Assembly (NCBI RefSeq): GCF_026151205.1
Contig: NC_087077.1
Coordinates: forward strand, 12,064,983-12,128,982
Length of the DNA: 64,000 nucleotides
Reading direction: 5' to 3'
Source: Bolinopsis microptera
Taxonomy: Eukaryota; Ctenophora; Tentaculata; Lobata; Bolinopsidae
In this document: positions 1 through 64,000 of the stretch, one piece after another
Position numbering within the stretch: the first letter of the stretch is position 1
How the letters are laid out: every line of letters begins with the position of its first letter
Translations under genes and position numbers: made by a program
The notes under the pieces: generated by a model
Told to the model about the DNA's origin: nothing
The model's database searches: none
Seen by the model: the letters and a program-made list of their open reading frames with translations, nothing else

Positions 1-2867
1 CAAGATCTAATCTGGAAAGAGAAATTAGATGTTTTATGCCTGAATGAAACAAATCTTAAGTCGGATATTGACTCAGCCAGTCTAAACCTACCCAAGAATT
101 TTACTTTTATCCGCAAAGACCGTCATAACGACAATGGTCATGGGGGATGTGGCATTCTCATCAGTGAGCACATAAAGTTTAAAATGATTCAACTAAACTT
201 AGTTTTGCAATATGACCAAATCGAGGCTATTTGGATCCATCTTACAGATTGCAATATTTTCATCTGCTGTTTCTACAGATCTGAGTTGTTTAGTCCTCTT
301 GACAAATTTTTAGATTATATGACAGACTGCATGATGAGTATAGGAAGTAAGAATGTTATTTGGCTGGGTGATGTAAATGTAGACCAAAACAACATCAGCA
401 GTATGAACTATAAGAAATTAGACATTACAATGAAAATGTTTGGAATGGTACAGGTAGTTCAGGATATTACCCGCATTGCTAAACTAGGAAACAGAATCAC
501 AAAGACCACAATCGATGTTGTCATAACAAACACTTACTCCAAGTTTCTTGACTGCAAAGTCCTTGATGATTGTATAGGGGATCATCAGGTCGTAAAGTTC
601 ATTGTCGATTTCAATGTGCATAAGGCCTCAAAATTCAAGAAGTTACTAATAAGAGATCACAGCAAAATGAATGTTACTGCTCTTAAAGAATTTTTGGAAA
701 CTTGTGATTATAGACCAATAATAGATTCAACTAGTCTGAATGATGCAGTTGATGGTTTAAACGAACATATTGATCACTACTATGATCACTTCTGTCCAAT
801 TAAACAAATTAAGTGCCATAGTGATTACATCCATAAGCCATCTCCAGAATTTTTAGAAAGTAAGAAATTGAAAGGGAAACTTTACCGTAAATTTTTAACA
901 CACAACAAGAACAGACGTATACATCCAAATGGTCTTATACACTGTAATAAATGTGACTCATTATGGATGGCATATAAACGGCAGAGAAACTATTCAACCT
1001 ATTTGTCTAGAATTAATAGGAAGACTAACTTAGCAACAGAACTGAAAGCCAAGTGTGCCATGAATGATCTAAAGGGTGTATGGAAAACGATAAAGACAGC
1101 ATCAAATCTGCCTGTTAAAGCTAACAATATCAATAACAATCTTGATGCTGAAACCACCAATAAATATTTTGCTGAAATAGGTCCAAAGATCCAAGCAGAA
1201 GTGCAGCTGGAAAATAAAAATGAATTTCTATCTTATCTACAAAATGAGCAGATTGACAACGATACCAGCTTGAATAGCTTTACTGAAATAACTGAGTCCA
1301 ATATCTTAGACTATGTGGCAAGTATCCCTTGTAGCAAATCCACTAATGATCATATACCATTGAGAGTGTTTAGACAAATTTTACCTGCATTTATTGCTCC
1401 ATTAACACATCTTGTAAATTTGAGTTTATCCAGTGGCATCATGCCAAACAGCTGCAAGGTTGCAAAAGTCACCCCAATCCATAAGGATGGTGATACTGAG
1501 AATCCTAGTAATTATCGACCAATCTCAATTTTACCGATTCTTGGAAAGTGCATCGAATTTTGTGTGAACTCCCAACTGACTCAATATCTTGATGAAAAGG
1601 GAATACTTTCAGAGCATCAATATGGTTTCCGTAAAGATCACTCTACAACTTATCTCATGTTAGATCTGTTTGATCGTATATTTACTGCTAAGAACAGTGC
1701 CAAGCATCCTGCAATTATCTTCCTGGACATCAGAAAGGCATTTGATACCATGATATTCTCATTCAAAAGCTGAAGCATTATGGAATAAAAGATACTGCAT
1801 TGAGCTGGTTTAGGAGCTTCCTCACAGATAGATTACAGCAAACTAGAGTTGGGAGTAGGATAAGCAGTTTACATTCATTGAACTCTGGAGTGCCTCAAGG
1901 AAGTATATTAGGACCAATTCTATTCAGCATTTTTATCAATGACCTGCCTAATGCATGCCTATTTTCTAAACCTTATCTATTTGCTGATGACGGTGCATTA
2001 TATTTTGACAATATATCTAGAGGAAACTATGGTAACATCAAACAAGAGTTGAAATTAGTTATCAGATGGCTTCAGGCTAATAAACTATCCCTGAATAATG
2101 AAAAAACAAAACTAATGATCCTTGACTCTAAGCCTAACCTTGATGCCATCCTTGTTGAAATTTGCGATGACCTTACTTTGGTAATCTGTGAAACTAAATC
2201 CCATAAGTACCTTGGACTTATAGTTGACAGCAGATTGACATTTAATGAACATATTGATAACATTAAGAAAAAGATATCCAAAAGAATTGGTGCTATGTAT
2301 AGATCGAAAAAACTTCTCCCTCTTAAGTTCAGGAAGATGTTTGCTAATGCACTATTGTTGCCACATTTTGACTACTTAGACACCATCTGGTCAAGAACAT
2401 ATAAAAAACGACTAGGAGAGTTAGATATCATGTACAAAAAGGTTGCTAAAATAGCCCTAGATGTAAACATCAGAGAGAGGTCGGTTAATGTATACAAAAA
2501 TATGGGATGGCTTCCTCTCCATTTGAGACGACAGGTTCATCTTAGCTCATATATGTACCGTATAATCAATGAAACATGTCCAAAGCATTTTATCGGGAAA
2601 TTCTCGTATATTTCTGGTGGATCACGTGAGGCAGAAAACTGCAATCTTTATACTCCTAAATCAAGATCTCACAAGGAGTTTAACTATCTAGGAACTAAGG
2701 CCTGGAACATATTACCAAAGTCCCTTAGAGAGTGTGACGACGTTAAGAAATTTTCTAAGTTATACAAAGAAACTCTTATGAATATGGTGCTAACTGATGA
2801 GAATTACCAAGGGGATAACTCTTACGATAAATTCATGATCCCACCCAACACTAGCCAATGTATCTAG
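1..2867 (+). pseudogene. LINE endonuclease/reverse transcriptase, frameshifted
   Basis: Frame 1 is open from base 1 to the stop at 1773. RT motif A (FLDIRKAFDT) lies just before a frame break near 1749-1752. The rest of the RT continues in frame 3 to 2867, with the motif GVPQGSILGP, the catalytic box FADD, and a long C-terminal region. The break falls between motif A and the next RT block and looks like loss of a few bases in a codon pair that is usually Asn-His in this family. Apart from this the frames are clean, so the copy is fairly young but inactive as it stands. Confidence 0.85.
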
Positions 2868-3139
2868 GCAGTTATGTTATTTCGGTTAAGTTATCTCAGT
2901 ACATAGGTGAATCCAATCTATCCCCTGCAATCAAAGTATTTCCATGCCTATTAAGCTATTACAGGAAATTAGGAACATCAGTGGAAAGGTGCACTGTCAA
3001 TCATTATTGCTCCATACCTCCAGTCCTCCTGTTATGTGCAATTCTCACTGCTATGTATGCTCCTCATTTGTATCAATTATATTGATGCTACATTGTTATT
3101 GAATATGAAATAATTTTCAACCGTATTAATTTATTAACT

Positions 3140-3262
3140 TATTGTAAATAGCAAGTTTGACAAAGGGATTACGTTTATTTTACCCGGAGTTCGTTTAAGT
3201 TTAGTATTGTAAATAGTTAATTTGACGAAGGGAATACGTCTATTTTACCCTGAGTTATGTTT
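3140..3262 (+). repeat. two tandem ~56-bp units in LINE 3' region
   Basis: Two diverged copies each start with ATTGTAAATAG and contain TTTATTTTACCC. They lie in the 3' untranslated part of the first LINE. Such tandem units are common in LINE 3' ends. Confidence 0.7.
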
Positions 3263-5055
3263 TAGTTCAATCTTGACACAATTTTAAAATTATAATTTAA
3301 TTATTTTATATATATGTATTGTCCATAACTAGGGTGGCCTGCTAACAGAACCATGATCTGCCTTGATTCATCCTTCAGCACAGAGAAAAGCTCCTTTTTT
3401 TATACATTATGATTACAGAGGATCTGATATTTAGATATATATTGCTGTGCTGTAAAAATTGACTTTATTTATTTATTTTATTTAAATCTATAAATAATCA
3501 AGTACGTTCTCCTCAGTATACTCAAGCTCAGTGCGATAGTCCCTTATTACGTAAACGCTACAAACAAATTAAATACAAATAACACCTCACAAAACTACAG
3601 AACACAAAAGCAACCACTTTATTCGATTTCTATTTTTTAGCCAAATCAGTTATTTAAATCATACTGATAAGGCCCTAGATAAGTACACTTTATTTCACTT
3701 AATTATCCGATTTTAGCTTAAAATAATAATATAATTTACTTTTAGATCTAGATAGAAATCATATCACGATTCTGTAGCATACAGGACCTCCGGTTCTCGT
3801 GAAAGAATCTGATTTGAACTATAGTTTTATATACTATCGGTATCACAATCATAATATTTAGCTCCAAATGGAACCCACTGTTACATCTGAAAACAAAGTC
3901 AAGATCAAATGTTCAAGCTGCAGCGGCTGGTGTTACTCTATTAAAAATATTCGCACATGCTCATGGTGCCAAAGTAATGTCCATGTCAAATGTTTTAAGG
4001 ATAATTTAGGCTGTACGAGTTGCTGTGAAAGTATCATTCCTGGATTTCACGCAACCTACTATGAAATCTATGACGACTACAGTAATCTTAATAGTGACAT
4101 ATTTAATCCGTACGATCAGAATAGTCGATTTAATCTTATTGGCGACGCCATGACCAACGAAGAGCATCAAGATTCAACTTGGAGCAATATTTCATCTTTC
4201 CTAACTAGTTGTCAGTACAAACAACAACGTAACGTGAAAAAATCTACCTGCTCTCAGCTTAAAACATTTTCTATGAACATAAGATCCCTTATTAAGAATA
4301 TAGATCAACTACGTGATGATATTGAGACTTATGATAAGTATGATATATTGTGTTTTAACGAAACTAATTGTACTTTAGGGAAATTACCGAACGGAATAAA
4401 CGATGTTACCTTAGATGGATTTCATGAACCATTTATCCAGGATCCAATTCGCCCATCTGGAAAAGGTGGGGGGCTAGCCATTTATGTACACAAACGTGTA
4501 GTCGATTATGATAAAATTGATATTTTCACTCCAAACCCTGAACCAACTAATACTAGTGGCGAATTCCAATTTATTAAGCTCCATCAGTGCAAAGGATACA
4601 ACAGAACGAAAATAATTGGCAATGTTTACCGTTCTCCCGCTAGGAGACCTGAAGCGTTTCTAGAAATTTTCAAAAATACGCTGCACAACCTAGGGAGACA
4701 CACCCGTAAACATATGACGCTTCATGGAGATTTCAACCTTGATTTACTGAAGCACAGCAGCGACCAAGCATGTCAGAACATTATAGATATTGCTTCCTCT
4801 TACGGTTTTATTCAAATTGTATCACGCCCAACTCGCCTAACGGACCATAGTGCCACGCTTATTGACCACATCTACACAAACAATCTTGAGGATACAATAA
4901 GCTGTAATGTCTTAACGACAGATATGTCGGATCACTTAGCAGTAGTCACTACAATAAATCTTGATAACACGCCAACCAGCAGCTACCGCTCTGCGTCTAA
5001 CTCACAAAATGTATCTCAAACTGAAACACGTAGATTTAACGACACCAACAATCAA

Positions 5056-5600
5056 CAAGAATTGCGCCCGTTGTTTTGTTTTGGCGGACGCTACATTTCC
5101 ATTTCACATTTACTATAAATTTAAGTATAAGCTCCAATCAGCTCACTTCAATCTTCATGATAATAATATTGATAAATTATATTTATGCATCAAATACGGG
5201 AAACACTTGAAATTCAGTTCAATTGCCGTAGAACTTAACTTGTATCTGTAATTCAAGAAATTATCAGCAAAGGTAAACTATACTCGTGTACACATCAATA
5301 CACTATGCGTGCCACGTACTAATTGGGCGTATTACCTAATAGTAATATTATACATTACATGCATCATATACATTAAAACACAGTCGCGCCGCGCATTCAT
5401 AGATCACAGGCTATCTATACATCACATCTCCGCAAGCAATCCTCGCGCGCGCGCAACTTTTTCGTTGCATGGTAACGGACGGAATGACATCATATTCAGA
5501 CCCGCCTACTGCTATCTCCAAAATCCACGTTTTTCTGCAAAAACCTCCATTCGTAACCTTTCACTATTGCCTTTTTTCAAAAGGGTGAAAAGGAAAAAAT
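5056..5600 (+). repeat. unclassified interspersed repeat, copy 1
   Basis: The block interrupts the LINE between endonuclease and RT coding. It starts with CAAGAATTGCGCCCG and ends near AAAAGGAAAAAAT. A shorter, diverged inverted copy lies at 13154-13560; copy 1 has about 130 bp extra in the middle. I see no terminal inverted repeats and no coding capacity. Boundaries are inferred from the copy comparison and the LINE frame. Confidence 0.75.
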
Positions 5601-7003
5601 TCAGAGACTTAATTATAGATGAAAGTTGGCCAGAAATTTTTAACAATACCAATGATGCCAACGAACAGTTCAATAATTTTAATACGGCTTATAATAAGAT
5701 TTACGAGTCTGCCTATCCTACAAAAAGACAATCACGAAGACAAAATGAACGTGTTAATCCGAAACCATGGATGCTGCCCTGGCTGGAAGAAGCTATAGAA
5801 CGTAAAAATGAGTCATATTATGATTTTGTTAAGGAACCATCTGATAGCAACCGCAGTAAATATGACCGTCTGAAGAAGTTTTGTAATAAACACATCGATA
5901 AAGCTAAAAACAAGCACTTCAACAAATTTTTTGAGCAAAACAAAGAAAATTCTAAGAAGCAGTGGCAAATGATAAACAGTCTTCTAAATAGGAAAAAATC
6001 TAAACCTACTTCAATAAAACTGACTGACGAAGACGGCTCAATCAGCACTCCGGCAGCTGTAGCAGAAAAATTTAACGATTACTTCTCAAACATCGCTCCA
6101 AAAATTAAGTCTGAAATTAGTAGTAGGACCACTTTTGATCCTGGTGGAACCCAGAGCACACTTCGCAACGCCACTCCAAGTAGTATTTACTTAAAGCCAG
6201 TTACTGCCACTGAAATTGAGGACGTCATAAACCTGCTTAAGAATAAAGCCACACTAGACACTAAAATTGAACCTCTAAAAATCGCTAACAGTTGTCCCAG
6301 TTTTACTAGTGTACTAGCCCACGTTGTCAACAGTTCTTTTGAACAGGGGATCTTTCCACAGGCTTTGAAAGAAGCGAAGGTGGTCCCAATTCACAAAGGT
6401 GGATCTAAATCTGACATAAAAAATTACAGACCAATATCTCTTCTTGCTTCATTCTCTAAAGTATTTGAAAAGCTAATGCATAACCGAGTTTTAAGTTTTT
6501 TAGATAAATACAGCATACTATGTGAAAACCAATACGGTTTTCGCCCGGGTAGGTCTTGTGAACATGCTCTTCTCAACGCAAAAGACACCATTCTTAATTC
6601 AATGTCTAAAAAGCAGGTAACTTTACTTCTTTTAATCGACTTCAGCAAAGCTTTCGACCTTGTGGATCATTCCATACTCTTGCACAAGCTGGACCATTAC
6701 GGCATAAGAGGTCAAGCCTTAAACTGGTTCAAGTCATATCTCACTAACAGGAAACAGTTTGTATCAATTGGCTCGTCAAAATCTTCAACCAACCAAATTT
6801 TATACGGCGTGCCTCAAGGGTCAATATTAGGACCTTTACTCTTTATAATCTACATAAACGACCTGCCTCAAATATCAGATATAGCCAATTTCATTATGTA
6901 CGCAGATGATGCCAACATCTTCCTGATAGGAGAAAATCTTAATGAAGTTTACGATAAACTAATAACTCTTAGCGATGCTTTAGTTAAGTGGGTAGATAAT
7001 AAT

Positions 7004-7132
7004 TGTTTTGAATCGTTGTGACAAGGTAAACGCAAGACTAAAAGCTAAAAGCTAAACCAAAACCAAAACCCAGGTAGTCATCCTGAATAGTATATCGGTT
7101 AATCATACAATAAATTACTAGAATATATAACA
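7004..7132 (-). repeat. 3' LTR of gypsy element 1
   Basis: 129 bp, matching the other LTR. In the element's orientation it follows the non-coding stretch 7133-7500. The purine-rich GAACGGGA next to it (minus strand) is the likely polypurine tract. Confidence 0.93.
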
Positions 7133-7500
7133 TCCCGTTCAACTAAAAAGTGTTAAAAACAATATAGATTTAATAATTTAACTGAATTCGTAAAAAAATG
7201 TGATATAAATCAATCGTACAAAATTTAAAATGTTTGAAAACGTGGTCAAAATGAAATCTACAAAAGTGTGAAGTGAACTCACGTGAAAATAGTGAAACGT
7301 GTTGCGCTCGCTACACGATTTAAAACTTAGCGCATTCCGTTTAAAACAAAAAATAACGTGTTTCTCTTCAAAACATAAACGTGACAGGGAATATTTATAA
7401 CTTTATGTTTGATCTGGATAATTTAACTGGATTAATGTGTGGTTAGATTTACACATTCAAAATAAAACAACTGTCATAAAATGTGATAATGAAACGTGTT

Positions 7501-10500
7501 TTATGTTCCTCCCAGTTTGCGGTAACTTAGCCTATCTGGTGGTTTACTATCACGTGCAAAGTTTGCTGGCAGAAGCAAATTAGGTTGTTGCAATTCATGC
7601 TCTCTAACAATGTTAGGTTTCATAGTGCTACGTTTAATTTCTATGGCAAGCTCACGTGGTTTAAGTACAGGTTGTGCATTGATTATAGGTTCAACGGCTG
7701 CCTTATGGTCAGGCTCAGCTGGTAGATTTGGATTATTACCAACTATAATCGAAGTTTCCGGCTCTGTACTCTCAGGTAAGCTAGCTGTCTTCTTGAAATC
7801 ACCCTCAATAGCTGTAGAGCTCTGCTCATCTCTTATCTCCAGCTCAACTCGTGGTGTATCCGGATCTGTTTGTTGCAACGGTTCTGACACAACAGATCTC
7901 TTGATTACCTGGTCCAAATGCTTGCGGTAGACTCCATCAGGTGTCTTGATCAGTAGCACTTTGGTACCTTCCTTACCCTCGATAACACCGTTTCTCCAGC
8001 ACTTCTTGTTCTCATCATAGAACGATATAGTGTCATCAATCTTCAGATCACGAAGTCTCGATTCAGCAATCGTGTTCTGATCGTTTAAAGCAACTTTGGC
8101 AAACTTACTACTCGAACTCGGGTGTAGAAAACTCAAGGCGTTTCTCGTCCGTCGTTTCATCATCGCAACTGCAGGCTCTACTCCGGTAGTGGTGTGTGGT
8201 GTGTTGCGGTAGTTTAGCAGCCAATCAGCCAGGTTACACATAACGTCAGGGTTTTTCAAGATCATCCGTTTCATAGCTCTTTTAAACAGTCCGACTGCAA
8301 CTTCTGCTTGTCCATTACTTGCAGGTGAGTAAGCAGGAATAAGCACGTGTCGAATCTGGTTATTATTCGTGAATACTTTAAACTCTTCTGAAGTTAAACT
8401 CGATCCATTGTCTGACACTAGTATCTTGGGTAGTCCCCAACGGCTAAAGATATCTCGTAACTCTTGAATCACTCTCTTACTTGTAATGTTCGTCATTCTA
8501 ACAACTTCTAACCATTTTGAATACGAACAGATAACTATCAGCCACATAGATCCAAGAAAGGGTCCACAGAAATCTAGATGAATCCGCTCCCAAGCCTCCA
8601 TAGTTTTAGCCCATGGGTGTGGTGTAGATCTAGCGGGTTTCTTCTGGTTTAGTTGACATGGTTCACATAGTTTAACCATTTTCTCGATCTCAGCATCCAT
8701 GTTTGGCCAATAAACATAGCCTCTCGCTAGTGCTTTTGTCTGTGAAATGCCCATGTGTGTTGCATGAAGCATTGAAAGCACGCTCTTTCTCATACTCTCT
8801 GGAATAACAACTCGAGATCCCCAGACAATACAGTTCTGGTCTACTGACAACTCGTTTCGACGTGTGTAAAACGGTTTCAGCTCGACATCAACAGGGGGTT
8901 TCTCGTTCCAGCCGTCTTTAACAAACTGTAACACTCGACCAAGTGTCTTGTCTCTTCTTGTGTGACTAGCTATTAACTCAGCGTCAATCAAAGGTTTGTC
9001 ATCACCGAAGTAGTGCACGCTGAAAACAGTATCTAGAGGTTTCATTTCAAACTCCTCTGTTAACTCGTCATCAAACTCTCTCGTCTCTGCCGATGTGTCT
9101 AAAGGCAGTGGAAAACGGGAACATAGATCAGCATTACAATGTTTACCAGTGGGTCGAAACTGGATCTTGTAAGTGTAACCGCTTAGGAACAATGACCATC
9201 GTTGTAAACGACCTGCCACCATGCTAGGAATCCCACGACTAGGGTGAAAGATAGATTCCAGCGGCTTGTGGTCTGTAACTAGGGTAAACGGTCGTCCAAA
9301 AAGATAACGGTGCAGTCTCTTAGTCGCCCAAACTATTGCCAATGCTTCTTTTTCTATCATGGAATAGTTTCTCTCAGATTTCGTCAGAGTTCGAGATATA
9401 TACTCGATCGGTCGCTCTGTCCCATTTTCATCAATATGTGACATAACAGCTCCTAAACCAACGGATGAAGCGTCCGTGTCAAGCTTTAACTCCAGCTCAG
9501 GGTTGTAGACTGTTAGAACCAAGTCAGACGATAACAGTGCTTTTAACTCATCAAAAGCTCTCTTTTCTCTATCTCCAAAGTGGAAAATACTGTCAGCGGG
9601 TCTTAAACGGTTAAGTGGTTCAACAACTGTTGACATGTTGGGAATAAAACGTGAATAGTACTGTGCACCACCAAGAAATGATATCATCTCCGCTCTAGTA
9701 GTAGGATACGGTGCTCTCACTATGGTTTCAACTTTCGAACTCAGCGGTCTTATCCCGTCAGCAGATACTTCATGGCCAAGAAATGTAACCTTAGGCTCCA
9801 TGAAAACACACTTGTCTAGCCGGCATTTGTAGCCTTCTTTCTCTAGTGCTGTAATCACCGTTCTCACGTTCTTCATGTGACTCTCATCATCAGGTCCAGT
9901 TATTAGAATGTCGTCAACACGCCATGCTGTGTTCTCTGTCTTTCTCAAGGTATCATCAATCTTGCGTTCAAATATCGGTCCGGCAGATGAAATACCGAAT
10001 GGTAGAGAAGTAGGACTGAACAATCCTTTGTGTGTGTTCAAAGTCACAATCTTTTGGTCACATTCTCTCAACTTCAAACTATTATAAGCGGCTCTAATAT
10101 CCAGCTTAGTAAACAGTTTACCTCCGACAATCTTACTCAAGCAATCTTCTATCGTAGGAAGTGGGTAAATAGCTGTGTCAAGATTAGGATTTACGGTAGT
10201 CTTGTAGTCACCACATATGCGAATCGTACCATCCGCTTTCATGACAGGAACTATGGGTGAAGCCCAGTCTGAGTGCTCTGTTGGAATCAGCTGTCCATTC
10301 TTCACTAACTCGTCTATGGCTTTCCCAACCTTGTCTACGATGGCAAATGGGACCTGCCTTGCCTTGCAAAACTTTGCTCTCGCATCAGGCTTAAATTGTA
10401 GACAAGCTTCGAATCCTTTAACAGTTCCAACACCAGGATCGAACACAGGACTGCGGAGTATCTCACTAACAAATTCATCTCTCTGAAACTTGGAGACAGC

Positions 10501-11820
10501 GTAAGATTGCTCAACATCAACAAGTCCTATCATATGATCCAACCAGTCTTTACCAAACATCTGGATGATCCACTCTCGACCTAGGAGTGTGGGAAACCGA
10601 CAATCGACTACATATAGTGGTAAAATCCATTTCTTGCCTCTAAATTCAACGTTTACAAGGGCCTTGCAGTGAATGCTTTCACAATTAAAATTAGCTACTC
10701 GCAATTTCTGGGAACATGGAACAATCTGGCAATCAGTTAGTCCTAGTCTAGCAAAATCAGACTTACTTATACAGCTTAAAGATGAACCAGTATCTAACTC
10801 CATTTTCAAAATCTTATCATTAATCTTAACTTTAAGAAATGGTTTCTGATTACAATCAATACAACTGGATAAATTACTAACAACTGATGCAGGAAGAGTA
10901 CCATCGGGAACAGGAGTCTGTACTGGAATCTGGACAGGATCAGCCGTCTCCACGCAGTACAACGTGTTCTCCGACTCTTGATGTGTGTACCCATAATCAG
11001 CAGCGCAAGCGTTGCCATCATCATGATCACCAATCCCTTCAACACAATGGGATTGCTTCTTAGCTGAACGACAGTTCTTCGCGATATGTCCGGGTTTGCG
11101 ACAGTTTCTGCAACGAACTTTGCAGTTTTTCGCAACATGACCACGAACAGTACAACGTGAACAAACAATGCTAAGGTCGGCCTTCTGATGGAACTTAGAG
11201 TTTTGAGGTTTTTGAAACTTCCCGGGTTTTTGAACATAGTGTGTTGTGACTGACATTGAACTTTGCAGAGCATTCTCCTTCGTCTGAGCTTTATCAAACA
11301 GGCTGGCAGACGTGTCGTTGGTAGCAGATTCTGATATGAGTTCAGCACGTATCCTATCAGAGGATAGTCCAGCCACAAAACGTGTACGCACCATTAAATC
11401 AAACAAATCACCGAACTGACAAACATTAGCAGCTTCCTTCAATCGTGACATAAAAGTACATAAGGATTCACCAGCAATCTGATTCAAAGTCATAAACTTC
11501 TGCTGTTGAGCTACAATGTTTGTTTTGGGTGATAACCGATCAACAAGAGTTTTTCTCAGGGTAGCGTAGTCAGTGTCTTTAATTTCAGCTGGAAATGTAA
11601 ATGCACGCAACTTCTTCAACGCGTCAGGCCCCAGATTGACTGTTAACAGTGTTCTCATGAGTTCTGCAGTTTTAGCAGTTTTCTCGTTTGCGTCATCTGG
11701 TAACTTATCTGCGTGTGCGAAAATGAACACAGAAGCGGCGTTTTCAAAGATTTCCAGCCACTCTCTGACACAATCAGTTTCCTTGGATAAGCGTAAGTTC
11801 GAAACCAGACTCGTCGCCAT
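7501..11820 (-). CDS. gag-pol polyprotein of gypsy element 1 (1439 aa)
   Basis: The start is placed at ATG 11820, the first codon outside the LTR and matching the start of the second gypsy element here; an in-frame ATG at 11841 lies inside the LTR. Order along the protein: gag; two CCHC knuckles near residues 225-255 (CSRCTVRGHVAKNC and CRNCRKPGHIAKNC); aspartic protease with LDTGSS near 340; reverse transcriptase with LDIRAAYN and VDDIL instead of the more usual YxDD; RNase H starting LKLDTDASS near 780; integrase with an HHCC finger and catalytic positions at LDFCG, SDNGS and the Glu of NGQAE. No frameshift separates gag from pol. The long tail after integrase has no chromodomain I can see. 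The frame is fully open. Confidence 0.95.
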   Translation of the reverse strand: MATSLVSNLRLSKETDCVREWLEIFENAASVFIFAHADKLPDDANEKTAKTAELMRTLLTVNLGPDALKKLRAFTFPAEIKDTDYATLRKTLVDRLSPKTNIVAQQQKFMTLNQIAGESLCTFMSRLKEAANVCQFGDLFDLMVRTRFVAGLSSDRIRAELISESATNDTSASLFDKAQTKENALQSSMSVTTHYVQKPGKFQKPQNSKFHQKADLSIVCSRCTVRGHVAKNCKVRCRNCRKPGHIAKNCRSAKKQSHCVEGIGDHDDGNACAADYGYTHQESENTLYCVETADPVQIPVQTPVPDGTLPASVVSNLSSCIDCNQKPFLKVKINDKILKMELDTGSSLSCISKSDFARLGLTDCQIVPCSQKLRVANFNCESIHCKALVNVEFRGKKWILPLYVVDCRFPTLLGREWIIQMFGKDWLDHMIGLVDVEQSYAVSKFQRDEFVSEILRSPVFDPGVGTVKGFEACLQFKPDARAKFCKARQVPFAIVDKVGKAIDELVKNGQLIPTEHSDWASPIVPVMKADGTIRICGDYKTTVNPNLDTAIYPLPTIEDCLSKIVGGKLFTKLDIRAAYNSLKLRECDQKIVTLNTHKGLFSPTSLPFGISSAGPIFERKIDDTLRKTENTAWRVDDILITGPDDESHMKNVRTVITALEKEGYKCRLDKCVFMEPKVTFLGHEVSADGIRPLSSKVETIVRAPYPTTRAEMISFLGGAQYYSRFIPNMSTVVEPLNRLRPADSIFHFGDREKRAFDELKALLSSDLVLTVYNPELELKLDTDASSVGLGAVMSHIDENGTERPIEYISRTLTKSERNYSMIEKEALAIVWATKRLHRYLFGRPFTLVTDHKPLESIFHPSRGIPSMVAGRLQRWSLFLSGYTYKIQFRPTGKHCNADLCSRFPLPLDTSAETREFDDELTEEFEMKPLDTVFSVHYFGDDKPLIDAELIASHTRRDKTLGRVLQFVKDGWNEKPPVDVELKPFYTRRNELSVDQNCIVWGSRVVIPESMRKSVLSMLHATHMGISQTKALARGYVYWPNMDAEIEKMVKLCEPCQLNQKKPARSTPHPWAKTMEAWERIHLDFCGPFLGSMWLIVICSYSKWLEVVRMTNITSKRVIQELRDIFSRWGLPKILVSDNGSSLTSEEFKVFTNNNQIRHVLIPAYSPASNGQAEVAVGLFKRAMKRMILKNPDVMCNLADWLLNYRNTPHTTTGVEPAVAMMKRRTRNALSFLHPSSSSKFAKVALNDQNTIAESRLRDLKIDDTISFYDENKKCWRNGVIEGKEGTKVLLIKTPDGVYRKHLDQVIKRSVVSEPLQQTDPDTPRVELEIRDEQSSTAIEGDFKKTASLPESTEPETSIIVGNNPNLPAEPDHKAAVEPIINAQPVLKPRELAIEIKRSTMKPNIVREHELQQPNLLLPANFARDSKPPDRLSYRKLGGT

Positions 11821-11949
11821 TGTTTTGAATCGTTGTGACAAGGTAAACGCAAGACTAAAAGCTAAAAGCTAAACCAAAACCAAAACCCAGGTAGTCATCC
11901 TGAATAGTATATCGGTTAATCATACAATAAATTACTAGAATATATAACA
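11821..11949 (-). repeat. 5' LTR of gypsy element 1
   Basis: 129 bp, identical to the LTR at 7004. The gag ATG at 11820 follows the LTR end directly. TGGCGACGAG, starting at the T of that ATG, is the probable primer-binding site, so gag initiation and the primer site overlap. Confidence 0.93.
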
Positions 11950-13153
11950 ATAATGGTTTAGCTCTCAACCTTAAGAAAACAAATTATATGATCTTCTCTC
12001 GACAAAGGAATCTTAATTATCGTGATGTGACAATTTCTGGTGTCACAATTGAGAGAAAAACAGAAGCCCGTTTTTTAGGAGTTATAATAGATGATAAACT
12101 AAACTGGTCCTATCATATCTCTGCCATGAAAATGAAAATGTCCAGATACATAGGAGTCATGTACAAACTTAAAAAATATCTGCCTCTCGAAGCACGTCTT
12201 CAAATTTATCAAAGTTTTGTGCAGTCACACCTTAATTATTGCAGCCTTGTATGGGGTTTTGCTGCTAAGTCTCATATTGAATCACTTTTTGTAAAACAGA
12301 AAATGGGCCTTCGTGCAGTATTACCTGGTTTCGTCAATTACTGGTACAAGGACGGTATCCCCCCAGCAAGTACTAAGTCTGGCTTTTATTTACATAAAAT
12401 ATTGACAGTACACAGTATCATTGTAAAGAACGCACTCATTTTAATGCATAAATTGAAAAACTTTCCTAATCTAGTACCATTGTCTCTCAAGAAAACAATT
12501 CCCAAAAGCGCACCATTATTTAATACTAACACGGATTCTATTCTCACTACACAATGGTCAGAAAAGTATGGTCAACACCCCTACAACAACTCAGTATTTT
12601 TTAAAGGTCCATTATTAGCAATAAACCGATATAATGTTGCAGCAACTTCCCCGCCTAGTCTATTTAACCTGAACATTTACAAAACTTGTATAAAAACTAT
12701 GCTCATCGATCAGCAAAATGAAAACATCGAAGACGAATGGCCTAATTTCATGTTATTTTGTATAACAGGACTAAGAAAATCAAAGGGTAACATAAACCAA
12801 AATGCCGATAATAACCTTGTCTCTACATCTTAGATTATATGCACACACTTATGCATCACTCAATAAACGTCGCATATCTCATCATTTACACTGCCAACAT
12901 TGGACATTCTTTTTTATCGCCGCGTATTTCAAATCAAGTTACAAATTCTACAAATTTTGAAGTGCTCAGTCTTGTTTTACTGTTTTTAATCTTTACCTAT
13001 TAACCATTAGAAAATTAAACTTTAAGTTATAAACCTGCATTGCATACTTTACCGGTAGAGTCTAAATTGAATAGTTTGAGATTTCCTTAACATTTTATAT
13101 TTATGCATGTGCCCCACGGGGATGATTTTCTTATTACCATTGATATTATATAT

Positions 13154-13560
13154 ATTTTTTCCGTTCACACTCTTTTGTAAAAAGACAATAGTGAAAGGTT
13201 ACGAATGGACGTTTTTGCAGAAAAACGTGGATTTTGGAGAACGAGATAGGTGGGTTTAAATATGTCGTCCGTCCTTTCGTTAGTTACCATGACAACTAGC
13301 GCGCAGTGCAGCGCGCGAGTATTGCTTGCGGAGATATGATGTATGTGTAGCTAGCATGTCAATAAATGCGCGGCGTGAGTGTATTAATTAATGTATAGTA
13401 TTAGGTAATGAGCCCAATTTGTACGTGGCATGCGTACTCGTAGTATAGTGTACTATGTGTATATTATTATTATGCAGTGAGCTGATTAGAGCTTATATTT
13501 ATAAATATAGTGAACGGAAATCTAGCGTCCGCCAAAACGAAACAACGGGCGCAATTCTTG
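13154..13560 (-). repeat. unclassified interspersed repeat, copy 2 (inverted)
   Basis: This is the reverse complement of the block at 5056-5600, with a shared GCGCCCGTTGTTT start and TCCAAAATCCACGTTTTTC near the other end. It lies just downstream of the LINE's 3' end. Confidence 0.75.
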
Positions 13561-14834
13561 TTTGAGTAAACATTGGCTGGTACCACGGGCCAGTCCCCAA
13601 CAAAAAAATCAAAATCTTACGGTACAATTATTAAATGTGTGCTGACTCCACCACCTATGTATTTTTGTAGGTTTACAACCTACCAGGACGCACGCCGAGT
13701 TGGACTCGTCCAATATATGGAACAGATATTTGGAATATATGGAACAGATATTTTACGAGTATCACCTGTTAAATGTATTTAACCTAATATTTAGTGTTTT
13801 ACAGGTAGACATTGACTAGGTATTTTTCTCTTAGGTAGATATTAAGAATTTGGTAAATTTCTTAATTGTATGACTATTTCCATTATTGAGACGTTTTTAA
13901 TATTTAATTTAACAGGGTTTTTGAAATTTTTATAGGACTGGTTTACAGTGTGAACAGATTCCAGATTTATATATTTTTAAACTGATATTTAATAAATGAT
14001 TAAAAGAACCAATTTTAAAGTTGCCATACTAAAGCCTTTAGGTCCAAAAATATACCCATTATGCTCACTTAAAATATAGTAGACCTGAATGAATAAATTA
14101 CATTCAATTTCAGCAATGGCCAATTGGCTGACTATTAGGTCATGGCCTGAACAAACAATTTTTTTAAAATAGTCAAGTGATGCTAAAGCAGAGCACAAAT
14201 GTGTAATAAGTTAATAGATTAAAAACTGATTCATGTGATGCATTACGCAGAGCACAGATAACAAGAAATGCGGCCGCTTTTCTTTTGTGGATGGCCGCTC
14301 AATTTCCCGATCCGTGTTTGAGTATTTGATCATATTCCATACCATCTAGGGACCCCAGTCTTTACTGTTTATAAGCATGCAGATATGGCGGAGTGACAGG
14401 CCGAGCGCCGCCCAGTTGATATAATTCCATATTTAATTTGAAAATCGTGTATATTTCTATGTAACCATATGACTATGTTTATTGTTTATGCAACCTGACA
14501 CGGACCTGTGCAAAATAGTAATACTAACTCAAAATAATAATACTATGCTATCAATTAGTCCCTAGCGGCATGCGTACCTGGTGAAATTAACAATGTACTT
14601 GAACATTTCAGCACCGCGCGCCAACAATTGTTAAATTCAGATTTTCGCGCAAAATAACTTTGCGCAGGCAGACACGTGGGCGACACGTACGCTCGCTCGC
14701 AGGCACGCTCGCAGGTACGGACGAAAGCTACCATATACAAAAAAACCTCGTTCGCTAACCCTTGTCCTTGACTCTTTTGTGCCTTCGGCACTTTGAGTCA
14801 TGGATCGGGAAAAAATACTGATTCAATGATTAAA
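13561..14834. other. no recognised gene
   Basis: Short open frames here (for example 13573-13782 plus and 14555-14791 minus) show no family motif or good exon borders. There is a GC-richer patch with CGCTCGCAGG-type repeats around 14690-14720. I see nothing else I can support. Confidence 0.5.
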
Positions 14835-14841
14835 ATTATAG

Positions 14842-15540
14842 GGGGGGGGGGGGGGTGTCACGTCCGTCTATGTCCGCTTGTCTCATAGAATCCAAAAAGG
14901 ACAGGACATAGGCGGACATAGGCGGACATAGGCGGACATAGACGGACATAGGCGGACATAGGCGGACATAGACGGACATAGGCGGACATAGGCGGACATT
15001 AATGGACACCTAAATTGCTAAATAAAATGTTCAATTTTTGCTGTTATAGGGGGATCATGTTTTTTGTCCGTTCGGTACCCTATATTTTCAAAACGGACAT
15101 AAAATAGAGCGGACAAAAACGGACAAAAATGGACAAAAACGGACAAAAATGGAAATAACATTTAGATGCTTCCTCCTCTTACCACCCTACGCGCGTGGGG
15201 TGGACTCCTGGGGTGGACTTTTATTCAGCGCGTATTTTGTAGCCTGTTCAACTTGACGTTTTGAATCGTTACTATCTCAATGTCACAGATACACAGAATG
15301 TGAGGTGATCATCTTAAAGAGAAACGTCTCAGCTTTCACCTGGTGTAAAGTTTATCTTTGTTCTCAAAATATAGCTCGCTCAGTGTGCAACAGAAGTTGA
15401 CATTACAATAACCACGTCCCCGACCGGTCGTCAGATACCGGAGTCTTGCACAAAATTGGGTCCCTAAATTAAAATTTTATGACACAGTTACGATGAACTA
15501 GTGTCTAGGGAAACATTTGGTGAAAATTTGAAGGGTCTAC
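14842..15540 (+). repeat. left arm of element A with minisatellite
   Basis: G-run terminus, a 10-bp tandem array of GGACATAGGC/GGACATAGAC at about 14903-15000, then an arm-specific stretch with GGACAAAAAC units (about 15090-15150), then the inner arm 15183-15540 that pairs with 24340-24695. Confidence 0.85.
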
Positions 15541-16200
15541 TGTTAATATTGCAAAAGTTATTGAAAACAAACTAGCTTAATCAGAAGTTTTTGGGAAAAT
15601 TTCAAATTTTGCATTGTACGTAGTGGGGTGGACTCTCGTGACGCGCATCTGATGGCGTGGCTTTTTCAACAGCAGTCAGTACGGCCAATATCAGAGCACA
15701 AATTATTGTGAGTAAGACCTTAATGGTCAGCTATGAACCCCTCACTAGAATAGTAACCGTATCTAAAAACAAGGAAATGTTATTCCGTCAAAGCTCAAAT
15801 TTTTTACTCTTCTCAGTGCAGTTACTATGAATGTACTAGCTAAGTATCGTTGATCGTAGCTGCATTACACAGTAGAAGGTAACCAATACAAGGAACAATA
15901 TACAAGGAAGACTGCTGATTAACGAAGCAATATCAACGTGAACAGTTCCAAAATACATAATCATGGCGACGATAGTTCAACTTGAACCTTTATAGTTTTT
16001 ACAGTCTAAGATCACAATAAAATCACGTGAACTGCGAATCACAAAATCAAATCCCTCAAATCTGATACAGTCCCGTTACAGTACGCTTTCGTGACAACCT
16101 CAACGCTTAAAAAATAAATATTCTGCAGTCTTGTGACCACCGATGGCCCTAACTCTCCCTTGTCCGCGAGGAGCATCGTTGCGACCATGGGTTTCAGTTC

Positions 16201-17190
16201 TTAGTTCTTCCCACTCGGCTTCGATAGATCGAATTGGCTGGAAGTCAATCTATCAGAAAGACCTTTGTCGGTCTCAGGGGCGTGGTAAATTGTGGATGTC
16301 GGAGTATAAAGCTTCCTGAAAAGATTGAGACATTCACTCGGTCTGTTGTAAATATCGAATAGTCCTTGTAGGCAGAGATTTAATTTATGTTGGGTTTGAT
16401 AACTAGAGAAGGCGATTTGATATTCATTGATAGTATAAGAGTATAAGCATATAAGCATAAGTGATAAGTTTATATACCCTTTTTATGGTACCTCGATATC
16501 AGTATTGAGTAATCATCACTCAAAATCTACTTATTAAATTTATTAACTAAACAAGTTAATGTATTACCGTCCTAGAGAGGTTTTCCTGAGAATTTGAAGT
16601 CTTTGTAGGTAGCTGACATGTCTACTAAGCTCTTCGATTGAGGAGTTTTGGACCCCTCGGCGGTCCAAATGATTTATAATGCTGTGGGCATTTTCAACAT
16701 CTATCGAGCTAAACGCCCTCGCAGCATAACCTGTAGAGAATGAACATGTCATCAATGCAAAGTTCAATGATAAAAATCAGAGTGGCCGATTTCAACGGGC
16801 AGAATTCGAATATCATGGCCTTGGGGAATGGACTATTTTTTGTCGACTTTACTAACCAAACTGGCAAACGATTGTTGATTTTCGTCACTAGTCTAAAATG
16901 AAAGCAAACGTTCGGCCGAACATTTACATGATTAAAAACTTACCGCTTTCTTTCGTTATTATGTACAGACATAGCCGGGCTTGGGTTCCGCATAGATATC
17001 TTCTATCAGATTAAAGTTGAACCCACACTTTGTACTGCTCGTGGGAGGAGGAAAGCAAACTGATACCTTTTCCATGAGCATCTCGTGTAGTACCATCATC
17101 ATTTCGATTCTGATATCAGCTGCAAAATTCGTCTATTACTAAATGCAAGCTTTTCGAACTTCGTATCTTGGAAATAACAACTTCTATGAA

Positions 17191-17255
<65 letters not shown>

Positions 17256-18471
17256 TTCACTTCAGTACACTACATTACAATTACAGACACACGCAGTACA
17301 ATCAGAGACACACACTCGATACAAAGACAGACACAGGCACAAACACACAGAGTACACTTCAGTACAATCACAGACGCAGGCACAAAGACACATACAAGAA
17401 GAGCAGATTGAAGTACCTTCATTTGCAGATGTTGACGCATTGATCTGTGGGATATGTTCTTCAGTCTGTAACTGATCATCTGCTAGAACTGTCTCATCTG
17501 GATCAACCGGAGGAGTATCTTCCGGCAGGAGTCTGAGTGGGTCTATCGGGACAGCCATGGATCGCTCTCCGTACCTTGCTGAAATAAAGACAAAGGTCAA
17601 CGACGGATGTCGCATGTCAGTCCTGTAACTAAATGTAATGCAAAATAGTGAATAAATAATTTTTACATCTGAACGATTGTTCATTGATTCTTTGAATCTG
17701 TTCATTGATTCAAAGAATCAATGAACAAAAGTTCAGGATTTTACCTTCTGTTAAGCTGTTAGCACTGACTCTAGCCCCCTCTCCCTACAAAACGACCATA
17801 TCTCGGGCTGGAGCTTTCAACCGTCTTGCCTCAGCAGCCATCTAGCACAGTCGACCTGTCCTGTTAATTATGTGATCATCAAGTTACCAAATTTAATCCT
17901 TCAATATTCGAATAATTGATTATCAGACAAAACAGAGTTTAGAGCTCGACGTATGCTTCAGGGTTTCACACTGTGCTGTAATCAAACGCATGACTAAAAC
18001 CTCTTGCTACTATTACCAATGTTAGATAAACCCATATTGTTAAGGCGGTCAAATGATTTACCTGAGTTGATCGCGTCCATGAAAGGGTTCATCTGCGCTC
18101 TGTCCAGCTTGTTAATGTCCGCTCCAGCAGCCAGCAGTGCCTCCGCCTCCGTCACTTTCCCTGCTTTGCATGGCCAGTGAAGCGTAGAGCTCCCCTCTAA
18201 GCTCTGTGACGATCCGACGAAGGATCCAGATTCCCTTCTTTTCTCTTGAGATTGCTTCAATTCTTCCTGGAGTATGCGGATTACCATTTTTATACTTCCA
18301 TACAGGGCGCGTGAACAATCAGCAATGAATTATCAATTAATCAATCTAGTTTTTGAGTAAAAAGTCCACAGATTGTGATACATTGGATTTATTATTGGAA
18401 AAGACATGGCTTACCAAGTACCTTTTCATGTGCTTTTTGGAGGACAGGGATGACTTATTCCTGCGTGCCAT
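16201..18471 (-). CDS. ankyrin-repeat protein, seven-exon model (333 aa)
   Basis: Exons on the minus strand with matching phases at every junction: 18471-18422, 18294-18062, 17860-17822, 17578-17417, 17119-16967, 16730-16568, 16402-16201 (stop). Exon 2 holds an ankyrin repeat (STLHWPCKAGKV, then AEALLAAGADINKLD). Exons 2-3 join into a second partial repeat ending CARWLLRQD. The remaining ~210 residues are acidic then helical, with no domain I recognise. The donors of exons 3 and 5 are weak. The exon 1 frame is open upstream to an acceptor near 18495, so the true start may lie further 5'. A gypsy element sits about 90 bp upstream of the ATG, probably in the upstream intron. The gene is enclosed by the arms of element A. 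Function unknown; ankyrin repeats usually bind proteins. Confidence 0.6.
17194..17252 (+). repeat. (CA)n microsatellite
   Basis: About 29 CA units, with imperfect ACACA-rich sequence continuing to about 17400. It lies in intron 4 of the ankyrin-gene model. Frames reading His-Thr repeats here are artefacts. Confidence 0.98.
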
Positions 18472-18561
18472 TTCACCATAACTATCTGCTGTAACAGCAA
18501 AAATTAGAATTATGTCGGACATAATTCTAAAAAATTGGAACATTGTAGTTAATCAGTGTGG

Positions 18562-18690
18562 TGTTATAAATTGATACTATATTTTATATTTAGACTGATA
18601 ACTGATCACCTATTATATTTTGTAGGGTCTAGGTTTAGATCCTGATTCACGATTTCCCTGTTTCTCTTGTACCACGGCTAAGACGTTACA
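18562..18690 (+). repeat. 5' LTR of gypsy element 2
   Basis: 129 bp, TGTTATAAATTG to GACGTTACA, followed directly by the gag ATG at 18691. The stretch TGGCGACGAGG overlapping that ATG is the likely primer-binding site. Confidence 0.95.
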
Positions 18691-21600
18691 ATGGCGACGA
18701 GGATTATTGGACAGTTGGAACTCTTAACATCAGATGCAGATTGCAGAACATGGTTTGAGAGGTTTGAGTTGTTCGCTCAAGCCAATCAGCTATTCAGAGC
18801 GGTACCAGCAATACCGGAACTCGTTAATGACAACAGCAACGCTGCAGCAGTGGAAACAGCAAGGACGGATGCGCAGAATGCGACTCAAGGAAATACCGCA
18901 GTTTTCCTATCGTACTTGGACAGTGGCATGTATGGGCTAATCAAGAGTTTGAGCAACCCAGATGAAGTGAGATTGTGCACCTATGACACCCTGAAGAAGA
19001 GGTTAGTAGATCACTTGATGCCGCAACCTGCAATACATCTTCAGAGATATAAGTTTTCTTCCTGCAAACAAGTGAACGAGACAGTTGGTCAATACATCAA
19101 CAAACTGAAAACAATCGCAACCTTTTGTGACTTTGAGAACTTTCAGGAGAGAATGCTTGATCAATTTATTGCTGGAATGAAGAGTGTGAAAATGAAGAAA
19201 AGGCTGTTAGGGGAAGCCAACTTAACTTTTGAGAGAGCGGTAGAGTTAGCTTTAGCTGCTGAGAAGACAGAGGAGGAAGCAGCGCAGATGAACATGAGCG
19301 AGAGTGATGTTAACAGAGTATCATGGGAGAGACGGGAGCCGAACAAATTCAAAGCTTCAGTTGTATGTACGAGATGTACATTGAGTGGACACACTAAGGA
19401 CGACTGCAAAACTAAATGTTTCAAATGTAAGAAAACTGGACATATCAAGAAGAACTGTTATGTTGTGAAGAAAACTCACAATGTTGAAGAGCAGAGTGAA
19501 ATTGAGAGTCAGAGTCCAGATGTCAATAGTTCTTTGGAGTGGTCAGTGAGACACGTGAATGTGTCAGGTAACGTTACGGTGTCAGGTAATGTTATTGAAC
19601 CACTTGAAATTGGAATTGATAATGTTTTTTGTCAGAAACCAATGGTTAAAGTTACTATTAATGATGATATTTTTTTGAATATGGAGTTTGATAGTGGCAG
19701 TAGTGTGAGCGTAACAACGGTACAAGCTTTGTGTGAGAGTGCTCGTGTGAGTTCGTCAGTTGTGTATGATGCACTGGTAAAGACGAAGAACACTCTGAAA
19801 GTTGCCAACGGCGAGATTAAGTCTATACTCGGGAAGATGAAAGTTAAAGTGAATTTTAAAGGTAAATGTAGAGAGAACATGGAGCTGTATGTTGTGGAGG
19901 AACCGTTTCCGACTCTCTTTGGCAGAACTTGGATTCAAGTTTTCTGTGGTTACGATTGGTTGGAACAGCTATTCAATGGAAAAGACCGTGTTGTGTCTAA
20001 TGTACCCTCTAAATGTAGTAAGTTATGTAGTAGTGTAGTGAAGTGTGATCAGTCATGTAATTCTCAATGTTCAGTAGATGTTTTAGGTGAGATGAGAGGC
20101 GAGTCGTCTTGTGTAATGTCTGTTGTTGACAAAGACGAAGAGTCAAAGATTGGTAAAGACGAAGAGCCAAAGATTGACAAAGACCTTCAGAGTGAAGAAG
20201 GATACCCTCTCAACCAAGTCTCTGAAGGAATAGTAACTGAGAAGATGATCACGGATTACGTGGAAAGTTTAAAACACGACAAGATATTCAAACCTGGAAT
20301 TGGACAGATCAGTGGAGTCGAAGCTAAATTCACGCTGAAAGAAGAAGCTCAACCCGTATTCTTAAAGGCTAGGAACTTGCCGTATTCTCAACGAGAGAAA
20401 GTCAAGAATGAGTTGATGTCCTTGGTTGATCAGAATATCTTGGAGAAAGTTGAAAGCAGTACCTGGGCTACGCCTATAGTAGTTGTCGAGCGTGGGCCAA
20501 AGTTAAGGATATGCGGTGACTACAAAAGTACCCTCAACAAGCACCTAGAGACAAAGATGTATCCTTTACCGAGTACTGAAGAATGCTTTAATTCAATGGT
20601 TGGAGGACAGAAGTTTTCAGTTATCGATGTGAAGTCTGCTTACAATCATGTGAAAGTCAGAGAGAAGGACAAGAAGCTTACAGTGATAAACACTCATCTC
20701 GGTCTATTTCAATGGAATAGATTACCCTACGGTGTGTCAAGTAGTAGCGGTATCTTTCAGGAGACCATGGACAACACGTTGAAAAACATTGATAAAGTTT
20801 GCTGTAGGATCGATGATATTTTGATATCAGGAAAAGATGACCGGGAGCACTTGCAGAATCTTCAAGAGGTAATACGACGATTGCAGGAACGAGGATTTCG
20901 GTGTAACCGGGCTAAGTCCAAGTTTTTTCAGGACTCAGTTGTTTATTTAGGTCATCAGATATCAAGACATGGAATACAGCCAGTAAAATCCAAGGTGGCA
21001 GATTTGAAAGCAGCTCCAGCACCGACTAACCTGGCCGAACTAATTTCATTTCTGGGTGCGGTCAACTACTATCGTAGATACCTGCCCAACTTAAGTTCAG
21101 TTATTGAACCTCTAGATAGTTTGAGATCATCACCATGGAAATGGACCAAAAAGGAGGAAGTAGCATTCAAAGAATTAAAAGACATGCTCTGTTCTGATGC
21201 AGTGTTGACGCTGTATGATCCTAACAAGAAGTTGAAGCTTGACACTGATGCCAGCAGCAGAGGACTTGGAGCGGTGTTGAGTCACGTGGACAAAGAAGGA
21301 GAAAGACCGATCGAATACATATCACGAACTTTATCGAAAGCCGAGAAGAACTACAGTCAGATTGATCGTGAAGCCCTAGCTATAGTATGGGCGGTCACAA
21401 GATTTCATGTGTATTTGTGGGGAAATCATTTTGAGTTAGTGACGGACCACAAGCCATTAACATTTATTTTTGACCCAAAGAAGAAACTGCCAGAGATGGC
21501 CACAGCTAGAATAACTCGATATGGATTGACCTTAATGAGTTATCAGTATAGCATCAAGTACAGACCTACCAAAGATCATGCCAATTGTGATGTACTTTCT

Positions 21601-23082
21601 AGGCTGCCAGCGCCTACTAAACACAAGGAGGAGACCACTATTTATGACACAGTCCTCAAGGTCACGATGGAAGAAGCATTGTTAGATGCAGGACTAGTGG
21701 TCAGAGAAACGATGAAGGATCCGATTCTATCTCGTGTGTTTGCTTACACTATGGAGGGATGGCCAGCAAAACTAGACTGTACTAACGAAGAGATGAAAGA
21801 ATTTCAGAAAAGGAAGACCGAACTATCTACGGAGCAAGGATGCTTGATCTGGGGAAATCGAGTGGTAATACCTGTGAAACTGAGGCAGTCAGTGTTAGAC
21901 ATGTTGCACTTGACTCACTCAGGGGTTAGCGGTATGAAGACAATTGCGAGGAGCTATGTTTGGTGGCCTAATCTTAATCAAGACTTGGAGAACATGGTAA
22001 AGACATGTGTGGAATGTAACAAGTTTGGTAGATCAGCACCAGCTTTAACAGACCATCCGTGGTGCCGACCCACTGGACCATACCAGCGCATCCACATGGA
22101 CTTTGCAGGACTATTCCAGGGACACATGTGGTTACTTGTTCAGGACGCCTACTCTAAGTGGCCTGACATTGTTAAGATGAACTCAACGAAAACAGGAGCA
22201 CTGATTACAGTTCTAAGACACATATTTGCTAGAACTGGGTTACCATGTGTCGTTGTATCAGACAACGGACCCCAGTTTACTTCAGAGGAACTCAGAGTTT
22301 TCTTCAAGCAAAACGGAATAAGACACATTCCAACACCGACATACCACCCTAAATCTAATAGCATCGCAGAGAGACTGGTACAATCGTTCAAGAATTCTAT
22401 GAAAAAGATGTGGAATGACTCTAAAGACTTGGACAAGAATCTCAATAATTTCTTGTTAACTTACAGGAACACTCCGCACGCAACCACAGGTCAGACACCA
22501 GCAATCATGATGTACAATCGGACATTAAGATCTAAGTTACACATGCTCACGCCGCATGACAAGGAGAAAGTGGAAAACTTGCAAGCTGACAAACAAGAGC
22601 AAGTGTTGCAGAGCAATCCTAGAATATTTTGTCCAAAGCAGCCAGTACGTGTCCAGATTGATGGAAAAGAATGGAGACCAGCCACAGTAGTGCGAAGACT
22701 GGGCGAATCATCCAACACATATGATATTGAGCATGAAGGACGCATCATCAGGAAGCATGCTGATCACATTCAAAGCCTGAGAAGACCTATTATCTCTCTT
22801 CAACAAGATAACGTATCTGACAAAGACCCTGTTTCAGTGAGAGGTGAGACAGTGAGTGAGCAGCAGGATGTTAGTCCGTTAGTTGAACCTGGTATAGTTG
22901 ACCCTGATATTGAACTGCCAGATAATTTACGAGATAATAATGATGAACCTTCTGAGATTGATATTAGAGATGACGTTATTGCTAGACAGCAAACTGATGA
23001 TGAAAATGTTAATGTTAGAAGAGCAAATCTGAGAGATGTACCTCGGGTAAATTACAAAATGTTAAACAGATATGGCAAGTAA
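18691..23082 (+). CDS. gag-pol polyprotein of gypsy element 2 (1463 aa)
   Basis: Single open frame starting at the base after the LTR. Gag contains a long helical region, then two CCHC knuckles near residues 228-257 (CTRCTLSGHTKDDC and CFKCKKTGHIKKNC). The protease has FDSGSS, so Ser replaces the Thr of the usual DTG. RT shows VIDVKSAYNH and the catalytic IDDIL. RNase H starts LKLDTDASS. Integrase has an HHCC finger (THSGVSGMK through CVECNK) and catalytic positions at MDFAG, SDNGP and the Glu of SIAERL. A tail of about 120 residues follows integrase. No stops or shifts. Confidence 0.96.
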   Translation: MATRIIGQLELLTSDADCRTWFERFELFAQANQLFRAVPAIPELVNDNSNAAAVETARTDAQNATQGNTAVFLSYLDSGMYGLIKSLSNPDEVRLCTYDTLKKRLVDHLMPQPAIHLQRYKFSSCKQVNETVGQYINKLKTIATFCDFENFQERMLDQFIAGMKSVKMKKRLLGEANLTFERAVELALAAEKTEEEAAQMNMSESDVNRVSWERREPNKFKASVVCTRCTLSGHTKDDCKTKCFKCKKTGHIKKNCYVVKKTHNVEEQSEIESQSPDVNSSLEWSVRHVNVSGNVTVSGNVIEPLEIGIDNVFCQKPMVKVTINDDIFLNMEFDSGSSVSVTTVQALCESARVSSSVVYDALVKTKNTLKVANGEIKSILGKMKVKVNFKGKCRENMELYVVEEPFPTLFGRTWIQVFCGYDWLEQLFNGKDRVVSNVPSKCSKLCSSVVKCDQSCNSQCSVDVLGEMRGESSCVMSVVDKDEESKIGKDEEPKIDKDLQSEEGYPLNQVSEGIVTEKMITDYVESLKHDKIFKPGIGQISGVEAKFTLKEEAQPVFLKARNLPYSQREKVKNELMSLVDQNILEKVESSTWATPIVVVERGPKLRICGDYKSTLNKHLETKMYPLPSTEECFNSMVGGQKFSVIDVKSAYNHVKVREKDKKLTVINTHLGLFQWNRLPYGVSSSSGIFQETMDNTLKNIDKVCCRIDDILISGKDDREHLQNLQEVIRRLQERGFRCNRAKSKFFQDSVVYLGHQISRHGIQPVKSKVADLKAAPAPTNLAELISFLGAVNYYRRYLPNLSSVIEPLDSLRSSPWKWTKKEEVAFKELKDMLCSDAVLTLYDPNKKLKLDTDASSRGLGAVLSHVDKEGERPIEYISRTLSKAEKNYSQIDREALAIVWAVTRFHVYLWGNHFELVTDHKPLTFIFDPKKKLPEMATARITRYGLTLMSYQYSIKYRPTKDHANCDVLSRLPAPTKHKEETTIYDTVLKVTMEEALLDAGLVVRETMKDPILSRVFAYTMEGWPAKLDCTNEEMKEFQKRKTELSTEQGCLIWGNRVVIPVKLRQSVLDMLHLTHSGVSGMKTIARSYVWWPNLNQDLENMVKTCVECNKFGRSAPALTDHPWCRPTGPYQRIHMDFAGLFQGHMWLLVQDAYSKWPDIVKMNSTKTGALITVLRHIFARTGLPCVVVSDNGPQFTSEELRVFFKQNGIRHIPTPTYHPKSNSIAERLVQSFKNSMKKMWNDSKDLDKNLNNFLLTYRNTPHATTGQTPAIMMYNRTLRSKLHMLTPHDKEKVENLQADKQEQVLQSNPRIFCPKQPVRVQIDGKEWRPATVVRRLGESSNTYDIEHEGRIIRKHADHIQSLRRPIISLQQDNVSDKDPVSVRGETVSEQQDVSPLVEPGIVDPDIELPDNLRDNNDEPSEIDIRDDVIARQQTDDENVNVRRANLRDVPRVNYKMLNRYGK

Positions 23083-23391
23083 GCAACGTGATATTTCAAT
23101 AACCAGTCACGATGACCAGTTTTTAAGAAATTGTTTTTTAAATTAAATTATAACTTTTATACAGTAATCCAAGTTTATAATTAGCCGGGAGCACTAAGTT
23201 TGTTTTTAGATCACTCGAGTTCTGACAGTGAAAACACGAAATTTTTGATTTTGCGCCTCACAGAAAGTTGTTTGCCGGCCGAACTGATAATCTAAGTGCA
23301 GTGCGGCGCGGCGTTAGCATTTAATAAATGCGCGTTTTCGGGAACGAGACGCATTTTAACATGTGCTTTCCGATCTAACGAGAGAGAGAGC

Positions 23392-23520
23392 TGTTATAAA
23401 TTGATACTATATTTTATATTTAGACTGATAACTGATCACCTATTATATTTTGTAGGGTCTAGGTTTAGATCCTGATTCACGATTTCCCTGTTTCTCTTGT
23501 ACCACGGCTAAGACGTTACA
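23392..23520 (+). repeat. 3' LTR of gypsy element 2
   Basis: 129 bp, reads identical to the 5' LTR. Preceded by the polypurine tract at about 23381-23390. Confidence 0.95.
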
Positions 23521-24339
23521 TGTGGTGCTAACAACAGAGAGCGATTTGAACGGTAGGCAATTTCATAAATTTCATTAACTCGATATAAGGATGATTGGAA
23601 CAGGCTAAAATCTACAATGTGGCATTAATAACTGGCTATATCGCTGCATTAAACGATTAAAGTATTGCTAACTATGGATATTCTAAGTGATCTAGGCAGA
23701 GGGGAACCGGCACAGCCAGATTGCGTTGTCTTCACTTTCAGTGACTAAGTTTCACGATAGAAAAATTGACCTAATGTATTTAAAAAAAAGGATGCACAGT
23801 TCAAGCAATAAATCGATCGGCTGCTCATATGATATTTGCATTTAAAGGAGGGCCTAGTGCAGTGACCAGTAAGTCTGTTAAGGCAAAGATAAGTGAGTTT
23901 CGAGAAAGTGCACACGGATAAAGTTATCAAGTGACAATGATAAGACTAAGTTAGGGTCAAGTCAACAGAATGGCAGCTGTAACAGAAACAGTTCATTGGA
24001 TAGGGGAGTAGGGGATTATGACGGAGTGAAATTTATTTAGCAGGGCAAACAAAAAACAACTGACAGCACTGAGCAAGTGAACTGGAAAATTGAGGAACGA
24101 AAATAACAGTGGTTGTCAGCCCTTTCCGTAGCAATCAGGATTTCCCACCAGATCGATCAGGCAATCAGGATTTCCCACGAGAATGTTCGAGCCAACGCGC
24201 GCACTTGTGTCACGTGACGGCCACGTGACGCTCTAATCGTTGTCACGTGGTACAGAAGGGAGGTTCCTAGAGCGTTGATCTCGACAAGAGGGAGTTTCTC
24301 ACGGTTTATCTTCAATAACTATCGCTATTTTTATAGTAG
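23521..24339. other. interior of element A, no gene seen
   Basis: This stretch lies upstream of the ankyrin gene (minus strand) beyond the gypsy insertion. It could hold the gene's 5' untranslated exon and promoter. CACGTGAC-type motifs cluster at 24210-24250. No coding exon is supportable. Confidence 0.4.
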
Positions 24340-25775
24340 AGAGTTGAAACTTTCACCAAATGTTTCCCTAGACACTAGTTCATCGTAACTGTGTCATAAA
24401 ATTTTAATTTAGGGACCCAATTTTGTGCAAGACTCCGGTATCTGACGACCGGTCACGGACGTGGTTATTGTAATGTCAACTTCTGTTGCACACTGAGCGA
24501 GCTATATTTTGAGAACAAAGATAAACTTTACACCAGGTGAAAGCTGAGACGTTTCTCTTTAAGATGATCACCTCACATTCTATGTATCTGTGACATTGAG
24601 ATAGTAACGATTCAAAACGTCAAGTTGAACAGGCTACAAAATACGCGCTGAATAAAAGTCCACCCCAGAAGTCCACCCCACGCGCGTAGGGTGCTTACTC
24701 TTCCTCCTCCTCCCCCTGGGTCTTCCTGATCTTCCTCAGTCCTCTTCCTCCTCCCCTCCTCAGTCCTCCTCCTACTCCTCCTCCTCGTCCTCAGTCCTCC
24801 TCATCAGTCCTCAACAGTCCTTCTCCTCCCCAGTCCTCCTCCTCCTCCTGAGTCCTCCTCCTGGGTCCTTCTCCTGGGTCCTCCTCCTCCTCTTCATCCT
24901 CCTCCTCTTCCTCCTCAGTCCTCAGTCCTCCTCAGTCCTACTCCTCATCCTTCTCCTCATTCTTCCATCCTCCTCCTCAGTCCTCCCCCAGTCCCCCTCC
25001 TCCTCCTCCTATTCAGTCCTCCTCCTCCTCCTCCTTCTCAGTCCTCCTCAGTCCTCCTCCTCCTCCTGAGTCCCCCTCCTCCTCCTCCTCCTCCTCTTCC
25101 CTCTCAGTCATCCTCCTCAGCCATCCTCCTCAGTCCTACTCAGTCCTCCTCCTCACTCCTCCTCCTCCTGGGTCCTCCTACTCCTATTCATCCTCCTCCT
25201 CGTTCCTCAGTCCTCCTCCTGGGTCCTCCTCCTCATCCCTCTCATCAGTCCTCCTCCTCCCCAGTCCTCTCCCAGTCCCCCTCCTTCTCCTCCTATTCAG
25301 TCCTCCTCCTCCTCCTCCTCCTCCTCACTTCTCCTCAGTCCTCCTTCTCATTTCTCCTAAGTCTTCCTCCTGAGTCCTCCTCCTGAGTCCTCCTCCTCTT
25401 CCTTCTGAGTCCTCCTCCTGAGTCCTCCTCCCTCTCAGTCATCCTCCTCAGTCATCCTCCTCAGTCATCCTCCTCAGCCATCCTCCTCAGCCATCCTTCT
25501 CAGCCATCCTCCTCAGTACTCTTCAGTACTCTTCAGTCCTCAAAATGTTTGTCCGCTAATGTCCACCAATGTCCGCTAATGTCCACCAATGTCCATCCAA
25601 GTCCGCCAATGTCCGTCCGGGTCCGCCAATGTCCGTCCGAGTCCGCCAATGTCCGTCCGAGTCCGCCTATGTCCGTCCGTGTCCGCCAATGTCCCAAAAA
25701 ACACGTCCGTTGTCTCATAGAATCCAAAAAGGACAGGACATAGGCGGACATAGACGGACATGACACCCCCCCCCC
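24340..25775 (-). repeat. right arm of element A
   Basis: The inner part 24340-24695 is a near-exact reverse complement of 15183-15540. The outer part 25546-25775 holds GTCCGCCAATGTCC-type units and ends in the C-run. The two parts are separated by about 850 bp of CCT-rich repeat absent from the left arm. Confidence 0.85.
24700..25545 (+). repeat. CCT/AGTCCTCCTC-rich low-complexity tract
   Basis: About 850 bp of irregular TCCTCC and CAGTCCTCC units, one strand almost purely pyrimidine. It expanded inside the right arm of element A only. Open frames across it are compositional. Confidence 0.92.
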
Positions 25776-25985
25776 ATTATAGCTGTGAGTGTCAATAAAT
25801 TACTGTGTCATAAAAAAAGGAACGATGTACACGTGATCTGAGATACCAATATCTCAATATCTAAAGGATAGTGTCTAGAAACATTCATAGTCCATGGTGA
25901 TTGGTGGCAGGTATCAAGTTAAACGAAGTTACACTGACTGGCAATGTATACGATTGCCGTCTCCCTCTCTCACCCCTGACCGCTA

Positions 25986-26381
25986 TCAGGGTGCTCCTGA
26001 GGATTGAGAATCTAATCCTGGTGCGCATGTAACACATAATAGCCGCATAGTCTTCTCCTTCTGGGATAGTTTTTCAGTGAGTCTCTTGTGGTATCTTGAG
26101 GCTTGTGGACCCCATCCGCCATTTGTTGAGTATATAAGTGGGGTAAAGGTGCCTTTTTCCACCTGGATGATTCTGTTGTTGTACTTTTTCATTTTCCTCA
26201 TTTCATGAGCTTTATAGATCTGTTCCATATCTTTTTTGTCATATGTGGGTGAGTTGGGGTGGGTAACACAGACATCAAAGAATGTTCGTTCAAATGTGCT
26301 CCAGAGACCTCGTGAGGATACATCAGGTGCAGCTCTATCAGCATTGGTACCAACAATTTCTTCATGCTCACTTAAAAACAA
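25986..26381 (-). pseudogene. retroelement-derived domain fragment (131 aa)
   Basis: The frame contains a block I associate with the C-terminal part of reverse-transcriptase-bearing elements in cnidarian-like genomes: a Thr-His-Pro-Asn-Ser-Pro-x-Tyr segment, a basic KMKKYNNRI stretch, then FTPLIYSTNGGWGP. No RT sequence precedes it, so it is a remnant. The assignment rests on memory of the motif pattern only. Confidence 0.45.
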
Positions 26382-26734
26382 CTCTAAATCAGTAGGCTGT
26401 CACTGTATTAATGCACCACACCGCCACCTCCACTGCACTAAAAGTTATTCAATAAATTCTACAATCCTAATTTTGTATCGTGATGGAGACTGGTGTCCAT
26501 ACAAAACATTTACTAGGTTGCCATTTGGTGTGAGCAATAGCGAACAGCACGCACACTCTTTTGCCACGTCAACTTATATCTAATCTATTTAAAGAGTGAC
26601 AACCATACTACACATTTGTGGCAAATCTCATAGTATAAAGATTACAGGAAATGTCAAACAGTATATATAGGGGGGGGGTACCACTGTCCATTTTATCCCT
26701 GCACAAAAACAACTGAAAAAAGACAAAGACAAGA

Positions 26735-26940
26735 GGGACAAAAGGGACAAAAAAAGATAATAGGGACAAAAAAGACAAAAAAGACAAAAAAGACAAAAAA
26801 GACAAAAAAGACTGGGACAAAAAGGACAAAATAGACAAAAAGACAGGGACAAAATGGACAAAAAGGACAAAAAGGACAAAAAGGACAAAAAGGACAGGGA
26901 CAAACGAGACAAATAGACAGGGACAAAATAGACAGTAAAG
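26735..26940 (+). repeat. GGACAAAAA minisatellite
   Basis: Tandem ~9-bp units GGACAAAAA/AGACAAAAA. They form the left sub-terminus of element B. Overlapping minus-strand frames reading Phe-Cys-Pro/Phe-Leu-Ser repeats are artefacts. Confidence 0.93.
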
Positions 26941-27057
26941 AAAATAAGGTCAATTATCCGTTGAAATGCAAAAAATAAGTTCAGGCACAGTTCCAACAAG
27001 CTAATAAGTTGGGTAAATTCAGACAGAAGTAGAACAGTAAAGTCAATCTTGGTTATA

Positions 27058-28505
27058 TATCCACCAGCGTGCGCTTTTTCGCATAGCGGGCTCTCACCAG
27101 CCCGCTGTCAAAGGGCCCGATATCTCTACAGCCCGCTCATGATATAGCCCGCTAACAAGTGACATTTAATTTGACCAGTAGCAATATAGCCCGGAGTTCT
27201 CTAAAATATTTTCAGTTTCTGTATCGTCTCCTGATGATACATCTCGCTGATGATACATCTCGTGAGCAGATGACATGAAATCTGAACACTGAACAGTGTG
27301 ATTGATCCACACTTACACACTACACAGTACACTTTAATAGTTCCCACGGAAATATGTGGATTTAAAGAATGTATCAACTCTGAACTGTGAGCTCACCAGT
27401 CACCTTATGTTATATCGGATGCTATATCATATCAGTTTTCACGCAGATTGCCATGATTGGCTCATAATTAACACGTGACACACTGTTACTATGGTTACCA
27501 AATTCGTGGAGACGTTAAGTCTAAGCCTGTGATATCCATTAGTGTCGATAATTGTTTTGTGTTTACCATTTTCAGTTCACTATTTCAGTTGATAAACCTT
27601 GAAATTTAGGCCGACATTTTACGTGTTATTCTATTATGTTCCCAAAAGATATTTTGCCCTGTTTTTGTTTTGAAACTGCCATTTAAATTGATGTTATAAA
27701 TTTGATCTTTAACTTTCATATTCAATGTCCATTGTCCATGATCAGACTGTGATCTCGAGCTCTCTGGGTTACTACTTTTGATTGTCCAGTCACTCAGTAG
27801 CTGCTACAGAAACTCTAGTAACTGGTTACCTGGGTAACCCTGGTTACCCTGGTAACTGATAATGACAACTCACGTGGTATAAGTAGCAGCTGCTCTGTGG
27901 CGACTGGCGGTGCTTGTTCTGGTTCCAGGGAGGGAGAGAGGTAGAGAAGTAGAGAGGGAGAGAAAGAGAGGGAGAGGAGGAGAGAGGGAGATGAGGAGAG
28001 ATGGAGATAAAGAGAGAGGGATAGAGGGAGAGAGGGAGGTAAGGAGAGTGGGAGAAGGAGAAAGGAAGATAGGGAGAGAGTGAGAGAGTGAGAGAGGGAG
28101 AGAAGGAGATAAGGAGATTCAGGGAGAGAGGGCCTATATTTTGATTGTTTACAATAAAATTATATGTACATGAAACAATGAGCTGAAACATTGTTTGATA
28201 GCAGCCGGTTTTTCGTTCTATAGTCAGTCATTTTGGCCTGTTTTACATCTTAAACCAAAAGCAACATGATTTTTTCGTAACTTTTCTGAAATCTTGTACA
28301 TTAATTTGCTGTGATTGTTGCAAACTGAAGCTTCGTGATAAACGCCCGCTGATGGATATACACGATATCATTCCTCGCCTCGAGGGCGGAACTATCGTAT
28401 TAGAAACATGTTGAGAGTAAAAGTGAAACTAAATTAAAAAAGGATCTCTTGAAGAAACTAAAGTAAAAACTAATATCTGTAAGAAAAAGCTCACGCTGGT
28501 GGATA
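27058..28505. mobile_element. TA-flanked inverted-repeat element C, nested in B
   Basis: Terminal inverted repeats TATCCACCAGCGTG(C/A)GCTTTTT lie at 27058 and 28505, with TA next to each end (27056-27057, 28506-28507). The interior holds no transposase frame, only low-complexity DNA, so it is non-autonomous. TA targets suggest the mariner/Tc1/pogo side; the family is not established. Confidence 0.7.
27925..28130 (+). repeat. GGGAGAGA purine-rich tract
   Basis: About 200 bp of irregular GGAGAGA/GGGAGA units inside element C. The minus-strand frame over it reads Ser/Leu/Pro-rich and is not a gene. Confidence 0.9.
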
Positions 28506-28514
28506 TAATCCACA

Positions 28515-28690
28515 TCACCTCGACCCGCGGGCGGAAAAATCGTATAGCACTCGGGCCCGATGGGCCCTCCGTGCTATACGAAAATATGTCCTCCTCGGGC
28601 TAGCGCCCTCGGGGACATATGAAATATTGCACGCCCGTGCGCGTGCAATATTTTGTTCCGCCCGCGAGTCTCCGGTGATATGTATATATA
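28515..28690. other. cluster of three perfect hairpins inside an outer palindrome
   Basis: Outer arms CCGCGGGCGGAA and TTCCGCCCGCG enclose three successive palindromes: CGTATAGCAC...GTGCTATACG, ATATGTCC...GGACATAT and AATATTGCACG...CGTGCAATATT. The whole can fold into a multi-arm junction. A partial relative of the outer arm lies at about 28345-28400. Probably a foldback-type mobile unit. Confidence 0.8.
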
Positions 28691-28883
28691 TCAGCCTTAG
28701 TGTGCTCACTGTTCAAGACAACTTGGTCTAGTGCCTGCTCACTGATTCACATTTGAAGTTTGAGCTGAACTTGCATTGCAAACAACACTCAAAAAGCAAG
28801 ACAACTAATATTGCACTGAGGGGATACAGAGGAAGAGATATAACTACTCTGTTTAGTGAAAGAAGCAGTTTCATGAGCCTGAT

Positions 28884-29291
28884 ATGGGCGTTAAAAACTT
28901 TGTTAAGAGTAAAAAGAAAGAAGATTGTACTACAAAGAATTTAACGTCTCTAGTGAATTTCTATGGTCAAGGTGGCCGGACAACTCTCCCGCCTTCAAAT
29001 AGGCTGGACAGATTCACTGCCCATCATCTCAGAAGTTCCTATCAGTTCAGCGTAAACTGTGACGAATGTGACTCTCAAATGATTCGTCCTGGAGACACCA
29101 TCATGTTCAGGAACAAGAGGAGGAATAAGAAAATCTTTATTAGAGGACGGGCATGCTTTTTCTCCTACTTCATAGGAAAAAGCAAATACCCATTAGCTCG
29201 ATATTGTCGGCATATTGTTAATGGAAAAGTAATTGTGTGGGTCTGGGTATCTGCTTCTGGCCGCTATGAGCGTTATGATATTAAAAGATGA
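28884..29291 (+). CDS. hypothetical protein inside element B (135 aa)
   Basis: The frame is basic, with CDECDSQ, a GDTIMFRNKRRNKK stretch and several aromatic residues near the C-terminus. I recognise no family. It starts with a Lys-rich segment that overlaps a smaller frame at 28753-28944. It could be a transposon-encoded protein, an exon of one, or chance. No other coding frame of size exists in element B. Confidence 0.3.
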   Translation: MGVKNFVKSKKKEDCTTKNLTSLVNFYGQGGRTTLPPSNRLDRFTAHHLRSSYQFSVNCDECDSQMIRPGDTIMFRNKRRNKKIFIRGRACFFSYFIGKSKYPLARYCRHIVNGKVIVWVWVSASGRYERYDIKR

Positions 29292-29659
29292 TGACTTTTT
29301 TGATATCACCACTTGATTAATGGGATTAATGAAATATTGACTGAACCGTGTACACATTTATTTATGTGATGCCGTTGATGAATTCTGCTTATTTCAGTCC
29401 CTTCAGTGGTTTCAGTTGATTCTAAGTACAGCAAAACACTGACATGAAAATCCAAATTGTTGATGTCGAGTAGAATATTATATATACATTCTCTACATTT
29501 GAGCTTGTCTAATTTTTTGTCTCATTTGTCCAAAATTTTTGTCCCTTTTGTCCCTAGTATTGTCCATTTTGTCCCCAAAACACTGTCCTTCACAAAAAAA
29601 TTTAAAAAAAGACAAAGACAAATTGGACAAAATGGACAGTGGTACCCCCCTATATACCA

Positions 29660-29970
29660 TACTACACATTGAATTAGGATTTCTTTAAATATCAAATTTA
29701 TTTATTGTAAACTTGTTTACTCTGTAATAAATGGCATAAAAGTGAAATTTTTGTTTAACTGAAATTTTTGTTTAACTGAAATAATTCTTTCTGTTATGAC
29801 TTACTACCACCACTGGTTCAAGGAATTTGTGATCAATTTTTAAAGCAGTAAGAAGCTTCTGGTTGCTTTCACTGTCGTCTTTCAGATAATATGGTCTTCT
29901 AAATATTACCGGCCCTGGCAAGTGCACATTAACTTTCATAATAAGTCATTTTGAGATTTAAGGGTTAGTT
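29660..29970. other. AT-rich spacer, no feature
   Basis: AT-rich DNA with a short direct repeat (AATTTTTGTTTAACTGAA twice at about 29737-29780). I see nothing else. Confidence 0.5.
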
Positions 29971-29974
29971 CAAG

Positions 29975-30125
29975 ATCACTGGCTCAGTGGCTAAGATGGT
30001 TAATCTGCTTGTGCCTTGTCTACTGGTCCTGAGGTTGTGAGTTCGAATCCCAGTTGGGCCAAGATCTCAAAACTGAAAGGCAGCTGTCACTCACCAAACC
30101 ATGGTGTGAATGGTAGTGGCCCTCA
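29975..30125 (+). repeat. tRNA-derived SINE, copy 1
   Basis: A-box-like TGGCTCAGTGGC at 29979-29990 and B-box GAGTTCGAATCCC near 30039-30051 have tRNA-like spacing but no cloverleaf. The non-tRNA body (CTCACCAAACCATGGTGTGAA) is shared with 33925-34022. The 3' extent beyond 30125 is unclear. Confidence 0.8.
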
Positions 30126-30722
30126 GAAATAGTACCTACAGTGAGTTTAAGAACTTGGCCCTCAACCCTTGTTTTGGTTTTGCGGCTGGGGTTCGTTTGT
30201 TGTTCAGCATTGCCCATTCCATTTTCATTGGGTTGGGTCTCACCACCAACATGAGTGGAATAATGGTACTTTCTCTTTTTTGTCCTCTTTTTATTAAAAA
30301 GAAATCTTTGTACATGAGAACTTTGTTTGTCATCAGCATATCAAATGGTCTTAAAGAGCAAGCTTGCTTTTTCCTCTATTATTTTACTGGTCACGTGTAT
30401 GGTTAAGAGTTTTATGACATTGAATGAATCTATTTGTTACGAGTATTAAGGACTGTTAGTATTTTTATTTATTTGTTTTCACTTCTAATTCTGCACGTTT
30501 AGGCAGTTGCTCTTGTGACCAAAGTTTTAGAGTTATATATATATATATATAATATATCCTCTATTGTGATGCTTTCGAATATTAAGGTCATTGAAATTTG
30601 CATCCTCTTAAAACCATTAAAACATTTTGATTCTTTGAATTATGTTTTTTACACGATTTAAGATATTGTTTAAAACTAAATATAAAATTCAGAAATGGTG
30701 ATCTCAGAACTGTAATCAGACT

Positions 30723-31846
30723 TTATAGGTCAAATTGATGACGGTAATAGCAGTAATAGTTTCCACAACACCAGCAAAATTCTGAGTTGCTTGGACAGAA
30801 AATCTGAAAATAAGTTGTTTTAATATTCATACATCCAGCCAAATTTGTATTGTGAACCATTATAATATAAATATTAAATAGTTCTGTCACCAACACAATT
30901 GAATCATGTGGACACTTTTTGACTTTTTATCAGTGCTATGTTGTGTTAGGGGGGAGCCAAGTGGATATTTGTAGATATTTGGATAATGTCATCCACTTTT
31001 TTCGTGAATTATCCATTACAATAATCTACAAATATCTACATTTATCTACAAAAAATGTATATCTCAAATATGTGCCCAGAAATTCTACTGAATTTTTGGA
31101 GATAAATGTATAAATTTGTAGAATTTGTAGAATTTTCGTGAATTATCCATTGACAATAATCTACAAATATCTACATTTTTCTACAAAAAATGTAATCTCA
31201 AATATGTGCCCAGAAATTCTACTGAATTTTTGGAGATAAATGTATAAATTTGTAGAATGTCATCCAATTTTTTCGTGGATTATCCATTCTTCATTAATCT
31301 ACAAATATCTACAAATATCCACTTGGCTCCCCCGGCCCCCCCTGTGTTATAATTATAAATTGCAACAGGTTATATTTCCACACAAATTTACAGGCTACTA
31401 ACTATTACTCACTCTGAAAGTATACCCAGCAGGACAGCAGTGGCTGATTTCCTCAGACCCACTCAGTTCACCAACCTCTGAGATATTTTATGTTAGAGTT
31501 GTTTGAATTCAATCAAATGGCAGAGGTGCGATTATTATGCATCATGCTCCCTGGACCCTGGAAGTCTATCACCAACTGGCCATGGCAATTGTACTGATAA
31601 TTATACATGGTGTGCCAGAATAAATAATAATATACCTAAATTCGCAGTTAATGGTTTTCGGGAGATGAGTAACCCTGATTATATTTTAATTCTTGTTCTA
31701 CCATGCAATATAATATCAAATGATAATTTCTTACCATTATAAATGTTCTTTGTCCCTCGCATTTCCTTACAATCACCCTCTGCTGCGGGAGCACTTGCCA
31801 CCATCGCCAAAACTACACCAAATGTCACCAAACCAAGCAGCTTCAT
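30723..31846 (-). CDS. small secreted Cys-rich protein, three-exon model (85 aa)
   Basis: Exons 31846-31735, 31477-31413 and 30803-30723 (stop) join with consistent phases (1, then 0). The start MKLLGLVTFGVVLAMVASA is a clear signal peptide; an in-frame Met lies 9 codons upstream but would spoil it. The mature ~65 residues contain eight Cys, including two CC pairs (SHCCPAGY and FCWCC), and an aromatic C-terminus. The spacing matches no family I can name. Such proteins include defensin-like peptides, venom components and matrix proteins, so no role is assigned. Intron 1 is 257 bp, and intron 2 holds element G. The neighbouring kinase gene starts 490 bp away on the opposite strand. Confidence 0.6.
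30949..31342. mobile_element. G-run-ended inverted-repeat element G (394 bp)
   Basis: The left end is a G-run then AGCCAAGTGGATATTTGTAG. The right end is the reverse complement (CCACTTGGCTCC) plus a broken C-run. The exact 7-bp flank TGTGTTA lies at 30942-30948 and 31343-31349. The interior consists of ~120-bp direct units (TCCATT..CAATAATCTACAAATATC). Non-coding. It lies in intron 2 of the small secreted-protein gene. Confidence 0.85.
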
Positions 31847-31849
31847 TTT

Positions 31850-32334
31850 TAATACAGAACAAACTTTATTCAAATGAAAATGAAATGTTTAATTTCTGAC
31901 AAGTTGGAACGTTTGTTTAAATGTGTGGATCTGTGAGATGTAGCACCGGTGACAATCTGATTATCTTCATTTAGCACAACAGATGTCTTTGTGCTATTTT
32001 TGACACGGCACTTATTGAGCGAATAAATTAGGTTAATTGCGAGTATCCAGGGTATACTGTACCATTGAAATTTAACGTAGACAATTTAACATTGCCAAGA
32101 GCTGAGTAGCCAAGAATTAGGGTGGCAGATGAATTCTCTAACGCCATGGGTGGGAGGCAAATATTCTTGTTGTGAAGCCTATCTTATCGAAAGGTGGAAT
32201 ATTTAGGGACACGCCAGGCTAGGTAATATTCTAAGCTGTTTACTGTATGATATGATGTTTGGACAAAAAATCGACAACATAAAAACTAAACCGTGTCTAA
32301 CTTTACCCAGTATATTCCTGATTGTAGCTGTTAG
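31850..32334. other. intergenic region between divergent genes
   Basis: The spacer between the secreted-protein gene (minus) and the kinase gene (plus) probably contains both promoters. I see no clear TATA box or repeat. Confidence 0.4.
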
Positions 32335-35300
32335 ATGAATATACATGAGAGGTTAGGTGCAAGGAGATTGTCACCCTGTGCACGTGAGTTCTACATTGAC
32401 GGAGTAACTTACGCCTCCTCAGCTTCTGATTTTCAAGCAACTGGGAGTGTTATCTACAATGGGGAGTGGTCTAAGGTGAGTGGATTTTAGGTGACGTCAC
32501 AATTTGTGTGATGATCTCAGATAACACATTGTAATGACATTACTTGTTTAAATTACTTTTTCAGGTACCGTATAACGTCACATTGTTTTTCAATTTATGA
32601 GTTACAGAAAAGTTTGAATCTTTATCGTACGTGTTGGCTGTGAAACAAATTTTAACACCAACTTTGGTGAACAGAGATAAACGAGTATTTTAGGTTTCAA
32701 GCCTGCTGGATTTCTTGCCAAAACAACAGTCACCGTCATATGTCATTATCAGACATCACTTAAAGTCGCATTATTCATTCTAAATTTAGGCTTACTTACG
32801 ATCAGGTTACAGTCAAACGACACGGCCCCTCCAACAAAGAACTGATCGAGAAGAAGATACGGAAGAAGGATAATAGGAAGAAATATGTCGATATTGAAAG
32901 AGACATGATCAATAAAAGTAACTCCGAATATATTGTCAAATATTTTGGATTCCTCGAAGATCAGGTAATTTATGATTGTATTTAACGCGAAGTACATATA
33001 AATCTTTAAACTGGTAGGGTTCGCCTCCCTATAAAGATCTAATAACGTAGATATTTTGCCCCATTTGTTCTTGTAAACTCCGATCCTGGCCCCTACGGCA
33101 TGACCCTACGGCAATGACGCCTTCTACCTCTACTACGGCCCCGTAATCATTAAATTAAAGAATTAAGCAAGACACTTAAATCCAGTTGAAAATACACTCT
33201 GTGGGTAAAAGTCAGTTTTACAATTGTTTTGACTTTGTGAGTGTAATGTTGCATTGGCTTGTTGGCCTTCTGTCAATTGGTTATGATTTCACTGTTTGTC
33301 ATCTTCTGTGTTTGTAAGGCTGCAACTAGTAGTTTCACGTACGTAACACTGTAACTTAGATCATGTGCTGCTAATGAAAGGATGACAGTGCACAATTTGT
33401 TATACACGCTGACACTTGCACTCTCAGATTTGATATAAGGTCATAGAATTCCACCAATATAGTGCCAAAACAACTGTTATTATTTACCGAAGACGGAAAG
33501 TTTTTACTAACTTCTAAGCCAAAATATATTACATTACTCTCCGGCCGGTTTATCGCGTTTACATTCTGACACACAACGCAATCCTCACATGTAATACTTT
33601 ACAGGTAGATTTGTTCCTGTACATGGAAAAGATGGCATGCTGTTTCAGACAGCTACTAAACAAGACCCTCCAACAAAACACCACATTCCCCACACTTCTA
33701 CTCCACTCAGTGGCCTTCAGTGTGGTTAAAGCGCTGCAGTTCCTCAAGGAAAACAGCATTCTTCATAGAGACATCAAGCCTTCCAACATTCTGCTTAATT
33801 CTGCGGGTCAGATTAAGCTGGGTGACTTTGGGTTGTCCAAGGAGTGTGAAGATGGAACAGCGAATTCGAAAGGTGTGACTTAAAATAAACGTTAAATAGG
33901 TTAATAAATGTTACTATAATGGTACTGGCCTGGACGTTGCGAGTTCGAATCCCAGTTGGGCCAAAATCTCAAAAACTGAAGGGCAGCCGTCACTCACCAA
34001 ACCATGGTGTGAATGGTAGTGGCTTTCATTAGAGCTGCGAAAATAACACGAGTGTATATGCCTGGGGTTGCTTCCCGACTATACTGCAGGGAAATCTGTA
34101 CCGAAAGGACCGTGGCCGAAATGCAATTAGACAGGGAAATCGGCTCCCCGACTGCGGTCGATCAAATTATTATTATTATTATTATAAACATAAAGTGATC
34201 TCAATTAGTTTCTTTTTTCCATGCTTCAATGGTTTCATTAATTCAACATACGCCTGTTTTCAATCTCTGTTTGCTAAATGAGCAAATACTAGTATAAGAT
34301 TTGAAACCAAGGTTTTCAAAACACATTCGACTTTTTGATTCGAATTCATTACTTCTTATTTCAGGTATTGGTACGTACGAATATAATGCTCCAGAAAGAT
34401 TGGGTCCTGATCGGAAGAACCACAGTTACCCTTCTGATATGTGGAGTCTTGGTGTAACCCTTCATGAGCTAGCCTGCAAGGAACATCCAATCAGGTAACC
34501 TAGCTTTCAAATATCGGAATTTTATGCAATTAATAAAATAGTCTGAGTGGGGGATATAAATTATAATCAGCCTAGTGATGCGGCAAATCATGTTTTGTAC
34601 ATGAAGCTGTGATGTTTCAAAGCATACTTCATCAGTTATACTCTAGTGACTAATCTAGATAGTTTTATTCATGTGTTAAATAATATAATATATAACAGCG
34701 TCTGTTAGATTTTCAAACTTTTCATGCCTGGAGTTGATGAATCCATATTTTTGGAACATTTTTGGAACATTTTTGGAACATGTCCCAAAATTGTCCCAAA
34801 AGTGTCCCATGCATTTATTTGCCCTAATAAGCTCTAAATAGTGCCAAAAATAATTGTAAATGATGGATATAGGTAAAAACTAGGCCTAAGAGCCATCAAA
34901 ACTCAAATAACATTACCCAGGTTCATGGAATGAACGAAAATGAACAAAAATGAATATTGTCCTAAAAATGCTCAGAACGGTTTAAAATTGGTCGGAAAGT
35001 GTTTATATTGGTCCTGGGACCACTCAAACCAAGTTTGGGAATCACTGCATGTCTAGAACCGATGTTACCTATGTTCCAAAATGTTCCAATTTTGGGACAA
35101 TAATCCTCCTGAGAATCCAGATTTTTGGAACATGGGCACATCGAAGTATTGGCTGTATTTAAGTGCTGGGAAGCCTCAATTCGGTTTTCTAAGATGGATA
35201 TAGGTAAAAACTAGGCCTAAGAGCCATCAAAACTCAAATAACATTACCCAGGTTCATGGAATGAACGAAAATGAACAAAAATGAATATTGTCCTAAAAAT

Positions 35301-38300
35301 GCTCAGAACAGTTTAAAATTGGTCGGAAAGTGTTTATATTGGTCCTACGACCACTCAAACCAAGTTTGGGAATCACTGCATGTCTAGAACCGATGTTACC
35401 TATGTTCCAAAATGTTCCAATTTTGGGACAATAATCCTCCTGAGAATCCAGATTTTTGGAACATGGGCACATCGAAGTATTGGCTGTATTTAAGTGCTGG
35501 GAAGCCTCAATTCGGTTTTCTAAGATGGATATAGGTAAAAACTAGGCCTAAGAGCCATCAAAACTCAAATAACATTACCCAGGTTCATGTAATGAACGAA
35601 AATGAACAAAAATGAATATTGTCCTAAAAATGCTCAGAACAGTTTAAAATTGGTCGGAAAGTGTTTATATTGGTCCTACGACCACTCAAACCAAGTTTGG
35701 GAATCACTGCATGTCTAGAACCGATGTTACCTATGTTCCAAAATGTTCCAATTTTGGGACAATAATCCTCCTGAGAATCCAGATTTTTGGAACATGGGCA
35801 CATCGAAGTATTGGCTGTATTTAAGTGCTGGGAAGCCTCAATTCGGTTTTCTAAGATGGATATAGGTAAAAACTAGGCCTAAGAGCCATCAAAACTCAAA
35901 TAACATTACCCAGGTTCATGGAATGAACGAAAATGAACAAAAATGAATATTGTCCTAAAAATGCTCAGAACAGTTTAAAATTGGTCGGAAAGTGTTTATA
36001 TTGGTCCTACGACCACTCAAACCAAGTTTGGGAATCACTGCATGTCTATCTAACCGATGTTACCTATGTTCCAAAATGTTCCAATTTTGGGACAATAATC
36101 CTCCTGAGAATCCAGATTTTTGGAACATGGGCACATCGAAGTATTGGCTGTATTTAAGTGCTGGGAAGCCTCAATTCGGTTTTCTAAGATGGATATAGGT
36201 AAAAACTAGGCCTAAGAGCCATCAAAACTCAAATAACATTACCCAGGTTCATGTAATGAACGAAAATGAACAAAAATGAATATTGTCCTAAAAATGCTCA
36301 GAACAGTTTAAAATTGGTCGGAAAGTGTTTATATTGGTCCTACGACCACTCAAACCAAGTTTGGGAATCACTGCATGTCTAGAACCGATGTTACCTATGT
36401 TCCAAAATGTTCCAATTTTGGGACAATAATCCTCCTGAGAATCCAGATTTTTGGAACATGGGCACATCGAAGTATTGGCTGTATTTAAGTGCTGGGAAGC
36501 CTCAATTCGGTTTTCTAAGATGGATATAGGTAAAAACTAGGCCTAAGAGCCATCAAAACTCAAATAACATTACCCAGGTTCATGGAATGAACGAAAATGA
36601 ACAAAAAATGAATATTGTCCTAAAAATGCTCAGAACGGTTTAAAATTGGTCGGAAAGTTTGGGAATCATGTCTAGACCCGATGTTACCAATGTTGTCACA
36701 ATAATCCTCCTGAGCATCCAGATTTTTGGAACATGGGGACATCGAAGTGCTGGGAAGCCTCAATTCGGTTTTCTAAGATGGATATAAAAAAAACTAGGCC
36801 TTATAGAGGAGCCATCAAAAGTCGAATAATATTACCCAAGTTTATGGAATGAACAACGAACATGAAAATTTTCCTCAAAGCACTCAGAATGGTTAAAAAA
36901 TGGTGGCAAAGAGTCAATATTTTCGTCCAACAGGGTCTTAAAGTTGCATTCAGAATTATGTACAATTAAACAGAAATTATTTTATTGGGCAAATATTTTT
37001 GTTTTAATAATCCTCCAATATTTTGATATAAATGCTTCCCAGCACTTAAATACAGCCAATACTTCGATGTGCCCATGTTCCAAAAATCTGGATTCTCAGG
37101 AGGATTATTGTCCCAAAATTGGAACATTTTGGAACATAGGTAACATCGGTTCTAGACATGCAGTGATTCCCAAACTTGGTTTGAGTGGTCCTAGGACCAA
37201 TATAAACACTTTCCGACACATTTTAAACCGTTCTGAGCATTTTTAGGACAATATTCATTTTTGTTCATTTTCGTTCATTACATGAACCTGGGTAATGTTA
37301 TTTGAGTTTTGATGGCTCTTAGGCCTAGTTTTTACCTATATATCCATCTTAGAAAATTCGAATTGAGGCTTCCCAGCACTTAAATACAGCCAATACTTCG
37401 ATGTGCCCATGTTCCAAAAATCTGGATTCTCAGGAGGATTATTGTCCCAAAATTGGAACATTTTGGAACATAGGTAACATCGGTTCTAGACATGCAGTGA
37501 TTCCCAAACTTGGTTTGAGTGGTCGCAGGACCAATATAAACACTTTCCGACCAATTTTAAACTGTTCTGAGCATTTTTAGGACAATATTCATTTTTGTTC
37601 ATTTCTGGTCATTCCATGGGTAATTTTATGCGACTTTTGATGGCTCCTAGGCATAGCTTACGGCTATATCCATCTTAGAAAACCGAACTGAGCCTTCCGA
37701 GCACTCAAATACGGCCAATACTGCGATGTACCCATGTTCCAAATTTATGGATTCATCTACTGCATGCCTGATAAGGTCTACCGCGCTCACGTGCGCGCGC
37801 AAATTTTCCGCCTTGTTTTGATGAAAGCACTTCTGTTTATAAAGCGCGCGATTTCCTCCAAAACAGTACATGACATGACAGATGGGTTTATTTTGCAAAA
37901 ATAAACCCATCTGTTATTATTATATCGTTCAGACTTTCGTATCGGACTTTCATATTGGATTGGCGCTATCGCCTTGAAGCTCGGCGGTTCTCTAAAATGA
38001 TTTTAATTTCCATATTTCCTCTATCTGCCAGGAAGTTGGCTCTGGAAGATAACGAAACATGCTCTAAGTTCGAGTTGATGATTGTCGTCACTCAGTGTGA
38101 ACCACCACAACTAGATACTACTCAGATTAACTCTCCACATTTCTGTGACTTTGTCAACAGGTTCGCTTTTATTTGTTTTCATTGTATAGATTCGGTTATG
38201 GGGGATTTAATAGTTTCAACCCAAACAATATTTCGATCCTTGTTTTCATTTCAGGTGTTTACAGAAAGTTCCCGAAGAACGGATTCCTCTGGAAAACATT

Positions 38301-38375
38301 GTCCTACACAAAACCTTTTCTGAAATGTTAACAGAAAAAGATGTGAGGAAGTGGTTGGAATCACAGCGTGAGTAA
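32335..38375 (+). CDS. MAP2K-like (STE7-group) protein kinase, six-exon model (315 aa)
   Basis: Exons 32335-32475, 32806-32964, 33605-33872, 34365-34494, 38032-38160 and 38255-38375 join in consistent phases. An in-frame stop precedes the first ATG. Kinase features: ATP-binding Lys in VTVKR (Lys51), catalytic HRDIKPSN (residues 154-161), metal-binding DFG (174-176), and activation segment ending GTYEYNAPER. The last exons give the C-lobe, with VPEERIPL and a short tail. The order and the APE-type segment fit dual-specificity MAP kinase kinases. The glycine-rich loop is poorly conserved (ATGSVIYNGEW), so activity should not be assumed. The stop could instead lie past a further intron, because CAGC|GTGAGT precedes it. 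Intron 4 (3.5 kb) is filled by a hAT-like element. Confidence 0.82.
33925..34190 (+). repeat. tRNA-derived SINE, copy 2 (5' truncated)
   Basis: It carries the same B-box and body as the copy at 29975 but lacks the A-box half. It ends in an ATT trinucleotide tail (34166-34185). It lies in intron 3 of the kinase gene. The 3' body beyond 34022 differs from copy 1. Confidence 0.78.
34731..37762. mobile_element. hAT-like non-autonomous element with internal satellite
   Basis: The 8-bp duplication CATGCCTG flanks it (34723-34730 and 37763-37770). The ends are inverted: left GAGTTGATGAATCCATA, right (other strand) CAGTAGATGAATCCATA. TTTGGAACAT units sit just inside. An 8-bp target site and a CAG terminus fit the hAT superfamily. 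There is no transposase frame. The interior is a 331-bp satellite (next entry). It lies wholly within kinase intron 4. Confidence 0.85.
34740..37745 (+). repeat. 331-bp satellite array, partly inverted
   Basis: Unit boundaries at GATGGATATAGGT recur at 34862, 35193, 35524, 35855, 36188 and 36519, so the period is 331 bp (333 once). A shortened unit follows to about 36930. Two units then run in the opposite orientation (about 37035-37370 and 37370-37690). The plus-strand units are nearly identical, so the array homogenised recently. Confidence 0.93.
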
Positions 38376-39173
38376 TTGCTGAGAATTGTGAGCGTTTGAT
38401 CGTTTTTAAAGAATAAAGAGGGATGGTTTTATCCAGCAACTTTAAAGAGTGTTACCAATTTACCCAGCAATGGTGATATCTTGATATAGCATTCGATTCT
38501 TTTATTACTGCGGTTATTTTTATCTGATTTTGTGACTTTTCAACGAACATTTTTCCGACCCCATGCATACAGGCGGAAAGAAGGTCTCGAAAACTCATTG
38601 CTTTAAAGAAAAATTGTTTCATTAAAAAAGTTATTGATAATGATAATGACGCGACGGTATTTACAAAAACCTTACTTCGTATTATTACATTTTTTATTGA
38701 TTTTAATTTGGGTTTTGTTGGATGTAAAGTTTGATAGTTTTGTGTACAATAAAGGCAATAGTATGAGCCATCTATGTAGTAATTTTGTGGATAAATCGTT
38801 TTTTATTTGTGTAGGTACAATGAATTGTACAATTACATAACACTTTTCTTAATTTTGTTTGTAGCTATATAGTAAAAAGTTTATGTCTAGATACCTTTTT
38901 TGGTGACCCTTTTGTGATGTTTTTCTCTCGGCCAAAATCAATGTGTTTGATCATTATATAAGTTAAAAACTGGGTTTTTGTAGTTTGGATGCTACTGGCC
39001 TAAATTTGTCACATGCTCATTGTTAACAAGGTGAGTCAGCTTCAAGTTTTGCTAATTTAATAGCATGATTTACTGATCATGGCCTTTCTCGAAAACATAA
39101 CGATTTTTTATCAAGGAGGTTTTAAGTCTGCCAACAGATCGGCGTACCGGTGGGTAGAAAACCTTATTTGTTT

Positions 39174-39226
39174 TGACACGTGACAGTGATTCTGGGTTGT
39201 TATTGGTTGATCACTGTCACGTGTCA
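39174..39226. other. perfect 17-bp-arm palindrome
   Basis: TGACACGTGACAGTGAT and its exact reverse complement are separated by 19 bp. It can form a hairpin. CACGTG (E-box) occurs in both arms, and further GTCACGTGTCAGG motifs lie at about 39325-39350. Confidence 0.85.
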
Positions 39227-39519
39227 GAAAAGAATATGGTCACCTCCCCACCAGTATCCAGACCAATAATAAACCCACAACACTGAGTTACCATTACCGC
39301 TAGGTGATTGTCCGGATCGGTATGTGTCACGTGTCAGGTCACGTGTCAGCTCCATGTTATCCAGGGTCTGGTCTAATCCTCTCTTTGTGTGTGGATGAGG
39401 CTCCAACTTACGAACCCTTGGTACTGCATTCAGGACCGGACTACCCGTTGCAGGAGCTACATTCTTACATTCCGTATAGAATTGCTCCACCCTCGGACGT
39501 TTAGTCTGGTCCTGATGTC

Positions 39520-39645
39520 TCCTTGCGGTTCACCAATCCGCATTACCAAAGTTTGCGGTTTCTCAATCCGCATTACCAAAGTTTGCGGTTTCTCAATCCG
39601 CATTACCAAAGTTTGCGGTTTCTCAATCCGTATTACCAAAGTAGG
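39520..39645 (+). repeat. 30-bp tandem repeat, four units
   Basis: The unit TGCGGTTTCTCAATCCGCAT plus TACCAAAGTT is repeated about four times with few changes. The 30-bp period keeps frames open on both strands, which explains the repetitive frames here. Confidence 0.92.
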
Positions 39646-39869
39646 GCCACAGACTTTGGGTATATTTTATACCATACGTATCATGTATTTATCTATGTTA
39701 TTATTTTCGATCCGTATCGGCCATTTTGATGCATGTAGTTAGTGTTTATATTCTAACGTTTTTACTGTTTATAATTCTTTTTATCGCGATTATCGTACAG
39801 CTTGGACGTTGTTGGTTGGTTTTTCGATTTATTTTTTGACATCGCGTGTCTTTTTGAAGTCATGTGGTA

Positions 39870-39947
39870 CAGTAAAACCCCCGATCTACCGGGGAGTTTG
39901 GGGAAAGAAAACATCCGCGGGGTTTGCGGTAAATCGGGGTTTTACTG
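39870..39947. mobile_element. 78-bp pogo/Tigger-type miniature element
   Basis: The inverted ends CAGTAAAACCCCCGAT and CAGTAAAACCCCGATTTACC (other strand) are flanked by TA at 39868-39869 and 39948-39949. TA targets and CAG-starting ends fit pogo-like MITEs. Confidence 0.82.
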
Positions 39948-40468
39948 TACGTATCTCTACAGTGTACTGACTTACAAGTTATGGGATTCATTCTATTCAG
40001 CAGTTACGCTAACTCCAGCTCTGTCTAATTTGTAAATTCTCCAAAATTTTGATCATGAATTATAATCTATATAGCGTCTGATAAAGCCTTTATTGAATAG
40101 AATTTTACCGAATGTTCAATTATTCAATAGTCATGGAAAGTGATGGAGTTAGCAACATTTTTACTTTAACTTATTGATTTTACATTTTCCTTACTATTAA
40201 CTTATCAACAGCGTGTTTCACTGTTTTCTGATAATGCAATACTGAAGAGAGACCCTTAGCATTAAGAATCACAACTGTGAAATGATTATCAATGAGTACT
40301 GAGTAGGAACACACAAGTATTTTCTGGTTCCCGCGAAAATTAACATTGTCTCAACTGACTCATAATTCAACGAAACAATTTTAGAATGACAAACTGGCAG
40401 AGGCTAATAGTATGATCTAGAACAACAAGTACAATGACGCTGCATCAGAGATAAACGGTGTTATAAGA

Positions 40469-41611
40469 ATGTCTGGATCCGTCTCTCGTCTGAGGACACG
40501 CTTTTTAAACCGCTACCGGCAGTGTTACTACCACTTCAACTTGTTCAGGTAATATTTTGTATGAATCTCCACATTGGTTATAATCTAAAATCTTTTTCTA
40601 ATTTTTTTCCCGAAGAATGTCAGGAATCTGACCCCCAGTCCAGGCCGTAATTCATTAGCATAGAAAGTTATTATCTAGAATACAGAATACCTTTAAATCG
40701 TCTCAACACCATACATTTGGTCAGGTACAATGCTTCGAAAGATTGGAACGAATGGTACCGTCTCCCCGGATTAGACAAGATATGTAGTTTACGGAGTAAT
40801 GGTTGGAGAGAGAAAGCGTTCTACATCAGAGATCTGGCTAGACCAAGAATACACGGTTCTGTTAAGAGCGAGGATACCATACAATCTGAAGGTTCTGCTG
40901 CCAAGGTACATCATGTGTTTTTATTGGCTTCAAGAATTGTATCCTTTATTCAGTCTCAATGTGTGTGGTACATGTTGCATTTCGTCATTGAGATATTATG
41001 ACTCGACTTATGGGCTGTTGAAAATGTCATGACGTTTCCTTACATGGTTTTGCAAAACATGGGAAAGAAGCAAGAATTCTTTTGATTGCTGTACATTCAA
41101 CATTGCCATGTGATCTGAGAAGCCATACAATTTTATTGGAGTGATATTTTATTCGGTCGAAAATGCTATGCGTATGTTTATATTTTATACTATTTCATTC
41201 AAGTAATAGAATCTATTTCAGGTCCCGTTTATGATAACAAAGCAGATGAAGCTTAACCTATTGGACTTGGGCTACACGATAAAGGATATCAATGGTCTCA
41301 CACCCCTTGAAGCACATCAGATTCTTTCTGATGGAATTAGTGTTACAAGATCTCTTTCTGAAGAAGAAATTGAAAAAGAAAGCACATCTAATCCTGGTGA
41401 TGTTATAAGTTTAACAGAAACTTTATCTGATAACCCACGCGACCAAGAACTACCACCGCATTCCCAGGAAGATCTCAGAAAACATCTGTTAAATGTTTAT
41501 AGAATCCAATCAGGTCTTGGTAGCGTCAGGTTGAAAGTTAACTCCACGCTAGTCTCCATTGACAGGGCTAACTCAGCGATATCAGCAGCTCTGGAAGCAA
41601 TCCAAAAATAG
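40469..41611 (+). CDS. uncharacterised protein, three-exon model (216 aa)
   Basis: Exons 40469-40548, 40725-40905 and 41222-41611 join in consistent phases (2, then 0). The N-terminus is basic and Arg-rich (SRLRTRFLNRYRQ), possibly an organelle-targeting segment. The middle has a WNEWYRLPGL motif. Exon 3 begins with a short helical module (LNLLDLGYTIKDINGLTPL) that resembles UBA-like three-helix folds. The C-terminus (LRKHLLNVYRIQ to the end) could form helices. I do not recognise the family. An alternative frame in exon 2 (from 40799) does not splice into exon 3. Confidence 0.6.
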
Positions 41612-42646
41612 TCTCGAGCTGGTATGTTTATATATTAGTATATTTCCCACGACCATCAACTTGGTAATTTGAGCAGATGTTACTTGACTCCACAGCAAAT
41701 TATGTCCACGAGCGGAATATCAAAATGCCCTTATTAGGGAGCAACTCCCTTATACGGTATTCATAATTGCTATATAAGGCATTCCTAAATGCCCATTTTG
41801 GGTATCGGGGGAGTACGTTGTAGTTATGTGGGTTCTCGCCGTGTGTGCAAAGTCCGGACCATGCTCGACAGATTTAAATCCTGGATCCCAGTCACGCTAA
41901 CAGCTAGTAGTACTCGTTAACTTGTTGTATGTTTTCTTTGTGATGATTCTCGATTGCACTTTTTGTATGTATTTAGGGTATTTACTGTATTTTCCGTGAG
42001 TTCGTGATAGTACGACGCGATGAAATATATCGCTGGTTCGTACCAGCAACTATCAAACGTATTAATTTATCAAACATTGATCTATGATACTATAATTTCT
42101 ATTTATTTACGTTCTTGCCAGTATGTTTACTACGTTTTTCCACGAGGCCTCATTGTCCCGACTACTACCCGTGTAACTTCACTCCAAACTAAAATATTAG
42201 TCTTTTTTCTCAACAGTTATTGGTAGATCACCTAATTCCTGATCACATTCCACAATGGCCAGGGTTTGGACACCATGGTATTATACTGTTAAGGTTTAAG
42301 TTTTGTGGAAGGTCTACTGGAGATTAAGGTGAGGTCCAAATAGGAATCGTCCATTATAGTTTTCAGTTCTCAGAATCCTACTTAGTAACGGTTATATAGG
42401 ATAAAATATAATAGTGAGACTCTTGTATTATAATATATACAACGTAAAATGTGCATCAAAATAGAAAACCAAATATAGGAAAAAAACGAAATGACTTAAT
42501 CAAAAACCGACAACTAAGAAAAGTTAATCACAAAATCTTGCACAGTCCACTCTTTATTAGTAGAAATATTTCGAAAACGATTCGCAACACATAAACTTGC
42601 TAGAAAATATCAGAAAGGTAAATCTCTCACGTTTTGACAAAATTTC
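41612..42646. other. intergenic, no feature
   Basis: AT-rich spacer. Small frames such as 42020-42226 lack any protein-like signature. It includes the 3' flanks of two convergent genes. Confidence 0.45.
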
Positions 42647-43048
42647 TCACTCTATGGTTTGATAAGGACCCCCTTCATTCACAAAGTTCCTCTTGATCCA
42701 ATTGCAGGACATGCAGCTCACCATACCACCCCAAACTCTCCCAAATGTACGATCAAAACAATCAGGAAACTTCCACCAGATGAAAAAAACAAATCCAGCG
42801 ACCAATGCAATTCCTCCATAAACAAAATAACGCCACACATTCTTATCACAGCACCACTCCAGGTAATACCCGTCTTCATGACCACTGCAACAGTCAGGCA
42901 GATCCCCCGAACACCGCGTATGAGACCTACCACAATTGTCAGAGTCAGCCCGGTATTTCAGGAAGGGTTCAGGTGTTCTTCCTAGTGTTACAGCTGCTGA
43001 TTGGAGGAACACAATTGCTGAAAGCAGGGCTTTATTTTGTAGTGCCAT
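42647..43048 (-). CDS. single-exon type I membrane protein with Cys-rich ectodomain (133 aa)
   Basis: Signal peptide at residues 1-23 (ALLSAIVFLQSAAVTLG). The short ectodomain has seven Cys around residues 39-67 (CGRSHTRC, PDCC, YLEWCCDKN). One membrane segment follows (YFVYGGIALVAGFVFFIWW), then a Cys-containing cytoplasmic tail ending GGPYQTIE. A CC-rich head, one TM and a short tail recall Shisa or WBP1/VOPP1-type adaptors, but no diagnostic motif is present, so this is only a structural likeness. No introns in coding. Confidence 0.65.
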   Translation of the reverse strand: MALQNKALLSAIVFLQSAAVTLGRTPEPFLKYRADSDNCGRSHTRCSGDLPDCCSGHEDGYYLEWCCDKNVWRYFVYGGIALVAGFVFFIWWKFPDCFDRTFGRVWGGMVSCMSCNWIKRNFVNEGGPYQTIE

Positions 43049-43758
43049 GTTGTGGTGTCCTCGGTTGATTAAAGCTGGATGTTTAAGGAGCTGTTAACAT
43101 TAATCGCAATTGCTACGTGTTATGTGTATAATGGGATTATTTATAATTATATGGTTGTTATATGCACAGTGTTTTTATAAGGTATTTTTACAGGGTATTT
43201 TGTCAGAAGTTTATGTGGAATAATATGAAATGCAAATGAAAGTACAGATATACGCGCTGTATACCAAGTGTATTATTAGACTGATTCGGCTGATTAAAAC
43301 TACGTATAGCAAATAATTGAAACGGAGAGCATAAGTGGGCGAGAAAGTGAGTAGTAGAAAGCAGAAGTAAACCAATATATCGCTGCTGAAGGAAGCTTCA
43401 CTAACACATGTTACATCAACAGCTAGTATCCTGGAAGAGTAGATAAAAGAAAATATTAACGTTGACTTTTCTTGTAATTTGAGACGGGTTGTGTGTTTTT
43501 TAAAAAGGAAGTACATTTTGATCCCTAGACCACACCTGATATACGATAGCTGACTACATCACTGTCTTTTTACTTTCACAAACAAATAATTTATTCATTT
43601 AATAAGAAACGTTAAATTCTTTTAATTCTATGTCAGTATAATGCAAATAATATGATACTTAAATAAGAGTCATTTTAACCTGTTTTTAAATTCAAGAAAA
43701 ATGACCATTCTCCACGTTAACCGTTTGTTAACAGAAAACCTTGTGTATAGAAACCATA
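43049..43758. other. putative bidirectional promoter region
   Basis: The spacer between the membrane protein gene (minus) and HAUS3 (plus). The small frames at 43211-43516 and 43728-43922 are shadows. No clear core promoter motif. Confidence 0.4.
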
Positions 43759-46700
43759 ATGTCGAACTCTGCACGTGTTGGTACGCGCATCAGCACACGT
43801 GTAAACAAGTTAGCGGCACGCAAAGTAACAGACAGGGACGCCGTCCAGCAGATATGTGACCAGCCAGCTGCCCGAAAATTCATGAGCTGGCTAGATACCG
43901 TCCTCCAGGTAAATCTGCTCAATTTTATTTGAATACCTGATAAAATTAGAGCCGGACCAAATTAATTTGTTCCGAGAAATCTTCAATTTACATAAAGATT
44001 TTGAGCGGATATTTATAATGCAAGATCCACCAGTCTTTACTGAACTTGACATTTAAAATTTGCTAATTAACAGTTTGCTAATTTTTAAATAATAGTGTAT
44101 TAATTTGATAATTGCTAGTTTACTAATTCTTTAAATGCTAATTTACTAATTTGTTAAGTGCTAATTCACTAATTCAGTTAATTGACTACAGGAGGAGACT
44201 CTAACAGAAGTGGAGTATGAGAAGTACGAGGAGATGTGTACTAGTGAGATAGACGACCTGTTCGCTGAGGAGGACGTTAAACTGCCCAGGTTATTGCTCA
44301 TTAGTTGACTGTTAAGTGTAGAACCGTTGGGCCAGGTGGAATCGCGTAATTTGCAGTAAATATTATGCATTTTTGTGTATTTATGCGATAAAAATGAGGA
44401 AAGATGCGGAATTGTGTAACTGCGGTTATGTACCGCTCACAGAGGACGCCTCTTGATATAATATCTTCATTGGCCATTACTTAAGTGTTATTCGTAATTT
44501 CGTATACATACTGTAGATTGTTTTTTGTTTCAAAAAGTTGACGAGATTAATCTGTAATAAATATTTACTGCAATTAAGCGCATGGGAACCAAGTATGAGC
44601 ACTAAACAAAGAAGACGCTGGAATGTTTAACTGAATCTAAAAAGCAAATAACAATACACACACATTGACATACTATCTGCATTCTGCAAACTGTAACGGC
44701 AAACATCCGTCAGAGCGATAATATGTACGTATAATTATAACTTATAACTTAAAATATGCATCAGCTAGAGCTTTATCCGTCTAGAAATTTCTCTGGAAAT
44801 AGTAACATAATACATAATAAAAGCTAAAATAGCTTAATTTGTGGTTCCTAGCTCCTTCCCCTGCTTACATGTACATTCCTAAATACCAGGTTACGAAGTG
44901 AGAAGTCAGGCCTGGAAGCGGAAGTAGCAGCACTACAGCAGGAACTGCTGGAATGTCAGGACAGCGAGAAAGTTTTCAGCAGACAGTACAACATTTTGTC
45001 TGGTAATTATTAGTTTAAGTGCTGATAATTGATTAATCGTTTTTTTATTATTTAGCAAGCAGCAAAAGGACAGAAAGAAGTTGGAACTAAGCAACAGATT
45101 ATTTAAACTAATTTTTACCACCGAACATCATCAAAAATCAAAAACTGAAAGCATAGTTTTTAACCTGTAATCAATTGACTGAATAGTTCCAGCCTACTGT
45201 ATGTCCCCTGCCCTGTCTTCAGGTGCACACTGCAAAGTCTCTATGTTCCTGACCTCGTCTTCAGGTGCACACTGTACAGTCTTTATGTTCCTGACCTCGT
45301 CTTCAGGTGCACACTGAACAGTCTCTATGTTCCTGACCTCGTCTTCAGGTGCACACTGTACAGTCTTTATGTTCCTGACCTCGTCTTCAGGTGCACACTG
45401 AACAGTCTCTATAGCTCTATGTTCCTGGCCTCGTCTTCAGGTGCACACTGAACAGTCTTTATGTTCCTGACCTCGTCTTCAGGTGCACACTGAACAGTCT
45501 CTATGTTCCTGACCTCTTCTTCAGTTGCACACTGTAAAGTCTTTATGTTCCTGACCTCGTCTTCAGGTGCACACTTCTCAGTCTCTATGTTCCTGACCTA
45601 GTCTTCAGGTGCACACTTCTCAGTCTCTATGTTCCTGACCTAGTCTTCAGGTGCACACTGCACAGTGCACAGTCTCTATGTTCCTGACCTCGTTTTCAGG
45701 TGCACACTGAACAGTCTCTATGTTCCTGACCTCGTCTTCAGGTGCACACTGCGCAGTCTCTATGTTCCTGACATCGTCTTCAGGCTCACACTGCGCAGTC
45801 GTCATGTTCCTGACATCGTCTTCAGGCTCACACTGCGCAGTCGTCATGTTCCTGACCTCGTCTCCAGGTTCACACTGCACAGTCTCTATGTTCCTGAACA
45901 TCTCGAGATGACTAGATTCTTGGTTATCCCTGATCATGTTTACCAACCATCTCCATCTTGCCCATATGCAATCAACAGCCTTTTTGTATCGGTCACTATA
46001 GAATACGGGATTCAAGAAACTGTTGACGGGGATGACCACTAGAGCGAAAACCTCGAAGACTGAAGGTGGTGCTGATTGTTTGGGGAAGAACGCGTAGTAG
46101 ACTGTTGCCATGATGAAGAGTATCCAGGCTATGAGTTGACTTCCGATCATCAGAACTACTTTTAGTGTTAGAGATTTTGTAATATCCGCCTTTTGATCTC
46201 CTACACCGCCGGCCCTCTGGCCCCCCTGTGCCAATTGTGCTTGTCGTAGAGCCGCGACACGTACTTTACTCTTTCTATCTTCCAGCAATATATTGGTGTA
46301 TGTAACAAGTACTGTGACCAACATGTTGCAACAGCAGTGCCAGAGTTATGCAGTAGAGAAGTTTGTAGATCTGATAAGATTCCTGGTGTTTGAAGATGTT
46401 GTGAACACATAATCCGATGTTGCCGTAGTAGCCTATCTCCTCACTATCGAACATGCTTCCCTTGGAAGTCGTGTTTCTGAGCTTTTCAAGCATTGTGTTT
46501 GTGTTACTTTCCATGGCGAATGCACCGTGGTACATTCTCGTAATTCTTGACATGTTGATAGGGTTCTTGCTGAAAAATGGATTTTCATCAAGATTAGTGA
46601 AGAATATTTCCGTCCTAAAAATATCCTGTACGTCAGAAATTGGTAGGAGCGGAAGAATAGCATGAGCTACATTTAGGAGAAGACCTAAAGCGGATCCTAA

Positions 46701-49700
46701 GACAATCCATCTTGTTTTTATATCACAAACCATACTGGTGCAATTCAGCCATCTGATCACACTGACAAATGCGACCGTTAACAAGGAACCATGAGAGGAT
46801 ACAGAGAAGAGCACACCAAAAATAGAGCACAAGATGCTGACTCGCCACTTTCTCTCCAACAAGCAGTAGTCGCCTTTGAATCGGAGCATTGTTGCGGCTA
46901 TGACGATACAGCACAGATACACTCCCATCAGCAAATCGAAAAAGAATATTTGGAGACGAAAAATTCTGTCAATTTGACCGGTCTTTGAATTCATTTGGGA
47001 GCGATAGCATTTGTATCCCTCTACAGAGTTGATGATGACGATGAAGAGCCCCATGAAAATTGTGACTACTAGAACCGGTATGGATTGAATAAGGAACTTG
47101 GAGGAGGACACAAATCCGTGATCACATGTCCCACATTCATCACTACCGTCAGCACAATCCTTCACATGATCACATACTTTGACAGGATCAATCCACACTG
47201 ATGTTGAGTTTGGGCTGCAATAGAACCTGCCCGGACATCCAATTTCATCTGCCCCATTTTCACAGTCTTGCTTTTCATCACACAATGCTGTCACGTGGAA
47301 AGACTCCGTTCCAGATCTAAATGGATCTTTCTCACAGTTGAAAACAAAGTCCGCCTCTGACCACATATCCCAAAATATATGGTCACAAAATTTTACCCAA
47401 TTTTCCACCACGAAATCTGTCTCGTCAGTGCAATTATATTTGCAATAAGATTGTATGGAACTAACAGGATGTTCATGCACTAATTTCATAAATGACTTCC
47501 GGTTATGTCTGTATTGTCTTTCCAGACACGAGTACAAGGGACTAAGTTTATTTCCCTCCTTAATCCGATTCCGAACAGCCTCACATTTATCAGCGTCACT
47601 CTTATCTGAAATAATGCATTTAAAACGAGTTAACTTGGTATCCAGGCCTTCGCACGTCTGCCAAACAGCAGGCAAACAAATAGGAGTGCTGCTGATTAGC
47701 GGGCAAAAAATCTTGATAACATCTTCACAGTAACACTCATCAGACCCATCAATGCAGTCCCGGGTACCATCACATAGACCGTCGAACGAGATGCAGCCTG
47801 AGCCGTCAAAGCAGTAGAAAACTTCAGTCAAGTTATTTTTGCAGCTACACTCATCAGTGAGGCACTGAGACACTCCATCACAGACGTTGTTATCAGCCAG
47901 AGCACAGGTCCATTCTGCATCTTCATCATTTGCTGCCAGGACTACCTCTTCGACATAGAATCTATCGATGACATTGACGTGGTAAGGCCAAGGGTCGAAG
48001 TTGAACCGACAGATGGTGGCACTATTTCCTATTTCTTGGGTTACCCCTTGTATAATATCTTCCAGCAGGAATCTGGCATATTGGTAGCAGTTTGACAATA
48101 TGCTCTCTCGGTCTTTGGCTAGAATAAGAAAGCTGAGAAATGAAGGCTCTCCGGCGACCTTCCTAAAATCAACTGCAAACTCTTTCCCCTGAGGACTAGT
48201 ACCCGGAACTTGGGATGGACAGAGCGTCAGAAGAAGCGGCAAGAAGGCACGCCAAAATGAGATATACCTCATTTTCCCTCTATTCAAGTGTACCTGGGTT
48301 GACTTACTTGAGAGAACAGCTGGGTTGACTTACTTGAGAGAACTGAAAAGGGCTGAGGATCAGGAGGACTGCTTCTACCGAAAAATGTCCACCTTTTATA
48401 CGCTAATTTGTGTCGCTGTAGCGAATGGCCGTGATCGAACTCTAAGAGATATCGTCGAAAGAAATTGATGCCTTCATTTTGTCGGAGCTTAATTATTGTT
48501 ACCTGGGGACCCCAGGCTATTATGTTCATTTAAACATATAAAGATCGGCGGAATGACAGACTGATCGCGGGACAGTAAAAATATTGTAGTGTACTGAATT
48601 GGCTGCACAGAGGTCACGCTATTGATTTCTGCCAATAGAATGAAGTCGTGTCAGGGCTCTCGTGACAGATCGTGATTGTAGATACTTGTTATGTTAATGA
48701 GCAGCAATTGTTTCCTGGGCATCCACTTACTAAATATTGGGAGAACAGACAAAGTCTTCAACTTCATTACTTTCTAGTCGAAATTTATACTATAATTCGA
48801 AAGATTTATAATATGCATGGCAAATAAAGGTAAATTCGGTAAAAAGCAAAAGATTGAATATTAACCATGGTAACGGCGTTGGAACGCGCACGTGCACGTG
48901 CAATGCTTTTTGGGACGGCATTTTGATCGGTTTTGTGATAATTATGTTGTGTTTAAAGTTTTTTTACATTTAAATCGGCTGTATCTTCGGTTGGAATGGA
49001 TATTTTTGGATGCGATTAAACCTGTTTCAAAGAATACCACTAGCTTCCTCCTTGTTACCACGGGCTTTCTAGTTAATATTATAATTCGAAAGAGATTCTC
49101 TTTGTATGTCTGTCTGTAAGACCGCCCACGTGTAAATTAGGTAAACAAATACAAGTTGCGTACTAACCATGGTAATTGGTAACGGTGTTGAAACGCGCAC
49201 GCGCAAAGATTTGCGAACGACATTTTGATCGGTTTTGTGGTAATTACGTTGTATTTCGTGCTAGCAACATTTTAATTGGCTGTATTTTTGGTTGCTGATT
49301 TTTTGATGCGATAAAAACTTACTATCAAAGAATACTATTAGCTTCCTCCCTGTGACCATGGACTTTCTAGTAAATATATAAATTAGTAAAGTATATAGTA
49401 ATTAAGCTAATAATCTAATAATCAGATCGTGATCAGAAAGTGAGAGAAACAGCGGGGAGATGCGGTTCCAGGTTAGGAGATGAAAATAATCTAAACACTG
49501 CCGCTGCTAGCAAGGTCCTCCAACACAGGTGGGGCTACATTTAAAAACTATCTTAATAATCGATTGGGGGGGGGGGGGGGGGGATCAACCTCATAAATAC
49601 CTATTATTCCCTCCGATTTCAAAATAGGTATAGGTATTCATGTATATTTATGAGGTTGATGCCCCCCCCCCCCCCCCAAATCAATTACTTAATTAACTAT

Positions 49701-52700
49701 TAATTAACTCTGTATGCATACAATGATAACAAATCTGTCTGTATAAGTTCTTAAATTACAAATTTGCAAGGTTCGAGAAGCAGTTAGAAGCACTGGACAC
49801 AGTTATCAGGAATCACATCAAACTCCACCAAGAAGACCAAGGTGCTGCCAATTTTCTCGCTTCTTTTCCGTTCGAGGATTACATAGAGACAGAGCTGGAC
49901 TTTACTAAAGCTTTGGGAAAGTACGCCGAGAAGCTATTCTTTCCCGGTATTAACCGAGTTCATGGAAACCCTCGGGATTGCGCTCTGGTGGGAACGGATG
50001 GGGAGGATAAAGAGAATTCAAGACGGTCACTTACCGGGAATTATAGGTACACTCCTTATAGGTACACTCCTTAACCTGATGTTTGTGTGGGATGACCTGG
50101 GCACTGTTATACTACTATATCATTAAGTTCTAGTAGTAAACTTCTGGGGGGGGGGGGGGGGGGGGGGGGGGGATCAGGTACCAAGTGCCGTACGTGACGT
50201 CGACTAAGTGCAATTTTGGAATTTTTCAAAAGATCCACCCACCCCCTTCGCGCTACTAACTGTTTCTCCGGATAATTATAAAGACACTCACCCCTTTTGC
50301 CGGCTTTTGTGGTACTAACTGTTGAGAAATCACGGTACTAACTACTAACTGTGCCTTGGTATATAAAATAAGATACCCACCCATAAATTGCTTTAAACAG
50401 CTCATTAAACATTGGAAATGGGCAAATTATACCCACTATTTAGTAGGGGTTTTGTTTTCAATGTACGGTAGTCGAATTAGATAAAAAGTTACAAACAAAT
50501 TTTAAAAATTACAAAAACCAAAAAAACCTCAAAACCCATTACCAAAATTGAAATTTGAGGTAAAATGGGTTTTTTGGGGTTGGACACCCCCTTTAGTACC
50601 ATGTACTAAATGTTTTTCTGGGAAATAAGCAGCAGACCAACCACTTAGTAAGTACTAACTGTGTTTTGGAAGAAAATATGACCCACCACCACAACGTCAC
50701 GTACGATTCTGACCTTATGATCCCCCCCCCCCCCCCCCCCCCCGAAACTTTAGGGCTTACATTATAATTAATCTATACCTAGACAACATCTTCAGGAAAG
50801 TCTAAATACAAGGCTATGTTGACTAATTAACTAGACAAAATCTTCAGGAAAGTACGGGATACTGTTCGCAGAGTAAAAAGCACATATTTGGAGAGACAAG
50901 AAGAGACAATAGCAGAGACAGTGAATATGGCCGCCAGTCAGGCCAAGATAGAAGCTCTGAAATCACTTATAGTGGACTTGACGGGAGACAAATATCCGAA
51001 GGATGAAGAAACACTGAATACAATGGCACAAGAGTACAGCATAGCGTGTATCAGAAAAGAGGATGATGTAAGAAAAACGTTCTAAAATTATCGACGTTAT
51101 CATTTATAGCTTGTTGGTGTCGGAGAAACATTTGATATATTGCTTATTCTTATATTATTATTATGTAAAATATTAATTTAACATTGGCCAATTAAGTAAG
51201 TACTAATTAAGGTAGTACTCTGAAATTGTATTACTCCTCGCAGATAAAGATGCTGTGGCACACTGAGTGTGTACCCCTTATGAATCAGCTGAAGAATTTA
51301 CTAGACGTTTCTATCTTGTGTGGTAATCCTATTTCATATAATTAGATTTGTTTATATTTATAGTTAATCATTTGGAGGCCGTACGGTATCATTTCTGTTC
51401 ATACCAGAAATTTCAATTACGATGTAGAGGTGAGCAATAATTGCCTTTAGGCTTTTCCTAGTTTCAAAGAAACCTCGATTGAAAAATAAAATCATTCTGT
51501 CTCAGGAAACTATAAATTGAAGCTGGCCAGACAGAACTACTTTATATCAAGACAAGACAAAATAATAGATAACCTGCTGTCTCAGCTCTCACGACAAGAG
51601 TTGTTACAGTTAATGTTGGAACACGAACACAGGTAACGTGACGTCACATCATATGTGCCATGACGTCATAATCATAAAACGTAATGGCAGCACATCACCA
51701 CTGCTGCCTCGATAGTTTATAGGTAAAATGTGGAATTATTTTCAAAACTTCACATATATGTATAACCTTCGACCACGTACTACATTATCAGTTATCACGT
51801 GGTACATTAAAGGAGTCGTTAAGATATTACGTAATCAACCGAGGAGGAGGGGGGTTTCCAAATCATAACGCTACTGATTACGGACGGGGGGGGGGGGGGG
51901 GGGGGGATTGTTTAAAAAAGTGATTACGAAATGTGTGAACGACCCCTTATGTCCCACACCATTAAATTGACGGGAACACAGGACACACAAAGAGAGCGTG
52001 GATCTACTACAAGAAGTCTTAGGTCATGTGTCTCTGCTAAACAGGACTATGACACAACAGCGTTCCTTGGTAAACGGAGACGACGCTGTCCGCCCTGTCA
52101 AGGTAACGAGCTGATCTCAACTTTACTATTAGCAGTAATTCCAAGTTCAATCAGATTACCCCTCCGTTTATCAGATGATAACACTGAACAACACTACTTT
52201 TACTACATGTCACTGAACAATACCACACATTCCGATCCAGGTAAACAAGCTGTGTCTGTGTCCCAACGACAAGACCCTCAACTCCACGATAACAATGTTA
52301 CGGACCTACCTTAAACAAGACTCTCACAACATCTTCCACACGTTCGAGGACCTAGCTGGAGCTATCAGCGCTCTGGTTAAAGAGGTGGGGGAAGCGAAGG
52401 AGGACTCGTCTGTTGCGACCAGCACTGTTTCTAATATAACAGCGTCTCTGGTGAGTTCTTTAATTATAGCTGATTTGTTGACTGAGTAATGGAGGTATTT
52501 AGAAATAGGGTACCGTGTAGTGATTCATGATTTTCGTGGAATATCAAGATGTTAACTCAAGCATATTTTACTTATCAAGTTATTACATCAGGATCAGGAC
52601 TTGTCAGGATGTGCTAAGTGTATAGATAAAGGTTTCACCAGCACAACCCACGAAGAAGACAGACTTGGTAAAGAAATAGAGGAGCTCGAACACCTGGCCT

Positions 52701-52837
52701 CCAGTCTCAGGGACAATTTCAGTAGTAAGACTGAGGCTATTAAGAGTAGTGATACGGTGGGCGTGGCAAGGAAACTCTTTGTCTGGTTCTTCACTGATCC
52801 CACTAAGTTGAATGAGATTCTTCATGGTGAATTTTGA
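43759..52837 (+). CDS. HAUS3: HAUS augmin-like complex subunit 3, 11-exon model (572 aa)
   Basis: Exons 43759-43908, 44192-44289, 44890-45002, 49426-49528, 49771-50046, 50872-51067, 51244-51322, 51506-51632, 51982-52102, 52241-52450 and 52592-52837 join with matching phases throughout. Augmin binds spindle microtubules and recruits gamma-tubulin for branching nucleation. Family landmarks: N-terminal helical FMSWLDTVLQ; coiled coil in exon 3 (SGLEAEVAALQQELLECQ); FEDYIETELDFTKALGKYAE; the conserved KLKLARQNYFISRQDKIIDN; and a C-terminal ARKLFVWFFTDPTKLNEIL. The length is close to the vertebrate protein (about 600 aa). The acceptor of exon 9 lies 33 bp after a miniature transposon. Introns hold elements E and F and a tandem duplication, and the 4.4-kb intron 3 contains an antisense GPCR gene. 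Confidence 0.9.
45200..45900 (-). repeat. 42-bp minisatellite, coding at one end
   Basis: About 16 units of 42 bp (plus strand CTATGTTCCTGACCTCGTCT then TCAGGTGCACACTGAACAGT). In the GPCR frame it encodes 14-residue units such as NIETVQCAPEDEVR. A small insertion of CACAGTG type near 45660 shifts the frame and creates the stop at 45647. The array continues about 450 bp past it. Confidence 0.9.
45647..48287 (-). pseudogene. LDLa-containing rhodopsin-family GPCR, one frameshift
   Basis: The long frame (start 48287, or Met at 48272 for a better signal peptide) has a signal peptide, then a ~390-residue ectodomain with LDL-receptor class A modules (CISFDGLCDGTRDCIDGSDE, CDEKQDCENGADEIGC, VCDHVKDCADGSDECGTC), then TM1-TM4 and most of TM5. 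The frame breaks by one base near 46300-46325 inside TM5. The next frame gives the rest of TM5, TM6 and TM7 with the signature NSFLNPVFY, then a repetitive tail to the stop at 45647. The architecture recalls LDLa GPCRs such as GRL101 or RXFP types, but I see no leucine-rich repeats. Coding is intronless. It is nested antisense in HAUS3 intron 3. The shift may be a real lesion or an assembly error; the rest is intact. Confidence 0.8.
48863..49385 (+). repeat. diverged tandem duplication (~220-bp units)
   Basis: Units at about 48863-49085 and 49165-49385 share AACCATGGTAA, TTTTGATCGGTTTTGTG and AGCTTCCTCC..GT. It lies in HAUS3 intron 3. The frame at 48892-49119 is chance. Confidence 0.8.
49566..49677. 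mobile_element. G-run-ended inverted-repeat element E (112 bp)
   Basis: G-run (18 bases) then ATCAACCTCATAAATA; right end TATTTATGAGGTTGATG then C-run. Flanks AATCGATT and AATCAATT match at 7 of 8, with one extra A on the right. Almost a pure hairpin. In the HAUS3 intron before exon 5. Confidence 0.7.
50146..50743. mobile_element. G-run-ended inverted-repeat element F (598 bp)
   Basis: G-run of 27 then ATCAGGTACC and CGTACGTGACGT. From the right end inward, a C-run of 22 then ATCATAAGG and CGTACGTGACGT (other strand). Flanks AAACTTCT and AAACTTTA are imperfect. Non-coding, with AGTACTAACTGT repeats. In the HAUS3 intron before exon 6. Confidence 0.65.
51809..51948. mobile_element. 140-bp miniature inverted-repeat element with internal poly-G
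   Basis: Ends AAGGAGTCGTTAAGATATTACGTAATCA and, from the other strand, AAGGGGTCGTTCACACATTTCGTAATCA align well. A run of about 20 G sits inside (51887-51906). No clear target duplication. It ends 33 bp before the acceptor of HAUS3 exon 9. Confidence 0.7.
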
Positions 52838-53424
52838 AATTAAGTGGAGAATAAATTAAATCCGACAAAGAGAAAGTGAAACTTGCATCAAAGAATGGAT
52901 GTCGTTACGGTCTAGTACAGCAGACTTACACCTATCAAAGCTTGCATCTCTCCATAAATACAGCTATACACAGTTTACAGTGTACACTGTACAGTATACA
53001 TTTTAATTAATGTTTGTTTTGGTAAGGGTTGAATATTTCGAAGGTTTTCTAATGTAAGTAGCGCACATTTTTATATAATGTAAAGAGTTTATTTGACACT
53101 GTTTTTATAATTTGATAATTAATTTAATATTTAATACACAATATACACATGACATTATATTATGCAAATATAAGTGTTACTTCATATTTTATTAATCTGT
53201 GCATAGCTATGCTCATTTCGTGCATTTCAATGAATATTGACTCTTAATAAAACAGCGTTTAAACTTGAATCCTATTGGTTCTTATCCTTTTTAAAAATCT
53301 CTCGCGAAGCTTTTTATAATTAATGATCCCAGAAACCTTTGTGACCACATAAACCCAATAGTAGTGTGTGATGTAGTGTTAGAGATGTTGATCAAGAGAA
53401 GACGGTGTTAGAGCTCCCTAAAAT
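52838..53424. other. intergenic between HAUS3 and the RhoGEF gene
   Basis: AT-rich. AATAAA at about 52850 may end HAUS3 transcripts. No gene seen. Confidence 0.45.
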
Positions 53425-56400
53425 ATGTTGTCCGAGCAGGATATTGAGAAATGGCTAGAAGAATTAGGTACTGATATATTATTGTTATTAACTAATTGTT
53501 AACTTTTGACTTTTGACAAACCTTACCACAATTGACGCCATGTTATGACCTCACACCTGCACCACGTGTTATGACCTCACACCACGTGTTATGACCTCAC
53601 ACCACGTGTTATGACGTCATGTTCCCAAGGTGTACTGATAGGATACGAACTACACCGCATAGCAGCGGGAGAGGAGACGGCTCTTCAACAGATTCTCAAG
53701 GACGGGATCGTCTGTTGCAGAATAGTGAATTGTATCATTCCTAATAAAATACCCAAAGTTAGAATAATTACATATTTGTTGACTTATCGTTGAGACTTGC
53801 AGCTAACGTCCCATTGCTTCATAGAGTCCAAAAAGGAAATAACACAAAAATAAAAATACGTTTCAATTAACGAAATGAGAGGCTATGAATCGGTAAAAGG
53901 TCAGAAACACGTGCCTTACTTCTTGTTTGTTGCAGGTAACAGCTGACAAGTCTGCGGATGGGTTCAGAGAAAACTTCAATTACTTCACCACTGCCCTTAC
54001 TGAACTTGGGGTCAACCCGGTAGGTTTAATATCTTTTGAGTTTAATATAACAATAATACGCATTTTCAATTGTTGATGTATTTGGTCTGAAAATACTGTG
54101 ACTGGATAAGAAATAGTGACAGTTAACACTATAAACTGTTAATAGTTAATATTAATAACTATTAATAATAGCGTAGTGCCCAATTTACCGCGTCGTATAT
54201 ACTGTATGTCCACCCTATACAGTTCACAGTTCCACGATAATAGAGCCTGACCAGAGAGTTATGTGTGTCAGGCTAAAGGCTCGTGGGAACAAGAAACTGT
54301 GTTTAACACCGATGTTAGGTGCATTTTGTACCTATCTAGCGATATAAACACACAATTTTATAATAGAATCTTTAAATAATAAGTATACCTCTATAATACA
54401 GGATGTATAACACAATCTGTATTAATTTTAGGATCTACTTTTTATTTAACACCGAATTGTTTCCTCAGTTGTGTAGAAGTGAAGATGTGATGGACGCTGT
54501 AGAGCAGGTCCAGGAGTGTATAACAGCTCTCAAATCCTTTGCAGCCAGTAAGATATTATAATAACAGCTCTCAAATCCTTTGCAGCCAGTAAGATGTTAT
54601 AATAACAGCTCTCAAATCCTTTGCAGCCAGTAAGATATTATAATAACAGCTCTCAAATCCTTTGCAGCCAGTAAGATATTATAATAACAGCTCTCAAATC
54701 CTTTGCAGCCAGTAAGATATTATAATAACAGCTCTCAAATCCTTTGCAGCCAGTAAGATATTATAATAACAGCTCTCAAATCCTTTGCAGCCAGTAAGAT
54801 GTTATAATAACAGCTCTCAAATCCTTTGCAGCCAGTAAGATATTATAATAACAGCTCTCAAATCCTTTGCAGCCAGTAAGATATTATAATAACAGCTCTC
54901 AAATCCTTTGCAGCCAGTAAGATATTATAATAACAGCTCTCAAATCCTTTGCAGCCAGTAAGATATTATAATAACAGCTCTCAAATCCTTTGCAGCCAGT
55001 AAGATATTATAATAACAGCTCTCAAATCCTTTGCAGCCAGTAAGATATTATAATAACAGCTCTCAAATCCTTTGCAGCCAGTAAGATATTATAATAAGTT
55101 AACAAATATAATATTATTACGATTACTTCAGCTTCAAAGTATACGCATCATGTTTGAGATTAAATTCAGAAAATGTATTATTATGCAGAAATACCTTATT
55201 GAGACAAACATCGGCTACGAAAATTCTTTCAGCTGTATGATACATAATAAAGAGAGAAATAAAACTTAATTTAAGTTAGACGAGTTACTGCTAGTAATAT
55301 AAACTATTAGTTATAATATCACCTTCACTTGTTCAACACCCAGATCGCAACACCAAGAAGTACGACGAGTCATTTGGACCTGACTTTAAGGGTTCCGACG
55401 GGAAGGCTCTCACTGTAATGGCTACTTTCGATTACGAGGCTCAGAACATGGACGAACTTACTTTTGCTAAAGGTAAAACTTTAGATATTATTTAACTTAA
55501 TTTAAATATAAGATATTATATAACTTAATTTGTGATGAAGTTCTTGATTGCAATACCGGATGTTTTGTTGCCACCTTTTTTAAATTTAATAATTATTATT
55601 TTTGCTGCTATTAATAGTAGCAGCAGTACTTGAGATCGCGTGTTGAAATATAACATTAATTACTTCATAAGTTTCCACTGTCCAAGCATTGCATTTGATA
55701 GGCTGTTTTAAAGTAATCTTTAACAAACAGCAATAACACCCATGACCCAGGTTCTATAATAACAATAACACCCAGGTTCTATAATAACAATAACACCCAG
55801 GTTCTATAATAACAATAACACCCAGGTTCTTTAATAACAATAACACCCAGGTTCTGTAATAACGGTAACACCCAGGTTCTGTAATAACAATAACACCCAG
55901 GTTCTGTAATAACAATAACACCCAGGTTCTATAATAACGGTAACACGGGCAGGTTCTATAATAACAATAACACCCAGGTTCTAAAATAACAATAACACGG
56001 ACAGGTTCTATAATAACTATAACACCCAGGTTCTATAATAACAATAACACGGACAGGTTCTATAATAACAATAACACCCAGGTTCTATAATAACGGTAAC
56101 GCAGATGGTGGACGGTGGTTGGTGGGAGGGTGAACTAGATGGAGATACCGGCTGGTTCCCTAGCAACTTTGTAAAAGAGTTCGGAGTCATGGATACCGGT
56201 TAGTTAGCAGCCCTCTGTCATAGAACAATAAACTTAAGTTGATTACCCCCCCCCCCCTGTTCACAGTTCCACGACAATAGAGCCTGACCAGAGAGTTATG
56301 TGTGTCAGGCTAAAGGCTCGTGGGAACAAGAAACTGTGTTTAACACCGATGTTAGGTGCATTTTGTACCTATCTAGCGATATAAACACACATTACATAAC

Positions 56401-57029
56401 TATATAGTGAAAATCCTGCGCACTTTTCCGCTTACAAAAGCCAGAAGTATCAAAATGTAAAATAATGTTCATAATTAATGCTCTTAAAACATTTTCCCGA
56501 ACTTGATCACACCAAAAAATCCCCCAGGACACACAGTAACAAAGCGGGTGTCAGCTGTCCCGGTGGACATCAACCCAAATGACTACGAGTTCTACAAGAC
56601 AGTTGTACAGGATATTATCGACTCAGAGAAGGAGTATCTTGGAGACATTAAGAACCTGACTGACAGTCTTCTGGTGTCCCTGAGACGCGCTAAAAAGTGA
56701 GACAATTGCTTTATTTCTTTATTCAATACTTTTTTTTTGAGATTACAGTGAGTGTCACTTATTTTAATATTTTAGGAGAACTCCGCTATCAGTCATTTTG
56801 CAGAGAACTTTTGATTTTATATTTTACCTCTTTAAAAAATGCTTCACACTTCTTCATAGTAGTCATAATTTACTATATAATCGGTATAATCGTCGTGTTT
56901 AACTGCTCACATCCACTAAATACCTATTATCAGGTTAAAACCAAGTGACGTGGAGGTAGTGTGTAGATACACAGCCGAACTAAAGATGCTACACACTCAA
57001 CTACTACAGAGTTTATCTACTCAGCAAAG
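53425..57029 (+). CDS. PIX-like Rho guanine exchange factor, 5' part
   Basis: Exons 53425-53467, 53630-53757, 53936-54019, 54469-54547, 55344-55472, 56105-56198, 56528-56696 and 56934-57029 read in consistent phases, except that the 55472 to 56105 step needs a small extra exon (20 bp at 55731-55750 fits). Exons 1-4 form a calponin-homology domain ([39 protein letters not shown]). Exons 5-6 form an SH3 domain ([37 protein letters not shown]). Exons 7-8 begin a DH domain ([20 protein letters not shown]). CH-SH3-DH is the order of alpha/beta-PIX (ARHGEF6/7), exchange factors for Rac/Cdc42 acting with GIT and PAK. The rest of DH and the PH domain are not found before the window ends, so a long intron, containing the antisense transporter, is likely. 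Confidence 0.85.
53548..53620 (+). repeat. 20-bp tandem repeat ACCACGTGTTATGACCTCAC
   Basis: About four units in RhoGEF intron 1, directly before the exon 2 acceptor. Confidence 0.9.
54227..54357 (+). ncRNA. H/ACA box snoRNA, copy 1
   Basis: Two hairpins with the correct boxes. The 5' hairpin closes TTCCACGA with TCGTGGGAA and GCCTGAC with GTCAGGC around an internal loop. The hinge ACAAGA fits ANANNA. The 3' hairpin closes TGTGTTTA with TAAACACA and TAGGTGC with GTACCTA around an internal loop. ACA follows (54352-54354), three bases from the likely end. It is intronic in the RhoGEF gene and on the same strand, as expected for H/ACA snoRNAs that guide pseudouridylation. The target is not deduced. 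Confidence 0.85.
54519..55096 (+). repeat. 41-bp array that repeats an exon end and its splice donor
   Basis: Fourteen near-identical units, each holding ATAACAGCTCTCAAATCC, TTTGCAGCCA and GTAAGATATT. The first unit is the true 3' end of RhoGEF exon 4 with donor CCA|GTAAGA. Every later unit repeats this donor and an acceptor-like TCCTTTGCAG. Confidence 0.93.
55725..56100 (+). repeat. 24-bp minisatellite AACAATAACACCCAGGTTCTATAAT
   Basis: About 15 units with CACCCAG|GTTCT at each centre. The first unit overlaps the candidate 20-bp exon 55731-55750 of the RhoGEF SH3 domain, so the array may be an amplified microexon region. Confidence 0.85.
56264..56394 (+). ncRNA. H/ACA box snoRNA, copy 2
   Basis: Differs from copy 1 by one base (C for T in the 5' arm) across the folded region; homology starts at GTTCACAG and ends at the ACA box (56389-56391). 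It lies in a later intron of the same gene, just after a run of 11 C. Flanks outside the RNA do not match copy 1, so the RNA unit itself was copied. ATTAC occurs on both sides (before the C-run and after the ACA), possibly a target duplication. Confidence 0.85.
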
Positions 57030-58015
57030 GTAATGTTTTTACAAGAAGCAGATAAATATTAAGGGGACATACACTAAAACCGTTTTATTTATGATTTGGC
57101 CGAGGATTTGACTTCATATTCGGAAAATATAGATAAAAACAATATTTATGAAATAATATTTGAAAAAAAAAAAAAAATCTTAAATAATTTTCTAGCTCGA
57201 ACAAAAGACTTCTGATAGGGTGTAAAATAACTTCTACTGACTTATTCTTATATAAGTTACTAGGAATAAACATATCATCGTTACACTTATATTATTATTA
57301 GTATTATGAATAGATAATTGCTATGTATACGAGCCTCTTCAAATATAACTCGCCGACTCTGTGTTTTTCCATCTGCTTTGTTTTGTACTGTTCGGCAGGA
57401 TGCTCCGTTCATCAAGTTAGGTTGAGAAATAATAATAATTCAAACCCCACGAGGGGTAATGGTTAACTTCTCCATGTTACGTTAAAAAAATGAAATATAA
57501 ATAAATTCTAACATTTATTACACGCCTCGATATTAAAATATACCCAACAATATGTTCAAGCGAGACTTAGTATGGAAAAAATCAAGATCATGCGCTCCTA
57601 TCCTTTTTCTACAACCTTGTATTGCTAAAAATAGCGAGTTTTTAACTCCATATTTGCAAGCTAAAATTGATCAGGACGAAGGGTCTGTTTTTGGTAGATT
57701 TTCAGTGTTTTTTTGCACTGTGGAGATTTCGTCAAGTTTAAAATATAATATTGAGATCATGAAAATTTCGATTTCTCAACAATTTCCCGGTAAATCAAGA
57801 ACATTTCCCGGTACAATCGCGATTTAGCGTACCGAGCATACCCACTTTTTAAAAGGTAATTATATTGCCATAATTTATCATATAATTGTGTTTTCAATTT
57901 GATTTATAATATTTCTCCGGATTAACGGAAATAATTTAAACACGGTCTCCCTGAGTCGCGTATAATCAACCTAAAAAGAGTTATTAATTAAAATCGTCCA
58001 ACATTTGTTCACTTT
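57030..58015. other. intronic or intergenic, no exon seen
   Basis: No DH/PH-like exon is visible. The frame 57552-57827 has no family signature. A poly-A tract lies at about 57164-57177. Confidence 0.45.
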
Positions 58016-59920
58016 TCATCGAACAAGTTTGCAAAAGACGAGACTGATCGTCACAACAATAAAGGCCCCTCCAGTTGTCCCTAATGCCGGGATCTCACTC
58101 TCTCTGGAGAGAGTAAGACCTGAGAGGATGGTTCCAGTCGCAGCTGCAAGATTGTGCACCAAGTTGTTCACTGCCGTGGATCTTGCTCCTAGTCCCGCGA
58201 CAGACTCGCCCCATTTCTCGTACAACACAAATTTGCTCATAATCGCTAGGTTTATTATTGCTGCATCTCCAAAGCCAACTAACACTGATCCCACTTCAAA
58301 GTCAGACGGGAAGTGTAAAAATTTAGTTGTTGATCCGAATGCTAGGATGCAGCCAATGTAAAATAGTGTGTTCCCAAAGATCATTATGTTAAAAGCATTG
58401 AACATTTTCTCAGCAAGGTATCCTAATGTAATAGCTGATAAGAATGAGAACACGTTAAGCAAGTTAGTAAAAATAACAGCTGTTTCTAAACTTCGTCCTG
58501 TGTACATGACCATCCTAGCTGGGATGACATAAATAAATAGGTTAAAAATTGCGTTGTTAATAAAGACAGCTACTTCAGGCATGTAATATGCTAATCTTCT
58601 CAATATTGTGATCTTGTTATTCTTCTGAGGTTCTTCTTCCTGTTCATAATCTTCGGGGTTATTTTTACTGTCTGTAGTATCTCTTACTGGAACCTGGCTT
58701 TGTATCCGCCTCATAACAGGGAGCATTAACAGTAAGGGGGGAATGTTCATCGCTGCTACACCAGGACCAACTAAGACCCAACCTCCGTGCATATAAAGCC
58801 ATACTCCCAGTATGCTACATATGATAGAAGAAACGTGCATGGCGCTACTGATGATAACTATGAACATTTTGTGTTCTTTGAGATACAGGTCCACTACCTC
58901 ACCCTGAATTAATTCATTAAATGTTACTACGCAGACACTAACATGTACTAATCATTGTTCAATAGCTAAATTTGAAATTGTGAGCATTTAAAAATGTTGA
59001 AGATTTTCGGCGATATTTATTTATCCCCCGAATGAAAGATTGATTTACCTGAACTATCTGAAATAAAAGCCCAACTGCAAATCCTTGAAGTGACCTCAAC
59101 ACGAATATTATCACAAAGACACGCCCTCCGTTTGGATACCTTTCAAGAACAACATCCACCGATCCCATAAGCGCGAGGAAGATAGCGTTGGACACGAACA
59201 ATATTGTACATCTCTTGGCTAGTGATATTGTTCTTATTGAGTTAGGAAGGCATTTGAGGAGGTAGGGACTGGCAGCTGAAGTAATCAGGGTCATCGAAAT
59301 GCAGACCGCACCTGAAAATTGTATTTTTAGAGACATATCATTATATAATACTGAAATTGGGAAAGCAAGTATGAAGGAAAAACAAGGATCACTACCATTT
59401 TCTGTCTGCTGTATTAGCGGGAGATTGTCTCTACTGCTTCATTCCGTATCAAAATGTTTTTTTTTGCATGAATTTTTTAAATCATAATTGTCAGGATATT
59501 TAATCTAGCAAACTGATAATTATTACTTATTTCCTTACCAAATGTTTTGTTGAGGCCTCTCTTCTCCAAAAAATCTATGTAGAATCCAGAAGGAAATGAC
59601 CTGGTAGCCAAACAGGCGACATTTCCAAGACAAGCGAAAACCAGCACTAACAACAGGTCCCTAGTCCTTGGTTTCGAAACTGAAAGTTGTACTGCTGTTA
59701 GTTTGTTAGTCAACTCATTAGATGCAGGCCACTTAAAGGGACAGGTCGCTCTTGAACTCGTAAAAACCATTTGCACCCCGCCCACTTAATAGGTCTGCTA
59801 TATCACACAAGACTGGTGATTCCTCAATTATGTCTTACCCTTTTCAAAATAAGCTTTTTTGTCATCATTATCCTCAAGAGCGAGGTCTAGTGTTTGATTC
59901 GCTATGACTATGTCCTCCAT
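58016..59920 (-). CDS. SLC18-like major facilitator transporter, four-exon model (462 aa)
   Basis: Exons 59920-59839, 59694-59539, 59311-59049 and 58903-58016 (stop) join in consistent phases. The protein has a short acidic N-terminus, then about 12 membrane segments split by a hydrophilic loop (residues around 250-280, rich in Glu/Asn/Lys). TM1 is followed by an FYIDFLEKRGL loop; FVLRSLQGFAVGLLFQIVQ matches the RSLQG motif typical of vesicular amine/polyamine carriers (SLC18 group). TM11 region reads NNLVHNLAAATGTILSGL. Substrate unknown; proton antiport across a vesicle or plasma membrane would be typical. Upstream lie a TA-flanked transposon and two further copies of exon 1. Confidence 0.8.
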
Positions 59921-59980
59921 CCAAATCTACTGTCTATCACGCTCACTTGAAATCCGACCCTTTATTGATGATGATCACTA

Positions 59981-61342
59981 CCTTATCGGACTTTATTTGG
60001 ACGGACATTAATTGAACGCTGGAGGCCCTAACGTTCATCTTAATGTCCGTTCAAATAAAGTCCGTTCATTTAAGGTCCATCCAAGTTAAAGTCCGTTGAA
60101 TTTTTTCAAAAATTTTTCCACTTCGAACTTTTGGTCCAGAATATGACAACTATGAGAACTTTATTGTGCCGTAAGTTAACGACGGAAAGGTTCTCCTTGG
60201 TCTGCCGGAGGCACAGAAAACTCTGATGATATGTGATATTAGACACTGATCATGTACACATATTTTAACATTTTTACTGCTTAACAACTGCTTTTCTTAC
60301 TTACTGTATAAAAATGGATTTAAAAATCATTTGCCGAAATAAAAAAAGGTCAACAAAAATACTGATTTTTGATGGTTTTGAATGCCTTCTAGCGTTCATA
60401 TTAATGTCCGTTCATAATCATGTCCGTTTATGTAATGTTCGTCCAAATAATGTCCGATAAGGTAGTTATTCAGGACCAGCTAGAGAATGGGTTTAAAAAG
60501 TCACGTGATTTAAAAAGTGTAGAGTGATTAATCATCATCCCATAAAACAACCTGCTGTACAGCTGCCCTAATGGAAATTATTTGCTGAACTAGAGAATGA
60601 ATAAAGGAATAAGCCAGCAGCGATGCAATTGGATAAAAGTTCAAAATGTTATACATAATTATGATAATTGAAGTTCGAGCGAAAATAGCAAGTTTTAAAA
60701 AGTTACGTTCAGCACAATTTGATGGACGGAGAAAATTGAAAATTGAAAATAAGACACAAGTCCTGAAAGGATTTTCAGGGATCAAGAGCTGGCGGTGGGA
60801 TTGAATGATAAATTAGATTAGCCGACTGAATGATTCGATGAAACAAGAAACATTTTAAGACTGTATAATTGGTGTGGAACAGCCCTTAAACATTCTTGAA
60901 TTTATGGAGGATTTCTGGAATTTATGGAGGGTTTCTGGAAATGATCTTACTTTACCTCACGTTTGCACCCCGACACTAAGTAGACCGACAATGGTATAGG
61001 GGTCACGACAGTGGTATGGGGGTCACGACTTCATACAAATCTTAATCAGGTAACCGAAAGTTAAACCAGTAGAGGAATCCCATGAGCTAGTCCCCACCAA
61101 CATGACAAACTTGTTCCAGCCTCTTGATATTACGGTAAATCGTGTTGCCAAGGACATTGTCCGACGTTGTTATAGTTCATATTACTCAGGGGAGGTAATG
61201 AGACAGTGCTAGGAAAGCTCCACGTGATGTTAAGGTTAACCTAAAGTTGTCTAAGATAAAACCACTTCACGCCGAATGGTTTGTAAAAGTTAACACTGAA
61301 ATGCAGGACCGGGATAGTTAGTCCAAATAAGGTCCGATAAGG
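59981..61342. mobile_element. TA-flanked inverted-repeat element K (1.36 kb)
   Basis: Ends CCTTATCGGACTTTATTTGGAC and, from the other strand, CCTTATCGGACCTTATTTGGAC; TA flanks each (59979-59980, 61343-61344). The duplicated loci at about 62966-62990 and 63966-63995 read straight through as GATCACTATTTA, i.e. they are empty sites. A second inward-facing terminus at 60462 suggests a nested or rearranged copy. The interior has TGTCCGTT repeats and no transposase. Confidence 0.85.
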
Positions 61343-61534
61343 TATTTATATTCCTATCGTCTAGCTATTCCAAGTTGTTATTTTTAATTTCGGTCAATTT
61401 CAACTTCTATCAACAAAAATGATCTGCTAAATTTTGAAAAAAAAACGCCCAAAAAGATGAAATGTCTTCGAGCGTTCATTTTAATGTCCGTTTAAAAATA
61501 TGTCCGTTCACGAAATTTCCGGTCAAATAACGTC

Positions 61535-62336
61535 GGGGGTGATGCAACGTCAATTAATGTCAGTATTCCATAAAAACCCCAAACTGACATTGACATTAAT
61601 TGACATTAATTGACATTAATTGACATTAATTGACATTAATTGACATTAATTGACATTAATTTGTCTTGAAATTTGAGATTATCATTATTCGATAAATATT
61701 CAAGATATTCACGTCTATGTAAGTTAGACCGGTTCAAAAAAACAAAATGTCCTTGAATAATTATGAGTATGTTCTTATCTGTTGATCCTTAGGTTCAAAG
61801 ACCACAAAAAAAAATGTCAGCTTCCAACTCTTCCATCTTCGGTCCCCACCGGCCACGCCCATATTTTATTGGTTTCTTATACAGGTAAAATATCTAGAAT
61901 CGGCTTTTTTAGTATGAAGGAGTAATGTTAGCTGTTTAAGATTCGTTATTCAAATATAAATGTCATGAAGGCATTTCGTTTAATGTGGGTTTTAAGTTCT
62001 GATGATGTTGAGAACCACGCCCTTGGATGGCCACGCCCATTTAAGAAAATTAAATTTCGGGAAACCGTATTATTTTAGTTTTATTGTTTAATGATCTGAA
62101 TTTTTTTCACATTTCACATTTCCATATGTGATAGTAGTGAATAAATTGATGATATAAACGTTCTAAAGTGCTAAAAATATGGTAGAACTACATAATCTCT
62201 GGTCGAAAAATATCGTGTCAATTAATGTCAGTATTCCAAAATTTTGCAAAACTGACATTGACATTAATTGACATTAATTGACATTAATTGACATTAATTG
62301 ACATTAATTGACATTAATTGACGTTGCATTCCCCCC
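61535..62336. mobile_element. G-run-ended inverted-repeat element D (802 bp)
   Basis: Left end GGGGGTGATGCAACGTC then AATTAATGTCAGTATTCC. Right end, other strand, GGGGGGAATGCAACGTC. Exact 8-bp flank ATAACGTC at 61527-61534 and 62337-62344. TGACATTAAT-type 12-bp tandem units lie near both ends (61595-61660, 62258-62325) in the same orientation. No coding frame. Confidence 0.85.
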
Positions 62337-62831
62337 ATAACGTCCGATGAGATGTCGAAAAGTGGTGCTCTAGATGCTGTTGCCAAACAATCGGAGAAAA
62401 AACTGAGTGTTCGATAACTTTATTAAACTGATCATCTTAACTGATCCTAGCTTGTATCTAATATCGTATTCGAAGATAACGGTAAATTAAAAAATGATTT
62501 AATCACCTCTTCACCCATTCTTATCTAATCATCCCCAGCCGAAGACGGTTCACACTTAATATATCCGAATCCTGATGGCAGTCTCGCGGCACTCTCTTGG
62601 CATCCTCGAGGCACTCTCGTGGCTTAGTGCCAAATTTCAATCATGTTCCTTTAAAAACATAAGACAATCATTATAATCTTTTCGCAATTACCAAGTTGTC
62701 ATAAAAGCTCTATCCTCTATTTACTAGCCTTGTCAAAGCCTTGTGATTTACAATGCTCATCTGGTGACGTGTCAATCATTAATAGGTCTGCTATATAACA
62801 CAAGACTGGTGATCCCCAACTTTTGTCTTAC

Positions 62832-62913
62832 CCTTTAAAAGATAAGCCTTTTTGTCATCCTTATCCTCAAGAGCGATGTCTAGTGTTTGATTCGCTATGA
62901 CTGTGTCCTCCAT
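62832..62913 (-). other. duplicate of transporter exon 1 (copy 2)
   Basis: 82 bp, the same length as the exon at 59839-59920, with intact ATG, open frame (MEDTVIANQTLDIALEDKDD) and GGTAAGAC donor. Flanking sequence on both sides is duplicated too. It is either an alternative first exon or the start of a decayed paralogue; no exon 2-like sequence lies between it and the main gene. Confidence 0.8.
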
Positions 62914-63837
62914 CCAAATCTACTGTCTATCACGCTCACTTGAAATCCGACTTAATATTGATGATGATCACTATTTATATTTATATATCGTCTAGCTATT
63001 CCAGGTTATTATTTTTAATTTCGGTCAATTTCAATTTTTATCAACGGACTAAATCAAATCAACATTTTTACTGCTTAACGACTGCTTTTCTTGCTTATTG
63101 TATAAAAAATGATCTGCTAAATTTGAAAAAAAACGCCCAAAAAGATGAAATGTCTTCGAGCGTTCATTTTAATGTCCGTTTAAAAATATGTCCGTTCACG
63201 CAATGTCTAGACTCCGGTCAAATAAGTGGTGCTCCGCCAAACAATCGGTGAAACAACTGAGTGTTCGATAACTTTACTAAACTTATCATCTTAATCGAAC
63301 CCAGCTTGTATCAAATTTCGTATTCGAAAATAATGGTAATATAATAAATTAAAAAATGATTTAATCACCCCTGCACCCCTTCTTATCTAATCATCCCCAG
63401 CCAAAGACGATTTACACTAATGTATTTTTATAATTTCCGTACTGTAGTGCGTCACGTACCCTAGTCCGACACGTACCCTAATGCGAAAACCTCCAAGATC
63501 GACACTGTCGTACTTCAGTACGCTACCTGGACTGCAGTAGTGCGACATGAACTGAAATACGACAAAGAACTTTACACAGCTCCTGCTAATAAAACCTTTC
63601 GTGTCATTTATATGTTCATACATCCGGATCCTGATGCAAGGGTCAACCGAGGGCAGGATTTGCGACCGAGGCCGAGGAAATTTTGCTTTGATAGAACCGA
63701 GGCCGAGGACAACCGAGGTTTCATTTTGTTGGCCGAGGCCGAGGAAAAATCGCTATTCCTCGGCACTTAGTACCTGATCCCCCCCCCCCCCCGCTGCTAT
63801 ATCACACAAGACTGGTGATCCCCAACTTTTGTCTTAC

Positions 63838-63919
63838 CCTTTAAAAGATAAGCCTTTTCGTCATCCTTATCCTCAAGAGCGAGGTCTAGTGTTTGATTCG
63901 CTATGACTGTGTCCTCCAT
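63838..63919 (-). other. duplicate of transporter exon 1 (copy 3)
   Basis: 82 bp with intact start, frame (MEDTVIANQTLDLALEDKDD) and donor. It is preceded on its 3' side by a C-run (about 63779-63792). Same interpretation as copy 2. Confidence 0.8.
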
Positions 63920-64000
63920 CCAAATCTACTGTCTATCACGCTCACTTGAAATCCGACTTAATATTGATGATGATCACTATTTACATTTATATCGTCTAGC

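Follow-up and report, generated by a model that had tools for sequence, protein, structure and literature searches.

Polinton/Maverick elements carry DNA polymerase B and integrase genes and make a 6-bp duplication, and FB (foldback) elements belong to the Mutator group. Galileo, a member of the P superfamily, has multiple transposase binding sites in its long inverted ends, according to the available text of PMC3688188. Merlin elements are described, in the available part of PMC8101967, with 5′-GG ends, 8-9 bp duplications and internal tandem repeats, and as occurring in ctenophores. In the literature on poly-G or G-quadruplex ends, subterminal repeats and ctenophore transposons, no G-run-tipped transposon is described among the matches listed, subscription journals and Repbase entries being outside this scope.

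We analysed a stretch of 64,000 nucleotides (the window) from the genome of the ctenophore Bolinopsis microptera (264.65 Mb). The original prediction had drawn six segments in it, each starting with a G-run, ending with a C-run and having inverted sub-termini, and all six were borne out. Sequence read-out placed both runs as drawn in six of six, the G-run of segment 1 starting at 14841, one base upstream of the predicted 14842, and a local inverted alignment between the two ends was present in each (Table 1). In segment 2 the top-scoring inverted alignment lay within the arrays; the tips, seen separately, match as well. The segments have the terminal inverted repeats of class II TIR elements, and the end motif of each is multi-copy in the host genome, with 40 to 408 termini per motif.

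Table 1. Features of the G-run/C-run segments and associated sequences, in window coordinates
Feature	Position	Strand	Remarks
fam1 copy, G15...C10	14841..25775	+	6-bp duplication ATTATA at 14835-14840 and 25776-25781; enlarged by nested element
fam1 left sub-terminal array	14904..14999	+	10-bp unit GGACATAGGC
Element nested in fam1	15183..24693	.	long inverted ends beginning CACCCTACGCG; 5-bp flanking repeat CTTAC
gag-pol open frame of Ty3/gypsy-type element within nested element	18682..23082	+	
fam1 right sub-terminal array	25550..25694	+	~20-bp unit with TGTCCGCCAA
fam2 copy, G9...C6	26670..29650	+	6-bp duplication TATATA
fam3 copy, G6...C5GGC7	30949..31342	+	7-bp flanking repeat TGTGTTA
fam4 unit, G18...C16	49566..49677	+	ends ATCAACCTCATAAATA; repeat without proven duplication
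fam5 unit, G27...C22	50146..50743	+	ends ATCAGGTACC / ATCATAAGGTC; repeat without proven duplication
fam6 copy, G5...C6	61535..62336	+	8-bp duplication ATAACGTC at 61527-61534 and 62337-62344
fam6 left sub-terminal array	61589..61661	+	10-bp unit ATTGACATTA
fam6 right sub-terminal array	62257..62322	+	10-bp unit ATTGACATTA
C14 run, then inward fam5-type end ATCAGGTACTAAGTGCC	63779..63792	-	

Four segments had been credited with exact direct-repeat flanks, which we indeed found (ATTATA(G), TATATA, TGTGTTA and ATAACGTC). They were the only ones among the 94 pairs of G5+ and C5+ runs in the window with an adjacent exact repeat of at least 6 bp (about 0.2 expected), as against 1/101 C..G pairs, 0/58 G..G pairs and 2/143 C..C pairs, both of the latter within a minisatellite; among random position pairs, 356 of 200,000 had an adjacent exact repeat. 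Twenty extra loci of 9-10 kb each were picked for fam1 content and are hence a non-random sample; there, a flanking repeat accompanied 20/686 G..C pairs, 0/407 C..G, 4/6141 A..T and 2/5702 T..A pairs. The rates for G..G (43/2222) and C..C pairs (16/804) in these loci were also high, which may be due to minisatellites. When inverted sub-termini were demanded as well (window plus the 20 loci), 28 of 51 G..C pairs had a flanking repeat, compared with 0/22 C..G, 1/304 A..T and 0/313 T..A pairs. Five of the 28 look like low-complexity or palindrome artefacts.

The reading of segment 1 as a single transposon of 10.9 kb was rejected, since a 9.5-kb element is nested in what is a fam1 copy, and this element in turn contains a Ty3/gypsy-type element. 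Other fam1 copies are without the nested element at the corresponding place. The nested element contains a frame with weak ankyrin matches, and short repeated ends of the Ty3/gypsy-type element were seen by eye near 18560-18691 and 23391-23521.

We compared flanks between genomic copies of each family. The fam1 terminus has 359 exact copies in the genome; the target-site duplication (TSD) was exactly 6 bp, gapless against both runs, in 16 of 20 copies (4 fail), and likewise in 9 of 13 copies of fam2 (4 fail). No copy of either family had a flank match above 6 bp unless a run base was borrowed. In fam3 the TSD was 6 or 7 bp, again gapless against both runs, in 10 of 11 copies (one fails), and the flanks of the 11 compared insertions differ from one another. 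The highest count by the patterns used, 408 genome termini, was that of fam6, with an 8-bp TSD in 17/17 copies if one run base may count (needed in 7) and in 10 without it. Flanks swapped between copies matched over at least 6 bp in 6/380 pairs for fam1, 0/156 for fam2, 1/110 for fam3 and 0/272 for fam6. These are mobile elements, as predicted, and in these four families the runs abut genuine TSDs. The idea that a single system with a loosely placed cut of 6-8 bp serves all of them, however, found no support, since TSD length follows the family, and fam1 prefers target sites with a central TA, a preference not seen in fam6.

The two segments with near-matching flanks (49566-49677 and 50146-50743) proved to be multi-copy repeats, but a duplication was not demonstrated; for fam4 it was sought in 7 loci and one array. 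One end of fam4 forms a tandem array at another locus, L074. For fam5, which was followed beyond the window through termini counts and one end inspected in L073, there are 102 genome termini at no more than one mismatch. The partner of the fam5-type end at 63779..63792 was not identified.

Empty sites have lost exactly the unit plus one flank, as foreseen. One fam1 copy (L021) is inserted within a fam6 copy, with AATATA doubled around the insert; of the 15 fam6 copies without a break at this site, 14 have AATATA once and the 15th differs by one base, and the fam6 copy of the window carries the empty site at 61919-61998. In addition, a repeat present in two diverged copies carries a fam6 element in each, at sites two bases apart, and by eye each of the two shows the other's site intact. 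The empty sites of both families, which are paralogous copies and not alleles, are devoid of the G- and C-runs.

The ends of the families are built alike. Every family tip begins with at least GG, in the form of a run, and in all 12 ends listed CA begins no more than 6 bases from the run. By autocorrelation, both fam1 and both fam6 ends beat all 500 base shuffles, with a best lag of 10 in three of the four and 20 in the remaining one. The best lag was 9 at the left and 22 at the right end of fam2, and 10 at both ends of fam3 and of fam7 (known from one copy, locus L011), where 6, 0, 1 and 4 of 500 shuffles were equally good. The same comparison with shuffles gave no convincing periodicity for the ends of fam4 and fam5. 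Between families, fam1 ends resemble those of fam2 and fam6 beyond shuffles (0/200 each), and 13 of 15 comparisons failed to exceed shuffles at a 1-in-20 threshold. The likeness of fam1 to fam2 and to fam6 could mean, against a two-enzyme view, one related enzyme group despite different staggers.

Run length is only about 5-7 in fam6 and ranges from 6 to 50 in fam1, where left and right runs do not correlate (Spearman 0.22, p 0.37, n=19). Recognition of the G-run as a G-quadruplex, also put forward in the original prediction as a possibility, is unsupported, because the family with the most termini by the patterns used has short runs and those of fam1 vary without relation between the two ends.

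As expected, none of the frames examined showed a transposase. The frame at 28860-29291 of the window fam2 copy, the one scanned among those in 26901-29600, had no Pfam match, and a 350-aa frame within the fam1 copy of locus L025 has an RNase H match, as in retroelements. Long fam6 copies were rejected as autonomous elements: six carry other inserted sequence, and the six scanned frames (from L049, L050, L051, L052 and L054) gave no transposase match. One frame in L049 matches reverse transcriptase below the Pfam cut-off and the other five match nothing, although two of these (L052, L054) look like reverse-transcriptase products; another of the long copies, L053, has no frame of at least 70 residues. 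A search for an autonomous copy among the fetched copies, with limited genome searches, found no G-run-tipped transposase, and the G-run element frames scanned contained no DDE_Tnp_IS1595 transposase. Claiming a new superfamily would require the transposase.

The above results make it likely, in our view, that the segments belong to several DNA transposon families of class II (cut-and-paste type), all non-autonomous and with a common end layout. As the autonomous partner was not found, we infer class II mobilisation from the ends and the duplications. The common layout comprises a terminal G-run (5 to about 50), CA starting at most 6 bases away, and then, in most families, short-period direct repeats of about 9-11 bp that are inverted between the two ends. 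A DDE-type transposase supplied by another element may bind these sub-terminal repeats and join the G-run tip to a staggered target cut, of 6 bp in fam1, fam2 and probably fam7, and of 8 bp in fam6. The different TSD lengths by family probably reflect more than one mobilising enzyme, so that at least two transposases would be at work. G-run length would change by replication slippage, the run presumably not being read as a quadruplex. A G-run with CA close by, sub-terminal repeats of about 10 bp, a C-run and an exact duplication together make up a simple structural signature, with which several multi-copy repeat families in this genome can be identified and delimited.

One candidate for fam6 is a Merlin-type (IS1595-like) transposase. 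That the Merlin transposases of this genome move fam6, and something else moves the 6-bp families, is possible though on balance unlikely. The genome has 58 Merlin-domain matches, 18 of them stop-free in an open frame of at least 295 residues, and three delimited Merlin families have GG tips, 8-bp duplications (one mismatched) and 11- or 15-bp sub-terminal repeats; the published GG ends, 8-9 bp duplications and presence in ctenophores also fit, as far as the available part of PMC8101967 goes. Against this, 19 of 20 Merlin-A end hits have GG and one lacks it, with no run seen by a pattern blind to runs of 12 or more, and of the 19 GG ends 4 have a third G, which belongs to the duplication in 2 and to an unpaired flank in 2. 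The ends of fam6 and Merlin-A are only weakly alike (7 and 8 of 200 shuffles did equally well), in a set where 6 of 60 end comparisons had at most 10 of 200 shuffles as good and about 3 were expected. The closest of 24 Merlin matches (C1-C4) to 100 of the 408 fam6 ends lies 30 kb away. Among Merlin loci L075-L096, part of the 58 matches, none has a proven G-run-tipped end. We also considered Merlin tips as the source of the G-runs, which the GG or GGG of the Merlin-A end hits leaves unsupported. At one Merlin-like locus, L091, GGGGG stands at the apparent end, but just the last of these Gs recurs in a second copy, L095, and a G-run tip is thus not shown there.

Alternatively, a single transposase lineage might recognise the G-run tip everywhere, related versions cutting with a 6-, 7- or 8-bp stagger; such a single new superfamily seems to us improbable. 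The like layout, the closeness of CA to the run and the resemblance of fam1 ends to those of fam2 and fam6 speak for it, as do hAT staggers reported over 5-8 bp in the available part of PMC12730594. However, fam1, fam2 and fam6 each hold one duplication length, fam1 and fam6 differ in target preference, most between-family end comparisons do not exceed shuffles, and the frames examined showed no transposase. We are similarly doubtful of an unnamed DNA transposon lineage with a conserved G-run tip, whose related transposases would require an end of homopolymer G together with sub-terminal repeats phased at 10 bp, while the stagger diverged to 6, 7 and 8 bp. If one enzyme lineage is behind the G-run tips, end recognition by transposases would include a homopolymer; if not, G-run tips would have converged in families with different staggers, which raises the question of why they are favoured. 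Finally, that G-runs are preferred targets, later expansions or homopolymer assembly errors and not element ends is highly improbable: run lengths do differ greatly, and without relation between the two ends, but the runs sit inside the duplications at both ends in fam1, fam2, fam3 and fam6, and their absence from the empty sites contradicts a role as targets.

Among known systems, the 6-bp duplication of Polinton/Maverick would be consistent with fam1 and fam2. Inverted ends made of short tandem repeats also characterise foldback-type elements (FB, Galileo, Tetris), in which we know of no G-run tips. The P-type RNase H domain (PF21787) and the KDZ transposase of Zisupton and kin (PF18758) had no match in the genome, the controls being likewise silent. 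The hAT-type end differs from the G-run tip. In the available part of PMC12730594, hAT (hAT5, hAT6, hAT7) is one superfamily with 5-8 bp duplications, covering the staggers seen here, and IS3EU has a 6-bp duplication, like fam1 and fam2, but reported ends TAYGG..CCRTA, whereas the G-run of fam1 and fam2 directly adjoins the duplication. Dada shares 6-7 bp duplications and sub-terminal inverted repeats; its families are described, in the part of PMC3706591 available, without terminal inverted repeats and as targeting small-RNA genes, in contrast to the differing flanks of the 11 fam3 insertions. Merlin-A tips in this genome are GG or GGG and not runs, unlike the tips of the G-run families, and the 8-9 bp duplication of Merlin is unmatched by fam1 and fam2 (6 bp) and by fam3. 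What Merlin has in common with the G-run families is GG at the tip, the 8-bp duplication of fam6 and sub-terminal tandem repeats; Merlin members whose transposase frame is open occur in the same genome.

All six segments of the original prediction, named fam1 to fam6 in window order, start with a G-run and end with a C-run as proposed, and all six have inverted ends. We counted window pairs of G5+ and C5+ runs, spanning up to 15 kb, in which an exact direct repeat of at least 6 bp adjoins both runs. Such a repeat was present at 4 of 94 G..C pairs (G-run left, C-run right), which are the same four segments for which exact flanks had been claimed. Since 356 of 200,000 random position pairs in the window had an adjoining repeat, about 0.17 would be expected among 94 pairs, and the flanks are indeed commoner than at random. 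The control orientations of the window gave 1/101 (C..G), 0/58 (G..G) and 2/143 (C..C, both in one minisatellite). At 20 further loci, picked for containing fam1, repeats adjoined 20/686 G..C, 0/407 C..G, 4/6141 A..T and 2/5702 T..A pairs; same-base pairs were raised there (G..G 43/2222, C..C 16/804), an excess that we would attribute to tandem arrays. With inverted sub-termini required, a flanking repeat was found at 28 of 51 G..C pairs (five of the 28 being artefacts in our judgement) versus none of 22 C..G pairs, and at 1/304 and 0/313 A/T-run pairs.

We determined the longest exact match adjoining both runs in fetched copies with both ends recognised. The match was 6 bp in 16/20 fam1 copies (5, 3, 1 and 0 in the remaining four; one of the 20, L019:1301-5610, is made up of a left and a right end from different copies) and in 9/13 fam2 copies (4, 3, 1 and 0 in the remaining four; copies L061 and L066 resemble one insertion on two contigs). 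For fam3 it was 6 bp in 7/11, 7 bp in 3/11 and zero in one, where a seven-base match lies one base off the right run. For fam6, leaving aside copy L051, which has lost its right run, the match was 8 bp in 10/17 and 7 bp in 7/17 or, with one run base allowed, 8 bp in 16/17 and 9 bp in 1/17. When flanks were swapped between copies, matches of at least 6 bp arose in 6/380 (fam1), 0/156 (fam2), 1/110 (fam3) and 0/272 (fam6) combinations. The fam1 duplications (the 16 exact copies plus the fam1-like copy L024, failing copies left out) favour a central TA, with T at position 3 in 15/17 and A at position 4 in 15/17. Of nine fam2 duplications, six had T at position 3 and eight had a purine (A or G) at position 4, and no preference of the central-TA type was seen at those positions in twelve fam6 duplications.

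Empty sites with precise loss of the unit plus one flank, required by the original prediction, were found for fam1 and, by eye, for fam6, at paralogous rather than allelic sites. At locus L021 a fam1 copy sits within a fam6 copy. Its flanks, joined minus one AATATA, match 15 fam6 copies unbroken there, the window copy included, at all but 1 to 3 of 80 bases; the site itself reads AATATA in 14 of the 15 and AAAATA in one. In two diverged copies of one repeat, the duplications of the fam6 insertions L034 and L038 are offset by two bases (by eye), so that each locus displays the other's target unbroken.

In the host genome (264,652,675 bases in 232 contigs, C1 to C13 being chromosome-sized by lengths and positions; the window is C6:12064983-12128982), the end motifs have 359 (fam1), 40 (fam2), 89 (fam3) and 408 (fam6) copies and, with one mismatch allowed, 43 (fam4, 15 of them in a single tandem array on C9) and 102 (fam5); because the motifs are unequal in length and strictness, these counts are no ranking of abundance. 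Among the matches listed, plus and minus ends often pair at family-typical spans, which in fam3 are mostly 0.25-0.4 kb, in fam6 about 0.8 kb and in fam2 0.7-3 kb. In the array L074 (C9:622950-623870) a unit of about 54 bp occurs 15 times, closing each time with a fam4 end plus a C-run whose length varies; a G-run element end has here turned satellite. Different fam6 ends have common outer flanks at C1:2646902/2649664, C1:4294510/4329592 and C1:4991182/5005496, two of the pairs being inverted, an arrangement suggestive of rearrangement or segmental duplication between copies of this family.

Features of the window, of fetched loci and of the Merlin families (positions without a locus name are window positions)
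Feature	Position	Strand	Sequence	Remarks
fam1	14841-25775			enlarged by nested element
Outer nested element	15183-24693		flanks CTTAC; ends CACCCTACGCG	about 9.5 kb; 5-bp flanks; long inverted ends
fam2	26670-29650
fam3	30949-31342
fam4	49566-49677
fam5	50146-50743
fam6	61535-62336
fam7	L011:1903-7843		tip then TCAACCTCATTTTACCTCAT; 6-bp repeat TGAACT	single occurrence
fam2-like copy	L020:745-4366		repeat ATTATC	outside duplication counts
fam1-like copy	L024:1208-9209		repeat ACTAGT	outside duplication counts
Putative second gag-pol type frame	7501-11868	-		1455 residues; by eye, layout similar to frame at 18682-23082
Tandem array	34862-36658			331-bp unit, 98 percent matches
Tandem array	45207-45897			42-bp unit, 88 percent matches; overlaps receptor-like coding frame (named by eye)
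Tandem array	54520-55097			41-bp unit, 99 percent matches
Merlin family A			GGCAACTTGTACG, AATAATAA/AATAATAT	3779 bp; sub-termini 11-bp repeats
Merlin family B			GGTAACTCGG, ACTTAATT	3426 bp; sub-termini 11-bp repeats
Merlin family C	L077:746-2613		GGCAGTCTAC, GGAATCAG	1868 bp; sub-termini 15-bp repeats

In the 12 ends listed, CA always begins within 6 bases of the run, and inward of it lie direct repeats of 9-11 bp, whose orientation reverses deeper inside. Compared with base-composition shuffles, autocorrelation at lag 10 reached 0.71 and 0.47 for the fam1 ends (the second peaking at lag 20) and 0.70 and 0.68 for the fam6 ends; the best lag was 10 for fam3 and fam7, and 9 (left) and 22 (right) for fam2, with no convincing periodicity in fam4 and fam5. 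In fam1 the left runs measure 7 to 32 and the right ones 6 to 50, with no correlation between the two (n=19), the pattern expected of slippage; those of fam6 are about 5-7 long.

The best supported reading is that these are several families of non-autonomous DNA transposons whose ends follow a common plan. At least two transposases, one with a 6-bp and one with an 8-bp stagger, would mobilise them, and slippage would maintain or lengthen the G-run. The 6-bp duplications of fam1 and fam2 versus the 8-bp ones of fam6 support this better than the single shared system with a loose 6-8 bp cut proposed originally. It is possible that a single transposase lineage reading the G-run lies behind all families, because fam1 ends resemble those of fam2 and fam6 beyond shuffles (0/200 as good, each) and the layout recurs across families; 13 of the 15 between-family end comparisons were unremarkable against shuffles. 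Among the literature matches listed, no title or abstract start concerned G-run-tipped transposons, Repbase and most subscription papers lying outside this scope.

No transposase was seen in the frames examined of the six segments, in agreement with the first reading. Of six window frames scanned with Pfam, one matched retroelements, a second matched ankyrin weakly and the other four had no match. The long frame of segment 1 (18682-23082) is a Ty3/gypsy polyprotein in an element nested inside another. The outer nested element holds the frame with weak ankyrin matches and the Ty3/gypsy element, which has very short repeated ends; it is absent at that place from other fam1 copies, and its CAC tips and 5-bp repeat are reminiscent of Transib. 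In ten G-run elements of fetched loci, frames of at least 80 residues, low-complexity ones filtered out, were mostly repeat-coded by appearance, and the one that was Pfam-scanned (350 aa, L025) matches RNase H. Six long fam6 copies contain inserted foreign sequence, and one of six scanned frames matches reverse transcriptase, weakly.

Genome searches for KDZ and P domains gave no matches, the controls being equally silent. The Merlin domain gave 58, of which 18 are stop-free and lie in open frames at least 295 residues long; Pfam confirmed it in frames of 318 and 337 aa. Merlin elements of 3.4-3.8 kb (L078, L080 and L082-L087; C11:745518-749296 and C1:17443936-17447361) encode the transposase and a second open frame, which by eye starts with zinc-knuckle-like cysteine motifs and is similar between the two families. 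The main text of PMC8101967 contains neither 'second ORF' nor 'zinc knuckle'. No Merlin match lies near fam6 ends (nearest 30 kb; 100 of 408 ends against 24 matches on C1-C4) or fam2 ends (nearest 279 kb; 38 of 40 ends against all 58 matches). When 12 family ends were set against five Merlin ends, all of them repetitive sequence, 6/60 tests gave values of at most 10/200 shuffles, about 3 being expected; the lowest (fam1 left against Merlin D, 1/200; fam2 right against A, 2/200) are, like the rest, not counted as evidence.

With a pattern blind to runs of 12 or more, 19 of 20 Merlin-A end matches begin with GG, four of the 19 having a third G, and the remaining one is internal sequence. Six close end pairs (by eye) have an exact 8-bp duplication in four cases, one with a mismatch in one and none in one. 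At locus L091 a Merlin-like end carries GGGGG, of which a second copy, L095, has only the last G in common. Thus the Merlin elements of this genome have the end layout and the stagger in common with fam6, but, as far as seen, not the G-run.
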